Below are positions 1 through 64,000 of a stretch of 64,000 bases of DNA, one piece after another. Below the pieces are notes generated by a model that was not told the origin of the DNA, did not search any database, and was given only the letters and a program-made list of their open reading frames with translations. Source of the stretch: Pseudorhizobium banfieldiae (GTDB lineage: Bacteria > Pseudomonadota > Alphaproteobacteria > Rhizobiales > Rhizobiaceae); assembly GCF_000967425.1 (NCBI RefSeq), contig NZ_FO082820.1:3768501-3832500 (forward strand), read 5' to 3'. The position numbers and the translations under genes are program-made. How positions within the stretch are numbered: position 1 is the first letter of the stretch; each line of letters begins with the position of its first letter.

Positions 1-725
1 TGACTGCCGGCGCATTTCAGATCATAGAGGATCGCGGGTTTTCCGTAGCTGGGAGCTTCGGAAACACGGACATTGCGCGGGATCAGCGTATGGTAGACCT
101 TGTCCCCGAGATAGGTGCGCACATCGTTCACCACCTGCTGCGCCAGATTGTTCCGGGAGTCGAACATGGTGAGCACGATGCCCTGGATGTCGAGCGCGGG
201 ATTAACCGTCTGACGAACCTGATTCACCGTCTCGAGTAGCTGGCTCAAGCCCTCGAGCGCAAAGAACTCGCACTGCAGCGGCACAAGGACGGATTGCGCT
301 GCGGCCATGGCGTTCATGGTCAGCAGGTTGAACGACGGGGGGCAATCGACGATGATATATGTATAAGGCATCGCGGCCGAGAGCGACCGCTTGAGCCTGA
401 ACACCCGATCAGCTTCTTGCGATATCTCCATCTCAAGCCCGAGGAGATCCATGGTTGAGGGCACGATAGAAAGGTTGGGCACAGCCGTCGGCAGGACGGT
501 CTGTTCGACGGAATGAGTACCCATCAGAAGGTCGTAGGATGACAATTCCCGATCTCTTCGATCGATTCCAAGGCCGGTACTTGCATTCCCCTGTGGGTCC
601 AGGTCGATGATCAAGACGGTTTCGCCTATGGCTGCAAGCGCCGTGGCGAGGTTGATGGCAGTCGTGGTCTTGCCCACCCCACCCTTTTGGTTGGCGATTG
701 TGATGATACGATTGCCGTTAGTCAT
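1..725 (-). CDS. parA: Chromosome-partitioning ATPase ParA, 3' end cut by the window
   Basis: This is a Walker-type ATPase that moves newly replicated origins apart together with ParB bound at parS sites. The gene is read leftward from an ATG at 723-725 and runs out of the window after 241 codons; the family is about 264 residues, so roughly 20 C-terminal residues are missing. The deviant Walker A motif KGGVGKTT is at residues 14-21 (nucleotide-contacting K14 and K19), followed by the DLDPQGN segment and the VDCPPS Walker B region. It follows rsmG by 21 bp on the same strand; parB would be expected just beyond position 1. The frame was translated by hand from the minus strand. Confidence 0.96.
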   Translation of the reverse strand, partial: MTNGNRIITIANQKGGVGKTTTAINLATALAAIGETVLIIDLDPQGNASTGLGIDRRDRELSSYDLLMGTHSVEQTVLPTAVPNLSIVPSTMDLLGLEMEISQEADRVFRLKRSLSAAMPYTYIIVDCPPSFNLLTMNAMAAAQSVLVPLQCEFFALEGLSQLLETVNQVRQTVNPALDIQGIVLTMFDSRNNLAQQVVNDVRTYLGDKVYHTLIPRNVRVSEAPSYGKPAILYDLKCAGS

Positions 726-746
726 GCCGCACCTGACGAGGCTAGA

Positions 747-1361
747 TCAAACCTTTGGCCGGAGTCCGCTGATTTCGAGGATCACTGAGTCGTTCTCGAC
801 GGCGCTGGTATGTATTACCAGATCAAAGTCCCAGTCGCTACGCGCTTTCTCTACCTCGCGCTGGTAATCCCGGCCTTTGTGGAGAAGGGCACGGCAGGAT
901 TTTCCGACCATCCAGGGGGAGGAGTAGCGAAACAGCAGGTTGAGCTCGGCCAATGCTCGTGCGGAAATCATGTCGCAATGGGCAATCTTCGTTTGAGCCT
1001 CTTCGATCCGGCCGGGGTATACAGAGCCCCTCGCCCCGCACTCCATCAGCGCCACCCGTAGGAACGCTGCCTTCTTCTGATTGCTTTCAACCAGATGCAC
1101 GAAGCCATCATTTGCCTCAGCAAGCAATATGGCCGTCACGATGCCAGGGAAACCACCGCCGGAGCCGAGATCGATCCATTCAGCTGGCTGCGGGTGGATC
1201 TGAAACACCTGAGCACTGTCCTCGATGTGACGGCTCCAGACTTCCTCCAGGGTCGATGGTGCAACGAGGTTGATGCGCTTCGCCCATTTTTGGAAAAGCT
1301 CTGCGAAATGCTCTAGCCGCTGATGCGTTTCACGTGAAACAGGCCTGCCGTTCAACAACAT
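747..1361 (-). CDS. rsmG: 16S rRNA (guanine527-N7)-methyltransferase RsmG (GidB)
   Basis: RsmG methylates G527 of 16S rRNA using S-adenosylmethionine; loss is known to give low-level streptomycin resistance. The 204-residue protein has the family length and the SAM-binding loop [11 protein letters not shown]. The ATG at 1361 overlaps the mnmG stop codon by one base (TAATG), so the two are translationally coupled. Codons 8-12 (V-S-R-E-T) are written by a ParB-site palindrome at 1327-1340, so the gene carries a parS-like element in its coding sequence. It lies in the order mnmE-mnmG-rsmG-parA. Confidence 0.95.
1326..1341. promoter_or_regulatory. parS-like ParB-binding site 1 (inside rsmG)
   Basis: The sequence CGTTTCACGTGAAACA matches the bacterial parS consensus TGTTTCACGTGAAACA at 15 of 16 positions and has a perfect 14-bp palindromic core. 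It lies about 0.6 kb from parA. It is the only parS-like site in the window without a GANTC motif. That it is bound is inferred from sequence only. Confidence 0.85.
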
Positions 1362-3235
1362 TACGATACGCGTTCCTTATGCTCTCTCTCCTGCCTACGA
1401 AGATTGGCGAGGAGCAGGGCGGATGCGGCTGGAGTCATTCCCTCAATTCGAGAAGCATGGGCCAGATTCGCTGGTCTCAGGCTCGAAAGCTTCGTCTTTA
1501 ACTCATTGGAGAGACCAGACAGTACTTGGTAGTCAAAGTCCGGTGGTATGGACACCCCCTCGTCACGCCGAAGAGCCAGAACGTCGCTCTCCTGCCTCTC
1601 GAGATAAACTGCATAACCGGCTTCGATCTTGAGAGCAGCTGCGGTGCGTTCCGACATCGCGCGGAGTTCCGGCCAAATCGCGCGGATCTTCTCCGGATCG
1701 ATATCAGGATACGCAAGAAGGTCTATGGCCGTGCGGCGTTGTCCATCCCGGTTAAGACTAATGCCGAATCGTTCCGCCTCGTTTGGCGTTACCGAAACAC
1801 TCGTCAGCTGACCCCGCCAATCCTCAAGGTCGTTCTCGTACCTCTCAAACCGTTCCCTTCTTACTGTCGAAACCAGCCCGAGCTCAACGCCTACCGGCGT
1901 GAGCCGCTCATCAGCATTATCTGCTCGGAGCGACAGCCGGTATTCGGCGCGCGAGGTGAACATCCTATAGGGCTCGGTAACCCCTCGGCTGGTCAGATCG
2001 TCGATCATGACGCCGATATAGGAGCTGGAACGGCTGAAGGTATACGTATCTTGATCACCTGCAAGACGAGCGGCATTGAGGCCCGCTACAAGCCCCTGCG
2101 CGGCGGCTTCCTCATATCCTGTGGTTCCGTTGATCTGCCCGGCAAGGAAAAGGCCGGGCATCTTGCGGAGTTGCAGAGATGAAGAGAGTTCTCGAGGGTC
2201 GACGTGGTCGTATTCAATGGCGTAGCCCGGCTGCAGGATCCGAGCGTGTTCGAGCCCCGGTATGCTATGGATGAACGCTTCCTGTACGTCAGCGGGCAGG
2301 GAGGTGGAAATGCCGTTAGGGTAAACGGTATCATCATCGAGACCCTCTGGCTCCAGGAAAATCTGATGACCGTCTCGTTCGCCGAAGCGGACGATTTTGT
2401 CTTCAATTGAGGGGCAGTAACGTGGGCCAACGCCTTCGATCTGGCCAGAGTACATAGCGGATCGGTGAATGTTCTCTTCGATAATCCGATGAGTGACGCT
2501 GGTCGTCCGGGTGATACCGCAGGCAATCTGTGGCGTCGTTATGGCCTCCGTGAGGAACGAGAACGGGACCGGATCTTTATCTGCTTCCTGGCGCCCGATA
2601 CCATCCCAGTCGATTGTGGTTCCATCAAGCCGGGCCGGCGTGCCGGTCTTAAGTCGCCCAAGGCGTAAGCCGAGTTGTTCGAGGGTTGCGGATAGCCCCA
2701 CTGACGGTCCTTCGCCCATTCGCCCCGCCGGAAAGCGTTCAGATCCGATATGGATAAGGCCGCGCAGGAAGGTGCCGGTTGTCAGAACGGCCGCCACACA
2801 TGCGTACCGTCGACCATCCGAGAGGATCACGCCCGCAACTTTCCCTTCCGTGACGTCCAGATCGAAAACATCGCCTTCGACCACATCAAGATTGACATGA
2901 TTGAAAATCTCGCGCTGCATTCCTTCACGATATAGCCTCCGATCAGCCTGGGTACGCGGCCCACGAACAGCCGGGCCCTTGCGCCGATTCAGCATGCGAA
3001 ACTGGATACCGGCTGCGTCTGCGACGCGACCCATCAGGCCATCCAGCGCATCCACTTCCCGAACCAGATGGCCTTTGCCGAGGCCGCCAATAGCGGGATT
3101 GCAGGACATCACGCCGATAGTGTCTCGGCGATGGGTCACAAGCGCCGTCCGCGCTCCCGTCCGTGCTGCGGCGCTGGCCGCCTCGCAACCGGCGTGGCCT
3201 CCGCCAATTACAATCACGTCATATCGCTTGTTCAT
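1361..3235 (-). CDS. mnmG: tRNA uridine-5-carboxymethylaminomethyl modification enzyme MnmG (GidA)
   Basis: MnmG is the FAD and NADH-dependent partner of MnmE in making (c)mnm5U at the wobble position of certain tRNAs. The 624-residue length is typical. The dinucleotide-binding GGGHAG is at residues 11-16, and the family signature CNPAIGG starts at Cys45. The gene follows mnmE after a 35-bp gap containing a parS-like site, and its stop overlaps the rsmG start by one base. The start ATG at 3235 gives the expected [13 protein letters not shown] beginning. Confidence 0.97.
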
Positions 3236-3252
3236 GGTCCACCTGCGGTGAG

Positions 3253-3268
3253 TGTTTCACGTGAATCA
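3253..3268. promoter_or_regulatory. parS-like ParB-binding site 2 (mnmE-mnmG gap)
   Basis: The sequence TGTTTCACGTGAATCA matches parS at 15 of 16 positions. It fills most of the 35-bp gap between mnmE and mnmG, 17 bp ahead of the mnmG ATG. The single change creates a GAATC, which is a GANTC CcrM methylation motif, in one arm. Confidence 0.82.
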
Positions 3269-3270
3269 CG

Positions 3271-4572
3271 TTACTTGCCGATACAAAACTGTGAAAATAT
3301 GACGTTGAGTAGCTGCTCCACGTCCACCTGGCCCGTAATTCGTCCCAAAGCGGTCGCTGCTCCCCGCAGATGCTCTGCCCGCAGCTCCAGCTCGGTTTCG
3401 TCTAGCGCTGATCGGAGATGAAGGGAAGTATCTTGCAGCAACGCCACCTGACGGCCGCGCATCGGTGCAACCGAGCCGTCCCAAGCGGACTGAATCCGGC
3501 TAACGATAGCCTTGCGAAGTGAGCCTACTCCTTCACCCGTCACGGTCGACAGGTATATATCATAGCTAGGCGCCCGCCGGTGAATGTCGAGCTTTGTCCC
3601 GACACGGAGCGCATGCGGTGATAGAGGAGCCTGCAAAGGCTCCGAACCAATTTCCTCCAGGTACAGAACGAGATCTGCCGTGTCGATCAACTGCCGGGCT
3701 CGGCGGATCCCCTCTTGCTCGATTACGTCTGAGGATTCGCGGATACCCGCCGTATCAAACACGCGCACCAGATATCCCTCGAGATCAAGATCAACGTGCA
3801 ACACATCGCGGGTAGTTCCCGCCAAATCGGTGACGATCGCCACGTCTCGCTGCGCCAGGTAGTTCAGCAGGCTCGATTTTCCCGAATTCGGCGGCCCGAC
3901 GATCGCGACCTTGAAACCATCACGAATGATCTCCCCCCCTTTTGCCGATTCCAGATGCTTCTCCAATTCGGTGCGAACTGCGGCGATGTCCGCCGTGACG
4001 CGTTCTCCAACGGAACCGGGCACATCGTCTTCGTCGGCGAAATCGAGTTCTGCTTCGATCATGGCTCGTGCATGGGTCAGCCTGCGGGCCCAGTCCTCAT
4101 ACAAATGAGACTGCCGACCGAAGCTCTGTTCCACTGCTAGGCGACGTTGCATCTCAGTCTCTGTCGCGATCAGCTCCGCCAGGCCTTCCGCCTCCACCAG
4201 GTCTAAACGGCCGTTCTCGAAGGCCCTGCGCGAAAACTCACCCGCTTCCGCCAACCTGAAGCCGGGTAACGCCGCAAGTTGCGAGTAGACAGCGTTTACC
4301 ACCGCTCTGCTTCCATGCAGTTGGAGTTCGACGACGTCCTCGCCGGTGAAGGAATGCGGTGCTGGAAAGGTCAAGACGAGCGCTTCGTCGATCAGTTGCT
4401 CTTCCCGATCCAGTATCCTCCGGAGTGCCGCCTTGCGTGGGGGAGGTTGCCTCCCTCCTGTCAGTCGCATCAATGCAGGGAATGCCGCCGGGCCACTGAT
4501 ACGCAGGACAGCGACACCCGCCGGCAAGCTACCGCTGGAAAGCGCGAAGATCGTATCTGTCGTGCCACTCAT
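3271..4572 (-). CDS. mnmE: tRNA modification GTPase MnmE (TrmE)
   Basis: MnmE is the G protein that works with MnmG on the wobble uridine of tRNAs. It has 433 residues, close to the family norm. The N-terminal tetrahydrofolate-binding domain begins at TIFALSSG; the G domain P-loop GPPNSGKSS lies near residue 220, and the DLAGTTRD switch follows. The protein ends in CIGK, the diagnostic C-terminal Cys-x-Gly-Lys of MnmE. It is separated from upstream rho by a strong hairpin terminator, so it probably has its own promoter or depends on read-through. Confidence 0.97.
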   Translation of the reverse strand: MSGTTDTIFALSSGSLPAGVAVLRISGPAAFPALMRLTGGRQPPPRKAALRRILDREEQLIDEALVLTFPAPHSFTGEDVVELQLHGSRAVVNAVYSQLAALPGFRLAEAGEFSRRAFENGRLDLVEAEGLAELIATETEMQRRLAVEQSFGRQSHLYEDWARRLTHARAMIEAELDFADEDDVPGSVGERVTADIAAVRTELEKHLESAKGGEIIRDGFKVAIVGPPNSGKSSLLNYLAQRDVAIVTDLAGTTRDVLHVDLDLEGYLVRVFDTAGIRESSDVIEQEGIRRARQLIDTADLVLYLEEIGSEPLQAPLSPHALRVGTKLDIHRRAPSYDIYLSTVTGEGVGSLRKAIVSRIQSAWDGSVAPMRGRQVALLQDTSLHLRSALDETELELRAEHLRGAATALGRITGQVDVEQLLNVIFSQFCIGK

Positions 4573-4595
4573 CCTTGCTGCCTCGACCGGAAAGC

Positions 4596-4626
4596 CAAAA
4601 GCGCCCGGCCGGGCCGAGCGCTTTTG
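4596..4626 (-). terminator. Rho-independent terminator after rho
   Basis: CAAAAGCGC at 4596-4604 pairs with GCGCTTTTG at 4618-4626 around a further CGGC/GCCG stem. Read on the minus strand it ends in TTTTGGCTTT. It lies 21 bp past the rho stop and 24 bp before mnmE. Confidence 0.75.
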
Positions 4627-4647
4627 TAGCGTGAATCCGGCTAATGA

Positions 4648-5913
4648 TTAAGTGTTCATCGAGTCGAAGAAATCGCCGTTGTTCTTCGTCTGCTTCAGCT
4701 TGTCGATAAGGAACTCGATCGCATCGGTCGTGCCCATAGGCGCAAGGATACGGCGAAGCACGAAGATCTTCTGCAGATCCTGGCGCGGCACGAGGAGATC
4801 TTCCTTGCGTGTACCGGACTTGAGAATGTCCATGGCAGGGAAGATGCGCTTGTCGGCAACCTTGCGGTCCAGGACGATTTCGGAGTTGCCGGTTCCCTTG
4901 AACTCTTCGAAGATGACTTCATCCATGCGGCTGCCGGTGTCGATCAGCGCCGTCGCGATGATCGTCAGCGATCCACCTTCCTCAATGTTGCGAGCGGCAC
5001 CAAAGAAACGCTTCGGGCGCTGCAGCGCGTTGGCGTCGACACCACCGGTCAACACCTTGCCGGATGACGGTACCACGGTGTTGTAGGCGCGGCCGAGACG
5101 GGTGATCGAATCCAGCAGGATGACGACGTCGCGACCGTGTTCCACAAGGCGCTTTGCCTTCTCGATTACCATTTCGGCAACCTGAACGTGGCGCACAGCC
5201 GGCTCATCGAAGGTGGAGGAGACAACCTCGCCCCGGACCGATCTCTGCATGTCCGTCACTTCTTCCGGACGCTCGTCGATGAGGAGGACGATCAGATAGC
5301 ATTCCGGATGGTTGGCGGTGATGGAATGCGCGATGTTCTGCAACAGCACCGTCTTACCTGTTCGCGGCGGGGCAACGATCAAGCCGCGCTGACCCTTGCC
5401 GAGCGGTGCCACGAGATCGATCACACGCGCTGACAGATCCTTTGACGTCGGGACATCGAGTTCCATCTTGAACCGCTCATTGGGATAGAGCGGTGTCAGG
5501 TTGTCGAAGTGGACCTTGTGACGGATCTTCTCCGGATCATCGAAATTGATCGTGTTGACCTTCAGAAGCGCGAAATACCGCTCGCCTTCCTTCGGGCCCC
5601 GGATCGGCCCTTCGACAGTATCGCCCGTCTTCAGCGAAAACCGGCGGATCTGGGAGGGTGAAATGTAGATGTCATCCGGGCCAGGAAGATAGTTAGCGTT
5701 CGCGGAGCGAAGGAAGCCAAAGCCATCCTGCAGGACTTCCACCACGCCTTCGCCGATGATTTCAACATCCTGGCTGGCCAGAACCTTCAGGATCGCGAAC
5801 ATAAGCTCCTGCTTGCGCATCGTGCTGGCGTTCTCGACCTCGAGCGATTCGGCAAAGGTCAGCAGGTCGGTTGGCGACTTGCTCTTGAGTTCTTGAAGCT
5901 TCATTTCAGCCAT
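4648..5913 (-). CDS. rho: Transcription termination factor Rho
   Basis: Rho is the hexameric RNA-dependent ATPase that ends transcription at Rho-dependent sites. The 421-residue protein has the N-terminal helix-extended domain ([13 protein letters not shown]), the cold-shock-like RNA-binding fold with the GFGFLRS motif, and the ATPase domain with APPRTGKT as P-loop and VILLDSITR as Walker B. It starts at the ATG of [11 protein letters not shown] 175-bp gap to hemJ carries no recognisable gene and probably holds the promoter and leader. Confidence 0.98.
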
Positions 5914-6088
5914 GAAGGGACCACGTTAGAGGCGATGAGGGAAAAGGGCGTGCCGGTGAAAATCTCGCCGCGGAGGTTTCCGGGGAGGAGTGGGATTACA
6001 AGCATGCCACGAGATGAGATGGCAGGAAAATAGCGAGTCATGCCGGCCCTCGCAAGGGGAAACGTACAGGTAGCGGCAGAAACCGCAA

Positions 6089-6634
6089 TCAGAAGGGCTT
6101 GACCACGACCAGGATGACGATCGCGATCATCAACAGGGTAGGCGCCTCGTTCATCATTCGCCAGTAACGAGCAGTCCGACGTGGCCCGTCGGCGGCGAAG
6201 GCACGCACTGCGCGGCTGAACATGACGTGCACCACCGTCAGGAGAACCACCAGCGCGATCTTGGCGTGCAGCCAACCTCCCTGGAAGGCAAAGCTCTCCC
6301 AGGCGAGGTAGAGGCCCAGCAGCCAGGTGATCATCATCGCCGGGTTCATGATCACCTTCAGCAGGCGACGCTCCATCACCTTGAAGGTTTCCGACTGGAC
6401 GGAACCCACTTCGGCGTCCGTATGGTAGATGAACAGCCGCGGAAGGTAGAACAGGCCTGCCATCCACGAGATCACCGCAATGATGTGCAGGGCCTTCATC
6501 CAAAGCCCGAAACTGTCCGGCTGAAGAACATAAAGGACTGCGATCAGCGCGACGAAGACGCCGATCGCGACAAAGGCTTTCCGTGACGCTCTCCGTCCGG
6601 CAGCTTCACTCGTTTGCCGATCCACATCCATCAT
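6089..6634 (-). CDS. hemJ: Protoporphyrinogen IX oxidase HemJ
   Basis: HemJ is the membrane heme enzyme that oxidises protoporphyrinogen IX to protoporphyrin IX in bacteria lacking HemG and HemY. The 181-residue protein has four hydrophobic segments (starting near [43 protein letters not shown] and [14 protein letters not shown]). The conserved His in HIIAVISW and Trp/Met in [11 protein letters not shown] match the family. Its start overlaps the hemE stop by 4 bp, so the two heme genes are coupled. Some annotations use the older name UPF0093. Confidence 0.9.
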
Positions 6635-7665
6635 GGCATGTATCCGCGGACCCGACGGACCAGATCGCTCACATGCGCGGGATCCGCCTCCGGCGTAATG
6701 CCGTGGCCGAGATTGAAAATCAGCGGTCCATTTCCGAGTGCCTGCAGGATAGCATCGATACCCTCCTCAAGGGCCTGCCCCCCCGCGACAACCCGCATAG
6801 GATCTAGATTTCCCTGTATGGGACCATCCTTCTGCAACTCCACGGCAAAGGAGAGGGGAACGCTCCAGTCAAGACCAATGGCATTCGCATCGGTATCCTG
6901 ACGATAAGACCTCAAGTTCATGCCCGCGCCTTTGGCGAAGGCAATGATCCTAGCCCCAGGACGCGCTGCTCTCACGGTCCGGATCATGCGCGCCACCGGC
7001 CGAACTGCATAGGCTTTAAACTCACGCTCACCGAGAACTCCCGCCCACGAGTCGAAGATCTGCACCGCATCCGCACCGGCATCGATCTGCGCGATCAGGT
7101 ACTCCGCCGAAACATCGGCAAGAAAATCCAGAAGCCGCAGAAACAGGTCCGGATTGCGGTAGGCGAATAGCCGCGCCGGCGCCTGGTCCGGCGTCCCATG
7201 ACCCGCGATCATGTAGGTCGCCACCGTCCATGGCGCACCACAAAAACCCAGAAGCGTCGTCTCCTCCGGAAGCTCGCGGCGAAGGCGGCGGACGGTTTCA
7301 AGCACAGGGGCAAGATGCGAGAGCACACCCTCCGCATCCAGCTTCTCAATGCCTGCGACATCGATTGGGTCCATCTGCGGCCCCTCGCCCTGCACGAAGC
7401 GGACATTACGTTTCAAGACATCCGGAATGACAAGGATGTCGGAAAACAGGATTGCCGCGTCGAAACCGTATCTGCGGATCGGCTGCAAGGTTACCTCGAC
7501 CGCATAGTCCGGAGAATAACAGAGATCCAGGAAGCTTCCCGCCTTCGCTCTCGTTTCCCGGTACTCGGGGAGGTAACGGCCTGCCTGCCTCATAAGCCAG
7601 ATGGGAGGAGGCGTGACCGTTTTGCCTTCCAGCACGTCGACAATCTTCCGGGATGGGCCGGGCAC
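6631..7665 (-). CDS. hemE: Uroporphyrinogen decarboxylase
   Basis: HemE removes four carboxyl groups from uroporphyrinogen III to give coproporphyrinogen III in heme synthesis. At 344 residues it has the family length. [11 protein letters not shown] at residues 26-36 is the substrate-binding signature and [10 protein letters not shown] carries the catalytic Asp. The GFCGAPWT motif is also present. It is the first gene to the left of the origin region, the classical alphaproteobacterial landmark. A 14-bp perfect palindrome lies 18 bp ahead of its ATG. Confidence 0.98.
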
Positions 7666-7683
7666 GTGTTTCTCCTAAAATAG

Positions 7684-7697
7684 ATAAAGATCTTTAT
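7684..7697. promoter_or_regulatory. 14-bp perfect palindrome ahead of hemE
   Basis: ATAAAGATCTTTAT is a perfect palindrome in the AT-rich edge of the origin region, 18 bp upstream of the hemE ATG. It could be an operator for hemE or part of the origin unwinding region. The factor is unknown. The same half-sites ATAAAGA/TCTTTAT recur in the inverted repeat between ptsH and ahcY. Confidence 0.4.
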
Positions 7698-7817
7698 AGG
7701 GTTTCTATTTCTTAGAGTCGGTGGGTATCAAGGATTAAACGTCATCCACCATTGCCGCGACGATCCGCCGCCGACCATGAACGACGGGAAGAGACTCGTC
7801 CACATTAGACGCCCGGG

Positions 7818-7826
7818 CGTGGATAA
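7818..7826 (-). other. DnaA box, one mismatch
   Basis: On the minus strand this reads TTATCCACG, 8 of 9 to the DnaA box TTATCCACA. Confidence 0.65.
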
Positions 7827-7880
7827 ACGGATTCGTGATATGAAATCAGGATGATGCCAATCTCACAGAACAACCTTGCC

Positions 7881-7889
7881 TGTGGAAAA
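7881..7889 (-). other. DnaA box, one mismatch
   Basis: On the minus strand this reads TTTTCCACA, 8 of 9 to the consensus. Confidence 0.6.
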
Positions 7890-7918
7890 CCTGTTGACTT
7901 TCTTCATCGAACCAACGC

Positions 7919-7927
7919 TTGTCCATA
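7919..7927 (+). other. Weak DnaA box
   Basis: TTGTCCATA matches the consensus at 7 of 9 positions. Confidence 0.4.
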
Positions 7928-7970
7928 TTGCCCACATACAGCCGCGGACGTTCTTCGTACGCCATCGAGG

Positions 7971-7979
7971 TGTGGATAA
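7971..7979 (-). other. Perfect DnaA box
   Basis: On the minus strand this reads TTATCCACA, an exact match to the high-affinity DnaA box, in the hemE-ppsR gap. Confidence 0.8.
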
Positions 7980-8038
7980 AGCGGAGGTTACCCCGCGCCT
8001 CGGGCTCCGCCTGGCTGAACCCCACCCGCTCTCCCGGT

Positions 8039-8047
8039 TTATCAACA
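8039..8047 (+). other. DnaA box, one mismatch
   Basis: TTATCAACA matches the consensus at 8 of 9 positions, just ahead of the ppsR start. Confidence 0.6.
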
Positions 8048-8063
8048 GAGGGACCAGAACAGC

Positions 8064-8885
8064 GTGGAGAACCGCAAAAACTACTTCCATCTGCACCTGA
8101 TTTCTGACTCGACGGGGGAGACTCTGATGTCGGCGGGCAGGGCGGTCTCCGCGCAATTTCAGGCCTATGCGGCCATCGAGCACATCTACCCGCTTATCAG
8201 AAGCCGGCGACAGCTCGCCTCCGTATTGGAATCGATCGACCGCGAACCCGGCATCGTTCTCTATACGATCGTGGACGAGGAACTCGCCCGCCTGCTCGAC
8301 CTCCGCTGCCGCGATCTCGGCACCCCGTGTGTCAATCTGCTCGAACCGGTGATGACGACATTCCAGACCTATCTCGGTTCCCCCTCCCGTCGGCGGGTCG
8401 GGGCTCAACATGCACTCGACGCCGATTATTTCGCCCGGATGGAAGCGTTGAACTTCACCATGGATCACGATGATGGCCAGTTGCCGGAGGATTATGATCA
8501 GGCAGACGTGGTGCTGATCGGCATAAGCCGGACCTCCAAGACGCCCACAAGTATCTATCTCGCTAATCGCGGCATCAAGACAGCGAACCTGCCTGTCGTC
8601 CTCGGCATGGAGCTTCCGGACAGCTTGCTTAAGGCAACGCGACCACTGATCGTCGGCCTCATCGCGACGTCCGACCGCATTGCTCAGGTGCGTGAGAACC
8701 GCGAGCTCGGTGTGACGCAGGGCTTTGATCGTAGGGACTACACGGATCGGGCCAATATCCAGGAGGAGCTGAAATATGCCCGTAGCCTTTGCGCCCGCCA
8801 CGGATGGCCGTTGATCGACGTCACCCGGCGATCGATAGAAGAGACAGCGGCGGCTATCGTTGCGTTGCGACCCCGCCTCAGGTAA
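8064..8885 (+). CDS. ppsR: Bifunctional kinase/pyrophosphorylase regulating PEP synthase or pyruvate phosphate dikinase
   Basis: This DUF299 family protein switches pyruvate phosphate dikinase or PEP synthase off by ADP-dependent phosphorylation and on again by phosphorolysis. It has 273 residues with the N-terminal ISDSTGET motif and the P-loop-like [11 protein letters not shown] segment. The start is a GTG at 8064, with a GAGGGA ribosome-binding site about 10 bases upstream. It is the first gene to the right of the origin, homologous to the gene that flanks the origin in other alphaproteobacteria. Which of the two enzymes it controls cannot be told here; rhizobia usually have the dikinase. 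Confidence 0.9.
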
Positions 8886-8916
8886 GCGAAACGAACGATA
8901 CCCGGACCCCTCTTCC

Positions 8917-9513
8917 ATGACGTCTCTCATTCTCGCCTCGGCCAGCCCCTTTCGCCGCATGCTGCTGCAAAATGCCGGGCTTGCATTCGATGCTCACGCG
9001 GCAACCATTGATGAGCGAGCCATTCAAGAGCGTCTGCAGGAGATACATCCTACCCCGGAACATGTCGCTGTGGAGCTTGCAAAGGCGAAGGCGCTCGATG
9101 TTAGCCGCCATTTCCCGGGGATGCTGGTCCTGGGCAGCGACCAGACCATGTCGCTGGGAGAGCGCGTTTTCCATAAACCCGCCGACCTTGACGAAGCCCG
9201 CAGCCACATCGCCACCCTTGCGGGAAAGACCCATAGGCTGAACAGCGGTATTGCGTTGGTTCAGGACGGAGTGGTGCTCTGGGAGCACGTCTCTAGCGCA
9301 GACATGACGGTCCGCCCCCTGAGCGAAGCATTCATCGAACGTTACGTCGAGCGGTGCGGCGAGAAGCTCCTGTCGAGTGTCGGGGCATACCAACTCGAGG
9401 GGGAGGGTATTCATCTCTTCTCCGCAATCGAGGGTGACTACTTCACCATCCTGGGGCTTCCGATGCTGCCCCTCCTCGCCAAGCTGCGAGAACTCGGAGC
9501 CATCAATGGCTGA
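8917..9513 (+). CDS. maf: Maf-family nucleotide pyrophosphatase
   Basis: Maf proteins hydrolyse non-canonical or modified nucleoside triphosphates to monophosphates. The 198-residue product starts at an ATG (8917) giving [17 protein letters not shown], with the family motif SASPFRR; a longer reading frame upstream overlaps ppsR and is not needed. LVLGSDQTM is the conserved Asp region. It follows ppsR by 31 bp, and its stop overlaps the aroE start by 8 bp. The subfamily (dTTP/UTP or m7GTP type) cannot be decided safely. Confidence 0.92.
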
Positions 9514-10363
9514 TTCACGTGAAACAGGAATCATGGCTTTCGTCGCCGGCTGGCCCGTCAAGCATTCCCGCTCGCCGCTTATCCATCGGCACTGGCTGAA
9601 GACCTTCGGCATTGAGGGCGACTATCGGCTGGAGCCTGTGAAACCAGCAGACTTTCCGGCTTTCGTTGCGGATCTGAAATCTGGCGCTTCGATCTATGCT
9701 GGCGGAAACGTCACGATCCCTCACAAGGAGGCAGCCAGCGCGCTGGCGGATCGCTGCGATACCGTCGCCGAGGAACTGGGAGCCGCGAATACGCTCTGGA
9801 GGGAGGACGGGCGGCTCTGTGCCACCAATACCGATGTCCACGGTTTTGCTGCGAATCTCGACGAGCGCCATCCAGGATGGGACAAGGTCTCAAGGGCGGT
9901 CGTTCTTGGTGCAGGCGGCGCCAGCCGAGCTGTCATTCGAGCATTTCGTGATCGCGGCATCTCCGAAATCAACGTCGTCAACCGCACGCTCTCGCGGGCT
10001 GCCGAACTCGCGGATCGGTTTGGACCGACCATCCATGCCCATTCTATGGCGGCGCTTCCGGAAGTTATTCAAGGCGCGGGTCTCTTCGTCAACACGACGT
10101 CCCTCGGCATGGACGGGCAAGACGTCCCCGAGATCGACTTTTCGACCATGTCAATTGGGGCGCTCGTCACCGACATCGTCTACGTTCCGCTACAGACACC
10201 GATCCTGAAGCAGGCTGAAGCCCAGGGCCTAGCAACGGTGGACGGACTGGGAATGCTGCTTCATCAGGCTGTGCCTGGCTTTGAACGGTGGTTCGGGATC
10301 AGGCCTCAGGTCGACGAGACCTTGCGTTCACTGGTTATCGCCGACATGGAAAGGCAGCCATGA
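9506..10363 (+). CDS. aroE: Shikimate dehydrogenase (NADP+)
   Basis: AroE reduces 3-dehydroshikimate to shikimate in aromatic amino-acid synthesis. Translation from the ATG at 9506 gives 285 residues. SRSP at residues 21-24 binds shikimate, [10 protein letters not shown] carries the catalytic Lys, and [12 protein letters not shown] is the NADP-binding loop. Codons 3-7 (D-S-R-E-T) overlap a parS-like site; an alternative ATG at 9533 would exclude it. The gene overlaps maf by 8 bp and coaE by 4 bp, so it belongs to the ppsR-maf-aroE-coaE-dnaQ run. Confidence 0.95.
9511..9526. promoter_or_regulatory. parS-like ParB-binding site 3 (maf-aroE junction)
   Basis: TGATTCACGTGAAACA matches parS at 15 of 16 positions. 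It covers the maf stop codon and codons 2-7 of aroE. The one change creates GATTC, a GANTC methylation motif. Confidence 0.82.
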
Positions 10364-10968
10364 TCGTCGTCGGCTTGACGGGCTCCATCGGAATGGGAAA
10401 GTCGACCACGGCGAGGATGTTTGCGGAAGCGGGAGTCCCGGTCAACGACGCCGACGCTGTAGTTCATGATCTCTACCGGTCCGAGGCCCTCGCGCCGATC
10501 GGCGACGCCTTTCCGGGGAGTATCAGAAACGGTATGGTCGACAGGCAGGAGCTTGCTCGGCAACTCGCGGAGAATCCGGCTAAGTTCCGTCGTCTGGAGG
10601 CGATCGTCCATCCTCTTGTTCGCAGGCGGGAAGGCGAGTTCGTGGAAGCCAATCGAGTAGCGGGCGCCGAGATGGTGGTGCTCGACATCCCCTTGCTCTT
10701 CGAGGTCGGGGGTGAGGATCGAGTGGATGTCGTCGTGGTCGTGACCTGTGATCCACAGATACAAAGGGCGCGGGTTCTTGCGCGGCCCGGCATGACCGAG
10801 GAGAAATTGAACATGATTCTGTCCCGGCAGATCCCGGATCAGGAAAAGCGCCGTCGAGCGGATTTCCTCATTGATACCGGAAGGGGATTGGAAGCAGCCC
10901 GGCAGCGCGTCGACGAAGTCATCGCAGCCCTGCGATCCGGAAAGAGAAGCGAGACAGCCAGTGCGTGA
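10360..10968 (+). CDS. coaE: Dephospho-CoA kinase
   Basis: CoaE phosphorylates dephospho-CoA at the 3'-hydroxyl, the last step of coenzyme A synthesis. The 202-residue product starts at an ATG overlapping the aroE stop (ATGA). The P-loop [10 protein letters not shown] is at residues 8-17, followed by the conserved [10 protein letters not shown] segment. Its 3' end overlaps the start of dnaQ by 8 bp. The longer open frame upstream lies inside aroE and is rejected. Confidence 0.95.
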
Positions 10969-11689
10969 AATCATCTTCGATACGGAAACGACCGGTCTGG
11001 AAACCAAGCTCGACCGTATCATCGAGATCGGCGGGATCGAACTCATCAACAATTTCCCGACCGGACGGTCGTTGCATCTCTACATCAACCCCGGTGATCG
11101 CAAGGTTCACCCGGACGCGCTGGCGGTCCATGGGATCACCGATGAATTCCTGAAGGACAAGCCGAGTTTCGCCGAGGTGGCGGAACAGATCCTCGAATTC
11201 TTCGAAGGCGCGAAGTGGATTGCCCACAACGCGAACTTCGACATGGGCTTCATCAACGCCGAGTTTGAACGTTTGAAGCTTCCGCCGGTGTCCATGGAGC
11301 ATGTTGTCGACACGCTTGCACTCGCACGCCGCAAGCATCCGATGGGGCCCAACTCGCTGGATGCGCTATGCCGTCGATACGGAATCGACAACGCTCACCG
11401 CACCAAGCACGGCGCGCTACTCGACTCCGAACTGCTCGCGGAAGTCTATATCGAGATGACGGGGGGCCGGCAGGCGGCGCTCGGCCTCGTCGGCATCGAA
11501 ACCTCGGCGACGATCATCGAGATCGAGGAGCATGTGGTCGGGATCTCTGGTCGTCCCCGGCCGCTGCCGTCGCGCGTGAGTGCGGCCGAGCTTGCGGCGC
11601 ACCGTGCCCTGGTTGGTTCGCTTGGCGCAAAGGCAGTCTGGGCGCGCTATGAAGCAGAAAGCCCGGACATGGCGATCCGGGCTTCCTGA
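10961..11689 (+). CDS. dnaQ: DNA polymerase III epsilon subunit (3'-5' proofreading exonuclease)
   Basis: DnaQ proofreads the replicative polymerase. Starting at a GTG (10961) the product is 242 residues. The DEDD exonuclease motifs are visible: FDTETTGLE at the N-terminus, AHNANFDMGF in the middle and HGALLDSELLAEVY as the third motif. The C-terminus carries the polymerase-interacting part. The start lies inside the last codons of coaE, indicating coupling. Its last codons form half of a hairpin shared with secB. Confidence 0.96.
   Translation: MREIIFDTETTGLETKLDRIIEIGGIELINNFPTGRSLHLYINPGDRKVHPDALAVHGITDEFLKDKPSFAEVAEQILEFFEGAKWIAHNANFDMGFINAEFERLKLPPVSMEHVVDTLALARRKHPMGPNSLDALCRRYGIDNAHRTKHGALLDSELLAEVYIEMTGGRQAALGLVGIETSATIIEIEEHVVGISGRPRPLPSRVSAAELAAHRALVGSLGAKAVWARYEAESPDMAIRAS
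11659..11684. terminator. Hairpin between convergent dnaQ and secB, inside the dnaQ 3' end
   Basis: AAGCCCGGA (11659-11667) pairs with TCCGGGCTT (11676-11684) over an 8-nt loop. Read leftward it is followed by TTTCTGC, so it most likely ends secB transcripts. Confidence 0.6.
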
Positions 11690-11710
11690 ATTACGGCTTT
11701 TGCAACGCTA

Positions 11711-12190
11711 TCAGCTATTGAGCGGCTGGACCTGCGACTTCGCGCGTTCTGCGGCCATCCGCTGGGCGAACATCTGGGCGAAATCGATTGGATCGATCAT
11801 CAGCGGTGGAAAGCCGCCATTGCGGGTCACGTCGGCGACAATCTGGCGCGCGAAGGGGAAAAGCAGGCGCGGGCACTCGATGAAGAGAACCGGCAGCATG
11901 TGTTCCTGCGGGAAGCCGGCAACGCGGAAGACACCGCCGTAGACCAGTTCGGCCGCGAACACCACCTTGTCGCCGTCCTTGGCTTCGACATTCAGTGAAA
12001 GCACTACGTCAAAATCCGTCTCGGAAAGCGGGTTGGCGTTGACGTTGACATTGATGTTGATGGCGGGAGCGTTGTCGCGCGACTGAAGCGAGCGCGGTGC
12101 ACCGGGGTTTTCGAAGGAAAGGTCTTTGGTGTACTGGGCCAGAATGTTGAGCGACGGGCTCTGAGTACCCTGTTCGTTTTCGGTTGCCAT
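11711..12190 (-). CDS. secB: Protein-export chaperone SecB
   Basis: SecB keeps preproteins unfolded and passes them to SecA. From the ATG at 12190 the product is 159 residues, the usual size in alphaproteobacteria, with the N-terminal [18 protein letters not shown] motif and the [20 protein letters not shown] block. A longer reading frame starts 14 codons earlier, but the family begins at MATENEQ. It is convergent with dnaQ. Confidence 0.96.
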
Positions 12191-12278
12191 GGGTTTCCCT
12201 CGGATATTTGAACGGTTGCTGGCGTCTAGCACTTAGACCGGTGGCTTACAACCCTGGCCCCGGGAGCCGTGCCAGAGG

Positions 12279-12788
12279 CTAATCCTCGCCCAGCCGGCGA
12301 TCGGACCAAGGCGATCCAGGGTTCGGTTCGCGGTGGAAATCTTCTTCGTCAAGGTCGACCACCCGTTCACCCTGCGGGGGATCCCTTCGACGGGTATAGG
12401 TACGCCGCTGGGTGTAGGATTCCGAGTCAACCACCACAAAACGGCGGCCGATAAATGACCAGAGCAAGCGCCGGACCGCCGGAATGAAGAGGGCGATCCC
12501 GATGATGTCGGTTATGAAGCCGGGGATAAGCAGCAGGACCGCAGCAACGACGATCATCGCGCCTTGCACGATCGCATTCCCGGGAACCCGTCCGTCGCGG
12601 CCTTCCTCCGTAAGTCTCCTAAGCATCTGCAGACCCTGAAGACGCAGGAGAATCAGCCCCGCGAGGCAGGATAGCAGGACGAGGCCGAGCGTGCCCCAGA
12701 CACCAACCATTTGGCCTACGACGACGAAGCCCGCAATTTCCGCGAGCGGCAACAGGAGGATGAGAATGCTGATGAAGGGTGTTGGCAT
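12279..12788 (-). CDS. fxsA: FxsA family inner-membrane protein
   Basis: FxsA-type proteins are small membrane proteins; in E. coli overexpression relieves exclusion of phage T7 by plasmid F, but the normal role is unclear. The 169-residue product has hydrophobic segments at about residues 5-25, 28-48 and 74-100 and a charged tail. The internal LIPGFITDIIG motif is typical of the family. It is divergent from the Tim44-like gene, with a 110-bp gap. Confidence 0.85.
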   Translation of the reverse strand: MPTPFISILILLLPLAEIAGFVVVGQMVGVWGTLGLVLLSCLAGLILLRLQGLQMLRRLTEEGRDGRVPGNAIVQGAMIVVAAVLLLIPGFITDIIGIALFIPAVRRLLWSFIGRRFVVVDSESYTQRRTYTRRRDPPQGERVVDLDEEDFHREPNPGSPWSDRRLGED

Positions 12789-12898
12789 CTACGCTCGATC
12801 TGCGCGGCGTCCGCTCGCGCCTTCGCTATTTGAATGATCCGGCCTTGCGGACTATATGAGAACTTGCAACAAGAATTTAAACGGCATTGCGGGACAAG

Positions 12899-13594
12899 AT
12901 GGGCTCCAACGACTTCATAACTCTGTTTTTCCTCGTCGCTGCAGTCCTCATATTTCTGCAATTGCGGAGTGTGTTGGGCCGGCGGACGGGGAACGAGAAG
13001 CCGCCCTTTGATCCTTTCAGTGCGCGTGAGGCCGGCAAGGCACCCGCGAGCGATGACGGCAAGGTCGTGACACTGCCGCGCCGGGAGGTCTCCGACGAGG
13101 ACCGTTTCGCAGAGATCGATGCGGTCGCCAAACCCGGTACCTCGGCCAATGACGGTCTGCGTCAACTGTTGAAAGCTGACCCATCCTTCCAGCCACGCGA
13201 GTTTCTCAACGGCGCCCGTATGGCCTACGAAATGATCGTCATGGCCTTCGCTGACGGGGATCGAAAGAGCCTCAAGAACCTCCTCTCCAAGGAGGTTTAC
13301 GAAGGCTTCGACGCCGCCATCTCCGACCGTGAGTCGCGCGGCGAAGTGGTCAAGTCGACCTTTGTCGGCATCGACAAGGCCGACATCACCCAGGCGAGCG
13401 TGCGGGGGAATGAGGAGCAGGTGACGGTTCGCATCGTCAGCCAGTTGATCTCCGCAACCTATGACAAGAGCGGTGCAGTCATTGATGGTGACCAGGAAGC
13501 TGTCGCGGAAGTCATAGACATCTGGACCTTTGCTCGCGACGTCCGCTCCCGGGATCCGAACTGGAAGCTCGTCGCGACCGAATCCGAGCAATGA
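12899..13594 (+). CDS. Tim44/TimA-like domain protein, membrane-anchored
   Basis: The product (231 residues from the ATG at 12899) has one N-terminal membrane segment (about residues 6-24) and a C-terminal Tim44-like domain containing the FLNGARMAYEMIVMAFADGD region. In mitochondria Tim44 works in protein import; bacterial members are reported as inner-membrane proteins that affect envelope integrity. It overlaps mltA by 4 bp (ATGA). A TTG four codons upstream is a possible but less likely start. The exact role here is unknown. Confidence 0.85.
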   Translation: MGSNDFITLFFLVAAVLIFLQLRSVLGRRTGNEKPPFDPFSAREAGKAPASDDGKVVTLPRREVSDEDRFAEIDAVAKPGTSANDGLRQLLKADPSFQPREFLNGARMAYEMIVMAFADGDRKSLKNLLSKEVYEGFDAAISDRESRGEVVKSTFVGIDKADITQASVRGNEEQVTVRIVSQLISATYDKSGAVIDGDQEAVAEVIDIWTFARDVRSRDPNWKLVATESEQ

Positions 13595-14712
13595 ACGAGG
13601 GCTCGTCGGGTTTTTCGCTTCGGCGGGTCGCTTTCTCTGATCTACCCCGGTGGAGCGAGGATCATCCCGGTCTGCTGCTGGAGGGGATCCGCAACTGCCT
13701 GACCCACATCCGCTCGGGCAAGTCCTACCGAACAGGAGACCTGGGGCTGTCATGCGACGACATCCTGCCTGCCTATGAAGCGGCTCTCCGTGCCGATCTT
13801 CTTGACGCCGGGTCCGCTCGGCAATTCTTCGAGCAGCATTTCGAACCGTTCAGGATCTGCCGCGACGACGGCTCGCAGGGTTTCGTCACCGCCTTCTACG
13901 AGCCTGAGGTTGAGGTTTCGGACACCCCGTCAGGCGAGTGGGCGTTTCCGTTTTACCGTCGCCCAGCGGATTTGATCGATCTCGATGCCGCCAACCGGCC
14001 GGCGGGCATGGACGCTTCGTACCGGTTCGGTCGGTCCGCTCCCGCAGGGATTGCGGAGTATCCCGACAGGCGTGCAATCGACCAAGGCTGCCTGAGCGGA
14101 CAGGGATTGGAAATCGCGTGGGGCCGCTCCAAGGTCGATGTCTTCTTCGCCCATGTTCAGGGTGCTGCACGCTTGAAGTTCCGGGATGGCAGCATCAAGC
14201 GGATAACCTATGCGGCGAAGGCAGGCCATCCCTTCAGTGCCATCGGCAAGCTGCTGATCGAGCGTGGTGAAATCGATGCGGCAACGGTCTCTATGCAGAC
14301 CATCCGCGCGTGGCTGGAAGCAAATCCGGATCTGACGGACGAGGTCCTCTGGCACAACCGCTCCTACATCTTCTTCAGGGAGGCGGATGTTTCGGATGAC
14401 CGGCTCGGTCCGATCGCAGCTGCGAAGGTGCCCCTCCTTCCTGGTCGCTCGCTTGCCGTCGACCGGCTCATTCACACCTTCGGATACCCATTCTTCATCC
14501 ACGCGCCGTCACTGACCCATCTCGACGGTGGCCAGGCCTTCGCCCGGACCATGCTGGCGCTCGATACCGGCAGCGCCATTGTCGGACCGGCGCGAGGTGA
14601 CATCTTCACAGGTTCCGGCGCCGCTGCAGGAGAACTGGCTGGAACCGTGCGAAACGAGGCGGACTTCTATATTCTCGTCCCGCGCTCCGCATCGGCGAGG
14701 ATGGCTGGATGA
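13591..14712 (+). CDS. mltA: Membrane-bound lytic murein transglycosylase A (MltA family)
   Basis: MltA cleaves peptidoglycan glycan strands with formation of 1,6-anhydro-MurNAc. The 373-residue protein has the MltA barrel domain, with GFVTAFYEPEVEVS as a recognisable motif, and a C-terminal 3D domain with the DIFTGSG segment that supplies catalytic aspartates. No clear lipoprotein signal is visible at the N-terminus, so its localisation is uncertain. It overlaps both neighbours by 4 bp, within a Tim44-like, mltA, smr, xre series. Confidence 0.93.
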   Translation: MNEGSSGFSLRRVAFSDLPRWSEDHPGLLLEGIRNCLTHIRSGKSYRTGDLGLSCDDILPAYEAALRADLLDAGSARQFFEQHFEPFRICRDDGSQGFVTAFYEPEVEVSDTPSGEWAFPFYRRPADLIDLDAANRPAGMDASYRFGRSAPAGIAEYPDRRAIDQGCLSGQGLEIAWGRSKVDVFFAHVQGAARLKFRDGSIKRITYAAKAGHPFSAIGKLLIERGEIDAATVSMQTIRAWLEANPDLTDEVLWHNRSYIFFREADVSDDRLGPIAAAKVPLLPGRSLAVDRLIHTFGYPFFIHAPSLTHLDGGQAFARTMLALDTGSAIVGPARGDIFTGSGAAAGELAGTVRNEADFYILVPRSASARMAG

Positions 14713-15281
14713 GTAGCGGTCGAAGGCTCAGTCCGGAAGAGCGGATACTTTGGGGGAAGGTGGCGAAGTCAACGCGCGCCTTGCCCGGTGGACAGGCGGA
14801 TGCTCGTGAGTTCGCGGAGGAAATCGCCGCCATGCTGGCGGCGGAGGAGGCAGCGCTGGCGCAGCCGCTGCCGACGAAATCTCCCGCGGATGCCCCGGCA
14901 ATCGACCATCGGCCGGCGGACGCTCGACGGCCGCCGCCGAGCCATCAACCACTGGAAAAGCCTGTCCATCGGAAGCTGGCGAAAGGGCGGTTGCCTATCG
15001 AAGCCCGGATCGATCTCCATGGGCTGTTTCAGGACGAGGCGCATGATCTCCTCCTCGATTTCCTCTATCGCGCCCATGATCGCGGCATGCGTCATGTGCT
15101 GGTGATCACCGGCAAGGGCAGTTCCCTCGGCAGCGAAGGGGCGCTACGACGTGCGGTGCCCCTCTGGTTTTCCAAGCCCGAGTTTCGCTTCCTCATCTCC
15201 TCCTACGAGTGGGCGGCCCGTCACCATGGTGGAGAGGGCGCGCTCTACGTCCGGCTCAGCCGCCCGAGACGCCATCCATGA
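14709..15281 (+). CDS. Smr-domain protein
   Basis: The 190-residue product has a variable, proline-rich N-terminal half and a C-terminal Smr (MutS2-related) domain starting near RIDLHGLFQDEAHDLL. The conserved DLHG and the ITGKGSS motifs are present. Smr domains bind or nick nucleic acids; some bacterial members act on mRNA in collided ribosomes. The role in this organism is not known. It overlaps mltA and the following regulator by 4 bp each. Confidence 0.88.
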   Translation: MSSGRRLSPEERILWGKVAKSTRALPGGQADAREFAEEIAAMLAAEEAALAQPLPTKSPADAPAIDHRPADARRPPPSHQPLEKPVHRKLAKGRLPIEARIDLHGLFQDEAHDLLLDFLYRAHDRGMRHVLVITGKGSSLGSEGALRRAVPLWFSKPEFRFLISSYEWAARHHGGEGALYVRLSRPRRHP

Positions 15282-15643
15282 CACCCTTCGCACAGGCCCT
15301 TCGCGAACTGCGCCGGCGCAGGGGCGTGACCCAAAGGGACCTTGCCGCTGCGATCGGGGTCTCGCCTGCCTATCTCTCGGCGCTCGAGCATGGCCGGAAG
15401 GGCAAGCCTAGTTTCGATCTTCTGCAGCGGATTGCCGGCTACTTCAACATCATCTGGGACGAAGCCGACGAACTCTTCATGACGGCAGAAGCCTCGCATC
15501 CGAAGGCTGTGCTGGATACCGCAGGCCTTCCGCCGCGCTACACCGCTTTTGCCAATCGCCTGGCACGCGAGATTCGCGCACTGCCGTCGGATGTGATAGA
15601 GGCCATGGACAAACTGCTGGACCAGTCTCCGCCCAAGGGTTGA
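15278..15643 (+). CDS. Xre-family helix-turn-helix transcriptional regulator
   Basis: This 121-residue protein starts at an ATG overlapping the smr stop. Residues 5-65 form an Xre/Cro helix-turn-helix, with TQRDLAAAIGVSPAYLSALE as the DNA-recognition part. The C-terminal half (LPPRYTAFANRLAREIRALP) is conserved in rhizobial homologues but lacks a known ligand domain. It is the last gene of the Tim44-mltA-smr series and lies 141 bp ahead of gyrB. Its target is unknown. Confidence 0.88.
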   Translation: MTPFAQALRELRRRRGVTQRDLAAAIGVSPAYLSALEHGRKGKPSFDLLQRIAGYFNIIWDEADELFMTAEASHPKAVLDTAGLPPRYTAFANRLAREIRALPSDVIEAMDKLLDQSPPKG

Positions 15644-15763
15644 TTGTTGCGGAATCCCCTGATTTCAGGCTTTTCCGGCATGGCATGAGCTTTAGAATCC
15701 GTCCCAAACTTCCTATATCTGGGGGTGGATGCGCGGGTGATTCGCAGCGTCCTGCCCGCTTAA

Positions 15764-18220
<2,457 letters not shown>

Positions 18221-18228
18221 GAAGATGC

Positions 18229-18244
18229 TGTTTCACGTGAATCG
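18229..18244. promoter_or_regulatory. parS-like ParB-binding site 4 (gyrB downstream)
   Basis: TGTTTCACGTGAATCG matches parS at 14 of 16 positions and includes GAATC, a GANTC motif. It forms a perfect 14-bp inverted pair with the next site. Confidence 0.75.
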
Positions 18245-18254
18245 CCGCTTGCGC

Positions 18255-18270
18255 TGATTCACGTGAAACT
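18255..18270. promoter_or_regulatory. parS-like ParB-binding site 5 (nitroreductase 3' end)
   Basis: TGATTCACGTGAAACT matches parS at 14 of 16 positions and includes GATTC. It is centred 26 bp from site 4 and overlaps the nitroreductase stop codon. The long inverted repeat could also act as a terminator hairpin between the two convergent genes. Confidence 0.75.
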
Positions 18271-18868
18271 AGTCTTCCCCGACGAAGCGTCCTTCGAACG
18301 CCACTTCCGAGAGCGGCTTGCGCTCGCTCTGGACCTCCCGCTCACGCAGGTCGTCTGGAAGCGTCTCCTTCGCAGCGAGCCGCCCGATCGCGCAGGCAGC
18401 CTCCACCCGATAGCCATCGGGTATGCCCAGAACCCGCACTGCCTTCTCGCGGTCCATGCCTTCCATCCCATGGGCGTGGTAGCCGAGCTTCATTGATTGG
18501 CACGCGATCGAGAACCACGCGGAACCGGTATCGAACGCATGGGTGTATGCCGGCTTTCGCTCGCCATCCTTGGAAATCCGGTAGGTGCGCGAGACGAAGA
18601 TGACCAATGCCGAAGCGTTCTGCGCCCAGCGCTGGTTTCCCGGTGACAGGATATCCAGGAGTACAGGCCAGCTGGCTGTCTCCCGCAAGGCATAGATGAA
18701 GCGCCAGGGTTGATTGTTGCCGGAAGAGGGCGCCCAGTGACCTGCATCCAGAATGGTCAGCAGGTCCTCCCGGCTCATCGCTTCGCCGGTGAAGGCGCGT
18801 GGTGACCAGCGGTCGAGAAAGAAGGCATCCACCGGATGTTCCGACTGTCGGTTGTTGCTTTGGGTCAT
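18269..18868 (-). CDS. Nitroreductase family oxidoreductase
   Basis: The 199-residue protein belongs to the FMN-dependent nitroreductase family, with the N-terminal RRS-like segment DRWSPRAFTGE and the GHWAPSSGNNQPWRF motif that contacts FMN. The substrate is not known. The ATG at 18868 is chosen because the longer frame upstream has no family similarity. It is convergent with gyrB and divergent from the FAH gene. Confidence 0.9.
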   Translation of the reverse strand: MTQSNNRQSEHPVDAFFLDRWSPRAFTGEAMSREDLLTILDAGHWAPSSGNNQPWRFIYALRETASWPVLLDILSPGNQRWAQNASALVIFVSRTYRISKDGERKPAYTHAFDTGSAWFSIACQSMKLGYHAHGMEGMDREKAVRVLGIPDGYRVEAACAIGRLAAKETLPDDLREREVQSERKPLSEVAFEGRFVGED

Positions 18869-19009
18869 GGGCGCCGGCTCCGCTGCAAATGACGGTCTCA
18901 GAAACATAGGGTGAGCGGCGGACAACACAACGCAGACTGCGTGCAAGGGGGATGACAATGAGCCTGCCATCCTCCATAAGGCAGTTGTCAGACAAGTGGA
19001 GGCATATCC

Positions 19010-19852
19010 GTGAAACTCATGCGTGTTGGTCAGCCGGGCCAGGAAAAGCCGGCAATCCTCGATGCGAGCGGCAAGGTCAGGGACCTGTCGCAGCATGTCG
19101 CCGACATCGGTGGCGCGGCCATCTCGCCGGAGGGTCTTGCCAGGATCGCTGCTCTCGACCTGCAGAACCTGCCCGAGCTGCAGGTTGACCGCATTGGCGC
19201 CTGCGTTGCCGGCACCGGCAAGTTCATCTGCATCGGCCTGAATTTCTCTGACCATGCTGCCGAGACGGGCGCCGCCGTCCCGCCGGAGCCCGTCATCTTC
19301 ATGAAGGCCACCTCAGCCATCTGCGGCCCCAATGATGATGTCATCATTCCCCGCGGCTCGGAGAAGACGGATTGGGAGGTCGAGCTCGGCGTCGTCATCG
19401 GCAAGACCGCCAAATATGTCAGCGAAGCCGAGGCCATGGAGTATGTGGCCGGCTACTGCGTCTCGCACGATGTATCGGAGCGCGGCTTCCAGACGGAGCG
19501 CGCTGGTCAGTGGACCAAGGGCAAGTCCTGCGACACCTTTGGTCCGATCGGCCCATGGCTGGTCACGAGGGACGAGATCGCTGACCCGCAGAACCTCGGC
19601 ATGTGGCTGAAGGTGAACGGCGAGACTATGCAGAACGGCTCGTCGAAGACCATGGTCTATGGCGTGGCCTTCGTCGTCTCCTATCTCAGCCAGTTCATGT
19701 CGCTGCATCCCGGTGACGTCATCTCCACCGGCACGCCGCCGGGCGTCGGCATGGGCATGAAGCCGCCGCGTTACCTGAAGGCAGGCGACGTCGTCGAACT
19801 TGGGATTGAGGGGCTGGGTACGCAGCGCCAGATCTTCGTGGCGGATCGTTAA
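19010..19852 (+). CDS. Fumarylacetoacetate hydrolase (FAH) family protein
   Basis: The 280-residue product has the FAH C-terminal fold. CIGLNFSDHAAE and EPVIFMKATSA hold the active-site entrance. EVELGVVIGK carries the metal-binding acidic residues, and VISTGTPPGVGMG is the family signature. Relatives include 2,4-diketo-3-deoxy-L-fuconate and ureidoglycolate-type hydrolases; the substrate here cannot be fixed. The start is a GTG with a GGAGG ribosome-binding site eight bases upstream. A clear terminator follows. Confidence 0.88.
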   Translation: MKLMRVGQPGQEKPAILDASGKVRDLSQHVADIGGAAISPEGLARIAALDLQNLPELQVDRIGACVAGTGKFICIGLNFSDHAAETGAAVPPEPVIFMKATSAICGPNDDVIIPRGSEKTDWEVELGVVIGKTAKYVSEAEAMEYVAGYCVSHDVSERGFQTERAGQWTKGKSCDTFGPIGPWLVTRDEIADPQNLGMWLKVNGETMQNGSSKTMVYGVAFVVSYLSQFMSLHPGDVISTGTPPGVGMGMKPPRYLKAGDVVELGIEGLGTQRQIFVADR

Positions 19853-19896
19853 CCAGCCGAACGGACGGAACCTTAAGGCGCTTCATGCCATTCTTG

Positions 19897-19925
19897 ATGC
19901 CAGGCCTCCGCGCCTGGCATTTTTA
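19897..19925 (+). terminator. Rho-independent terminator after the FAH gene
   Basis: ATGCCAGGC pairs with GCCTGGCAT over a 6-nt loop and is followed by TTTTTATT. Confidence 0.85.
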
Positions 19926-20051
19926 TTGGTTAATGATTGGTCCCGCCTGATGTTGCACTGCAATCCAAACATGGTAGCCTCTCCCATTGCTCCCGAAGCA
20001 GCCGGTCGGCTCCGACCGCCGGTGCCGGTAGCCACGAAAGGCGGCGCATCG

Positions 20052-21335
20052 ATGATCTACCAGTTTTACGAGATGAACCACGCGGCGGTCGCACCTTTCC
20101 GTGCCGCCGCCGACGCCATGAGGCTGTTCCACACCAACCCGCTCAATCCGCTCTCCTACACGGCCATGGGGCGGAGCATGGCGGCCGGCCTCGAGCTTTT
20201 CGAGCGGGTGACGCGCCGCTACGGCAAGCCTGAGTTTGGTCTGCCGACCACTGTCATTGATGGGACTACTGTTCGCGTCACCGAGGACATTGTCTGGTCT
20301 AAGCCGTTCTGCAATCTGATCCATTTCCGCCGGGACCTTCCGGCCGGTCGTGCACCTGACCAGAAGATCCTTCTCGTGGCTCCGATGTCGGGCCACTACG
20401 CGACGCTGCTGCGCGGCACGGTTGAGACGCTGCTCCCCAATGCCGAGATCTACATCACGGACTGGATCGATGCGCGTGTGGTGCCGGTGACGGACGGTCG
20501 CTTCGACCTTGATGACTACATCGATTACCTGATCGAGATGGTCCATCACATCGGCCCGAACACCCACGTGATCGGTGTGTGCCAGCCATCTGTCCCCGTC
20601 TTGGCTGCGGTTGCTCTGATGGAGTCGGCCAAGGATCCGCTGGCGCCAGCCTCCATGATTCTCATGGGCGGACCGATCGATACGCGCAAGAACCCGACGG
20701 CGGTGAACCAACTGGCCCAGGAGAAGCCGCTCGAATGGTTCCGCGACAATGTCATCATGAACGTCCCGTGGCCGCATGCGGGGTTCATGCGCCCGGTCTA
20801 TCCGGGCTTCCTCCAGCTTTCGGGCTTCATGTACATGAACCTCGACCGCCATATTACGGCGCACAAGGAATTCTACGAGCATCTGATCAAGAACGATGGT
20901 GACTCGGCAGAGAGACACCGCGATTTCTACGACGAGTACCTGGCGGTCATGGACCTCACCGAGGAATTCTATCTGCAGACGGTAGACACGGTTTTCATCA
21001 AGCACGCCCTGCCTGAAGGCAAGATGATGCATCGCGACCGCCTCGTCGACACGACGGCGATCCGCAATGTCGCGCTGTTGACGGTGGAAGGGGAAAACGA
21101 CGACATCTCCGGCCTCGGCCAGACCCAGGCCGCCCATACGATCTCGCCGAACATCCCGGACCATATGCGGATGCACTACATGCAGCCCGACGTCGGCCAC
21201 TACGGCGTCTTCAACGGCTCGCGCTTCCGCCGCGAGATTGCTCCGCGTATTCTGGAGTTCACTGCACGCCACGCCCGTGGTGGTGAGCGCCCCAACCCGG
21301 TGAAGCGCGTCATCAAGGGTGGCAAGGCAGGATGA
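20052..21335 (+). CDS. phaZ: Intracellular polyhydroxybutyrate depolymerase
   Basis: PhaZ mobilises stored polyhydroxybutyrate granules. The 427-residue product begins MIYQFYEMNHAAVAPFRAA, the usual start of rhizobial PhaZ, at the ATG at 20052. An open frame continues 84 codons upstream but overlaps the previous gene and terminator. The alpha/beta-hydrolase nucleophile lies in the box GVCQPSV, where Cys replaces the usual Ser; this is typical of this depolymerase group. The catalytic His is in GHYGVFNG. The gene stands alone between terminators. Confidence 0.93.
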   Translation: MIYQFYEMNHAAVAPFRAAADAMRLFHTNPLNPLSYTAMGRSMAAGLELFERVTRRYGKPEFGLPTTVIDGTTVRVTEDIVWSKPFCNLIHFRRDLPAGRAPDQKILLVAPMSGHYATLLRGTVETLLPNAEIYITDWIDARVVPVTDGRFDLDDYIDYLIEMVHHIGPNTHVIGVCQPSVPVLAAVALMESAKDPLAPASMILMGGPIDTRKNPTAVNQLAQEKPLEWFRDNVIMNVPWPHAGFMRPVYPGFLQLSGFMYMNLDRHITAHKEFYEHLIKNDGDSAERHRDFYDEYLAVMDLTEEFYLQTVDTVFIKHALPEGKMMHRDRLVDTTAIRNVALLTVEGENDDISGLGQTQAAHTISPNIPDHMRMHYMQPDVGHYGVFNGSRFRREIAPRILEFTARHARGGERPNPVKRVIKGGKAG

Positions 21336-21465
21336 ATTCCGGCCGCTAATTCAGGTGGTTCTTGAAAACCGGCGGGGTTCTTCTTGAAGCGGCCAGGCCG
21401 ACTCCCCAAATCGATTCCGACGGGCTGGCATGTGGCTGCCCGCGGAAACGAAGGGTATGACATCG

Positions 21466-21888
21466 ATGAACCAGTCAGCATTGATCCGTCCGGATTGGAC
21501 GCCGGCTACCATCGCGTTGATGGTGCTGGGCTTCGTGGTCTTCTGGCCGCTCGGCCTTGCCATGCTCGCCTATATCCTCTTCGGCGAACGGCTCCAGAGC
21601 TTCAAGCGCGATGCCAACCGCAGGGCAGATGGCATGTTTGCCGGCTGTCGCCGGGCCAAGTCGCGCTACAACACGCATTTCTCCACGGGAAATGTTGCCT
21701 TCGACGATTGGCGCAAGGCCGAACTTGATCGCATCGAGGAAGAGCGCCGCAAGCTCGACGAGATGCGGGAGGAGTTCGACAGCTATATGCGCGAATTGCG
21801 CCGTGCCAAGGATCAGGAGGAGTTCGACCGCTTCATGCGCGAGCGCAAGAACCGCTCCACCGGCCAGGGCGACGTCGTAGATCTCTGA
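21466..21888 (+). CDS. DUF2852 membrane protein with coiled coil
   Basis: This 140-residue protein is not functionally known. It has one hydrophobic segment (about residues 12-33, ATIALMVLGFVVFWPLGLAML) and a cytoplasmic, highly charged helical C-terminal part from about residue 75, predicted by eye to be coiled coil. The ATG at 21466 has GAAGGG ten bases upstream; an in-frame ATG at 21457 is one base from that site and less likely. A parS-like site starts at the base after its stop codon. Confidence 0.75.
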   Translation: MNQSALIRPDWTPATIALMVLGFVVFWPLGLAMLAYILFGERLQSFKRDANRRADGMFAGCRRAKSRYNTHFSTGNVAFDDWRKAELDRIEEERRKLDEMREEFDSYMRELRRAKDQEEFDRFMRERKNRSTGQGDVVDL

Positions 21889-21904
21889 GGATTCACGTGA
21901 AACA
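21889..21904. promoter_or_regulatory. parS-like ParB-binding site 6 (after the DUF2852 gene)
   Basis: GGATTCACGTGAAACA matches parS at 14 of 16 positions and contains GATTC. It lies about 14 kb from the origin, directly after a stop codon and just before a terminator. Confidence 0.75.
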
Positions 21905-21908
21905 TCGA

Positions 21909-21935
21909 ACCGGCGCCGTCAGGCGCCGGTTTTTC
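21909..21935 (+). terminator. Rho-independent terminator after the DUF2852 gene
   Basis: ACCGGCGCC pairs with GGCGCCGGT over a 4-nt loop and is followed by TTTTCT. Confidence 0.82.
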
Positions 21936-21972
21936 TGTCTCTGCGTCTCCGCGAATCGGCTAGATAAAACCT

Positions 21973-22737
21973 ATGTTCGCGCTCCTCAAGAAACCGGTCC
22001 GTCCGCGCCGCAAGCCCTTGGCTCCGGAGACGCGAACGCTTGAGGTCGGCAGCCGCGCCATGCCGCTCACAATCCGGGAACATCCGCGCTCGACCCGTAT
22101 CACCCTTCGGATCGAGCCGGGCGCGCGTGGGCTCAGCCTGACAGTTCCCGTCGGCCTGCGTCGGTCCGAGATCGACGATTTCCTTGATCGTCATCAGGGC
22201 TGGCTCCTCACCCGGCTCGCTCGCTTTCCGCAGTCCGAGCCGTATCTTCGTCCGGGCTCCGGCATCATGCTGCGCGGCGTGCGCCATCATATCGAACACA
22301 CGGGCAGCCTGCGCGGCCTGACGGAGGCTGTCCTTCGTGAGGGGAGGGCGGTTCTGCGTATCAGTGGCATGGAGGAACATACCGGCCGGCGCATCGCAAC
22401 CTTCCTGAAAAGGGAAGCTCGTCGCGATCTCGAAGCAGCGGTCCGGCTGCATGCGCAGGGCGTGCGGAAGCCGGTCAGGTCGATCACCATGAAGGACACC
22501 CGATCCCGCTGGGGCTCCTGTTCATGGGACGGCAATCTGAGCTTCTCCTGGCGCATCGTCATGGCGCCACCTTTCGTCATCGATTACCTCGCGGCCCACG
22601 AGGTCGCCCATCTGGACCAGATGAACCATGGGCCGGAGTTCTGGGCGCTTTGCCGTCGTCTCTGCCCGCGCACGGACGAGGCCAAGGCCTGGCTGAAGCG
22701 CCACGGCTCGCAACTCCACGCGATCGAGTTCGGCTGA
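21973..22737 (+). CDS. YgjP-type (M48/DUF45) zinc metallopeptidase
   Basis: The 254-residue product has the HEVAHLDQMNH zinc motif in its C-terminal half; HExxH plus a following His and the later EFW segment are as in YgjP/DUF45 proteins. DTRSRWGSCS upstream of it is the other family motif. No signal peptide is visible, so it is probably cytoplasmic. Its substrate is unknown. Confidence 0.85.
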   Translation: MFALLKKPVRPRRKPLAPETRTLEVGSRAMPLTIREHPRSTRITLRIEPGARGLSLTVPVGLRRSEIDDFLDRHQGWLLTRLARFPQSEPYLRPGSGIMLRGVRHHIEHTGSLRGLTEAVLREGRAVLRISGMEEHTGRRIATFLKREARRDLEAAVRLHAQGVRKPVRSITMKDTRSRWGSCSWDGNLSFSWRIVMAPPFVIDYLAAHEVAHLDQMNHGPEFWALCRRLCPRTDEAKAWLKRHGSQLHAIEFG

Positions 22738-22819
22738 TCCGCGAGCGTCGAACATCGACGAACAACGGAGAAGCGCTTTTATCTCGACTCCGCCATGATT
22801 TCATGCGAACTCGCAGGGC

Positions 22820-23476
22820 ATGAAGCCGGACATCAAGATTTGCGGGTTGAAGACGTCAGAGGCCGTCGACCGGGCGCTCGCACGCGGTGCGACCCATATC
22901 GGTTTTATCTTCTTCCCCAAGAGCCCCCGCCATGTCGATCCGGAGATCGCTGCCGAACTGGCCGAGCCGGTGCGCGGCCGGGTAAAGATCGTCGCGGTTA
23001 CGGTGGATGCAAGCAACGAGGAGCTGGACGACATCGTCCACCTGCTGAAACCGGACGTCCTCCAAATGCACGGCCATGAGACGCCGGAGCGCATCCTTCA
23101 GGTCAAGGCGCTGTACGGGATACCTGTAATGAAGGCCTTCTCTGTTCGCGAAGCCTCCGACCTCGAGCGCATCGACCCCTATGTCGGTGTCGCCGACCGG
23201 TTCCTGTTCGATGCAAAGGCCCCCGCCGGGTCAGAACTGCCCGGTGGCAACGGCGTGTCATTCGACTGGAACATCATGGCCTCGCTTGACGCAAGCGTCG
23301 ATTACATGCTTTCCGGGGGCCTGAACAAAGACAATGTCGGTCTTGCGCTCGCCTCCACCCGGGCCCGCGGAATTGATGTGTCCTCCGGCGTCGAAAGCGC
23401 GCCGGGCATCAAGGACATCGTCATGATCGACGCCTTCTTTGACGCTATCGCAGAGGCCCGCTCCGTCGGAGCCTGA
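22820..23476 (+). CDS. trpF: Phosphoribosylanthranilate isomerase
   Basis: TrpF is the Amadori isomerase of tryptophan synthesis. The 218-residue TIM-barrel protein has the IKICGLK motif with the catalytic Cys near the N-terminus and the general-acid Asp in the VTVDASNE region. The phosphate-binding GGLN and SSGVESAPG loops are near the C-terminus. It leads a trpF-trpB-trpA-accD-folC order. The trpF-trpB gap is 11 bp. Confidence 0.97.
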   Translation: MKPDIKICGLKTSEAVDRALARGATHIGFIFFPKSPRHVDPEIAAELAEPVRGRVKIVAVTVDASNEELDDIVHLLKPDVLQMHGHETPERILQVKALYGIPVMKAFSVREASDLERIDPYVGVADRFLFDAKAPAGSELPGGNGVSFDWNIMASLDASVDYMLSGGLNKDNVGLALASTRARGIDVSSGVESAPGIKDIVMIDAFFDAIAEARSVGA

Positions 23477-23487
23477 GGGAGTAGAGA

Positions 23488-24708
23488 GTGAATCAGACGC
23501 CGAAACCCAATTCCTTCCGCTCCGGGCCCGATGAGGATGGCCGCTTCGGCATCTTTGGCGGCCGGTTCGTCGCCGAGACCCTCATGCCTCTGATCCTCGA
23601 CCTGCAAGCCGAATGGGAAAAGGCGAAGACCGATCCGGAATTCCAGGCAGAGCTCCAGCATCTCAACACACACTATACGGGTCGTCCGAGCCCGCTCTAT
23701 TTTGCTGAGCGCCTGACGGCCGAACTCGGCGGCGCCAAGATCTACTTCAAGCGCGACGAATTGAACCACACCGGGTCTCACAAGATCAACAACTGCCTCG
23801 GCCAGATCCTGCTCGCGCGCCGCATGGGCAAGACCCGCATCATCGCGGAAACCGGCGCCGGCCAGCACGGGGTCGCCTCGGCCACCGTCGCCGCCAGATT
23901 CGGCCTGCCCTGCGTGGTCTACATGGGTGCCACCGACGTCGAGCGTCAGGCACCGAACGTGTTTCGCATGAAGCTTCTGGGCGCCGAAGTCAGGCCGGTG
24001 ACGGCCGGCCACGGCACGCTGAAGGATGCGATGAACGAGGCCCTGCGCGACTGGGTCACCAATGTCGACGACACCTATTACCTGATCGGCACGGCTGCGG
24101 GCCCGCATCCGTATCCGGAACTGGTTCGCGAATTCCAGTCGGTGATCGGCAAGGAAACCCGCGAACAAATGATGGCGGCGGAAGGCCGCCTGCCGGACAT
24201 GCTGGTGGCGGCCGTTGGTGGTGGCTCCAACGCCATTGGTCTCTTCCATCCGTTTCTCGATGATGAGTCCGTCAAGATCGTCGGTGTCGAAGCAGGCGGC
24301 AAGGGTCTGGATGGCGAGGAGCACTGTGCCTCGCTGACCGCCGGCTCGCCTGGCGTCCTGCACGGCAACCGCACCTATCTGCTGCAGGATGGCGATGGGC
24401 AGATCAAGGAAGGCCACTCCATCTCTGCCGGCCTCGATTATCCGGGCATTGGACCCGAGCATTCCTGGCTGAAGGACATGGGTCGCGTTGAATACGTGCC
24501 GATCATGGATGACGAGGCGCTTGCCGCCTTCCAGATGCTGACCCGCACCGAAGGCATTATCCCGGCACTGGAGCCGAGCCATGCGCTCGCGGAAGTCATC
24601 AAGCGCGCGCCGAAGATGGACAAGGACCAGATCATCGTAATGAACCTCTGCGGCAGGGGCGACAAGGACATCTTCACCGTCGGCAAGATTCTCGGAATGG
24701 GCCTCTGA
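23488..24708 (+). CDS. trpB: Tryptophan synthase beta chain
   Basis: TrpB condenses indole with serine using PLP. At 406 residues it has the family length. The PLP lysine is in [18 protein letters not shown] binds the PLP phosphate, and the ETGAGQHG loop is intact. The start is a GTG at 23488. It lies one base ahead of trpA, with which it forms the alpha2beta2 enzyme. Confidence 0.98.
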
Positions 24709-24709
24709 C

Positions 24710-25549
24710 ATGACCGCACGCATGGACAAGAAATTCGCTGACCTGAAGGCCGAGGGCCGCCCGGCGCTCGTCACCTATTTCATGGGCGGAGATCCGGACT
24801 ATGATACGTCGCTGGCGATCATGAAGGCGCTGCCGGCGGCCGGGGCCGACGTGATCGAACTCGGCGCGCCATTCTCCGATCCGATGGCCGATGGCCCGGC
24901 GATCCAGCTGGCCGGCCAGCGGGCGCTCAAGAATGGCCATTCTCTGAAGAAAACGCTGCAGATGGCCCGCGATTTCCGCAAAAACGACAATACGACGCCG
25001 ATCGTCATCATGGGCTACTACAACCCCATCTACATCTACGGCGTCGACCGCTTCCTGGAAGACGCGCTGGAGGCGGGGATCGACGGTCTTATCGTCGTGG
25101 ACCTTCCGGCGGAAATGGACGATGAGCTCTGCATCCCGGCGCGCAAGAAGGACATCAACTTCATTCGCCTGACGACACCGACCACCGACGACCGGCGCCT
25201 TCCGAAGGTGCTGACCAACACCTCCGGCTTCGTCTACTATGTCTCGATGACCGGGATTACCGGCTCTGCTCTGCCTGATCCGTCGAAGATTGCGGGTGCC
25301 GTCCAGCGTATCAAGAAGTCCACCGACCTGCCGGTCTGCGTCGGATTCGGCGTCAAGACAGCCGAGCATGCGCGGCTGATCGGTGCCTCGGCGGATGGCG
25401 TCGTGGTCGGTACGGCGATCGTCAACCAGGTCGCCACGTCGCTCGACAAGGATGGCCGGGCGAGTGCCGACACGGTGGAATCGGTAACCACCTTTGTTCG
25501 CGGCCTTGCAACCGGCGTGCGGTCAGCGCGACTTGTCGCCGCCGAATAG
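24710..25549 (+). CDS. trpA: Tryptophan synthase alpha chain
   Basis: TrpA cleaves indole-3-glycerol phosphate to indole, passed to TrpB. The 279-residue product has [14 protein letters not shown], with the catalytic Glu and Asp, and the phosphate-binding [10 protein letters not shown] loop. The ATG at 24710 is next to the trpB stop; an in-frame ATG four codons later is also possible. Confidence 0.97.
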
Positions 25550-25587
25550 TTTCCCACATAGGGCGCAGTTTATCAGGAGTAAGCCAC

Positions 25588-26496
25588 GTGAACTGGATCA
25601 CCAACTACGTCCGGCCGCGGATCAATTCCATGCTTGGCCGCCGTGAGGTTCCGGACAACCTCTGGATCAAGTGCCCGGAAACGGGTGAGATGGTCTTTCA
25701 CAAGGACCTGGAAGAGAACAAGTGGGTTATCCCCGCTTCCGGCTATCACATGAAGATGCCGGCCAAGGCGCGCCTGACGGACCTCTTCGATGGCGGCGTC
25801 TTCGAATCGCTTCCCCAGCCCAAGGTTGCCCAGGATCCGCTGAAGTTCCGCGACTCAAAGAAGTACATCGACCGTCTGAAGGACAGCCGCCTGAAGACCG
25901 AGCAGGAGGACACAATCCTCGCCGGCCTCGGCCAGGTGCGCGGCGTGAAGCTTGTCGCGGTGGTTCACGAGTTCAACTTCATCGGCGGTTCGCTAGGCAT
26001 GGCAGCGGGCGAGGCGATTGTGAAGGCGTGCGAGCGTGCAGTCGCTGAAAAATGCCCGCTGGTGATCTTCCCGGCCTCCGGCGGCGCCCGCATGCAGGAA
26101 GGCATCCTGTCGCTGATGCAGCTGCCGCGGACCACAGTCGCGGTCGACATGCTGAAGGAAGCCGGCCTGCCTTACATAGTCGTGCTGACCAACCCCACCA
26201 CCGGTGGCGTCACTGCATCCTACGCCATGCTCGGCGACATCCATATTGCCGAGCCGGGTGCCGAAATCGGCTTTGCCGGCAAGCGCGTCATCGAGCAGAC
26301 GCTCCGCGAAAAGCTGCCGGAGGGCTTCCAGACGGCCGAATACCTGCTGGAGCACGGCATGGTAGACATGGTCGTCAACCGCCATGATCTGCCGGATACG
26401 CTTGCCACGCTTCTGAAGATCCTGATGAAGACGCCCGCAGCCAACGATGATTCGGCTGAAGTCCTGGCGCTTGCCCCCGTGGCAGCGAGCGCCTGA
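25588..26496 (+). CDS. accD: Acetyl-CoA carboxylase, carboxyltransferase beta subunit
   Basis: AccD, with AccA, transfers CO2 from biotin to acetyl-CoA, the first step of fatty-acid synthesis. The 302-residue product starts at a GTG with an AGGAG site eight bases upstream. The crotonase-like core has [12 protein letters not shown] and [12 protein letters not shown]. The N-terminal zinc ribbon is degenerate: only Cys29 remains, and the other three expected cysteine positions are Thr32, Ile48 and Ser51. It is followed by folC, as in many proteobacteria. Confidence 0.97.
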
Positions 26497-26522
26497 GTCC
26501 ATAGAGACGCTGGATCGGCGGG

Positions 26523-27875
26523 ATGAGTGCAATGAATATTCCCGCCGTCAGCGCGGCCGAGCAGGAGATCGAGAAGCTGATGGCCCTTCACCCGAAGGGT
26601 TTCGACCTGTCGCTGGACAGGATCAGGCGGCTTCTGGAGGCGCTGGATAGCCCGCACCGCAAGCTGCCGCCGGTGATCCATATCGCTGGAACGAACGGCA
26701 AGGGTTCAGCAACGGCCTTCTGCTCCGCGCTGCTGGAGGCGGTCGGTCTTGCCGTCCATGTCCACACCTCTCCGCACCTCGTCAACTGGCATGAGCGCTA
26801 TCGAATCGGCGTCAAGGGCGGCCGGTCGCGAATCGTCGAAGACGACATGTTCGCCGAAGCCCTGCGGCGGGTGGCGGCCGCCAATGCCGGCCAGACCATC
26901 ACCGTTTTTGAGATTCTGACCGCGGTGACCTTCCTGCTCTTCTCCGAGCAACCGGCCGATGCCGTCATTCTCGAAGTTGGTCTCGGCGGTCGCTTCGACG
27001 CCACCAACGTCGTCGAGAGACCGGCGGTTTCGGTGATCATGCCCATCTCTCTCGATCATCAACCCTATCTGGGAGATCGGGTCGAACTCATCGCTGCGGA
27101 GAAGGCCGGCATCATGAAGCGCGGCTGTCCGGTCGTGATCGGCAAACAGGAATACAGCCCGGCGCTGGACGTGCTGGTCGAGAGCGCCGAACGGCTTTCC
27201 TGTCCCATGGCTGTCTACGGGCAGGACTTCTCAGCCCATGAAGAGTTCGGTCGCCTGATCTACCAGGATGAGTTTGGTCTCGCCGACCTGCCGCTGCCGC
27301 GGTTGCCGGGGCGCCATCAGATCGCCAATGCAGCAGCCGCCATTCGCGCGGTAAAGGCAGCTGGTTTTGCACTGACGGATGCGATGATCGAGAAGGCCAT
27401 GGCGACTGTCGAGTGGCCGGGCCGCCTGCAAAGGCTCACAGAAGGCCGCCTCCTGGAACTGGCGCCGAAGGATGCGGAAATCTGGGTTGATGGTGGCCAT
27501 AACCCCGGTGCCGGCGAGGTCATCGCCGAGGCGATGGCAGGACTCGAAGAGCGGCGGGCGCGCCCGCTCTATCTCGTCACCGGCATGATCAACACCAAGG
27601 ATCCCGTCGGCTATTTCCGTGCCTTCGCCGATATTGCCGAGCACGTCTTCACCGTTCCGATCCGCGGCTCCGATGCCGGCCTCGATCCGGTGGCGCTCGC
27701 TGAATCTGCCTTTGATGCGGGATTGGTGGCAGAACCTGCCGGATCGGTAGCCGAGGCATTGGCAGAAATCGTGCGCCGCCAGCTGCCGGAGGCAGTACCG
27801 CCACGAATCCTGATCGGTGGCTCGCTCTATCTGGTCGGCAATGTCCTTGCCGACAACGGCACTCCGCCAAAATGA
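26523..27875 (+). CDS. folC: Bifunctional folylpolyglutamate synthase / dihydrofolate synthase
   Basis: FolC joins glutamate to dihydropteroate and to folates. The 450-residue product has the P-loop HIAGTNGKGSATAF, the TSPHL motif, VGLGGRFDATN and, near the C-terminus, the DGGHNPGA motif. It starts 26 bp after accD; the ATG at 26523 or the one at 26532 could be used. The stop lies in the 5' arm of a 17-bp terminator stem. Confidence 0.96.
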   Translation: MSAMNIPAVSAAEQEIEKLMALHPKGFDLSLDRIRRLLEALDSPHRKLPPVIHIAGTNGKGSATAFCSALLEAVGLAVHVHTSPHLVNWHERYRIGVKGGRSRIVEDDMFAEALRRVAAANAGQTITVFEILTAVTFLLFSEQPADAVILEVGLGGRFDATNVVERPAVSVIMPISLDHQPYLGDRVELIAAEKAGIMKRGCPVVIGKQEYSPALDVLVESAERLSCPMAVYGQDFSAHEEFGRLIYQDEFGLADLPLPRLPGRHQIANAAAAIRAVKAAGFALTDAMIEKAMATVEWPGRLQRLTEGRLLELAPKDAEIWVDGGHNPGAGEVIAEAMAGLEERRARPLYLVTGMINTKDPVGYFRAFADIAEHVFTVPIRGSDAGLDPVALAESAFDAGLVAEPAGSVAEALAEIVRRQLPEAVPPRILIGGSLYLVGNVLADNGTPPK

Positions 27876-27910
27876 AGAAAGCCCGGCGCGACGGCCGGGC
27901 TTTCTTCATT
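27871..27910. terminator. Bidirectional terminator between folC and trxA
   Basis: A perfect 17-bp stem (27871-27887 with 27894-27910) has a 6-nt loop and A-rich and T-rich outer ends, so it works in both directions. It serves two convergent genes and includes the folC stop. Confidence 0.92.
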
Positions 27911-27929
27911 TTGAACCGATTTTCCTGCC

Positions 27930-28250
27930 TCAAGCGGCGCCGGAGATCCAGGCGGAGAGAGCAGTCTTTGGGGCGGCGCCGACCTTGATGTCAGCCACTT
28001 CGCCACCCTTGAACATGGCGAGAGTCGGGATGGAGCGGACGCCGAATTTCGCGGCAAGCTCCGGGTTCTCGTCGATGTTGAGCTTGGCGACTTTCACCTT
28101 GCCGGCCATCTCGTTGGAGATTTCCTCAAGGCTCGGACCGATCATCTTGCACGGGCCGCACCATTCTGCCCAAAAGTCCACCACCACGGGTTGGGTCGAG
28201 TCTAGAACCTCGGCCTGGAAATTGCTGTTGTCGACTTTCACGGTCGCCAT
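27930..28250 (-). CDS. trxA: Thioredoxin 1
   Basis: Cytoplasmic disulfide reductase with the WCGPC active site at residues 30-34 and the conserved cis-Pro in SIPT. The 106-residue length fits. It lies 71 bp after addA on the same strand, as in many rhizobia, and may be transcribed both from there and from its own promoter. Confidence 0.97.
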
Positions 28251-28282
28251 AGGGCTCTCCTTGTGAAGAATGTGTTGCGCAC

Positions 28283-28311
28283 AATGTGAGGCTGCGGCCG
28301 CCTCTTTTCAA
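28283..28311 (-). promoter_or_regulatory. Possible trxA promoter
   Basis: On the minus strand TTGAAA (28306-28311) and CACATT (28283-28288) are 17 bp apart, 32 bp before the trxA ATG. The -10 match is weak. Confidence 0.3.
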
Positions 28312-28321
28312 TACTGCTATC

Positions 28322-31300
28322 TCACTTTGGCCGAAGCTCGGCAAGCGAACGGTCGAGGATCTCCGGCGACAGCGACACCACGCCGCCCGTCTCCGTATAT
28401 GCGAGGACGCAGCGAAAACGGTGCCTTGGATAGAGCGGCCGCAGGATCTCGCGGTAGAGGGCGAGCTGTGCCCGATGGACGAGGGGCACATCCTCTTCGC
28501 GATCCGGCGGCTTCCGGTTCGTCTTGTAGTCGAGGACCGTAACCTCCTCGTCATCCACCGCCATCCGGTCGATGCGGCCCGAGATGGCATAGTCCTGCCC
28601 GCCCAGGCGGAGCGTCCCCATGATCGATACCTCCGCCTGGCTGTGGCCGGAAAACACAGGCTGGAGATCAGGATGCTCGAGGACCGAAAGCACGCAGTGA
28701 ACCAAGGTCTCGCGCTCCGCCGACGGCCAGAAACGTGCCGCCCGCTCCGCATAGCGCCCTGCCGCCTCGGCCCGCCCGCCGGCCGAGAAATCCGGAAGAA
28801 CCTGGAGCATGCGGTGCACTAGCCGACCTTTCTGGAGAGACAGGCCATCTGCGGTCCTTTCCCCGAAGAGCGGCGATGCCGTCAGAAGATCGTCCGCCTC
28901 GTCTTCGACCATGGTGCCGGCGCCGGACGGGCTGAGTGGGCGTGGAAGCGAGACCTGTGGCGGAAGGGCGCGGCCGAGTGCCGCCGGCAGAGGCTGATCC
29001 TGATCCGGGCGTTCCTTCGCATCATCCGCACGCTTGGCGGTATAGACCCCTGCCGGAAGGCGCCAGCGGAAGCCGCCCCATTCCCCCTCCGGACCGGAAA
29101 AGCGAGCGGCGCTGCAATGCTGCGGGTGGCCGCAGAGGGCGTTTGCGATCATGCTGTTCCAGGTGTCGGGATTGGCATTCTTGCCGCGATATCCGCATAC
29201 GATCAGCCGGTCTGCAGCTCTCGTCATGCCGACGTAGAGTAGCCGCCGATACTCCTCCTCGGTCGCCTGCCTCAGCCGTTCGTCATCGGCACTCGTCAAG
29301 GAATTTGCGAGCGCCTTCGTCGGCACCCATGCCGGAACTTCCAGCCCATCCTGCGGCAGAAGGCGCAGTTTCGGCACATGCGAGGAAATGAAGGCCTTCG
29401 ACCCGCTGTCCACTAGGAAGACGATCGGCGCCTCCAGACCCTTGGAGGCATGCACGGTCATGATCCGCACCTCGTTACGGCCGCTGTCCTGTTCGCGCTT
29501 GATCTCCGGTGATTCGATCTCCAGCGTCGAAACGAAGGACTGGAGGCCTGGCAGACCCTTGCCTTCGTGATCGAGGGCGAAAGTCAGGAACTCGTCCAGG
29601 ATATCGCCCGCTTCTGTGCCCAGTCTCCCCAAGAACTGGCGACGCCCCCCCATTTGACCGAGAACCCGGGCATAGAGATCGTGGGGGCTCATCTGCCGTG
29701 ACATCGACAGGAGCTGCTTCAGTTTCTCTTTCACCGTTGCGAACCGCAGCGGCTGCTCGTCTGCAAGCCGGCACAGATGCTGCCAGACGCCGCTTCCCTC
29801 CGGCCGCAGTGCTGCCACTTCGAAAACTTCTTCTTCCGACAGGTTGAACAGCGGGCTCTTGAGCAGGGCTGACAGCGACAGGTCGTCCTGGGGCAGCACC
29901 AGGAAACGTCCGAGCGACAGGAGGTCTTGGACCGCAATGTGACTGGTGAGGCGAAGTCGGTCGGCACCGGCGACAGGAATATTGCCGCGCCGCTTGAGGG
30001 CCCGGGTGAGGGCGTTCACGAAGGCGTCGCGCTTGCGCACCAGCACGAGCACGTCTCCCGGCTCGATCGGTCGCTCGATGCCCTTCTCGATGATGGTCTC
30101 GCGTCCAATCATCTCTCCGATCGAATTGGCGATGCGCGACGCCAGGATCGCCGATGGCGCCTTGTCGGGCGTCGCATCGAATGGTGCCGTCCAGTCCTCG
30201 CCGGCATCGGCCACCTCCGGCACCACCACGTCCCACAGGTCGACGGCACCCGGATGCCCAATCCTGTTCGAGCGGTGGACGATAGTCTCGTCCTCGAACG
30301 TCAGTCCACGTGCGTTTTCGGGAAGCGAGAAGACCTGATCCACCGCCGACAGGACGTCGGCGGTGGAGCGGAAGGACAGCGGCAGCCGCACTGGGTGGAA
30401 TATCTGCCCGCTCGCCTCCACATCCGCACGTGTGCGGGTACGCTCCGCCGCGAATCGTTCCGGCTTTGCGCCCTGGAAGGAATAGATGGACTGTTTCTCG
30501 TCCCCGACGGCAAAGATCGTCCGTCTCGTCGTCCGGGCACTGCTGCCGGAATAGAAATCCTCCGCCAGCGATTTGATGACCTCCCACTGTACCGGACTGG
30601 TGTCCTGTGCCTCATCCACGAGGATGTGGTCGATCCCCTGGTCGAGCTTGTAGTGCACCCAGGCCCCGACCCCGTCCCGGGTCAGAAGATCTGCCGTTCG
30701 CGCTATAAGGTCTTCAAAGTCGAGCAGGCTGCGCTGCTTCTTCAGATCCTCGTAGTCGTCATTCAGCCGTTCGGCGAGCACGAGCGCGGCAGCCGTTGCC
30801 CTTGCCATGCGCATGACGCGCAGCCGATCGCGGCAGGTGAGAACGTAGTTGCGGGCGAGATTGACGGCGCTGGCGAGCGCGGGCGCTGCGTCGAGCATCT
30901 TCTTCGCCACCAGCGAACCGTCTGCCTTCGGCTTGCCGACGCTGGTGAGAAACAGACCCTCAAGAATCTGGACGCGCCGATGCACATCGCTCTCCGTTTG
31001 GCAGAGGCGCAGACCGTAGGCGACCTCCTGCACCTTGGAGCCTCCCTTCTCGTCCGCAAGCTGCAGATATGTGGCCAATGTCCCTCCCGAAAGGCCGGGA
31101 AGCGGCCAGTAGCTTTCGGCGACGGAGGCTTCCGTTGCGGCTTCTGGCAGGCCGAAGGCGCGCCGCAGGAGGCGATCGACACCTCCTTGCCGGTCTGCAT
31201 GGGCGAGAAACTGCCGGATCGCCGTGCGGTGTGCGACAATCTCGCCGAGTAGGTTCTCCAGCCCGAACTCATCACCGAGGTCAAGCACATGGGCAAATGC

Positions 31301-31864
31301 CTCTGCCAGCACTGGGTCGTCTTCCGCCGACGTGGCGGTCAGCAGTGAACGACGCGCCTCGGCAAGGAGGGCAGAGGCAGCACGATCATCCAGGACGGAG
31401 AAATGCCCTGCCACATTCGCCTCAAGCGGAAACTGGTGGAGGAGCGCCTCGCAGAAGGCATGGATCGTCTGGATCTTCAAGCCGCCCGGTGTCTCAAGTG
31501 CCCTTGCAAACAGCCGCCGGGCCTCCGCAAGTTTCAACGCATCCGGCTCCGCACCCTCGATCGAGGCGATCCGCTGCTTCAGGTCGCGGTCATCGAGGAC
31601 GGCCCATTCGGCCAGCCGCTGGAAGACGCGGTTCGACATCTCCGAGGCCGCAGCCTTGGTATAGGTGAGGCAGAGGATGGAGGACGGGCGGCATCCCGAA
31701 AGCAGCAGCCGGATCACCCGCTGCGTCAGCACATGCGTCTTTCCGGATCCGGCATTCGCCGAGACCCAGGCGGAACTCGCAGGATCGGAGGCGAGCGACT
31801 GTCGTGTCGCCGTCCAGTCCAGCCAGTCGCGCGGATCGTCCCCCTGGGGCAGGACGTCATTCAT
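28322..31864 (-). CDS. addA: Double-strand break repair helicase-nuclease AddA
   Basis: AddA is the UvrD-like helicase and nuclease subunit of AddAB, the alphaproteobacterial counterpart of RecBCD. From the ATG at 31864 the product is 1180 residues. VSANAGSGKTHVLTQR is the Walker A motif, LVDEAQDTSPVQW motif II and GDEKQSIYSFQGA motif III. The C-terminal nuclease has DYKTNR with catalytic acidic residues and Lys. It overlaps addB by 8 bp; a longer frame inside addB is rejected. Confidence 0.96.
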   Translation of the reverse strand: MNDVLPQGDDPRDWLDWTATRQSLASDPASSAWVSANAGSGKTHVLTQRVIRLLLSGCRPSSILCLTYTKAAASEMSNRVFQRLAEWAVLDDRDLKQRIASIEGAEPDALKLAEARRLFARALETPGGLKIQTIHAFCEALLHQFPLEANVAGHFSVLDDRAASALLAEARRSLLTATSAEDDPVLAEAFAHVLDLGDEFGLENLLGEIVAHRTAIRQFLAHADRQGGVDRLLRRAFGLPEAATEASVAESYWPLPGLSGGTLATYLQLADEKGGSKVQEVAYGLRLCQTESDVHRRVQILEGLFLTSVGKPKADGSLVAKKMLDAAPALASAVNLARNYVLTCRDRLRVMRMARATAAALVLAERLNDDYEDLKKQRSLLDFEDLIARTADLLTRDGVGAWVHYKLDQGIDHILVDEAQDTSPVQWEVIKSLAEDFYSGSSARTTRRTIFAVGDEKQSIYSFQGAKPERFAAERTRTRADVEASGQIFHPVRLPLSFRSTADVLSAVDQVFSLPENARGLTFEDETIVHRSNRIGHPGAVDLWDVVVPEVADAGEDWTAPFDATPDKAPSAILASRIANSIGEMIGRETIIEKGIERPIEPGDVLVLVRKRDAFVNALTRALKRRGNIPVAGADRLRLTSHIAVQDLLSLGRFLVLPQDDLSLSALLKSPLFNLSEEEVFEVAALRPEGSGVWQHLCRLADEQPLRFATVKEKLKQLLSMSRQMSPHDLYARVLGQMGGRRQFLGRLGTEAGDILDEFLTFALDHEGKGLPGLQSFVSTLEIESPEIKREQDSGRNEVRIMTVHASKGLEAPIVFLVDSGSKAFISSHVPKLRLLPQDGLEVPAWVPTKALANSLTSADDERLRQATEEEYRRLLYVGMTRAADRLIVCGYRGKNANPDTWNSMIANALCGHPQHCSAARFSGPEGEWGGFRWRLPAGVYTAKRADDAKERPDQDQPLPAALGRALPPQVSLPRPLSPSGAGTMVEDEADDLLTASPLFGERTADGLSLQKGRLVHRMLQVLPDFSAGGRAEAAGRYAERAARFWPSAERETLVHCVLSVLEHPDLQPVFSGHSQAEVSIMGTLRLGGQDYAISGRIDRMAVDDEEVTVLDYKTNRKPPDREEDVPLVHRAQLALYREILRPLYPRHRFRCVLAYTETGGVVSLSPEILDRSLAELRPK

Positions 31865-34800
31865 CGGCCTCGACCTCCTCGGCATCGGCGGTCGACCATT
31901 CGGCGACACGAGCGAGATGGTCGTAATCGCCGCCATAGTCGCTCTGCATGAAGGGTACGAGGCGAGAGGCGAATCCCGTCCTGCCGCTCCGCAGATGCGT
32001 CACGAACTTCGTCAACTGCTCGATCGACTCGTCGGCAAGGTCCATGGCCGACTTGCCGCCCTTCTTGGCTTCATTGTTGACGCATTCCGGCTTGAAACGG
32101 TCGCCCGGCTTCAGTCGGACGTAAAGAAGCTCGTCGACGTCGACCGCGCCGACGGATTTGAAGGCACCGGCCCGGAGAGCCGCCGCCTCCAGAGCCAGTT
32201 GCGGGTCGAGAAGCGAACGCGCTTGCGAGCAGGTCGGGCTCGATCCCGTCTTGTAGTCGATGATACTGGCAAGGTTAGACCCCTTGATGTCGATCCGGTC
32301 GGCAATGCCCGTCAGCCGGACGTCCACCCCTGGAATGTCCCAGCCGGCGCCGCATTCGGTGGCGGTCGTCCGGATGTCGGGCGCCCGGCGTGCCTCCCAT
32401 TCAAGGAAGGCACGGCCGACTTCCACGAAACGAGGCCGCCAGACTCGGTCGATATGCGGCGGCAGGCGTTCGGCGTCGAAGAGTTCATCAGTGATCCGAC
32501 GCATCGCCTCCAGCGAGACCGGTGTGCCGGCGACGTGCTTTTCCCTTGTATAGCGGTCGATGATGGCGTGATAGAGCGTGCCGCGGTCGGCTGCGCCGGG
32601 ATCGGCGTTGAAGGGTGCGACCGGATCGAGCCTCAGGATTCGGCGGGCATAGATCGCATAAGGGTCTCGTCGTAACCGTCCGACTTCGCTGAAGGAATAG
32701 CGCCTTGGCTGCAGGTCTGCCGGCGGTTTCGGCGCGGGACGTTTCGCCGGCGCCTGGTTCTCGCCGGCATCGATCTCGCTCGCCCAACGCCGGTACTGAT
32801 CGCCACGCGTTCGGAGCTGCCGCGCGAGATCCTCCCCTCCGAGCGCCAGCAGTCGCTGCAGCCACCGTGATGCAACGGTTGGCGTGGAACCCTGTCGAAG
32901 CGAGCGCGTATAGATCAGCTGCCGCGTTCCGCTGGCCATGACGAAGTCATGCGCCAGTTGCCCGATCCGCCGCTCCGGCGGCTCCAGTCCCATTTCCGTT
33001 TTCATTGTCCGCGAGAGGAAGGGGTTGTTGACGGTCTGCCCCGGCCACGAGCCTTCGTTCATTCCCCCGAGGATCATCGTGTCCACGGTCTGCAGGCGGG
33101 CTTCCAGCGTGCCGAAGATGAACACCCGCGGATGGCTCAGCGAACGCGGCTTGACGGCCTCGCCGGTCGTCAGAGCCTGCATGATATCGATCCATTGCGG
33201 CCCGTCCGCCTCCATCTGCCCGTCGGTGTCGATCACCTCGCCGAGAAGGGAGGTGAGCCGCTCTCCCGCTTCCCCCGACCAGAGGGAGGAGAGGTCGCCT
33301 CCTTCATCGGCGCAGATGGCTTCCAGCGCCCGTCCGGTGCGGGTTGCCCAATCGGAAAGAGTCAGTTTGGAGGTCAACCCGCGCCCATCAGCCCTACGCG
33401 CAAACAGTGCGCCGGCAAGCGGTTCAACGGCTTCACCCAGTCGCTGTGCCAGGTTGAGGGCTGCGGCGAAGGCCATCTCGGGGAGGGTGGAACACCATGC
33501 CGGCGGATGGCGATCCTCGCGCTGTGCTTCCCGCTGCTCCTCGAGCAGGGGTGCAAGCGCCGAGATGTCCAGGTCCGCCCGACCGCCCCTCAAGGCGATG
33601 AGCTCAAGCGCTTCGGCCGCCTCACGAAGCGTTTCGCGCTCCATCCCGAGGCGCATCAGCGGATGCTTCAGGAGCGAGGTTATCGCCACCGGATCGCCGG
33701 GTCGCAGCGTTGCCTCCAGGAGAAGCTGGAGCAGGGTTCCCTGCGGCGTCGCGGAAAGGGGCGTACCTGCCGTGTCGTCGGCCGTAATTCCGAAGCGCGC
33801 AAGCTCCGCCGTCACCCGCCGCGCAAGTGCGCGGTCGGGCGTAATCAGCGCCGCTTGTGACTCGCGCCCCCCCTGTCCCGGCTGTTCAAGTGCGAGACGC
33901 AGTGCGATGGCGATCGCCACGGCCTCTTCCCGCTCGTTCGCTGCCTCGATGAGGGCAACGCCCTTGAAGGCATCCTCAAGATCCTGAGGGCTCGTCTCGC
34001 TGCGCCAGGTGCTCCATTCATCCGTTGCAGCCGACGGAGCAAGCGCTTGCGAAATGGTCCGGTCGCGAAAATGGAGGTCGGCCGATGGTGGCTCCAGCAC
34101 GGTCACCTCGTCACGATCGACGCCGAGCTTGAGGAGCAGGCGGGACAGTGCGAATTGCGGATGACTGCGGCTTGAGGGCTCTATCCGTCCCGACGGGGCT
34201 TCGCTACTGATCGCCTGCCAATGGTCGGAGGGCATGGCGCAATCCAGCCCGGGCAGGACGACCGCCCCTTCCGGGAGACCTGCGATTGCGGCAATGAGAT
34301 CCGCGGCGGCCGGGATTGAGCCCGTCGATCCGGCGACAATCACCGGTCCCTTGTGCTGGCGCTCGCCAATCCGCCGTGCTTCGCCGCGTAGGAGGGCTGC
34401 CTGGTGGCGGGCGGGTGAGGAGCGGCGCAGTTCCTCAAGCCGCCCGGGCCAGAACTCGCTGGCGATGCGAAGAAACTCCGCGGTGAGCTGCCACCAGATC
34501 GCAAGGTCGGCAGGCCGGAGATTATCCAGTTCCGCCCAGTCCCGTTCTTCCGTTTCGACGGAATCGATCAGTTCGGCCAGCGATCGCGCAAGCCAGATGG
34601 CATCCGCCGGACTCGCCGGCGCAATCAGCGGCGAGTCCGAATGGATGTCGATGACCACCTGCGGTAGCCTGTTGCGCCAGGCGAGGATCAGCCGACCGAG
34701 TTCCAGAAGCCGAGCCACCCCGCCGATCGGCGTTGCCAGGTCCATCTCTTCAGGCGCAGCGAGATCGAAATAGCCACTGTCGTCCTCCGTCTCGCCAAGC

Positions 34801-35048
34801 GGACGGACGACGGGAAGAATGGCGGAACCTCCACCCAGAAGGTCCACAAATTCTGAGCGTAGCACGCGTGCCGCGCGTCGCGTCGGGACGAAAATGGTGA
34901 CATTGGCGAGCGACAGCGGATCCCGTGGGTCGTGATGGAAGCCCTCGTGCAATCTACCGTCACAAAGTGCGGCGGCGACTGTCCTCAGGAACGGCGTGCC
35001 CGGGGGGATGGTGAAAACCCGCTTGTGACGGCGGCCCTCCATGGTCAC
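31857..35048 (-). CDS. addB: Double-strand break repair protein AddB
   Basis: AddB is the second nuclease subunit of AddAB. The 1063-residue protein matches the alphaproteobacterial form. It has a degenerate N-terminal helicase-like part with FVPTRRAARVLR, a central LGGMNEGSWP motif, and a C-terminal nuclease with IIDYKTGSSP. The start overlaps the preceding murU-like gene by 4 bp; an ATG two codons later is possible. Confidence 0.95.
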   Translation of the reverse strand: MTMEGRRHKRVFTIPPGTPFLRTVAAALCDGRLHEGFHHDPRDPLSLANVTIFVPTRRAARVLRSEFVDLLGGGSAILPVVRPLGETEDDSGYFDLAAPEEMDLATPIGGVARLLELGRLILAWRNRLPQVVIDIHSDSPLIAPASPADAIWLARSLAELIDSVETEERDWAELDNLRPADLAIWWQLTAEFLRIASEFWPGRLEELRRSSPARHQAALLRGEARRIGERQHKGPVIVAGSTGSIPAAADLIAAIAGLPEGAVVLPGLDCAMPSDHWQAISSEAPSGRIEPSSRSHPQFALSRLLLKLGVDRDEVTVLEPPSADLHFRDRTISQALAPSAATDEWSTWRSETSPQDLEDAFKGVALIEAANEREEAVAIAIALRLALEQPGQGGRESQAALITPDRALARRVTAELARFGITADDTAGTPLSATPQGTLLQLLLEATLRPGDPVAITSLLKHPLMRLGMERETLREAAEALELIALRGGRADLDISALAPLLEEQREAQREDRHPPAWCSTLPEMAFAAALNLAQRLGEAVEPLAGALFARRADGRGLTSKLTLSDWATRTGRALEAICADEGGDLSSLWSGEAGERLTSLLGEVIDTDGQMEADGPQWIDIMQALTTGEAVKPRSLSHPRVFIFGTLEARLQTVDTMILGGMNEGSWPGQTVNNPFLSRTMKTEMGLEPPERRIGQLAHDFVMASGTRQLIYTRSLRQGSTPTVASRWLQRLLALGGEDLARQLRTRGDQYRRWASEIDAGENQAPAKRPAPKPPADLQPRRYSFSEVGRLRRDPYAIYARRILRLDPVAPFNADPGAADRGTLYHAIIDRYTREKHVAGTPVSLEAMRRITDELFDAERLPPHIDRVWRPRFVEVGRAFLEWEARRAPDIRTTATECGAGWDIPGVDVRLTGIADRIDIKGSNLASIIDYKTGSSPTCSQARSLLDPQLALEAAALRAGAFKSVGAVDVDELLYVRLKPGDRFKPECVNNEAKKGGKSAMDLADESIEQLTKFVTHLRSGRTGFASRLVPFMQSDYGGDYDHLARVAEWSTADAEEVEADE

Positions 35049-35773
35049 GCCTCAGCGTGGAGACGGGAGAGAACCTCTTCCGCCTCGACGAGTGCGTCGG
35101 GTGTCCCGACCGTCAGCCAGTGACCCTCGAGCACGAGGCCGTAGAGCCGGCCCGCGGCAATGGCTTTGTCGAAATAGAGATTGAGGTTGAAGGCGTCGTC
35201 TGGCGCATCGTCCAGAAGGGAAGAGTGCATCGCAATGGCTCCGGCATAGACGAGCGGCTGGGCTCCGTCGCGATAGCGCGTCAGGCGTCCGTATTCGTCT
35301 AGCTCAAAATCCTTCTTTCCGTTATGGCCCGTGGTCCGCTCCAGAGGTACGCAAAGGAGTGCCATATCCATCACGGCAGGGTCGAAGAAGGTGGCAAGAC
35401 GCTCCAGGTTCGTGGGCTGACCCGATTTTTCCCCTACCCAGAACAGGTCCGCATTCATCACGAAGAGCGGGGCCCGATCCAACAGGCGGACGCCTTTGGC
35501 GAGCCCGCCGCCCGAATTCATCAACCCAGCGCGTTCGTCGGAAATCGTCACCTCCAGCCGCGGATAGACCTTCAGATGCGCCTCCATCTGGTCGGCGAAA
35601 TGATGGACGTTGACGACTGCCCGACGGACCCCTGCATCGGCAAGCGCATCCAGCGCGTAATCGATCATCGCCTTGCCTGCGACCGGCACCAGGGGTTTCG
35701 GCATGGTATCGGTGATTGGGCGGAGGCGGGTTCCAAGACCCGCTGCGAGGACCATGGCCTGGGCGATCTTCAT
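35045..35773 (-). CDS. murU: Nucleotidyltransferase, probably N-acetylmuramate 1-phosphate uridylyltransferase (MurU-like)
   Basis: The 242-residue protein has the NTP-transferase signature LAAGLGTRLRPITDTMPKPL at residues 9-28 and the FVMNADLFW motif that binds metal. MurU makes UDP-MurNAc from MurNAc-1-phosphate in a recycling route that bypasses MurA. The neighbouring phosphotransferase domain matches AmgK, which makes that substrate, so the pair supports this reading. Other sugar-1-phosphate nucleotidyltransferases remain possible. It lies 22 bp after the tsaE-amgK gene and overlaps addB. Confidence 0.8.
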   Translation of the reverse strand: MKIAQAMVLAAGLGTRLRPITDTMPKPLVPVAGKAMIDYALDALADAGVRRAVVNVHHFADQMEAHLKVYPRLEVTISDERAGLMNSGGGLAKGVRLLDRAPLFVMNADLFWVGEKSGQPTNLERLATFFDPAVMDMALLCVPLERTTGHNGKKDFELDEYGRLTRYRDGAQPLVYAGAIAMHSSLLDDAPDDAFNLNLYFDKAIAAGRLYGLVLEGHWLTVGTPDALVEAEEVLSRLHAEA

Positions 35774-35795
35774 GTCCTGCTTTCTAAAGCAGGGC

Positions 35796-37304
35796 TCATG
35801 ATTCGGGTAGCTCTATTCCGGTCTCCAGGCACCAGTGGCGAAGCGGAGCGAGCGCTTCGTGCTTTAGGGCTTGCGCGAGGTGGGCGAGGGTGCGCGGCAT
35901 ATGTTGCATGTAACCGGGCTTGCCGTCGCGCTTCATCAGTCGCACCCAGAGCCCGGCAAGCTTGCAATTGCGTTGCGCCGACATGATCGCGAACGCCTTG
36001 AGGAAGGCCGCTTCATTGAACGAGCCGAGTGACCGTCGCAAGGCGAAGTAGTCACGCATCATCTGTTCTGCCAGTGCAGGCGAAACATCGACCCGCGCAT
36101 CCTGGACGATCGAGGCGAGATCATAGGCGGTCGGGCCGATCATGGCATCCTGGAAATCGATGATCCCGACCCGGCGGACGCCGGATTCGTGGGCGCGCCA
36201 GATGATGTTTGGGGAATGGAAGTCGCGCAGCAGCAGGTTTCTCTCGGCGGGCGCGAGTTCGGCAATCAGATCGTCCCAGACGGCCAGATAGGCCTGCCTT
36301 TCCTCCTCGGTGGGGTCGGTGCCGCGCTTCCAGGGAAGGTGCCAGTCGAGCAGGAGGCGGGCCTCGATCTTCATCGCCATCGGGTCGAAGTCGGGGACAT
36401 GATGGACGCGGCCATCCACGGGAAGATCCTGGCGCGGCGGGTGGCCGTGCAGATAGGCGAGGCAGACGACGCTTTCCCGGTAGCGATCCGGGATCGGCCG
36501 GCCCTTTTCGTCAAGGACGCCTTCCTGCCCGAGGTCCTCGATAAGCAGGATTCCCTGGTCGTAGTCGACCCGCAGGACCTCCGGCGCAGCGAGGCTGAGC
36601 TCGCGGAGGTACCGGGAAATGGCGACGAACGGGTACGCGTCTTCTGCAAGGTGGACAACTTTCGGATAGGGCTTCCCGTCGTGCACCGGCGGCCCGTCGG
36701 GCTGGCGAGGCCAGTTCATCAGGATGAGCGAACCGCCCTCACTTGGCGCAACAGTTTCGTAGGCACGCACCGAGGCATCGCCGGTTAGGTACCGCCGCCT
36801 CGCTTCGGGGTACCCCCACTGGGTCAGCATTGCACGAATGGACAGCGATCGCCGGATGCGCTCCAGCGCCGGAGCGGGCCCTGAAATGCTAGCGGTTCGG
36901 CCGGCACCATTGTGCTCCAGCCGCATCGTCAGCCGATGCGGAGGGAGAAAATCCCAAGCCATCTCCGGCCATTCGACCAACGCGATGCCCGTGGCGAGAG
37001 TTTCGTCCAGGCCGAGTTCATCCAGCTCGGATGGATCTCCAAGCCGATAGAGGTCGAGATGGGCAACGGGAATGCGCAGTTCGTAGTTCTGCACCAGTGT
37101 GAAGGTGGGCGAGGGAACCTCGAGGGCGTCCTCATCCGCCATGGCACGCAACAGGGCGCGTGCGAATGTCGACTTGCCGGCTCCGAGATCCCCCGATAGC
37201 GCTAGGCAGTCCCCTTGCCGTAGCGCAAGCGCGAGGTCTTCGCCGAGCCGGATTGTCGCCGCTTCGTCCGCAAGGGTGACGACGATCGCCGGGTTACCGC
37301 TCAT
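35796..37304 (-). CDS. tsaE: Fusion of TsaE (t6A ATPase) and an AmgK-like sugar kinase
   Basis: This 502-residue protein joins two domains. Residues 1 to about 150 are TsaE, the ATPase of the tRNA t6A37 synthesis complex, with Walker A GDLGAGKST (38-46), PSPTFTLVQNY and the conserved HLDLYRL. The rest, from about 165, is an aminoglycoside-phosphotransferase fold with LLLRDFHSPNI as Brenner motif and IIDFQDAM as metal-binding motif. AmgK phosphorylates MurNAc at C1, which suits the adjacent MurU-like gene. The start overlaps the divL stop by 4 bp. The fusion is seen directly; the kinase substrate is inferred. Confidence 0.88.
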   Translation of the reverse strand: MSGNPAIVVTLADEAATIRLGEDLALALRQGDCLALSGDLGAGKSTFARALLRAMADEDALEVPSPTFTLVQNYELRIPVAHLDLYRLGDPSELDELGLDETLATGIALVEWPEMAWDFLPPHRLTMRLEHNGAGRTASISGPAPALERIRRSLSIRAMLTQWGYPEARRRYLTGDASVRAYETVAPSEGGSLILMNWPRQPDGPPVHDGKPYPKVVHLAEDAYPFVAISRYLRELSLAAPEVLRVDYDQGILLIEDLGQEGVLDEKGRPIPDRYRESVVCLAYLHGHPPRQDLPVDGRVHHVPDFDPMAMKIEARLLLDWHLPWKRGTDPTEEERQAYLAVWDDLIAELAPAERNLLLRDFHSPNIIWRAHESGVRRVGIIDFQDAMIGPTAYDLASIVQDARVDVSPALAEQMMRDYFALRRSLGSFNEAAFLKAFAIMSAQRNCKLAGLWVRLMKRDGKPGYMQHMPRTLAHLAQALKHEALAPLRHWCLETGIELPES

Positions 37305-39886
37305 TCTGCGGCGGCGATGGTACGCATGGCCGATCCGGTCGGGATGCGGCAGGTAACGGTTGTTCCGCCACCGGGGCGGCTGTCGATACGCACATCGCCG
37401 TGATGGAGGGTGACGAAGCTCTCGACGATGGAGAGGCCGAGGCCCGCGCCGCTGCGCTTGCCGCCTTGCGGACTGGAGGAGAAGCGGTTGAAGACGCTGC
37501 TCAACATTTCCGTCGGGATACCGGGACCATCATCCGAGACGGAGAAGTAGACGTCCTGGTCGTCCCGCCGGCAGGTCAGGGTTATGGTACTGCCCTCGGG
37601 CGCAAAATTTGTGGCATTTGTGAGCAGCTTCAGAAGGATCTGCTTCAGTCGCTGCTGGTCCGCAATGATGCTCCCCAGGCCTCTTGGAGCTGTGATCTCC
37701 AGCGTCACGGCATTCTCGTGCAGACGGTCGGCAATCTGCATCGCCACGTCGTCCAAAAGGTCGTCAAGACCAACCTCCGTGTAGTTGAGCTCCATGATGC
37801 CGGCGTCGACCGTGGCGAGGTCGAGGATGTCGTTGACGATGGTGAGCAGCAGCGAGGAAGAGGTCGAGATGTGCTCGACATACTCCGCCTGGCGTTCGTT
37901 CAGGGCCCCGACGCCCGGGGTCTTCAGCAGATCAGTGAAGCCGATGATGTTGGTGAGTGGCGAGCGAAGCTCGTAGGAAACGTGCTGGACGAAATCGTTC
38001 TTGATCTCGTCCGCCTTCCGCAGCGCCTCGTTCTTCTCCATCAACGCACGCTCGGCGCGGGCGCTTGCGGTCATGTCGACGAAGGTGAACATTGTCTGGG
38101 CATTGGGCAGCGGCGTGACCGCATAGTCGAGGATCAGGCCGGAATAGAGTTCGAACGTCCCCTGCAGCGAGGGGCGCGCATCGTCACCGCTGGTCAGCAT
38201 CTGGCCAAAACGGCGCCAGCCGTCGGGCTTGTCGTAGGAGGGGCTGCAGGCTTCCTCGATGGCCCTGATATGCGTGCCCGGTTTTGCCTGCTCTGCCGTG
38301 ATTCCCCAGAGCGCGCGGAATGCCGGGTTGGAAAGCTGGATGCTGCCGTCGGGGCCGAACACCGCCACACCTTCCGAAAGGTGATCGATCGTCTCCCCCT
38401 GGACCTGCAGAAGCGTGTTGTAGCGCGTTTCCAGGTTGACCTGTTCGGTGAGGTTTTCGAAGACCCAGGTGGCGCCGCCCTGCGGATGAGCGGTGGCGGC
38501 CACGCGCAATGTCTCTCCGTTCGGCAGGTGCCAGAGCTCATCCTTGGCATCGAGCGCCTGGTAGATGGAAAGCGCAGACTCCTTCCAGCTTCGCCAGTTG
38601 AGCGGTTCCGGAAGCTTGTTGCTGCTACGCAGGCGGTCGAGGAGCTCGCTGTTGTCCGGGCGAGAATCAAGGAAGCCGAGATCGAGCCCCCAGAGCGTTA
38701 CGAAGGCCTGGTTGTAGAATTGCAGGCGGCGGTCGCGATCGAAGATCGCCACCGGCGTCCCGAGATTGTCGAGGGTTTCGGCATGGCTGCGAAGCGTTCT
38801 CTTCAGCTCCTCCCGGACCGATTCGGCCTCGGAGACGTCGAGCGCCATGCCCGCGGACCCACCGGTGGCGACGACGTCGACGATCTCGTAGATCGTCCTG
38901 TTGCCGTGAACGACGGTGGAAACGCGATCGTGGAAGGGCGATGCCGGTGTGGCGTTCGCACGAATGCTCTCGCGGGTGATGGTCCCGAGAAACTCCCGAG
39001 CCTCGCCGACCGCTTGATCCGGGCTCGCGGCTTCGACGGCTTCGCTATAGGCGTGGTTGACCCAGGCGAGCTTGCCGTCGCTGTCGCGGCGCCATACCGG
39101 CTGTTCGAGAGCATCGAGCAGGGATTGGAAGAGGGTGATGGAGCCGCGAAGCCGCTCCCGCTCGATCTTCAGTTCGGCAAGTTCGGCCCGCAGGTTATTG
39201 AGCGCGGTGAAGCGCACGAAGGCCTTGCCACCGGAGACCCGACCCTGAACCTCGAGGATTTCGTCCCGGATCGTTTCCGCCACCATGTCGAAGGTGCAGG
39301 CGTCGCCGCGAAGTGATTCGACAGCTCGTTCCAGTTCCGCTGCTGATTTGGGTCGCAGCCAGCGCCCGAACGCGAGAAACTCGCGGTCGTTTTGCGGTGC
39401 GCCAGTATCGGCCGGCAGTTGTCCAAGGACCTCGGGACGCGCGATCGAGCCGTCCCAGATGATGATCCTGCGGTTCTTTTCGGCGATCAGGGCTTCGTAT
39501 TTCGAAATGCGCTGCTGCGCGTCGGAAAGCGCATTGCGCATCTCCTGGCTTTCCGCCTCCATATTCCCCTTCTGGCGCACCAGCCAGAGAACCGAAAGCA
39601 GGGTTGCACCGAGTGCACCGATGACGAGTGAAGAGATGGCGACTTCGGATGAGGAAAACAGCCTGACTGCCGCAGGTGCCTGCTGCTGGGCAAGTGCAGT
39701 GCCAGCAAACGCTGCGAGGGTACTGCCCGACAGGAGAGCGGGCATGAGTGAGCGTTTCAGGCTCTTCGACCGCGAGGATATGCGGCGAACCTGCGAAGCG
39801 TTCCCGCCCTCGCTAAGGGAGGGCGAAGCACGGCCATCGCAAGAGCAAGCTGCCCCTTCCGCTGGGTTCTGTTCGTTCACCGCCAT
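37301..39886 (-). CDS. divL: DivL-type cell-cycle pseudo-histidine kinase with Tyr in the H-box
   Basis: The 861-residue protein (ATG at 39886, GGAG 11 bases upstream) has a basic N-terminus, a possible signal or hydrophobic stretch, one membrane segment at about 82-103, PAS-like sensory domains, and a HisKA-HATPase module. The phospho-acceptor box reads VSYELRSPL, with Tyr638 where His is normal. The ATP-binding motifs DDGPGIP and GAGLGLSI remain. In Caulobacter DivL has the same substitution and controls CckA and so CtrA. Start uncertain: track-level alternatives lie 14 codons upstream and 47 codons downstream. It heads the divL-tsaE/amgK-murU-addB-addA-trxA series. Confidence 0.86.
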   Translation of the reverse strand: MAVNEQNPAEGAACSCDGRASPSLSEGGNASQVRRISSRSKSLKRSLMPALLSGSTLAAFAGTALAQQQAPAAVRLFSSSEVAISSLVIGALGATLLSVLWLVRQKGNMEAESQEMRNALSDAQQRISKYEALIAEKNRRIIIWDGSIARPEVLGQLPADTGAPQNDREFLAFGRWLRPKSAAELERAVESLRGDACTFDMVAETIRDEILEVQGRVSGGKAFVRFTALNNLRAELAELKIERERLRGSITLFQSLLDALEQPVWRRDSDGKLAWVNHAYSEAVEAASPDQAVGEAREFLGTITRESIRANATPASPFHDRVSTVVHGNRTIYEIVDVVATGGSAGMALDVSEAESVREELKRTLRSHAETLDNLGTPVAIFDRDRRLQFYNQAFVTLWGLDLGFLDSRPDNSELLDRLRSSNKLPEPLNWRSWKESALSIYQALDAKDELWHLPNGETLRVAATAHPQGGATWVFENLTEQVNLETRYNTLLQVQGETIDHLSEGVAVFGPDGSIQLSNPAFRALWGITAEQAKPGTHIRAIEEACSPSYDKPDGWRRFGQMLTSGDDARPSLQGTFELYSGLILDYAVTPLPNAQTMFTFVDMTASARAERALMEKNEALRKADEIKNDFVQHVSYELRSPLTNIIGFTDLLKTPGVGALNERQAEYVEHISTSSSLLLTIVNDILDLATVDAGIMELNYTEVGLDDLLDDVAMQIADRLHENAVTLEITAPRGLGSIIADQQRLKQILLKLLTNATNFAPEGSTITLTCRRDDQDVYFSVSDDGPGIPTEMLSSVFNRFSSSPQGGKRSGAGLGLSIVESFVTLHHGDVRIDSRPGGGTTVTCRIPTGSAMRTIAAAE

Positions 39887-40011
39887 TCCCGGTCTGTCTC
39901 CGTCCTTTGCCGCATCTCGACAAGACATCCCACATCGCCCTTGCCCGAAGCAGGAGCGAATCGATGCCTAAGACAATACTTGCTTCGGGAATCGGCGGGA
40001 AGGGTGGCGCC

Positions 40012-40046
40012 AAAAAAGAAGGTCGCGATCCGTCAAGACCGCGACC
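40012..40046 (-). terminator. Rho-independent terminator after ahcY
   Basis: GGTCGCG (40021-40027) pairs with CGCGACC (40040-40046). On the minus strand the stem is followed by TTCTTTTTT. It separates ahcY from divL. Confidence 0.78.
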
Positions 40047-40076
40047 ATCAATATCTTGTGGATCAACTTGCTAAAA

Positions 40077-41477
40077 TCAGTACCTGTAGTGTTCTGCCTT
40101 GAACGGTCCCTGCGGAGTGACGCCGATATACGAGGCCTGTTCTTCCGATAGCTCCGTGAGCTTGACCCCGAGCTTGCCGAGATGCAGGCGGGCGACCTTC
40201 TCGTCGAGGTGCTTTGGCAGGATGTAGACCTCGTTCTTGTACTGGCCCTGCTTGGTGAAGAGCTCGATCTGCGCAAGCACCTGGTTGGTAAAGGACGCCG
40301 ACATCACGAACGACGGGTGCCCGGTGGCGTTGCCAAGATTCAGCAGGCGTCCTTCCGAGAGAAGGATGATCCGATTGCCCTTCGGGAACTCGATCAGGTC
40401 GACCTGGGGCTTGATGTTGGTCCACTTCAGGTTGCGCAATGCGGACACCTGAATTTCGTTGTCGAAATGGCCGATATTGCCGACGATCGCCATGTCCTTC
40501 ATGGCCCGCATGTGGTCGATGCGGATGACGTCCTTGTTGCCGGTGGTGGTGATGAAGATATCGGCGCTGTCCACGACGTCCTCCAGTACGACCACTTCGA
40601 AGCCGTCCATTGCGGCCTGCAATGCGCAGATCGGATCCACTTCCGTGACCTTTACGCGGGCGCCGGCACCGGCAAGCGACGCGGCCGATCCCTTGCCGAC
40701 GTCGCCGTAGCCGCAGACGACGGCGACCTTGCCGGCCATCATCACGTCCGTGCCGCGGCGGATACCGTCGACCAGCGATTCCTTGCAGCCGTACTTGTTG
40801 TCGAACTTCGACTTGGTGACGGAGTCGTTGACATTGATGGCGGGGAAGGGGAGCAGGCCCTTCTTGGAGAGCTCGTAGAGACGGTGGACGCCAGTGGTCG
40901 TCTCTTCGGACACGCCCTTGATTGCGTCACGCTGCTTGGTGAACCAGCCTGGCGAGGCCTGCAGGCGCTTCTTGATCTGCGCGAACAGGATTTCCTCTTC
41001 CTCGGAGGTCGGGTTGGACAGCACATCCTCGCCCGCCTCGGCGCGTGCGCCGAGCAGGATGTACATGGTGGCATCGCCGCCATCGTCGAGAATCATGTTG
41101 GACAGGCCGCCGTCGGTCCACTGAAAGATCTTGTCAGTGTACTCCCAATACTCGATGAGCGACTCGCCCTTCACCGCGAAGACAGGAATACCGGCTTCGG
41201 CGATCGCTGCGGCGGCATGGTCTTGGGTAGAAAAGATGTTGCAGGAAGCCCAGCGCACATCGGCACCGAGCGCCTTCAGCGTCTCGATCAGGACCCCGGT
41301 CTGGATGGTCATGTGCAGCGAGCCGGAGATCCGGGCACCCTTCAGCGGCTTGCTCTCGCCAAACTCCTCGCGGCAGGCCATGAGGCCGGGCATTTCCGTT
41401 TCGGCGATGTCGAGTTCCTTGCGGCCATAGGCGGCAAGTCCGATATCAGCCACGATGTAGTCCTTGTCCGTGCTCAT
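40077..41477 (-). CDS. ahcY: S-adenosylhomocysteine hydrolase (adenosylhomocysteinase)
   Basis: AhcY splits S-adenosylhomocysteine to adenosine and homocysteine, closing the methylation cycle. The 466-residue product has NAD-binding [11 protein letters not shown], the [17 protein letters not shown] segment and the [10 protein letters not shown] motif; the C-terminus ends in KAEHYRY as expected. Two successive ATGs are available (41480 and 41477); the second gives the usual MSTDKDY. A dyad lies about 90 bp upstream, directly after ptsH. Confidence 0.97.
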
Positions 41478-41567
41478 CAAGCTCTCCAGCTGGGGTTTGC
41501 GCGCCCTGAGGCGTCACCTCTCGCATTCTGGAGGCTGGTGTAGCAGGCTTGCTTATTGGAAGCAACG

Positions 41568-41599
41568 ACACATAAAGAAGTGCTTATGTCTTTATGTGT
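41568..41599. promoter_or_regulatory. Inverted repeat between ptsH and ahcY, possible operator
   Basis: ACACATAAAGA (41568-41578) and TCTTTATGTGT (41589-41599) form a perfect 11-bp inverted repeat with a 10-nt centre. It begins three bases after the ptsH stop (on the minus strand). It could end ptsH transcripts or be an operator for ahcY; ArsR-type SAH sensors are known to control ahcY genes in proteobacteria. The factor here is not known. Confidence 0.5.
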
Positions 41600-41601
41600 T
41601 C

Positions 41602-41877
41602 CTAGATTTCTTCGCCGAACCTGTCGGCTACAAGGCTCTCCAGCGCACTGAGCACCTCCGCCGCCTGCGGCCCCGCCGCCGTGACTTCGACGCTGCAGCC
41701 GGGACTGGCGGCCAGCATCATAAGCCCCATGATCGACATTCCGCCAACCGTCGTACCGTCCTTGGTAACGGTGACTTCGGCGTTGAACTTGGCAACCGTC
41801 TGGACGAATTTCGCCGAGGCGCGGGCGTGCAGGCCGCGCTTGTTAACGATGAGGAGCTCACGGGAATGGACTGACAT
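41602..41877 (-). CDS. ptsH: Phosphocarrier protein HPr (PTS-Ntr type)
   Basis: The 91-residue HPr has the phospho-acceptor His17 in RGLHARAS and Ser48, which corresponds to the regulatory serine phosphorylated by HprK. It lies 11 bp after the EIIA gene and close to hprK. No sugar permease is near, so it is probably a regulatory PTS, as in other rhizobia. Confidence 0.95.
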   Translation of the reverse strand: MSVHSRELLIVNKRGLHARASAKFVQTVAKFNAEVTVTKDGTTVGGMSIMGLMMLAASPGCSVEVTAAGPQAAEVLSALESLVADRFGEEI

Positions 41878-41888
41878 GCTGGGTTCGC

Positions 41889-42290
41889 TTACTTGCCGCT
41901 CAGGACACGGCTTGCGACATTGATGTACTTCCGGCCCGCCTCGCTGGCCTCCAGAAGCGCCCGGTTCATGTCGTTGTCGCCGCGGACGCCGGCGAGCTTG
42001 ATCAGCATTGGAAGGTTGACACCCGCGATGACCTCGATCCGCCCGCCGTCCATGACGGAGATGGCAAGGTTGGATGGCGTGCCGCCGAACATGTCTGTGA
42101 GGATGATGACGCCATGCCCATCATCGGCAACAGCTACCGCATCGACGATGTCCTGACGCCGCCGGTCCATGTCATCTTCAGGCCCGATGGAGACCGTCTC
42201 AATGTATTTCTGCGGACCGACGACATGCTCAAGCGCGTGTCGAAATTCCTCCGCCAGCTTGCCGTGGGTGACAAGCACAAGTCCGATCAT
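41889..42290 (-). CDS. PTS EIIA component, mannose-fructose type
   Basis: The 133-residue protein has phospho-acceptor His9 in MIGLVLVTHG and the TDMFGGTPSN loop of EIIA-Man. The ATG at 42290 has GGGGGA five bases upstream; a longer frame begins 27 codons earlier but is unlikely. It takes a phosphate from HPr, and in rhizobia probably regulates rather than transports, since no EIIB or EIIC is present. Confidence 0.93.
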   Translation of the reverse strand: MIGLVLVTHGKLAEEFRHALEHVVGPQKYIETVSIGPEDDMDRRRQDIVDAVAVADDGHGVIILTDMFGGTPSNLAISVMDGGRIEVIAGVNLPMLIKLAGVRGDNDMNRALLEASEAGRKYINVASRVLSGK

Positions 42291-42406
42291 CAATTCCCCC
42301 TGCTCTGGCAACGCGCAGCCCATATCGCACTGCAAAAGAGGCGTCCAGCGGTGGGAAGCCATCTTCGCCATGTAGACATCAAGTGCAAGTCAAAAATCCG
42401 TAGCTT

Positions 42407-42877
42407 TCAGCACGGAAAGGGCGGCGGCAGGCCGATATCGGGGAAAAACACACCGATTATCGCCAGCGGATCGGCGACATGTGCCGCCAACCGGAGCTGC
42501 GGCAGCGTACCGACGCCGTCGATGGAGAAGCGTTCGCCTTCCGGAGGTAGCCGCTCCATCGCTTCCATCGCGCCAACCTTGACTGCGAGATGAAGCGGTG
42601 CAGCGGCCACATGGGGAACGCGGGCAATCCCGCTGCCGCGTATTTCGATCAGACCGGCGATGGCATCCGGGCATCCTCCCATCAAACAATCGTCTTCTCG
42701 CGACAGCAAGACCCGGTCATCGGCAAGTAGCATCGCGGAAATGCCGGCGCGCCAGGCGGCCGCAAGGCAGGTGAAGGCCGTCAGCGACTTGCCGGCTCCC
42801 GACGGACCGATAAAAAGCAGGCCTACCGTTCCGACCACGATCGCGGTGGCGTGAATATTGACCTGGCCACCTGTCAT
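42407..42877 (-). CDS. hprK: Short HPr kinase/phosphorylase (C-terminal domain only)
   Basis: This 156-residue protein is half the size of Gram-positive HprK: it has the catalytic domain with Walker A GPSGAGKS at 24-31, the LADDRVLL segment and a truncated C-terminal part, but lacks the usual N-terminal domain. Such short forms are typical of alphaproteobacteria. It should act on Ser48 of HPr. It overlaps chvG by 4 bp, tying carbon PTS and envelope sensing into one unit. Confidence 0.9.
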   Translation of the reverse strand: MTGGQVNIHATAIVVGTVGLLFIGPSGAGKSLTAFTCLAAAWRAGISAMLLADDRVLLSREDDCLMGGCPDAIAGLIEIRGSGIARVPHVAAAPLHLAVKVGAMEAMERLPPEGERFSIDGVGTLPQLRLAAHVADPLAIIGVFFPDIGLPPPFPC

Positions 42878-44658
42878 GCAGGCTCTCCAGCCGGCAGGGA
42901 GAGCACGAAACGGGCTCCTTTGACCGTGCCGCTTGCGTCGACAATATTTTCGGCCCTGAGCGTGCCGTTGTGAGCTTCGGCGATCTGACGGCTGATCGAG
43001 AGGCCTAGGCCTGAATTCTGTCCAAAGCTCTCGCCTTCGGGGCGGTCGGTATAGAATCGCTCGAAGATGCGGTCGATATCCTCCGCCTGAACGCCTGGGC
43101 CATTGTCTTCGACGGTGACGTTCACGCGGCCGCGAGAATGTGAGAGGCGTATGGAGATGCGACCGCCATCGTCGGGTACGAAGGAACGGGCATTCTCGAT
43201 GAGGTTTGTGATGATCTGACCGAGCCGCAGGTCGTGTCCGTTGACGATGAAGTCCTGCTTGGCCCCCTTGGCATCCACTGCAAGATCGATCTCAACCGGC
43301 TTGCGGCCATTGCGGATCTGCCGGGAGATGTCGACGAGATTGCCGAGCAGCACGCGCAGGTCGACCGGCGTGGAATCGGTACGGGCTAGTTCCGCATCGA
43401 GGCGCGAGGCGTCGGAAATGTCGCTGATCAGGCGGTCGAGACGGCGTACGTCATGGAAGATGATCTCCGTCAGGCGCCGCTTTGCATCGTCCGATTTCGC
43501 CAGCGGCAGGGTTTCCACGGCGCTACGAAGCGAGGTCAGCGGGTTCTTCAACTCGTGGCTGACATCTGCGGCGAAGCTCTCGATCGCATCGATGCGGTCG
43601 TAGAGCGCCGTGGTCATCTCCCGAAGCGCGATGGAGAGATTGCCGATCTCATCTTGACGATAGGCGAAGTCGGGAATTTCCTCGCGCTGCTTGGCGCCGC
43701 GGCGGACGCGGATTGCCGCTGCCGCCAGACGTCGAAGGGGATTGGCTATGGTCGAGGAAAGGAGGAGCGACAGGAGGATGTTTACGAGCGTCGCAACGCC
43801 GAAGACCCGCATGATCGCAAGCCGTTCGGCGTGGACGATCTTGTCGATATCGCCCGCCTGGGTCGACAAGAGCAGCACGCCGAGGACGGCGCGGAAGCGC
43901 TGCACCGGAACCGCGACCGAAACGATCAGCTCTCCCTTGTCATTGATGCGGACAACCGCTCCCCGCACGCCGGTAAGGGCATTCATAACCTCCGGATAAA
44001 TCGACCCGTCGCCGCCGGGCGCTTCCCAGTAAACCGGCAGGTTGCGCTGCTGGAGCATGCGGTTGAACAGGCCGACGATGCGGTCGTTCCAGCTCACCGA
44101 CTCCTGCTCGACCGGTGGCAGGTCGAAACGGAGCACCTGGCCGCGGGAATAGAGATGCCGGGAGTCGAGAAGGAGATTTGCATCCGCATCGAAAAGCCGG
44201 GCCCGCGTTCGGGTCGGCGAGATCAGCCGCCGCAGGACGGGTGCGACCCGGTCCGGATCGATCGGGAAATCAAGGTCCTCGTCATTGGGGACCGGCGTGA
44301 TGCTTTGCCCGGCCTGCAACTCGAGCAACTTCTCCGGATCGATGGTGATGGAGTTCGTATCGACCGAGGCAGAGGCCGAGATTGCTCCGGCGATGATCTC
44401 GCCCTGGGTCAGCAGGCTCTCGACGCGTGCGTCGATCAGCCCCTCGCGGAACTGGTTGAGGTACAGGATACCGCCCACCAGCACGACCGTGGCTGCGATG
44501 TTGAAGAACAGGATCCGCCTTGTCAGGCTGGAGAAGACGGCGTGACCGAAGACACGTCGGATGAGAATGAACGGACGCGACCAGATGCGCCTACGCGTCC
44601 GGCGCATCTCCGCATCGGAGGCGTCAAGCATATCTTCGTCGAGCAGTTGGTCTGCCAC
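42874..44658 (-). CDS. chvG: Sensor histidine kinase ChvG (ExoS)
   Basis: ChvG senses envelope acidity and other stress and phosphorylates ChvI. From a GTG at 44658 with AAAGGA six bases upstream it has 594 residues; a TTG five codons earlier is possible. The first membrane segment is ILFFNIAATVVLVGGILYL, the second lies near FGVATLVNILLSLLLSS, and a periplasmic domain lies between. The H-box is VSHELKNPLTSLRS, with N, G1 (EDNGPGV) and G2 (GLGLSIS) motifs following. It is 71 bp after chvI. Confidence 0.96.
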   Translation of the reverse strand: MADQLLDEDMLDASDAEMRRTRRRIWSRPFILIRRVFGHAVFSSLTRRILFFNIAATVVLVGGILYLNQFREGLIDARVESLLTQGEIIAGAISASASVDTNSITIDPEKLLELQAGQSITPVPNDEDLDFPIDPDRVAPVLRRLISPTRTRARLFDADANLLLDSRHLYSRGQVLRFDLPPVEQESVSWNDRIVGLFNRMLQQRNLPVYWEAPGGDGSIYPEVMNALTGVRGAVVRINDKGELIVSVAVPVQRFRAVLGVLLLSTQAGDIDKIVHAERLAIMRVFGVATLVNILLSLLLSSTIANPLRRLAAAAIRVRRGAKQREEIPDFAYRQDEIGNLSIALREMTTALYDRIDAIESFAADVSHELKNPLTSLRSAVETLPLAKSDDAKRRLTEIIFHDVRRLDRLISDISDASRLDAELARTDSTPVDLRVLLGNLVDISRQIRNGRKPVEIDLAVDAKGAKQDFIVNGHDLRLGQIITNLIENARSFVPDDGGRISIRLSHSRGRVNVTVEDNGPGVQAEDIDRIFERFYTDRPEGESFGQNSGLGLSISRQIAEAHNGTLRAENIVDASGTVKGARFVLSLPAGEPA

Positions 44659-44729
44659 GCATTGTCCTTTCAAGGGACAGGCCGATCTCCCGTCCTGGCG
44701 CGGCTCCTACGGTGAAGCGATTGCCCTGG

Positions 44730-45452
44730 TCAGGTGGCTTCGCGGAAGCGATAACCCACCCCATAGAGGGTCTCGATCATGTCGAAATCGACGTCGACCA
44801 TCTTGAACTTCTTTCGCAAGCGCTTGATGTGACTGTCGATCGTCCGGTCGTCGACATAGACCTGTTCATCGTAGGCCGCGTCCATGAGCGCGTCGCGGCT
44901 CTTCACCACTCCGGGCCTCTGGGCGAGCGAGTGGAGTATCAGGAATTCGGTCACGGTCAAGGTGACGGGCTCGCCCTTCCAGGTACAGGTGTGACGCTCC
45001 TGGTCCATCAGGAGCTGCCCGCGTTCCAGCGTACGGGCCTGCTGGGCCTCCGTTCCCGCCTTGCTGCCGACTGCCCCCAAGGTCTCCCTAGCGCTCGCCC
45101 GGCGAAGTATGGCCTTGACGCGCTCCACCAGCAGACGCTGGGAGAAGGGCTTGGTAATGAAGTCATCGGCGCCCATCTTGAGGCCGAACAATTCGTCGAT
45201 CTCCTCGTCCTTCGATGTGAGGAAGATCACCGGTATGTCCGACTTCTGCCGCAGCCGGCGCAGCAGTTCCATGCCATCCATGCGGGGCATCTTGATGTCG
45301 AAGATCGCCAGCTGCGGCGGCCGGGCAAGAAGCCCGTCAAGTGCGGATGCGCCGTCCGTGTAGGTCTCGACCTTGTAGCCCTCGGCCTCCAGTGCAATCG
45401 ACACTGACGTGAGGATATTGCGGTCGTCGTCCACCAGGGCGATTGTCTGCAT
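44730..45452 (-). CDS. chvI: Response regulator ChvI
   Basis: ChvI is an OmpR-type regulator, partner of ChvG, needed in rhizobia for growth and for host interaction. The 240-residue product starts [12 protein letters not shown] at the ATG at 45452. The receiver has [10 protein letters not shown] with the phospho-Asp and the conserved Thr/Lys positions (LTSKD, TKPF). The winged-helix domain has [16 protein letters not shown]. Longer upstream frames start in the intergenic region and are rejected. Confidence 0.97.
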
Positions 45453-45779
45453 GCTCTCTGTCTCCACTACCATTCGTGCGCATCTCCAGGAGTATCCCAG
45501 CCGCGTCGGTGTTCCGACGATGCGCGTTTTTGAGTATAAAGGTGGAACAAATTGTGGCAAGGCAAGGGATCGGGGGCAGGGAGTCACAATCCCTCTACTC
45601 AAGCGAGGGGTGCTAGGTCTGGGTTAAAACGCGACCTAAACCGATTTAAGAAGAAATAAATTTTTTTAAATCGATTAATTTATTGATATTGTTGGCTTAT
45701 CGCCGTCCACCCTACTTGCTCTTTGTGAAGCCCGGCGCTAGTTGAGGGCCACATACAACGCCAAGGAAGGAAGGCGCGC
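45453..45779. other. 327-bp divergent gap between chvI and pckA
   Basis: No gene is seen here. The right-hand 130 bases are AT-rich and hold two operator-like palindromes. The left part gives the chvI leader. It must contain the promoters of both genes. Confidence 0.8.
45637..45678. promoter_or_regulatory. Two LacI-type operator-like palindromes ahead of pckA
   Basis: TAAACCGATTTA at 45637-45648 and TAAATCGATTAA at 45667-45678 are each 10 of 12 palindromic with a central CG, and their centres are 30 bp apart, three helical turns. LacI-family regulators use such CG-centred sites, and in Sinorhizobium pckA is known to be controlled by one of them (PckR). They lie about 100 bp upstream of the ATG. 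Confidence 0.5.
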
Positions 45780-47390
45780 ATGCAGGAGCTCGGACTTTAC
45801 AATCCGTCCAATGGGATAGCGGCGATCGGCTTCCAAGACGTTTCCCGCGTCAATTACAACCTCTCGGAAACGGAACTTTACGAAGAAGCGATCCGCAACC
45901 GGGAAGGCGACCTGACGGCGGACGGCGCACTGCGGGCCGTCACCGGCCAGCACACGGGTCGCTCGCCGAAGGACAAGTTCATCGTGCGCGATGACACGAC
46001 CGAGGATGTCATCTGGTGGGACAACAACCGGCCCATGTCGTCGGAACGCTTCGAGATTCTGCATCAGGACATGCTGGCTCATGCGGCTGGCAAGACCCTC
46101 TATGTCCAGGACCTGATCGGCGGTGCCGACCCGGAAAACGCGCTTCCGACACGGGTGGTGACCGAACTGGCCTGGCACGCGCTGTTCATCCGCAACCTCC
46201 TAATTCGGCCGAGCCGCGCTTCGCTCGAGACCTTCGTTCAGAAGCTGACCATCATAAACCTGCCGAGCTTCCGTGCCGACCCGGCCCGTCACGGCTGCCG
46301 GACGGAAACAGTCATCGCCTGTGACCTGACCCGCGGCATCGTGCTCATCGGCGGCACGTCCTATGCCGGGGAAAACAAGAAGTCGGTCTTCACCGTTCTC
46401 AATTACCTGCTTCCGTCAAAGCATGTCATGCCGATGCACTGCTCGGCCAATGTCGGTCCGGGTGGCGATGCGGCCGTCTTCTTCGGCCTCTCGGGCACCG
46501 GCAAGACGACCCTGTCGGCCGATCCGAGCCGCACGCTGATCGGCGATGACGAGCATGGGTGGGGCGAGAACGGCATCTTCAACTTCGAGGGTGGCTGCTA
46601 CGCCAAGGCGATCCGTCTTTCCGCCGAAGCGGAGCCGGAAATCTATGCCGCAACCCGCCGCTTCGGCACCGTGCTGGAAAACGTGGTCCTGGATGAAAAC
46701 CGTGTTCCGGATTTCGACGATGCGTCGCTGACGGAGAACACCCGCTCGGCCTATCCGCTGCATTTCATCCCGAATGCATCGGCGACGGGGATCGCGCCCC
46801 ATCCGAAGACGATCATCATGCTGACGGCTGACGCTTTCGGGGTCATGCCGCCGATCGCCCGGCTGACGCCCGAGCAGGCCATGTACCACTTCCTCTCCGG
46901 CTACACGGCCAAGGTGGCCGGTACAGAAAAGGGCGTGACCGAGCCGGAGGCGACGTTCTCCACCTGCTTCGGTGCGCCGTTCATGCCGCGCCATCCGGCG
47001 GAATACGGCAACCTGCTACGCGACCTGATCGATCGCCATGGCGTCGATTGCTGGCTCGTCAACACGGGCTGGACTGGCGGTGCTTATGGCGTCGGGCGTC
47101 GCATGCCGATCAAGGCGACGCGCGCGCTCCTGACGGCGGCCCTGACCGGGGACCTCAGAACCGCGCAGTTCCGCACCGACCCGAACTTCGGCTTTGCGGT
47201 CCCGGTTGCGGTTGAGGGTGTCGACACCGCCATTCTCGACCCACGCTCGACCTGGGCCGATGGTGCTGCCTACGACCAGCAGGCGAAGAAGCTCGTCTCG
47301 ATGTTCATCGCCAACTTCGAAAAGTTCGAGGACCATGTCGACAGCCGGGTGCGTGATGCCGCCCCTGTGCTGTTGAATGCGGCCGAGTAA
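45780..47390 (+). CDS. pckA: Phosphoenolpyruvate carboxykinase (ATP)
   Basis: PckA turns oxaloacetate into PEP with ATP, the entry to gluconeogenesis. The 536-residue product has [11 protein letters not shown] (kinase-1a loop), IGDDEHGW (metal) and the RSPKDKF segment with the conserved Arg and Lys. It stands next to chvI-chvG, as in other rhizobia, and is followed by a terminator. Confidence 0.98.
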
Positions 47391-47414
47391 GCCACTCGAA
47401 CTGACTAGCATATG

Positions 47415-47446
47415 ACCGCCGGGCCCCAACGTCCGGCGGTTTTCTT
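47415..47446 (+). terminator. Rho-independent terminator after pckA
   Basis: ACCGCCGG (47415-47422) pairs with CCGGCGGT (47433-47440), followed by TTTTCTTT. Confidence 0.78.
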
Positions 47447-47485
47447 TGTCCATTGTTTATGGGATAGAGGCCACCGGAGGCGACC

Positions 47486-47920
47486 ATGGCCAGCAACCCG
47501 CTCTATATTAACGATCGCATCACCATTGCCGGCTGGGAATTGACAGAGCAGTTCGTGCTGGCTGGCGGCGCGGGCGGCCAGCACGTCAACAAGGTCTCGA
47601 CTGCCGTCCAACTCTTCTTCAACCTCGCCGATTCTCCGTCGCTGCCGGACCGTATCAAGGCGGCTGCCATTCGTCTGGCCGGGCGCAGGATGTCGAAGGA
47701 TGGCGTACTGATGATCGAGGCGAACCGGTTTCGCAGCCAGGACCGCAATCGCGAGGATGCGAGAGAGAGGCTGAAGGAGTTGATCCTCAAGGCATCCGAA
47801 CCGCCACCGCCGCCACGACGGGCGACCAAGCCCACCAAGGGCTCGGTCGAACGGCGTCTCAAAGCAAAGGCCGGCCGATCGGAAGTAAAGAAGATGCGTG
47901 GAAAGCCGGCGGGAGACTGA
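47486..47920 (+). CDS. arfB: Alternative ribosome-rescue factor ArfB (YaeJ)
   Basis: ArfB hydrolyses peptidyl-tRNA on stalled ribosomes. The 144-residue protein has the release-factor GGQ motif in GGAGGQHVNKVST, and a basic C-terminal tail rich in Lys and Arg that in ArfB enters the empty mRNA channel. It is small and lacks the codon-recognition domain of RF1/RF2. It lies five bases ahead of alkB. Confidence 0.93.
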   Translation: MASNPLYINDRITIAGWELTEQFVLAGGAGGQHVNKVSTAVQLFFNLADSPSLPDRIKAAAIRLAGRRMSKDGVLMIEANRFRSQDRNREDARERLKELILKASEPPPPPRRATKPTKGSVERRLKAKAGRSEVKKMRGKPAGD

Positions 47921-47924
47921 TCGG

Positions 47925-48536
47925 ATGACAGCTCTGCACGACGGAGTTCGCTACCTGCCTGCATATCTTGACCGAAAGGGCCAGGAGGCTCTTGTCGACG
48001 AAATCAGGCAGGTGGTCACGGAAGCACCGCTCTATGTTCCCGAGATGCCGCGTACCGGCAAGCCGATGTCGGTCCGAATGACGAATTGCGGCCCCCTCGG
48101 CTGGGTGACGGACAAAGAGTGCGGCTATCGCTACCAGGCCGCCCATCCCGTGACCGGTCGGCCGTGGCCTGCGATCCCGTCACGGCTTCTGGAACTGTGG
48201 GCGAAGATTGCCGACTACCCCAAGCCGCCAGAGGCGTGCCTCGTCAACTTCTATGACGATCAGGCACGCATGGGTCTGCATCAGGACAAGGACGAAACGG
48301 ATCTGTCCGCCCCCGTTCTCTCCATCTCGCTCGGAAACACCTGTCTCTTCCGGATCGGCGGAACGGAACGCAAGGAACCGACACACTCATTCCGCCTGAC
48401 GAGCGGAGACGTGCTCGTCCTCGGAGGAGCGGGGCGCCTCTGCTTCCACGGGGTGGACCGGGTCTACCCGGAGACCTCGACATTGCTGAGGAACGGCGGA
48501 CGCATCAACTTGACCTTGAGACGGGTCAACCCCTGA
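47925..48536 (+). CDS. alkB: Alpha-ketoglutarate-dependent DNA repair dioxygenase AlkB
   Basis: AlkB removes alkyl groups from damaged bases. The 203-residue product has HQDKDE (Fe-binding His and Asp) and FHGVDRV (third His); RINLTLRR binds 2-oxoglutarate. The ATG at 47925 is chosen; the frame is open nine codons upstream into arfB. Its stop directly abuts the coaA stop on the other strand. Confidence 0.94.
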   Translation: MTALHDGVRYLPAYLDRKGQEALVDEIRQVVTEAPLYVPEMPRTGKPMSVRMTNCGPLGWVTDKECGYRYQAAHPVTGRPWPAIPSRLLELWAKIADYPKPPEACLVNFYDDQARMGLHQDKDETDLSAPVLSISLGNTCLFRIGGTERKEPTHSFRLTSGDVLVLGGAGRLCFHGVDRVYPETSTLLRNGGRINLTLRRVNP

Positions 48537-49523
48537 TCAGAGCTTGCGCAGTGCGACCGTCTCGACCAGGTGGTTCGAGCCCTTGCGCAGGATGAGGTCA
48601 GCGCGGGGGCGGGTCGGCAGGATGTTCTGCCGCAGGTTCTTCAGGTTGATGTTCTCCCACAGCCCCTCGGCGATCGCGCGCGCCGCATCCTCGCTGATGG
48701 TTGCATAGCGGTGGAAGAAGGAATTCGGATCACGGAAAGCTGTGTTGCGAAGCTTCATGAAGCGCTCGACATACCAGTTATGGATCAGCGCCTCGTCCGC
48801 GTCGATATAGATCGAGAAGTCGAAGAAGTCCGAAACCATGGGCACGAACTTGCCATCCGCCGGCAGATCGCGGGACTGCAGCACGTTGATGCCTTCGAAG
48901 ATCAGGATGTCCGGGCGATCGACTACAGTGAATTCATCAGGGAGCACGTCATAGGTGAGGTGGGAATAGCGTGGTGCCTTGACGTTCGGCTGGCCGGCCT
49001 TGATCGCCGAGAGGAAGCGCAACAGCGCGCCGATGTCGTAGCTTTCCGGAAAGCCCTTCCGTTCCATCAGGTTCTCGCGCCTGAGCACTGCATTGGGGTG
49101 GAGAAAGCCGTCGGTGGTGATCAGGTCCACCTTCGGGCTGGAGGGCCAGCGGGCCAGCAGCTCCTTCAGGATACGCGCCGTCGTGGACTTGCCGACCGCC
49201 ACGGAGCCCGCAATGCCAATGACGAAGGGTGTCTTGGTGACGTCGGACAGGCTGAGGAACCGGTTGCGCTGCTGGAACAGCAGCAGCGAAGCCTCCACAT
49301 GCGCCGAAAGAAGCCGTGACAGCGACAGGTAGATGCGCCGGACCTCGTCGAGATCAATCGGGTCGTCGAGGGAGCGCAGCCGTGCCACCTCGTCGAAAGT
49401 CAGCGTCAAAGGCGTATCCGCTCGGAAACGCGCCCACTCCGCCGATGTGAAGACGTGGTAGGGCGAGTAGGTCGCGGAAGAGGATTGCTCGGTGCCTTCA
49501 GCCGGTTGCGCTGCCGGGGTCAT
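48537..49523 (-). CDS. coaA: Pantothenate kinase, type I
   Basis: CoaA catalyses the first and regulated step of CoA synthesis. The 328-residue product has the P-loop [12 protein letters not shown] and the conserved TTDGFLHPN and EGINVLQ segments. It is the last gene of the his series and overlaps hisE by 4 bp. Confidence 0.97.
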
Positions 49524-49840
49524 GATGGACGGTTCGCCTTTTCCTGCAGGCCGGACTGGGCGGTCCGCCGCTGAAGTTCGTCCAGCACATCCTTGAGCGG
49601 AATCCCGGCGATATTCAATACGACCATTAGGTGATAAAGGAGGTCCGCGCTTTCGCTCACCAACTCCGGCCGCCCCTGCGAAACCGCGGCGATCACCGTC
49701 TCGACGGCTTCCTCACCGAGTTTCTTGGCGGCCTTTGTCTGACCGGCGGCTACGAGTTTCGCCGTCCAGGACTCATCGGTTGCAGCCTTGGCACGCGTTG
49801 CGACGATCCGCTCGAGATCGCTGAGGGAGAAATCGCTCAT
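49520..49840 (-). CDS. hisE: Phosphoribosyl-ATP pyrophosphatase
   Basis: HisE takes pyrophosphate from phosphoribosyl-ATP, the second step of histidine synthesis. The 106-residue protein has the conserved [10 protein letters not shown] and ESADLLYHL helices with the metal-binding Glu and Asp. It lies between hisF and coaA. Confidence 0.96.
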
Positions 49841-49858
49841 CTTCTGTCTCCAGCGACG

Positions 49859-50635
49859 TCAGTATAGCCGCATCGCGATGCCGTGCTCGGCCATGTAACG
49901 CTTGGCTTCGCCGACGGTATAGGTCCCGAAGTGAAATATCGAGGCCGCCAGAACGGCGGTGGCATGACCGTCCCGAATGCCGGCCACGAGGTCATCGAGC
50001 GTGCCGACGCCTCCGGAGGCGACGACCGGAACCTTCACGCTGTCGGCAATCGCCTTGGTCAGCGCAATGTCGTAACCGCTCTTGGTGCCGTCGCGGTCCA
50101 TCGAGGTGACCAGCAGCTCGCCGGCGCCCTTGTCGACAACCTTGGCGGCGAATTCCAGCGCATCGATGCCCGTGGCCTGGCGACCGCCATGGGTGAAGAT
50201 CTCCCAGCGATCCAGTTCTCCGGCCGAAGAGACCTTTTTGGCATCGATCGACACGACGATGCACTGATTGCCGAATTTGTCGGCGGCCTCGGCAACGAAA
50301 TCCGGGCTTTTCACGGCGGCGGAATTGATCGAAACCTTGTCCGCGCCGGCAAGCAGAAGCCTCCGGATATCGCCGACGCTGCGTACGCCGCCGCCGACCG
50401 TCAGCGGCATGAAGCAATGGTCTGCGGTTCGGGCAACGACGTCGAAGATGGTCTCGCGATTATCCGAAGACGCGGTGATGTCGAGGAAGCAGAGCTCGTC
50501 AGCGCCGGCGGCGTCATAGGCCTTGGCCGCCTCGACCGGATCGCCGGCATCGATCAAGTCGACGAAATTGACACCCTTGACGACGCGACCGTCCTTGACG
50601 TCGAGGCACGGGATGACGCGGGCCTTGAGGCTCAT
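49859..50635 (-). CDS. hisF: Imidazole glycerol phosphate synthase subunit HisF
   Basis: HisF forms imidazole glycerol phosphate and AICAR, using ammonia from HisH. The 258-residue TIM barrel has the N-terminal [16 protein letters not shown] with the catalytic Asp, and the second Asp lies in [12 protein letters not shown]. It overlaps hisA by 4 bp. Confidence 0.98.
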
Positions 50636-51375
50636 GCGGCCTCTCCTTTCTGCTTGCGGATCAGCGCCAGCGCCTCGGCCGGATCGATCCGGCCGTCATA
50701 GAGCGCGCGACCGGATATCGCGCCTTCCAGACGTGCGGCATCAGGCTGCAGCATCCGCCGTATGTCGTCGATCGATGCAAGGCCTCCGGAGGCGATGACG
50801 GGGATCGACACCGCATTCGCGAGTTCTAGGGTCGACTCCCAGTTGATGCCGGTCAGGATGCCGTCGCGGTCGATGTCCGTGTAGATGATCGCTGAGACGC
50901 CGGCGCCTTCGAACTTCTGGGCGAGCTCGATGACGCCGAGCTCGGAAGCCTCCGCCCAGCCCTCGACGGCGACCTTGCCGCCCTTGGCATCGATGCCGAC
51001 GGCGATCTTGCCGGGAAATTCTTTGCAGGCTTCGATGACCAGTGCGGGATCGCGCACCGCCACGGTGCCGAGGATGACGCGCGCCAGTCCGCGCGACAGC
51101 CAGTTCTCGATATGTGCGAGCGTGCGAATGCCGCCACCGAGCTGCACCGGGTTCTTCGTTGCCTTCAGGATAGCATCTACGGCCGCGCCGTTGACGCTTT
51201 CGCCGGCGAAGGCGCCGTTCAGGTCGACCACATGCAGCCACTCGAAGCCCTGGTCTTCGAAGGCTTTCGCCTGGGCTGCCGGGTCAGCATTATATACGGT
51301 GGCCTGCTCCATGTCGCCGAGCTTGAGGCGCACGCACTGGCCGTCCTTGAGGTCGATGGCGGGAAAGAGGATCAT
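50632..51375 (-). CDS. hisA: ProFAR isomerase HisA
   Basis: HisA is the Amadori isomerase acting on ProFAR. The 247-residue TIM barrel has [14 protein letters not shown] with catalytic Asp and the second Asp in [10 protein letters not shown]. It starts 3 bp after hisH and overlaps hisF by 4 bp. Confidence 0.98.
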
Positions 51376-51378
51376 GCT

Positions 51379-52029
51379 TCAGGGCTTCCATCGCAGAAAA
51401 TTGGCGATCAGTGCGAGACCCAGGGTCTGGCTCTTCTCCGGGTGGAATTGCGAGCCGGCCATGTTGTCGCGGGCCACGAAGGCGGTCATTGGTCCACCGT
51501 AGTCGGTGGTCGCCACGACGTCCTGCGGGTTCTTTGCCGCCAGATGATAGGAGTGGACGAAATAGGCGTGCAGTCCATCCGGTCCGGTCGGGATTCCATC
51601 GAAGAGAGGGTGAGGGCGCTTCAGGTCGAGCGTATTCCAGCCAATCTGCGGGATCTTCAGGTTCGGATCGGAAGGCTCCATTTCCCTGACGTCGCCTTCG
51701 ATCCAGCCAAGGCCATGCGTGACCGTCTTCTCGAGCCCGCGGGATGACATGAGCTGCATGCCGACGCAGATGCCGAAGAAGGGCCGGCCATTTTTCTCGA
51801 CCGCCTGAACCAGCGCGTCGTGCATTCCGGGGACGGCGTCGAGCCCGGCGCGGCAGTCTGCATAGGCGCCGACGCCCGGCAGGACGATCCGATCGGCCGC
51901 GGCAACCACATCCGCCTTGTCGGTCAGCTCGACCGTGGCACTTAGGCCCCCCTCGTGCGCGGCACGTTCGAAGGCCTTGGTCGCAGACCTGAGATTGCCG
52001 GAGCCGTAGTCGATGATCGCGACGCGCAT
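51379..52029 (-). CDS. hisH: Imidazole glycerol phosphate synthase subunit HisH
   Basis: HisH is the glutaminase that feeds ammonia to HisF. From the ATG at 52029 the protein has 216 residues. The nucleophile Cys is in FGICVGMQL, and the His-Glu pair is in QFHPEKSQ. The frame is open upstream, but that part has no family similarity. It overlaps the DUF2628 gene by one base. Confidence 0.97.
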
Positions 52030-52505
52030 CAGCGTCCTCCCTGGTCGAAGAGGCCAATCCCGCCACGGTCCCACCCTGCTGCGGAGGGGGTGCGAACGGA
52101 ATTTACCCAGTTGGCAGCGGCGACCGGGGCCGTCGAAGCCTGAGGCAGGCCTGCAAAGTAAATTTCCTCGGCGGTATCGAGATCCGCTGCCATGACAACG
52201 TCCTGCAGCGCCCACCCGCGCCGGATGAGGCTCTCGCTATAGAAGTGCCGTCCTTCCAGTGCAACGAGAAGATTGATGGAAAGGGCGGCGAGAAATCCCA
52301 CCACCGCAAATCCGGAAACCTGCATCAGCTGGCCGGCGGCAACCTGTGCAAGGAAGACAGCCAGTGCCGCGAGCCACAGCCGCTTGGTCAGGAGCCAGAT
52401 CCATGGAAAGAACAGCGCAAGCCAGGAGAAGCGGTCGGCAAGGATCACGGTCTTCTCGTGATCCGGATCTGTGCCCGGAGGGGTGAGAATAAGATAACTC
52501 TTCAA
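52029..52505 (-). CDS. DUF2628 membrane protein between hisB and hisH
   Basis: This 158-residue protein starts at a TTG with AAGGAG five bases upstream, giving the [10 protein letters not shown] start seen in its relatives. It has a hydrophobic block at about residues 25-80 ([22 protein letters not shown] and the [17 protein letters not shown] segment) and a soluble C-terminus. It has no known role in histidine synthesis. The one-base overlap with hisH suggests it is cotranscribed in the his operon. Confidence 0.8.
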
Positions 52506-52522
52506 CTTTGCTCCTTGGCCGC

Positions 52523-53128
52523 TCAGACCAGCGTTCCCTTCGTGGAGGGGACACGGCCTGCCTGGCGCGGGTCGATCTCGGTTGCCGTTCGGAGGCAACG
52601 TGCCACCGCCTTGAAGCAGGTCTCGGCGATATGGTGGTTGTTGGCGCCGTAGTAGTTGAAGATGTGCAGCGTGATGCCGGCATTCTGGGCGAATGCCTGG
52701 AAGAATTCACGCACCAATTCCGTATCGAAGCTGCCGACCTTCGGGGAACTGAACTCGACATTCCAGACCAGGAAGGGTCGGCCCGACAGGTCGACCGCTG
52801 CCTTGGTCATCGTTTCGTCCATGGCAAGATCGAGCGAGGCATAGCGCGTGATCCCGCGGCGGTCGCCGAGGGCCCGGGAGATCGCCTGGCCGATCGCGAT
52901 GCCCGTATCCTCAACCGTGTGGTGGTCGTCGATATGGAGGTCGCCCTCGACCGCGATCTCCATGTCGATCAGCGAGTGGCGGGCCAACTGGTCGAGCATG
53001 TGATCGAAGAAGCCGACGCCCGTGGAGATCTGCGAGGTTCCCGTTCCGTCGAGGTTGACGGTGACGGAGACCGATGTCTCGTTCGTCTTGCGGGAAACCG
53101 ATCCCATGCGCGCGGCGATTTCGGCCAT
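52523..53128 (-). CDS. hisB: Imidazoleglycerol-phosphate dehydratase
   Basis: HisB catalyses the sixth step of histidine synthesis. The 201-residue protein has the two metal-binding HHxxE motifs, [10 protein letters not shown] and [10 protein letters not shown], and begins [15 protein letters not shown] at the ATG at 53128, with GGAG six bases upstream. It is the first gene of the his series, divergent from hslV. Confidence 0.97.
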
Positions 53129-53217
53129 TGTCTGCTCCATGCGAGTGTCGTGCGCTCCATAACAGGCGGCCTGCCAAATATCCAGCAAAAGCGCGGCGCG
53201 CCTTCCGATAGGCTCGG

Positions 53218-53248
53218 CTTGATTTGCAATCATGAGATCCCCGCTTAC
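53218..53248 (+). promoter_or_regulatory. Possible heat-shock (RpoH) promoter of hslVU
   Basis: CTTGATT at 53218-53224 and CCCCGCTTAC from 53239 are 14 bp apart, close to the sigma-32 pattern CTTGAAA-N13-15-CCCCATnT. It lies about 60 bp before the hslV ATG. hslVU is heat-shock regulated in other bacteria. Confidence 0.45.
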
Positions 53249-53310
53249 ATAGGCATCAACAGGGCGCAAAGCCTCCAACGCAAGGAGCCTTCGAGGCAAA
53301 CGGGTAAAGA

Positions 53311-53835
53311 ATGACAACGATCATAACGGTCCGAAAGGGCGGCAAGGTCATCATGGCTGGCGATGGCCAGGTGAGCCTCGGCCAGACAGTGATGAAGGGC
53401 AACGCCCGCAAGGTCCGCCGCATCGGCAAGGGTGAGGTGATAGCCGGTTTTGCCGGCGCAACGGCGGATGCCTTCACGCTGCTCGACCGGCTGGAGAAGA
53501 AGCTCGAGCAATATCCCGGTCAGTTGATGCGGGCTGCCGTGGAACTAGCCAAGGACTGGCGGACCGATAAGTATCTTCGCAATCTCGAGGCGATGATGCT
53601 GGTGGCCGACAAGACCATCACGCTCGCCGTCACCGGCAATGGGGATGTGCTGGAGCCCGAGCACGGCACGATCGCCATCGGTTCTGGTGGGAACTATGCG
53701 TATGCGGCGGCGCGGGCACTGATGGACAGCGACAGGTCGGCGGAGGAAATAGCCCGCACCGCGCTCGATATCGCCGCCGAGATTTGCGTCTACACGAACC
53801 ACAATCTCGTTGTTGAGGCGCTGGACGCCGAGTAA
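53311..53835 (+). CDS. hslV: ATP-dependent protease subunit HslV (ClpQ)
   Basis: HslV is the peptidase ring of the HslUV protease. The 174-residue protein begins [20 protein letters not shown]; after Met removal Thr2 becomes the catalytic N-terminal threonine. It lies 68 bp ahead of hslU, and the two form one unit, perhaps heat-shock controlled. Confidence 0.97.
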
Positions 53836-53903
53836 TGACATTCAGGAATGGGTCCCCGCCCGGGCTTTCGGGAGCCGGGCGGCAGGAACGCCAAGAGGAC
53901 ATC

Positions 53904-55211
53904 ATGACAAACTTCTCCCCCCGCGAGATCGTCTCCGAACTCGACCGTCACATCATCGGGCAGCACGATGCCAAGCGCGCCGTGGCTATCGCATTGCGCA
54001 ACCGCTGGCGTCGCCAGCAGCTCGACGAGAGCCTGCGCGATGAGGTGATGCCGAAGAACATCCTGATGATCGGCCCGACCGGTGTCGGCAAGACCGAGAT
54101 CTCGCGGCGTCTGGCAAAGCTTGCCGGCGCCCCCTTCATCAAGGTCGAGGCCACCAAGTTCACCGAGGTTGGCTACGTCGGCCGCGATGTCGAGCAGATC
54201 ATCCGCGACCTCGTCGAGGTCGGCATCGGCCTGGTGCGCGAGAAGAAGCGCGCCGAGGTGCAGGCGAAGGCGCATATGAGTGCCGAAGAACGTGTCCTCG
54301 ATGCGCTGGTTGGCCCAACCGCGTCGCCGGCAACCCGCGACAGCTTCCGCAAGAAGCTCCGCAATGGTGAGCTGGACGACAAGGAGATTGAGATCGAGGT
54401 GGCCGACAGCGGCTCCGGCATGCCCGGTTTCGAGATCCCGGGCATGCCCGGCGCCAATATCGGTGTCCTGAACCTCTCGGAAATGTTCGGCAAGGCCCTC
54501 GGAGGCCGCACCAAGAAGGTGCGAACCACCGTCTCCAAGTCCTATGGCGAACTCATCAGGGATGAATCCGACAAGCTCATCGACAATGAGGTCATCCAGC
54601 GCGAGGCGGTACGCGCGGTGGAAAATGACGGCATCGTCTTCCTCGACGAGATCGACAAGATCGCAGCCCGTGACGGCGGCCTGGGCGCCGGCGTTTCGCG
54701 CGAGGGCGTGCAGCGTGACCTCCTGCCGCTGGTCGAGGGAACGACGGTCGCAACCAAATATGGGCCGGTCAAGACCGATCATGTCCTCTTCATCGCCTCC
54801 GGTGCCTTCCATGTGGCGAAGCCGTCGGATCTCCTGCCGGAGCTGCAGGGTCGCCTTCCAATCCGCGTCGAACTGCGCCCGCTGACGAAGGAGGATTTCC
54901 GCCGCATCCTGACCGAGACGGAGGCAAGTCTGATCCGCCAGTACAAGGCGCTGATGGAGACAGAGCAGCTAAGCCTGGACTTCACGGAGGACGCCATCGA
55001 TGCGCTAGCCGATGTCGCCGTCCATCTGAACTCGTCGGTTGAGAACATCGGCGCCCGCCGCCTTCAGACGGTCATGGAGCGAGTGCTGGATGAAATCTCG
55101 TTCAACGCACCCGATCGAGCCGGCAATACTGTGATGATCGATGCCGATTATGTGCGTGAGCATGTAGGAGATCTCGCAGCCGATACGGATCTGTCACGCT
55201 ATATCCTGTAG
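53904..55211 (+). CDS. hslU: ATP-dependent protease ATPase subunit HslU (ClpY)
   Basis: HslU unfolds substrates for HslV. From the ATG at 53904 it has 435 residues, the usual size. Walker A GPTGVGKT is at 57-64, Walker B in [11 protein letters not shown] and sensor motif GRLPIRVEL follows. The C-terminal SRYIL matches the tail that docks in HslV. The frame is open 23 codons upstream without family similarity. Confidence 0.97.
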
Positions 55212-55393
55212 CGTGGCAGCAACGCAGGCGAGGGATCTAGTGCATTTGACGTCAAGTTGATGTACACCGCCTCGACATGACGCCGGCCGATCGCTTAAAG
55301 GCTGGCGTCAACTCCGATGAAGAGAGCGAGTCTGGCGCGCCGGTCCTGCCGACATGGCCTGCCACGTTTGCCCGAGTCTGCAGGTCCGACATC

Positions 55394-56323
55394 TTGAAAC
55401 GACTTCTACTCGCCTTTGTCCTGGCGCTGAGCACTATACCGGCGGCTGAAGCTGCTGGTCTTCGTGCGGTCCCGGAAGGCAATCGCCACGCCGAACAGCC
55501 GAAGGTGCCGGGCGCATCCGTCCGTCGCACCCAGGCCGGCCGCACCACTTTTGACCTCAAGTACGAGAAGATCCGTGACCTGCTGTCCGGAGATCGTGCA
55601 CTGATCGCCAAGATCAAGGCGACTGCGGCCGACTACCGGCTGGACCCGATCCACATGATCGGCGCGATCGTCGGTGAGCATACCTACAATGTCGACGCCT
55701 ACGACCGGCTCCAGTCCTACTACATCAAGGCGGCTGCCTATGCCGGGGATCGCTTCCGCTTCGGGCACGGTGACGAGTCCGTCAGCGAGTTCGTTGCCCG
55801 TCCTGAATTCCGTCAATGCGAAGGCAAGGCGGATTCCTACAGTCTGTGGACCTGCCGCGAGGTTGTGTGGGAGAAGGAATTCCGTGGCCGCACGGTCGGC
55901 GGCATCGCCTTCCCGAACAACCGTTTCAGCGCCGTCTTCTTTCAACCCTTCTACGCCGGGCAGACTTTCGGCCTCGGACAGGTGAACCCGCTGACCGCGC
56001 TGATGCTGTCGGACATGGTAGCCAAGTCGTCCGGTTATCCGAAGCTCGACGAAAACGATGCGGCGGGGGTCTACGAGGCGATCATGGATCCTGACAAGTC
56101 CCTGGCCTACATGGCTGCGGCGATCCGCAAATCCATCGACGATTATGCATCCATCGCGCGCGTGGACATATCGACCAATCCCGGCATAACGGCGACCCTC
56201 TACAATACGGGCGGCTCGGCGCAGCGTGCCGCTGCGCTGAAGGCGCGTAGCGGGCTGCCGGAAGAAAACTACTATGGCTGGCTCGTCAACGATAAGCTCG
56301 AAGAGTTGAAATCACTGCTCTGA
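55394..56323 (+). CDS. DUF1402 secreted protein, lysozyme-like fold possible
   Basis: This 309-residue protein, from a TTG at 55394, has a signal peptide (KRLLLAFVLALSTIPAAEA) and a DUF1402 domain. The segment IHMIGAIVGEHTYN resembles the start of a transglycosylase-like fold with a Glu, and GQTFGLGQVNP looks like a lysozyme-type GLGQ. This is a weak resemblance. An ATG start 39 codons upstream gives no signal peptide. Function unknown. Confidence 0.72.
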   Translation: MKRLLLAFVLALSTIPAAEAAGLRAVPEGNRHAEQPKVPGASVRRTQAGRTTFDLKYEKIRDLLSGDRALIAKIKATAADYRLDPIHMIGAIVGEHTYNVDAYDRLQSYYIKAAAYAGDRFRFGHGDESVSEFVARPEFRQCEGKADSYSLWTCREVVWEKEFRGRTVGGIAFPNNRFSAVFFQPFYAGQTFGLGQVNPLTALMLSDMVAKSSGYPKLDENDAAGVYEAIMDPDKSLAYMAAAIRKSIDDYASIARVDISTNPGITATLYNTGGSAQRAAALKARSGLPEENYYGWLVNDKLEELKSLL

Positions 56324-56365
56324 CTCCTGATATTCCTGGTTTGCACCAGTTTCAGGAGGGCTTCG

Positions 56366-57769
56366 ATGGATATGCGCCCCGAGCCGTTCGTTCCGCCGGC
56401 CCCCATTCCTCGCACAGTACCGCCTTCTCGGCTGGAGATCATCCGGACCGTGTTCAACAACCCCCTGGAGCTATGGGGGGAGCCGTCCTACACGCTGCCA
56501 TGGATCGAGACGAAGTTCCTGAAGGAACGAACGATCATCGTCAACGACCCAGGCCTGATCCGTCACGTCCTGGTCGACAACGCAGCCAATTACGAGATGT
56601 CGGAGATACGCCAGCTCATACTGCGGCCGATCCTGAGGGATGGCCTGCTGACGGCGGAAGGCCCTGTCTGGAAGCGCTCGCGAAAGGCCATGGCGCCGGT
56701 GTTCACGCCGCGGCATGCCCGCAGCTTTGCCGACCAGATGCTCTACAAATCGGAGGACTACGTCGAAAAGTATTCAGGAGTAGGCGAAGAGGGAGAGGTT
56801 TTCGACATTTCGGTCGACATGACCGAGATCACCTTCAACATCCTGTCGGAGACGCTTTTCTCGGGCGAGATCGTCACCGAGAGCAATGACTTTTCGGAGG
56901 ATGTGGACAGCCTGCTCCACCGTATGGGCCGCGTTGATCCCATGGACCTTCTGCGTGCCCCGCCATGGGTGCCGCGGTTGACGCGGATCGGCGGGAAGCG
57001 TGTCCTCGGCAAGTTCCGCGAAATCGTCGCGAAGACCATGGCTCTCCGCCAGAAGAAGATGCGCAAGAACCCGGGCCACGTGCCGCAGGATTTCCTCACG
57101 CTGCTGCTGGAGCTTGCCGGCCCCGATGGTCTCACCATGGACGAGATCGAGGACAATATCCTGACCTTCATCGGCGCCGGCCACGAGACGACGGCAAGGG
57201 CGCTGGCATGGACGCTGTACTGTGTCGCCAACAGCCCGCAGATCCGCAAGCGGATGGAAAGCGAGATCGACGAGGTGCTGGCGTCCGGCGCTGAGCCGGT
57301 CGAGTGGATGGACCGCATGCCGATGGTAAGGGCGGCCTTCGAGGAGGCCCTGCGGCTCTACCCGCCGGCTCCTTCGTTGAACCGTGCAGCAATCGCCGAC
57401 GACGAATGGACCAGTCCGGACGGAAAGACAGTTCGGATCAGGGCCGGGGTGACGGTTCTCATCATGCCCTGGACGCTTCACCGCCACCAGCTTTACTGGG
57501 ATAATCCGCGCGCCTTCATGCCGGAGCGTTTCTTGCCTGAGAACCGTGGCAAGATCGGGCGCTTCCAGTACCTGCCCTTCGGCGCGGGGCCCAGGGTCTG
57601 CATCGGCGCCACGTTTGCGATGCAGGAGGCAGTCATCGCGCTCGCCGTCCTGATGAGCCGCTACCGTTTCGACATGACACCCGGGACGAAGCCCTGGCCG
57701 GTCCAGAAGCTGACGACCCAGCCGCGCGACGGCCTGCCGATGCGGGTCACGCGGCGCGTTCGCCAATAG
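56366..57769 (+). CDS. Cytochrome P450
   Basis: The 467-residue protein has all P450 landmarks: the oxygen-binding AGHETT in the I helix, the EALR (ExxR) motif, and the heme-Cys loop FGAGPRVCIG. It is soluble, without a membrane anchor, so it needs a ferredoxin-type donor encoded elsewhere. Its substrate is unknown. It stands between a DUF1402 gene and glcB, with no obvious pathway partners. Confidence 0.92.
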   Translation: MDMRPEPFVPPAPIPRTVPPSRLEIIRTVFNNPLELWGEPSYTLPWIETKFLKERTIIVNDPGLIRHVLVDNAANYEMSEIRQLILRPILRDGLLTAEGPVWKRSRKAMAPVFTPRHARSFADQMLYKSEDYVEKYSGVGEEGEVFDISVDMTEITFNILSETLFSGEIVTESNDFSEDVDSLLHRMGRVDPMDLLRAPPWVPRLTRIGGKRVLGKFREIVAKTMALRQKKMRKNPGHVPQDFLTLLLELAGPDGLTMDEIEDNILTFIGAGHETTARALAWTLYCVANSPQIRKRMESEIDEVLASGAEPVEWMDRMPMVRAAFEEALRLYPPAPSLNRAAIADDEWTSPDGKTVRIRAGVTVLIMPWTLHRHQLYWDNPRAFMPERFLPENRGKIGRFQYLPFGAGPRVCIGATFAMQEAVIALAVLMSRYRFDMTPGTKPWPVQKLTTQPRDGLPMRVTRRVRQ

Positions 57770-57844
57770 GCGCATTGACAGCGGTGGCTGCCCGCGCAAA
57801 TTGGCACGGATAATCCAACAAAAATGGCACAGGAGGAGGCCTGC

Positions 57845-60016
57845 ATGGCACGCATCGACAAGAACGGGATCGCAATCGAGGAGAAGCTGCACGACTTCCT
57901 GATGCAGGAGGCGATCCCGGGAACCGGTGTCGATGTAGAGCGCTTCTTCTCTCAGCTCGCACAGATCATCTACGACCTGGCGCCGAAGAACCGTGCGCTG
58001 CTCGCCAAGCGCGATGAGATGCAGGAAAAACTCGACGACTGGTACCGCCAGAACGGCGCGCCGGCCGACCTCGACGCCTACGAGGCATTTCTGCGCGAGA
58101 TCGGCTACCTCCTGCCGGAAGGTCCAGCTTTCACCGTCTCCACCAGCAATGTTGATCCGGAGATTGCGGAGATTGCCGGACCGCAGCTCGTCGTTCCCGT
58201 GATGAACGCCCGGTACGCCCTCAACGCGGCGAATGCTCGCTGGGGTTCGCTCTACGATGCCCTCTACGGCACGGATGCCCTTCCGGAGACGGACGGCGCC
58301 GAGAAGGGTAAGGGTTACAACCCGCTCCGTGGAGCGAAGGTCATCGCCTGGGCGCGGTCCTTCCTGGACGAATCTGTTGCGCTCTCGGGCGCCAGCTGGA
58401 GCGACGTGACGGGGTTCATCGTGAGCTCGGGCAGACTCACGGCGGCGGGACCGGAGGGGCGCACGGTCGAACTCTCAAATCCTGATCAGTTCGCCGGCTA
58501 CACGGGCGAGCCGTCACAGCCTCAAAGCCTGATCCTGCGCCGCAACGGCCTTCATGTTCAGGTGCTGATCGATCCGACCACGGCGATCGGCAAGGAGGAT
58601 CCGGCAAAGATCTCGGACGTGCGGCTGGAATCGGCAATCACGACGATCATGGATTGCGAGGACTCGGTCGCAGCCGTCGATGCCGAAGACAAGGTGCTGG
58701 TGTATCGTAACTGGCTCGGCCTCATGAAGGGCGATCTCCAGGAGGACGTGACCAAGGGCGGCAAGACGTTCATCCGCAAGCTCGAGCCCGACCTTGCCTT
58801 CACCGCGGCCGACGGCACGTCGGCGAGCCTCAAGGGCCGGTCGCTGATGCTGATCCGCAATGTGGGTCACCTCATGACCAACCCCGCCATCCTCGACCAG
58901 GAAGGTCGTGAGGTGCCGGAAGGCATCATGGACGCCATGGTCACGGCGCTCATCGCCCTGCACGACATCGGTCCGGAGGGTCGCCGCCAGAACTCGCGCC
59001 TCGGCTCCATGTATGTGGTGAAGCCGAAGATGCATGGCCCGGAGGAAGTGGCCTTCGCCTGCGAGATATTCGCACGCGTAGAGGAAGCGCTCGGCATGCC
59101 TGCGAACACGATGAAGATGGGCATCATGGACGAGGAACGCCGCACCACGGTGAACCTCAAGGAATGCATCCGGGCGGCCCGCGAGCGCGTGGTCTTCATC
59201 AATACCGGCTTCCTAGACCGGACCGGCGATGAAATCCACACCTCCATGGAAGCCGGTCCGATGATCCGCAAGGGCGACATGAAGCAGGCTGCCTGGATCA
59301 GCGCCTACGAGAACTGGAATGTCGATATCGGTCTCGAATGCGGTCTTTCCGGCCACGCGCAGATCGGCAAGGGCATGTGGGCCATGCCGGACCTGATGGC
59401 GGCCATGCTCGAACAGAAGATCGCCCATCCAAAGGCGGGCGCCAATACGGCCTGGGTTCCGTCTCCGACCGCCGCGACGCTGCATGCGACGCATTATCAC
59501 ACGGTCAACGTGGCGGAGGTGCAGGCAGGGCTGAAGAGCCGGAGCCGCGCCAAGCTTTCCGACATCCTCTCCGTTCCGGTGGTGCCCCGTCCGAACTGGA
59601 CGCCGGAGGAGATCCAGCGCGAGCTCGACAACAATGCCCAGGGCATCCTCGGCTACGTCGTCCGCTGGATCGATCAGGGCGTCGGCTGCTCGAAGGTGCC
59701 GGACATCAACGACATTGGCCTGATGGAAGATCGCGCGACGCTGCGCATCTCCGCCCAACACATGGCCAACTGGCTCCATCACAAGGTGGTGGGCGAGGAG
59801 CAGGTCGTGGAGACCATGCATCGCATGGCGGCGGTCGTCGACGGTCAGAATGCGGACGATCCGCTGTATCGCCCGATGGCGCCGAACTTCGATGATTCGG
59901 TAGCCTTCCAGGCGGCCCTCGATCTGGTGCTGAAGGGACGCGAGCAGCCCAACGGCTACACCGAGCCGGTGCTGCATCGGCGCCGGCTGGAACTGAAGGC
60001 AAAGCTGCAGGGATGA
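57845..60016 (+). CDS. glcB: Malate synthase G
   Basis: GlcB condenses glyoxylate with acetyl-CoA to malate. The 723-residue length is that of the G isoform. The start is the ATG at 57845 ([15 protein letters not shown]) with GGAGGAGG upstream; an in-frame ATG seven codons earlier overlaps that site. The catalytic-Arg segment [10 protein letters not shown] is seen, and the [13 protein letters not shown] block is typical. Confidence 0.97.
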
Positions 60017-60021
60017 AAAGA

Positions 60022-60055
60022 GAAGAGGCCGCCGGATTGCTCCGGCGGCCTCTTC
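60022..60055. terminator. Bidirectional terminator between glcB and the L,D-transpeptidase gene
   Basis: A perfect 15-bp stem, GAAGAGGCCGCCGGA with TCCGGCGGCCTCTTC, has a 4-nt loop. On the minus strand it is followed by TCTTTTC. Confidence 0.88.
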
Positions 60056-60075
60056 GATCAAGACGTGGCCGTTCC

Positions 60076-60738
60076 TTACTGGATCACGACGACCTTCGCG
60101 TTCCGGCCGGGCCGCACGCGGTTGTAGAGGTCGATGACGTCCTGGTTCATCAGGCGAATGCAGCCGGAGGAGGCCGCCGTGCCGATCGAGGACCATTCCG
60201 GCGTGCCGTGCAGACGGAAGAGCGTATCCTGTCCCTTCTCGTTGAAGAGATACATCGCCCGTGCGCCCAGGGGGTTGTTGAGGCCCGGTCCCATGCCGGC
60301 CTCCACATAGCGGGCCACGTCCGGCTTGCGCTCGGCCATTTCCTTCGGCGGATGCCAGGTGGGCCATGCCTGCTTCCAGGCGACATAGGCCTCGCCGGAC
60401 CAGGAGAAGCCTTGCTTGCCGACGCCGATCCCGTAGCGGACGGCCTTGCCGGCCGGCAGGATGTAGTAGAGGAAACGTTCGCGCGTGTTGACGACGATCG
60501 TGCCCGGTTTCTCCTGCGTGGAATAGGACACGATCTGCCGGTGGAACTTCTTGTCCAGCCGGTTGATCGGGATGGCCGGAAGAGCATACCCGGCATCAGT
60601 CACCGTGCCGTAGGAATCGGTGAAGATCTTGCTGGTTTCGACGCGGGTAACTTCCGTTGTGTCGGACGTCGTGGAGCATCCGGCCAGGGCAAGGCTTGCC
60701 AGGAGGCCGAATACCATCATGCTTGTGCGGCTGCGCAT
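60076..60738 (-). CDS. L,D-transpeptidase, lipoprotein (YkuD family)
   Basis: This 220-residue protein has a lipoprotein signal ending LALAGC, so it is anchored to a membrane. The YkuD domain has catalytic Cys in SSGCIRL and the upstream LHGT. L,D-transpeptidases form 3-3 cross-links or link lipoproteins to peptidoglycan; rhizobia use them heavily in polar growth. The ATG at 60738 is chosen for its signal peptide; a longer frame runs 52 codons upstream. Confidence 0.9.
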   Translation of the reverse strand: MRSRTSMMVFGLLASLALAGCSTTSDTTEVTRVETSKIFTDSYGTVTDAGYALPAIPINRLDKKFHRQIVSYSTQEKPGTIVVNTRERFLYYILPAGKAVRYGIGVGKQGFSWSGEAYVAWKQAWPTWHPPKEMAERKPDVARYVEAGMGPGLNNPLGARAMYLFNEKGQDTLFRLHGTPEWSSIGTAASSGCIRLMNQDVIDLYNRVRPGRNAKVVVIQ

Positions 60739-60911
60739 GGAGTTCTCTTGAAAATGGGTGAGCGACGCAGACGGAAACCGTCCTTGTTCCCGCGTTATTT
60801 TCGAATAGGTTTGCCTTGGCAAGCCGCGCCGCGCGTTGGAGGGCAGCCAACGCCACGATTGGCGGCGACACTGCCTTTTTTGCAACAAGTTCACCTGCCT
60901 AAACGGACCGC

Positions 60912-61400
60912 ATGACCCTCGTCAGCATAGCCAACGACAATCCGCTCATTGATGGCCGTCAATCGGCACGGGCCATGATGGTCCGTCGAGGCCTGCAGAT
61001 CCTGCTCGACGAGATGCGCCACGCGACGCTACCTGAATTGGTGCTGGCGAACGGACGCCGTGCCGACCTGGTGACGGTATCGGAGAAGGGCGAGATCTGG
61101 ATCATAGAGATCAAGACGTCGATCGAGGACTTCCGGGTCGACTGCAAGTGGCCAGACTACCGCGCCTATTGCGACCGGCTGTTCTTCGCCACCCATCGGG
61201 AAGTGCCGCTCGACATCTTCCCCGAAGAATGCGGGCTCCTCCTCTCGGACGGCTATGGCGCGCACCTCATGCGCGACGCACCGGACCACCGGCTGGCGCC
61301 GGCGACACGAAAGTCGTTGATGCTGAACTTCTCCCGCGCCGCCGCCCGGCGGCTGCTGATGGCGGAATGGGCCACCGGCAGGAATTTCGACGAGGCATAG
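60912..61400 (+). CDS. mmcB: MmcB family DNA-repair protein (putative endonuclease)
   Basis: MmcB was linked in Caulobacter to mitomycin C resistance and the SOS response. The 162-residue protein has a PD-(D/E)xK-like core with RADLVTVSEKG and IIEIKTS giving the D...ExK residues. It is divergent from the L,D-transpeptidase gene and ends 3 bp from actR. No LexA site was recognised upstream. Confidence 0.85.
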   Translation: MTLVSIANDNPLIDGRQSARAMMVRRGLQILLDEMRHATLPELVLANGRRADLVTVSEKGEIWIIEIKTSIEDFRVDCKWPDYRAYCDRLFFATHREVPLDIFPEECGLLLSDGYGAHLMRDAPDHRLAPATRKSLMLNFSRAAARRLLMAEWATGRNFDEA

Positions 61401-61403
61401 GTT

Positions 61404-61979
61404 CTATTTCGGTGCCCGCTTGGCGAGAATCCGCTGCAGCGTCCGCCGGTGCATGTTCAGCCGGCGCGCCGTTTCCGAAACGTTGCGTTCGCACATCTCG
61501 TAGACGCGCTGAATGTGCTCCCACCGCACCCGATCTGCGGACATCGGGTTCTCGGGAACGTCAGCCTTCTCGCCTGGCCGCTGCGTCAGCGCATGAAAGA
61601 TGTCGTCCGCATCGGCTGGCTTGGCAAGATAATCGAGAGCGCCAAGCTTCACCGCGGTGACGGCCGTGGCGATATTGCCATAGCCGGTCAGGACGATCGC
61701 CTTGGTGTCTTCCCTGAGCTGTCGGATCGCCTCGATGACGTCGAGACCGTTGCCGTCGCCGAGGCGAAGATCGACGACCGCATACTTGGGCGGGCGAGCC
61801 TTCGACTTGGCAATGCCTTCGGCCACTGATTCGGCGACCTCGACCGCGAAGCCTCGCCCCTCCATGGCACGTGCCAGGCGCCGCAGGAACGGGCCGTCGT
61901 CATCCACGATCAAAAGCGTCGGATCAGAGCCGATCGCCTCGTCCGGATTGGCAACTGAAGGGGTTGTCTCTCTGTCCAT
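61404..61979 (-). CDS. actR: Redox response regulator ActR (RegA/PrrA)
   Basis: ActR is the partner of ActS and controls redox-dependent genes (respiration, nitrogen and carbon metabolism, acid tolerance). The 191-residue product has the receiver with VVDLRLGDG (phospho-Asp) and a Fis-type HTH with SETARRLNMHRRTLQRIL, almost invariant in this family. It lies 66 bp after actS. Confidence 0.97.
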   Translation of the reverse strand: MDRETTPSVANPDEAIGSDPTLLIVDDDGPFLRRLARAMEGRGFAVEVAESVAEGIAKSKARPPKYAVVDLRLGDGNGLDVIEAIRQLREDTKAIVLTGYGNIATAVTAVKLGALDYLAKPADADDIFHALTQRPGEKADVPENPMSADRVRWEHIQRVYEMCERNVSETARRLNMHRRTLQRILAKRAPK

Positions 61980-62045
61980 CTCTTCTCTCCAGAAGCGTCA
62001 CATCGTCATAACGCCTGCAAGCGCGTTGCGGACCACGTGCCGCTG

Positions 62046-63389
62046 CTAACCTTCCTCGAGCATGGCGCGCGGCCATTCGATCCTGATCCGCGCTCCCGGC
62101 TCGTTCCCGCTGCGGTTGTCGAATGTCAGTCGGGCGCCGGACCGTTCCAGCAATGTCTTGGCAATGAACAGACCAAGCCCCAGGCCGCCCGCCCGTTCAA
62201 CTTCCTTGTTCCGTTTTGTCATATAGGGTTCGCCGATGCGAGAAAGAATATCCGGCGAATAACCGCTCCCATCATCCTCGATGATCAAGACGACCCGCTC
62301 GCGGTCATGCTCCACCGTCAGCGTCACCTGGCGACGGGCATAGTCGACGGCGTTCTCGATGAGATTGCCGAGGCCGTAAAGAATGCCCGCGTTGCGCAGG
62401 CAGACGGGCTCCGTTGCGCGGTCGCCGCGCTCGACGAGCGCAATCTCGATGCCGAACTGCCGGTGTGGAGCGATCACCTCCTCGATCATGGAGGAAAGGG
62501 GCAGGCGGCGCATGTGCTCTTCGCTTGCCGCGGAAAGGGAGGTCAGCCGCTGCAGGATGTCGCGGCATCGCTCGCTCTGGCTGCGAAGCAGCTGGACATC
62601 CTCGCGCAGGCGCTCGTCGGTGCCGAACTCCCGCTCCATCTCCTTTGCCACGACGCTGATTGTGGCAAGCGGCGTTCCCAGTTCGTGGGCGGCTGCCGCC
62701 GCAAGTCCGTCGAGCTGCGACAGGTGCTTTTCCCGCTCGAGCACCAATTCGGTCGCTGCCAGAGCGTCGGCAAGCAGCGTCGCTTCGTTGGAGACGCGAT
62801 AGGCATAGAAAGCCGCAAAACAGGTCATCGAGACGATAGCGCACCAGATGCCGACCAGCATGACCGGCTGAAGCCGAAGCGTCTCGCCCGGATACCAGGG
62901 GAGCGGGTAGGGGGAGAATGCCAGCGCCGTCGTGCAGGCCAGCGCCAGAAGCAGCAGCGGGATCGCGTGACGAAGCGGCTGCGAGGCGAAGGAAATGATT
63001 ACCGGCACGCAGATCAGCGGAGAGAACGGATTGGCGAGGCCGCCGGTGATGAAGAGCAGCGATGCCATCTGCAGGAGGTCGAAACTCAGCAGCGCGAGTG
63101 CCGCCTTCGGCCCCAGACGATGCGTTGAAGGGAACCAGAGCGACAGCATGATATTGGCGAGCGCCAGCGCGCCGATCAGGAATGCTGCCTGCAGCAAGGG
63201 CAACGGGAAGGCGAGAAGCAGGTCAACGGCAAGCACGGTCACTGTCTGCCCCGCCACTGCCAGCCATCTGAGCCGCACCAGTGTCTCCAGGCGGAACTTC
63301 CGGCTGATGGGTCGCGAGTTGAAATCCCGCGGCGGGGAAATATCCAGGTCCTTGCGGCTTACCGTCGTTGCTGCTTCTCGAATAGTCAT
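62046..63389 (-). CDS. actS: Redox sensor histidine kinase ActS (RegB/PrrB)
   Basis: The 447-residue protein has six hydrophobic segments, with the quinone-binding FITGGLANPF motif, and the H-box AAAAHELGTPLATI. The redox-active cysteine of RegB is matched in SQSERCRDIL. The C-terminal ATPase motifs EDDGSGYS and GLGLGLFI follow. It senses the ubiquinone pool and phosphorylates ActR. Confidence 0.97.
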   Translation of the reverse strand: MTIREAATTVSRKDLDISPPRDFNSRPISRKFRLETLVRLRWLAVAGQTVTVLAVDLLLAFPLPLLQAAFLIGALALANIMLSLWFPSTHRLGPKAALALLSFDLLQMASLLFITGGLANPFSPLICVPVIISFASQPLRHAIPLLLLALACTTALAFSPYPLPWYPGETLRLQPVMLVGIWCAIVSMTCFAAFYAYRVSNEATLLADALAATELVLEREKHLSQLDGLAAAAAHELGTPLATISVVAKEMEREFGTDERLREDVQLLRSQSERCRDILQRLTSLSAASEEHMRRLPLSSMIEEVIAPHRQFGIEIALVERGDRATEPVCLRNAGILYGLGNLIENAVDYARRQVTLTVEHDRERVVLIIEDDGSGYSPDILSRIGEPYMTKRNKEVERAGGLGLGLFIAKTLLERSGARLTFDNRSGNEPGARIRIEWPRAMLEEG

Positions 63390-63436
63390 CTGCGGCCTTT
63401 ACGATCTCGCTGCGTCACCGCAGAGGCGGCATACTG

Positions 63437-64000
63437 TCACGTCCCGCGGGGTTTGGCACGATGGGTCGGCGTTGCCTCGGAAGGATCCTCAGGCCAGGGA
63501 TGCTTCGGATAGCGGCCGCGCATCTCGGCCCGGACATCCTTCCAGGAGCCTCTCCAGAAGCCGGGCAGGTCGCGGGTGGTCTGGATCGGACGATGCGCCG
63601 GCGAGGTCAACTCCAGCAGAAGCGGCAGGCGTCCGCCTGCGACCGCCGGATGCGTCTTAAGGCCGAACAGCTCCTGGACGCGGATTGCCAGCACCGGCTC
63701 GTCACCGTCATAGCGGATCGGATGCCGCTGTCCGCTCGGTGCCTCGAAATGGGTGGGTGCCAGCGCATCGATCTGACGTTGCAGATCATGCGGGATGAGC
63801 GAACGCAAACCCTCCGTCAGGCTGCCGGGACGGATGTCATCCAGGCTGGTGGTGTCGCCCTGGAAGGGGACGAACCACGCCTCCAGGCGCCCCAGCAGGC
63901 CTTCGTCCGAGGCATCCGGCCACGGTTCGCCAATCGTCCGGTGCAGGAAGTCGAGCCGCTGGCGAAGATGCTGGGCATCCTTGGAGAAGGGAAGGGCCGC
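63437..64000 (-). CDS. hrpB: ATP-dependent helicase HrpB, C-terminal part
   Basis: The frame is open to the window edge; 187 codons are seen of about 820. The C-terminal HrpB-specific domain is clear from TSPAHRPIQTTRDLPGFW and the KDVRAEMRGRYPKHPWPEDP ending, typical of DEAH-box HrpB. The helicase motifs lie outside the window. It stops 47 bp before actS on the same strand. Confidence 0.93.
   Translation of the reverse strand, partial: AALPFSKDAQHLRQRLDFLHRTIGEPWPDASDEGLLGRLEAWFVPFQGDTTSLDDIRPGSLTEGLRSLIPHDLQRQIDALAPTHFEAPSGQRHPIRYDGDEPVLAIRVQELFGLKTHPAVAGGRLPLLLELTSPAHRPIQTTRDLPGFWRGSWKDVRAEMRGRYPKHPWPEDPSEATPTHRAKPRGT

Follow-up and report, generated by a model that had tools for sequence, protein, structure and literature searches.

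The parS sites of the chromosomal ParABS systems of Bacillus, Caulobacter and Agrobacterium (parS1) are, like those considered here, 16-bp palindromes around CACGTG that are clustered near parAB, and the parS1 of A. tumefaciens reportedly shares the B. subtilis consensus (excerpt of PMC9239152). The CcrM control of ori2/repABC in A. tumefaciens resembles the present case in that GANTC motifs lie near partition and replication elements, and its authors propose that one of the motifs may serve partitioning, being closer to two predicted parS sites; they also report a mean GANTC methylation signal that is lower near ori1 than near ter2L, which they read as fitting a cell-cycle-limited methylation (excerpt of PMC11514494). 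The megaplasmid pAMI4, a repABC replicon, shares with our locus an uneven distribution of GANTC around its centromere-like 3parS locus (excerpt of PMC9040568), and GANTCs are present, as here, at the parS locus of Caulobacter, where they were assayed beside MucR-shielded ones (excerpt of PMC5172544). At the locus described below, GANTC lies inside a candidate functional DNA element, namely in five of the six parS sites of the window, i.e. of the whole 64,000-nucleotide stretch of DNA that was analysed.

The parS cluster of the window

Six copies of the TTCACGTGAA core occur in the window, against 0.06 expected by chance, and all were found at the positions named in the original prediction, the coordinates 1326, 3253, 9511, 18229, 18255 and 21889 being those of the 16-mer starts. 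Six 16-mers match TGTTTCACGTGAAACA with one or two mismatches each, 0.05 being expected at up to three mismatches. These copies represent six of the seven TTCACGTGAA cores of the genome and are gathered within 21 kb; the seventh, at C1:2802021, lies 0.97 Mb away, is devoid of parS arms and is probably a chance match. The cluster is adjoined by parAB, i.e. by a parA-like gene and by parB, which comes after it just outside the window (L031:7050-7925). Judged by their sequence, the six sites are chromosomal parS sites of a ParABS system, at which the binding of ParB is predicted. The sites and their landmarks are listed here in the order of their positions.

1..725, minus strand: parA-like gene, truncated at the start of the window (sub-cut-off ParA matches, and its place by parB and rsmG)
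747..1361, minus strand: rsmG, 16S rRNA methyltransferase (NCBIfam TIGR00138), host of site 1
1326..1341, no strand: parS site 1, CGTTTCACGTGAAACA, both arms consensus, inside rsmG, encodes VSRET
3253..3268, no strand: parS site 2, TGTTTCACGTGAATCA, GANTC at 3263-3267, between mnmG and mnmE
6631..7665, minus strand: hemE (TIGR01464), beside the presumed oriC
7666..8063, no strand: gap between hemE and a ppsR-like gene, presumed oriC (position only)
9511..9526, no strand: parS site 3, TGATTCACGTGAAACA, GANTC at 9512-9516, on the stop codon of a maf-like gene and codons 3-7 of aroE
15770..18220, plus strand: gyrB (TIGR01059)
18229..18244, no strand: parS site 4, TGTTTCACGTGAATCG, GANTC at 18239-18243, directly past gyrB
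18255..18270, no strand: parS site 5, TGATTCACGTGAAACT, GANTC at 18256-18260
21889..21904, no strand: parS site 6, GGATTCACGTGAAACA, GANTC at 21890-21894, abutting the stop codon of ORF 21430-21888

The gap at 7666..8063 beside hemE is what we take to be oriC, by analogy with other Alphaproteobacteria, and the parS sites of the window flank hemE and this gap. Sites 4 and 5 face each other with their GANTC arms inward. No NCBIfam model matched ORF 21430-21888, and an Rfam scan of positions 1-24000 gave no matches. The named loci nearest to the window belong to Neorhizobium and Pseudorhizobium, from which its order is taken to be the Rhizobiales.

Exactly one internal GANTC is found in five of the six sites, starting at 3263, 9512, 18239, 18256 and 21890. 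In these five sites one arm only is changed, its third base being A instead of T, and the rsmG site alone keeps both consensus arms and is without internal GANTC, all of which agrees with what had been predicted; the GANTC nearest to this site at 1326 starts at 1432. In the window as a whole the motif is about three times rarer than expected (125 copies against 386), and at that frequency any 16-mer would have a chance of about 2% to hold one. Site 9511 is not a clean case, because its T-to-A change also creates the TGA that ends the maf-like gene, and falls in codon 3 of aroE, the start of which is taken as 9506 on our own reading of the sequence.

One GANTC per site in the Rhizobiales

Confinement of the arm change to its source strain had been set beforehand as a ground for refutation, and the change proved to be conserved well beyond that strain. 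In an evenly drawn sample of 249 genomes of the order, each at least 90% complete, the one-arm GATTC form (GATTCACGTGAAAC) accounts for 330 sites in 119 genomes and in 52 of 108 genera, while sites with two consensus arms number 412 in 223 genomes and those with C or G at the changed base 30 in 29 genomes. Outside the order the one-arm GATTC form is rare: it occurs in 7 of 285 genomes of the class sample and makes up 4 of the 334 matching sites of 169 class-sample genomes. The arm census of the class sample covers 145 genomes with a match (142, and 3 of the order), and the class-sample matches listed include at least one two-GATTC site, at C1:3373075 of G041, which lies about 350 kb from the parS pair of this genome and is probably due to chance. 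Most of the tests ignore kinship, and their counts are inflated because relatives inherit their recurring sites together; shared descent bears least on the one-genome-per-family test and on the repeated gain in rsmG given below.

Ninety loci of the order were fetched (L051 and L091 share one genome, L057 and L092 another), 60 of which were picked from match listings and are thereby biased to genomes with tagged sites, i.e. those with an internal GANTC. In the 90 loci, one internal GANTC at the same offset is present in 265 of 392 sites, distributed as 18 of 82 in rsmG, 100 of 148 between mnmG and mnmE and 147 of 162 everywhere else; the rsmG site is therefore mostly plain, and the sites beyond rsmG and mnmG-mnmE are mostly tagged. 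Outside rsmG, most parS sites of the Rhizobiales have one CcrM target, placed in one of their two halves. Seventeen named Rhizobium-like loci (L002-L012, L014-L018, L029) repeat the site order of the window: the rsmG site is plain, those of mnmG-mnmE and aroE are tagged, and one or more tagged sites follow beyond gyrB. A rule of orientation was rejected: on the mnm side the tagged half lies toward the presumed origin in 88 cases and away from it in 73, and on the gyrB side the figures are 70 and 12, but shared descent weighs heavily there.

The number of motifs per site is restricted. Sites with two GATTC arms were never observed in the order sample, against 45 +/- 4.6 under random dealing of the arms within 113 genomes, and with one genome per family (21 families) the figures are 0 against 5.5 expected (P=0.0003). 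Similarly, none of the 401 TCACGTGA-centred sites of the 90 order loci has a double GANTC. Two altered arms are not forbidden per se, because GATTC with GCTTC is seen 18 times: the 31 sites with both arms altered comprise 18 A+C, 3 A+G, 4 G+G, 3 C+C, 3 C+G and no A+A. The A+C sites of G022, G504, G465, G443 and G471 sit among the other parS sites of those genomes, and the others may be due to chance. As a single arm change A is by far the commonest, though A+A is absent.

The N of GANTC is also restricted and not free. When the first arm is consensus, the second reads GAATC in 330 cases, GAGTC in 26, GATTC in one and GACTC in none. Where the N position is changed beside one consensus arm (40 sites), GAGTC occurs 26 times, GAGAC 4 times and other forms 10 times, so that GAGTC, two changes away from the consensus, outnumbers GAGAC, which is a single change away. 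The 389 sites with one perfect half in the 90 loci have GATTC (224), GTTTC (117), GACTC (31) or another sequence (17) in the other half. Some sites of the Hoeflea-like loci L020 and L023-L027 read GAGTC.

Inside rsmG the parS site encodes VSRET. The 82 sites counted there, all of them centred on TCACGTGA and with one half that was recognised, comprise 63 with both arms consensus, one GAGAC (L058) and 18 with a GANTC-creating change, which turns VSRET into VSRES (T to S) in 13 cases and into DSRET (V to D) in 5. The five DSRET sites are the second site in one family. A codon scan of rsmG adds three sites, of which two have the TTTCCCGTG form and one has GCTTC; in 7 loci with an rsmG match it finds no motif. 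On a midpoint-rooted MnmG protein tree of 76 tips, parsimony assigns three changes to the VSRES form, interpreted here as a form gained twice and lost once in the order. By eye, VSRES is also seen in the rsmG of L122, outside the order.

Sites without an internal motif tend to have one close by. Within 30 bp of the consensus-arm sites of the 90 loci, GANTC occurs at 4.0 times the background, seven motifs of equal composition giving 0.51-1.79, and around the internally tagged sites it occurs at 1.23 times (controls 0.66-1.73). The excess holds for the plain sites in rsmG (3.58; highest control AGNCT, 2.48) and for those outside it (4.40; highest control TCNGA, 2.33). A GANTC is found within 30 bp of 54 of 117 plain order sites, against 11% of control positions; the recount gives 52 of 117 and differs because it masks the other parS sites and demands the whole motif inside the interval. 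For the other orders of the class the figures are 13 of 58 (controls 11%) in genomes picked for their consensus sites and 8 of 12 (controls 10%) in the few genomes picked for a GATTC arm. The flanking excess was computed without a tree; such sites occur in 12 of the groups into which the loci were sorted. The counts show that these sequences favour GANTC, with a single copy per site, and that plain sites are enriched in nearby GANTC.

A single CcrM target as putative modulator of ParB

These statistics point to GANTC itself, at one per site, as the signal carried by the sequences, and not to a loose binding of ParB. We judge unlikely the alternative in which ParB accepts or favours an A as the third base of one half, GANTC being a functionless by-product. 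Such a preference would agree with the Caulobacter parS, which conserves mainly one half (excerpt of PMC5815017), and with a pattern that is independent of the presence of CcrM. The presence of CcrM was rejected as a predictor of tagged arms: all 51 order genomes tested have CcrM (G412 as a fragment only), as do 24 of the 29 genomes tested from elsewhere in the class, and all 33 of the tested order genomes without one-arm GATTC, among them G412 with its fragment, have it, so that CcrM does not require a tagged arm. In G097, where no CcrM was found, the sole matching site has a GAATC arm and lies upstream of what looks by eye like the mnmG start. An additive tolerance fails, however, since A greatly exceeds C or G as a single change (330 vs 30), yet A+C exceeds A+A (18 vs 0), and a preference of ParB predicts neither the excess of GAGTC over GAGAC nor that of GANTC beside unchanged sites. 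A shift in ParB specificity was looked for and none was seen in the helix-turn-helix alignment. The ParB of our genome matches the Caulobacter ParB structures 6t1f/7bm8 (E 3e-69), and its conserved helix-turn-helix was aligned with those of the locus ParBs; no column separates the 9 ParBs of the change-free groups from the rest of the set (our own and 62 locus ParBs; L028 is without the region). The grouping is by family, so that the untagged L058 fell in a tagged group.

It is quite improbable, in our estimation, that the motif serves a reader other than ParB, such as GcrA, or that ParB shields it as a hypomethylated mark in the manner of MucR. In Caulobacter and Sinorhizobium, MucR blocks the access of CcrM to GANTCs, and GANTC methylation at the Caulobacter parS locus is not significantly changed by extra methylases or by a lon mutation (excerpt of PMC5172544); another reader would also suit the flanking GANTCs, which need not contact ParB. 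But the constant offset of the motif within the ParB site in 265 of 392 cases would be odd if ParB were uninvolved, and the lack of two motifs per site is predicted neither by a reader nor by shielding. The least credible explanation is that new parS sites arose by copying from one GATTC-type ancestor, or that selection for a stop codon maintains the TGA of TGATTC: related genomes inherit sites together, site 9511 holds the stop codon of the maf-like ORF and a frame of at least 100 codons could terminate in up to 66 of the 265 tagged sites, so that coding reuse may account for some of them, but the bases just beyond the 14-mer vary between sites, two separate gains of GANTC seem to have occurred at the rsmG site in the order, the other 199 sites are not stops in the 100-codon test, and the flanking GANTC excess is left unexplained by descent and coding reuse alike.

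The model to which we give about an even chance is that a single CcrM target in one parS half tunes ParB, the untagged rsmG site acting as the baseline. The genome encodes a CcrM-type methylase whose RAMA domain scores above the cut-off and which matches NF050803 with an E value of 1e-190 and 632.8 bits, below the 830-bit cut-off of this model. We infer that CcrM methylates the parS GANTC motifs and that these motifs are coupled to ParB. In a GATTC arm, the methyls would be borne by the arm adenine and by the opposite-strand adenine facing T5 of the core, and both m6A groups would point into the major groove that is read by the ParB helix. The methylation of the tagged halves by CcrM would be followed, near the presumed oriC, by their hemimethylation soon after initiation, which would last up to the late-cycle appearance of CcrM; the lower methylation signal near ori1 of A. 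tumefaciens and the presence of CcrM in all the order genomes tested speak for the model. Major-groove methyls in one half would tune the nucleation of ParB or the loading of its clamp at that half, and the unmodified half and the untagged rsmG site would hold a baseline; a tuning rather than an on-off switch is proposed because one tag leaves the other half unmodified. As for the sign, our guess is that full methylation would weaken the tagged sites and that replication would re-open them, so that newly copied sisters would load more ParB, the opposite sign being possible. Depletion or overexpression of CcrM in A. tumefaciens affected ori2 and had no significant effect on the ori1 foci (excerpt of PMC11514494); the ori1 result speaks against the coupling, though foci counts may miss a mild effect. 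Also against it are the CcrM-bearing order genomes that do without one-arm GATTC, the rarity of this form outside the order, the GAATC arm of G097, the restricted N of GANTC, the control motifs raised beside some plain sites and the tagged sites open to coding reuse.

A wider and more tentative proposal, to which we give less than an even chance, is that the Rhizobiales have a methylation-tuned centromere, in which the untagged parS would ensure a constant loading and every other site would carry one CcrM switch. The sister copies would be chemically distinct while hemimethylated, because the switch sits in one half only: one sister would bear the methyl on its arm adenine, the other on the core adenine of the opposite strand. 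If this is true, the difference between sisters could time segregation to the passage of the fork or distinguish the old-strand sisters. The question touched here is the timing of segregation with respect to replication and the control of ParB loading on newly copied origins, and one built-in mark per centromere site, common across the order, would link the CcrM cycle directly to ParABS. Even if ParB were indifferent to the mark, the lack of two-GANTC sites calls for an explanation.

Comparison with the described systems

The position of the motif sets this locus apart from the systems that it resembles. In the repABC replicon of A. tumefaciens the motifs are in the promoter region beside parS, whereas here they are inside chromosomal parS sites (excerpt of PMC11514494), and the GANTC cluster of pAMI4 lies about 500 bp from parS3, outside the site, whereas ours is within it (excerpt of PMC9040568). 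The GANTCs of the Caulobacter parS locus served as a comparison, the excerpt of PMC5172544 mentioning neither an embedded motif nor a link to ParB. In the part of the literature covered, the excerpts of PMC11514494, PMC9040568, PMC5172544, PMC3973325, PMC9239152 and PMC5815017 contain no report of GANTC inside a chromosomal parS. Unlike the known chromosomal parS, most of the sites described here, that of rsmG excepted, have a CcrM motif in one half, the other half being mostly consensus.

A parS site shared with two genes

Site 3, one of the six 16-bp ParB sites (parS) in the window, lies at a gene junction:

9506-9526: site 3 (parS, 9511..9526) with the maf-like stop codon and the first aroE codons

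From the aroE start as read here (9506) through the site, the sequence reads ATG GCT GAT TCA CGT GAA ACA. The overlap of the site with both the maf-like stop codon and the first aroE codons gives a single 16-mer three roles.

Paired sites beside gyrB and in rsmG

18229-18270: parS pair (sites 4 and 5, 26 bp apart), a short way 3' of gyrB

The arms carrying GANTC, the CcrM methylation motif, point inward, the two sites facing each other, and the pair is also present in related loci (for example L002, L003, L006 and L016) and in genomes G014, G002 and G005.

In the loci of family f6 (L050-L053 and L090), the rsmG match holds two parS sites: a plain one encoding VSRET, with GANTC 1 bp outside the site, and a DSRET form with GANTC internal, whose other arm in L052 is GAGAC.

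GANTC in the window and in related loci

Over the whole window (1-64000), 125 GANTC motifs were counted versus 386 expected, a threefold depletion. A parS-like site with a GAATC arm lies at L126:5196, in genome G097 (1.7 Mb, 97% complete), where a search for CcrM did not find it. Two loci of family f167 have a consensus parS in the mnmG-mnmE gap, with five GANTC motifs within 30 bp at L042:15571 and four at L039:14783.
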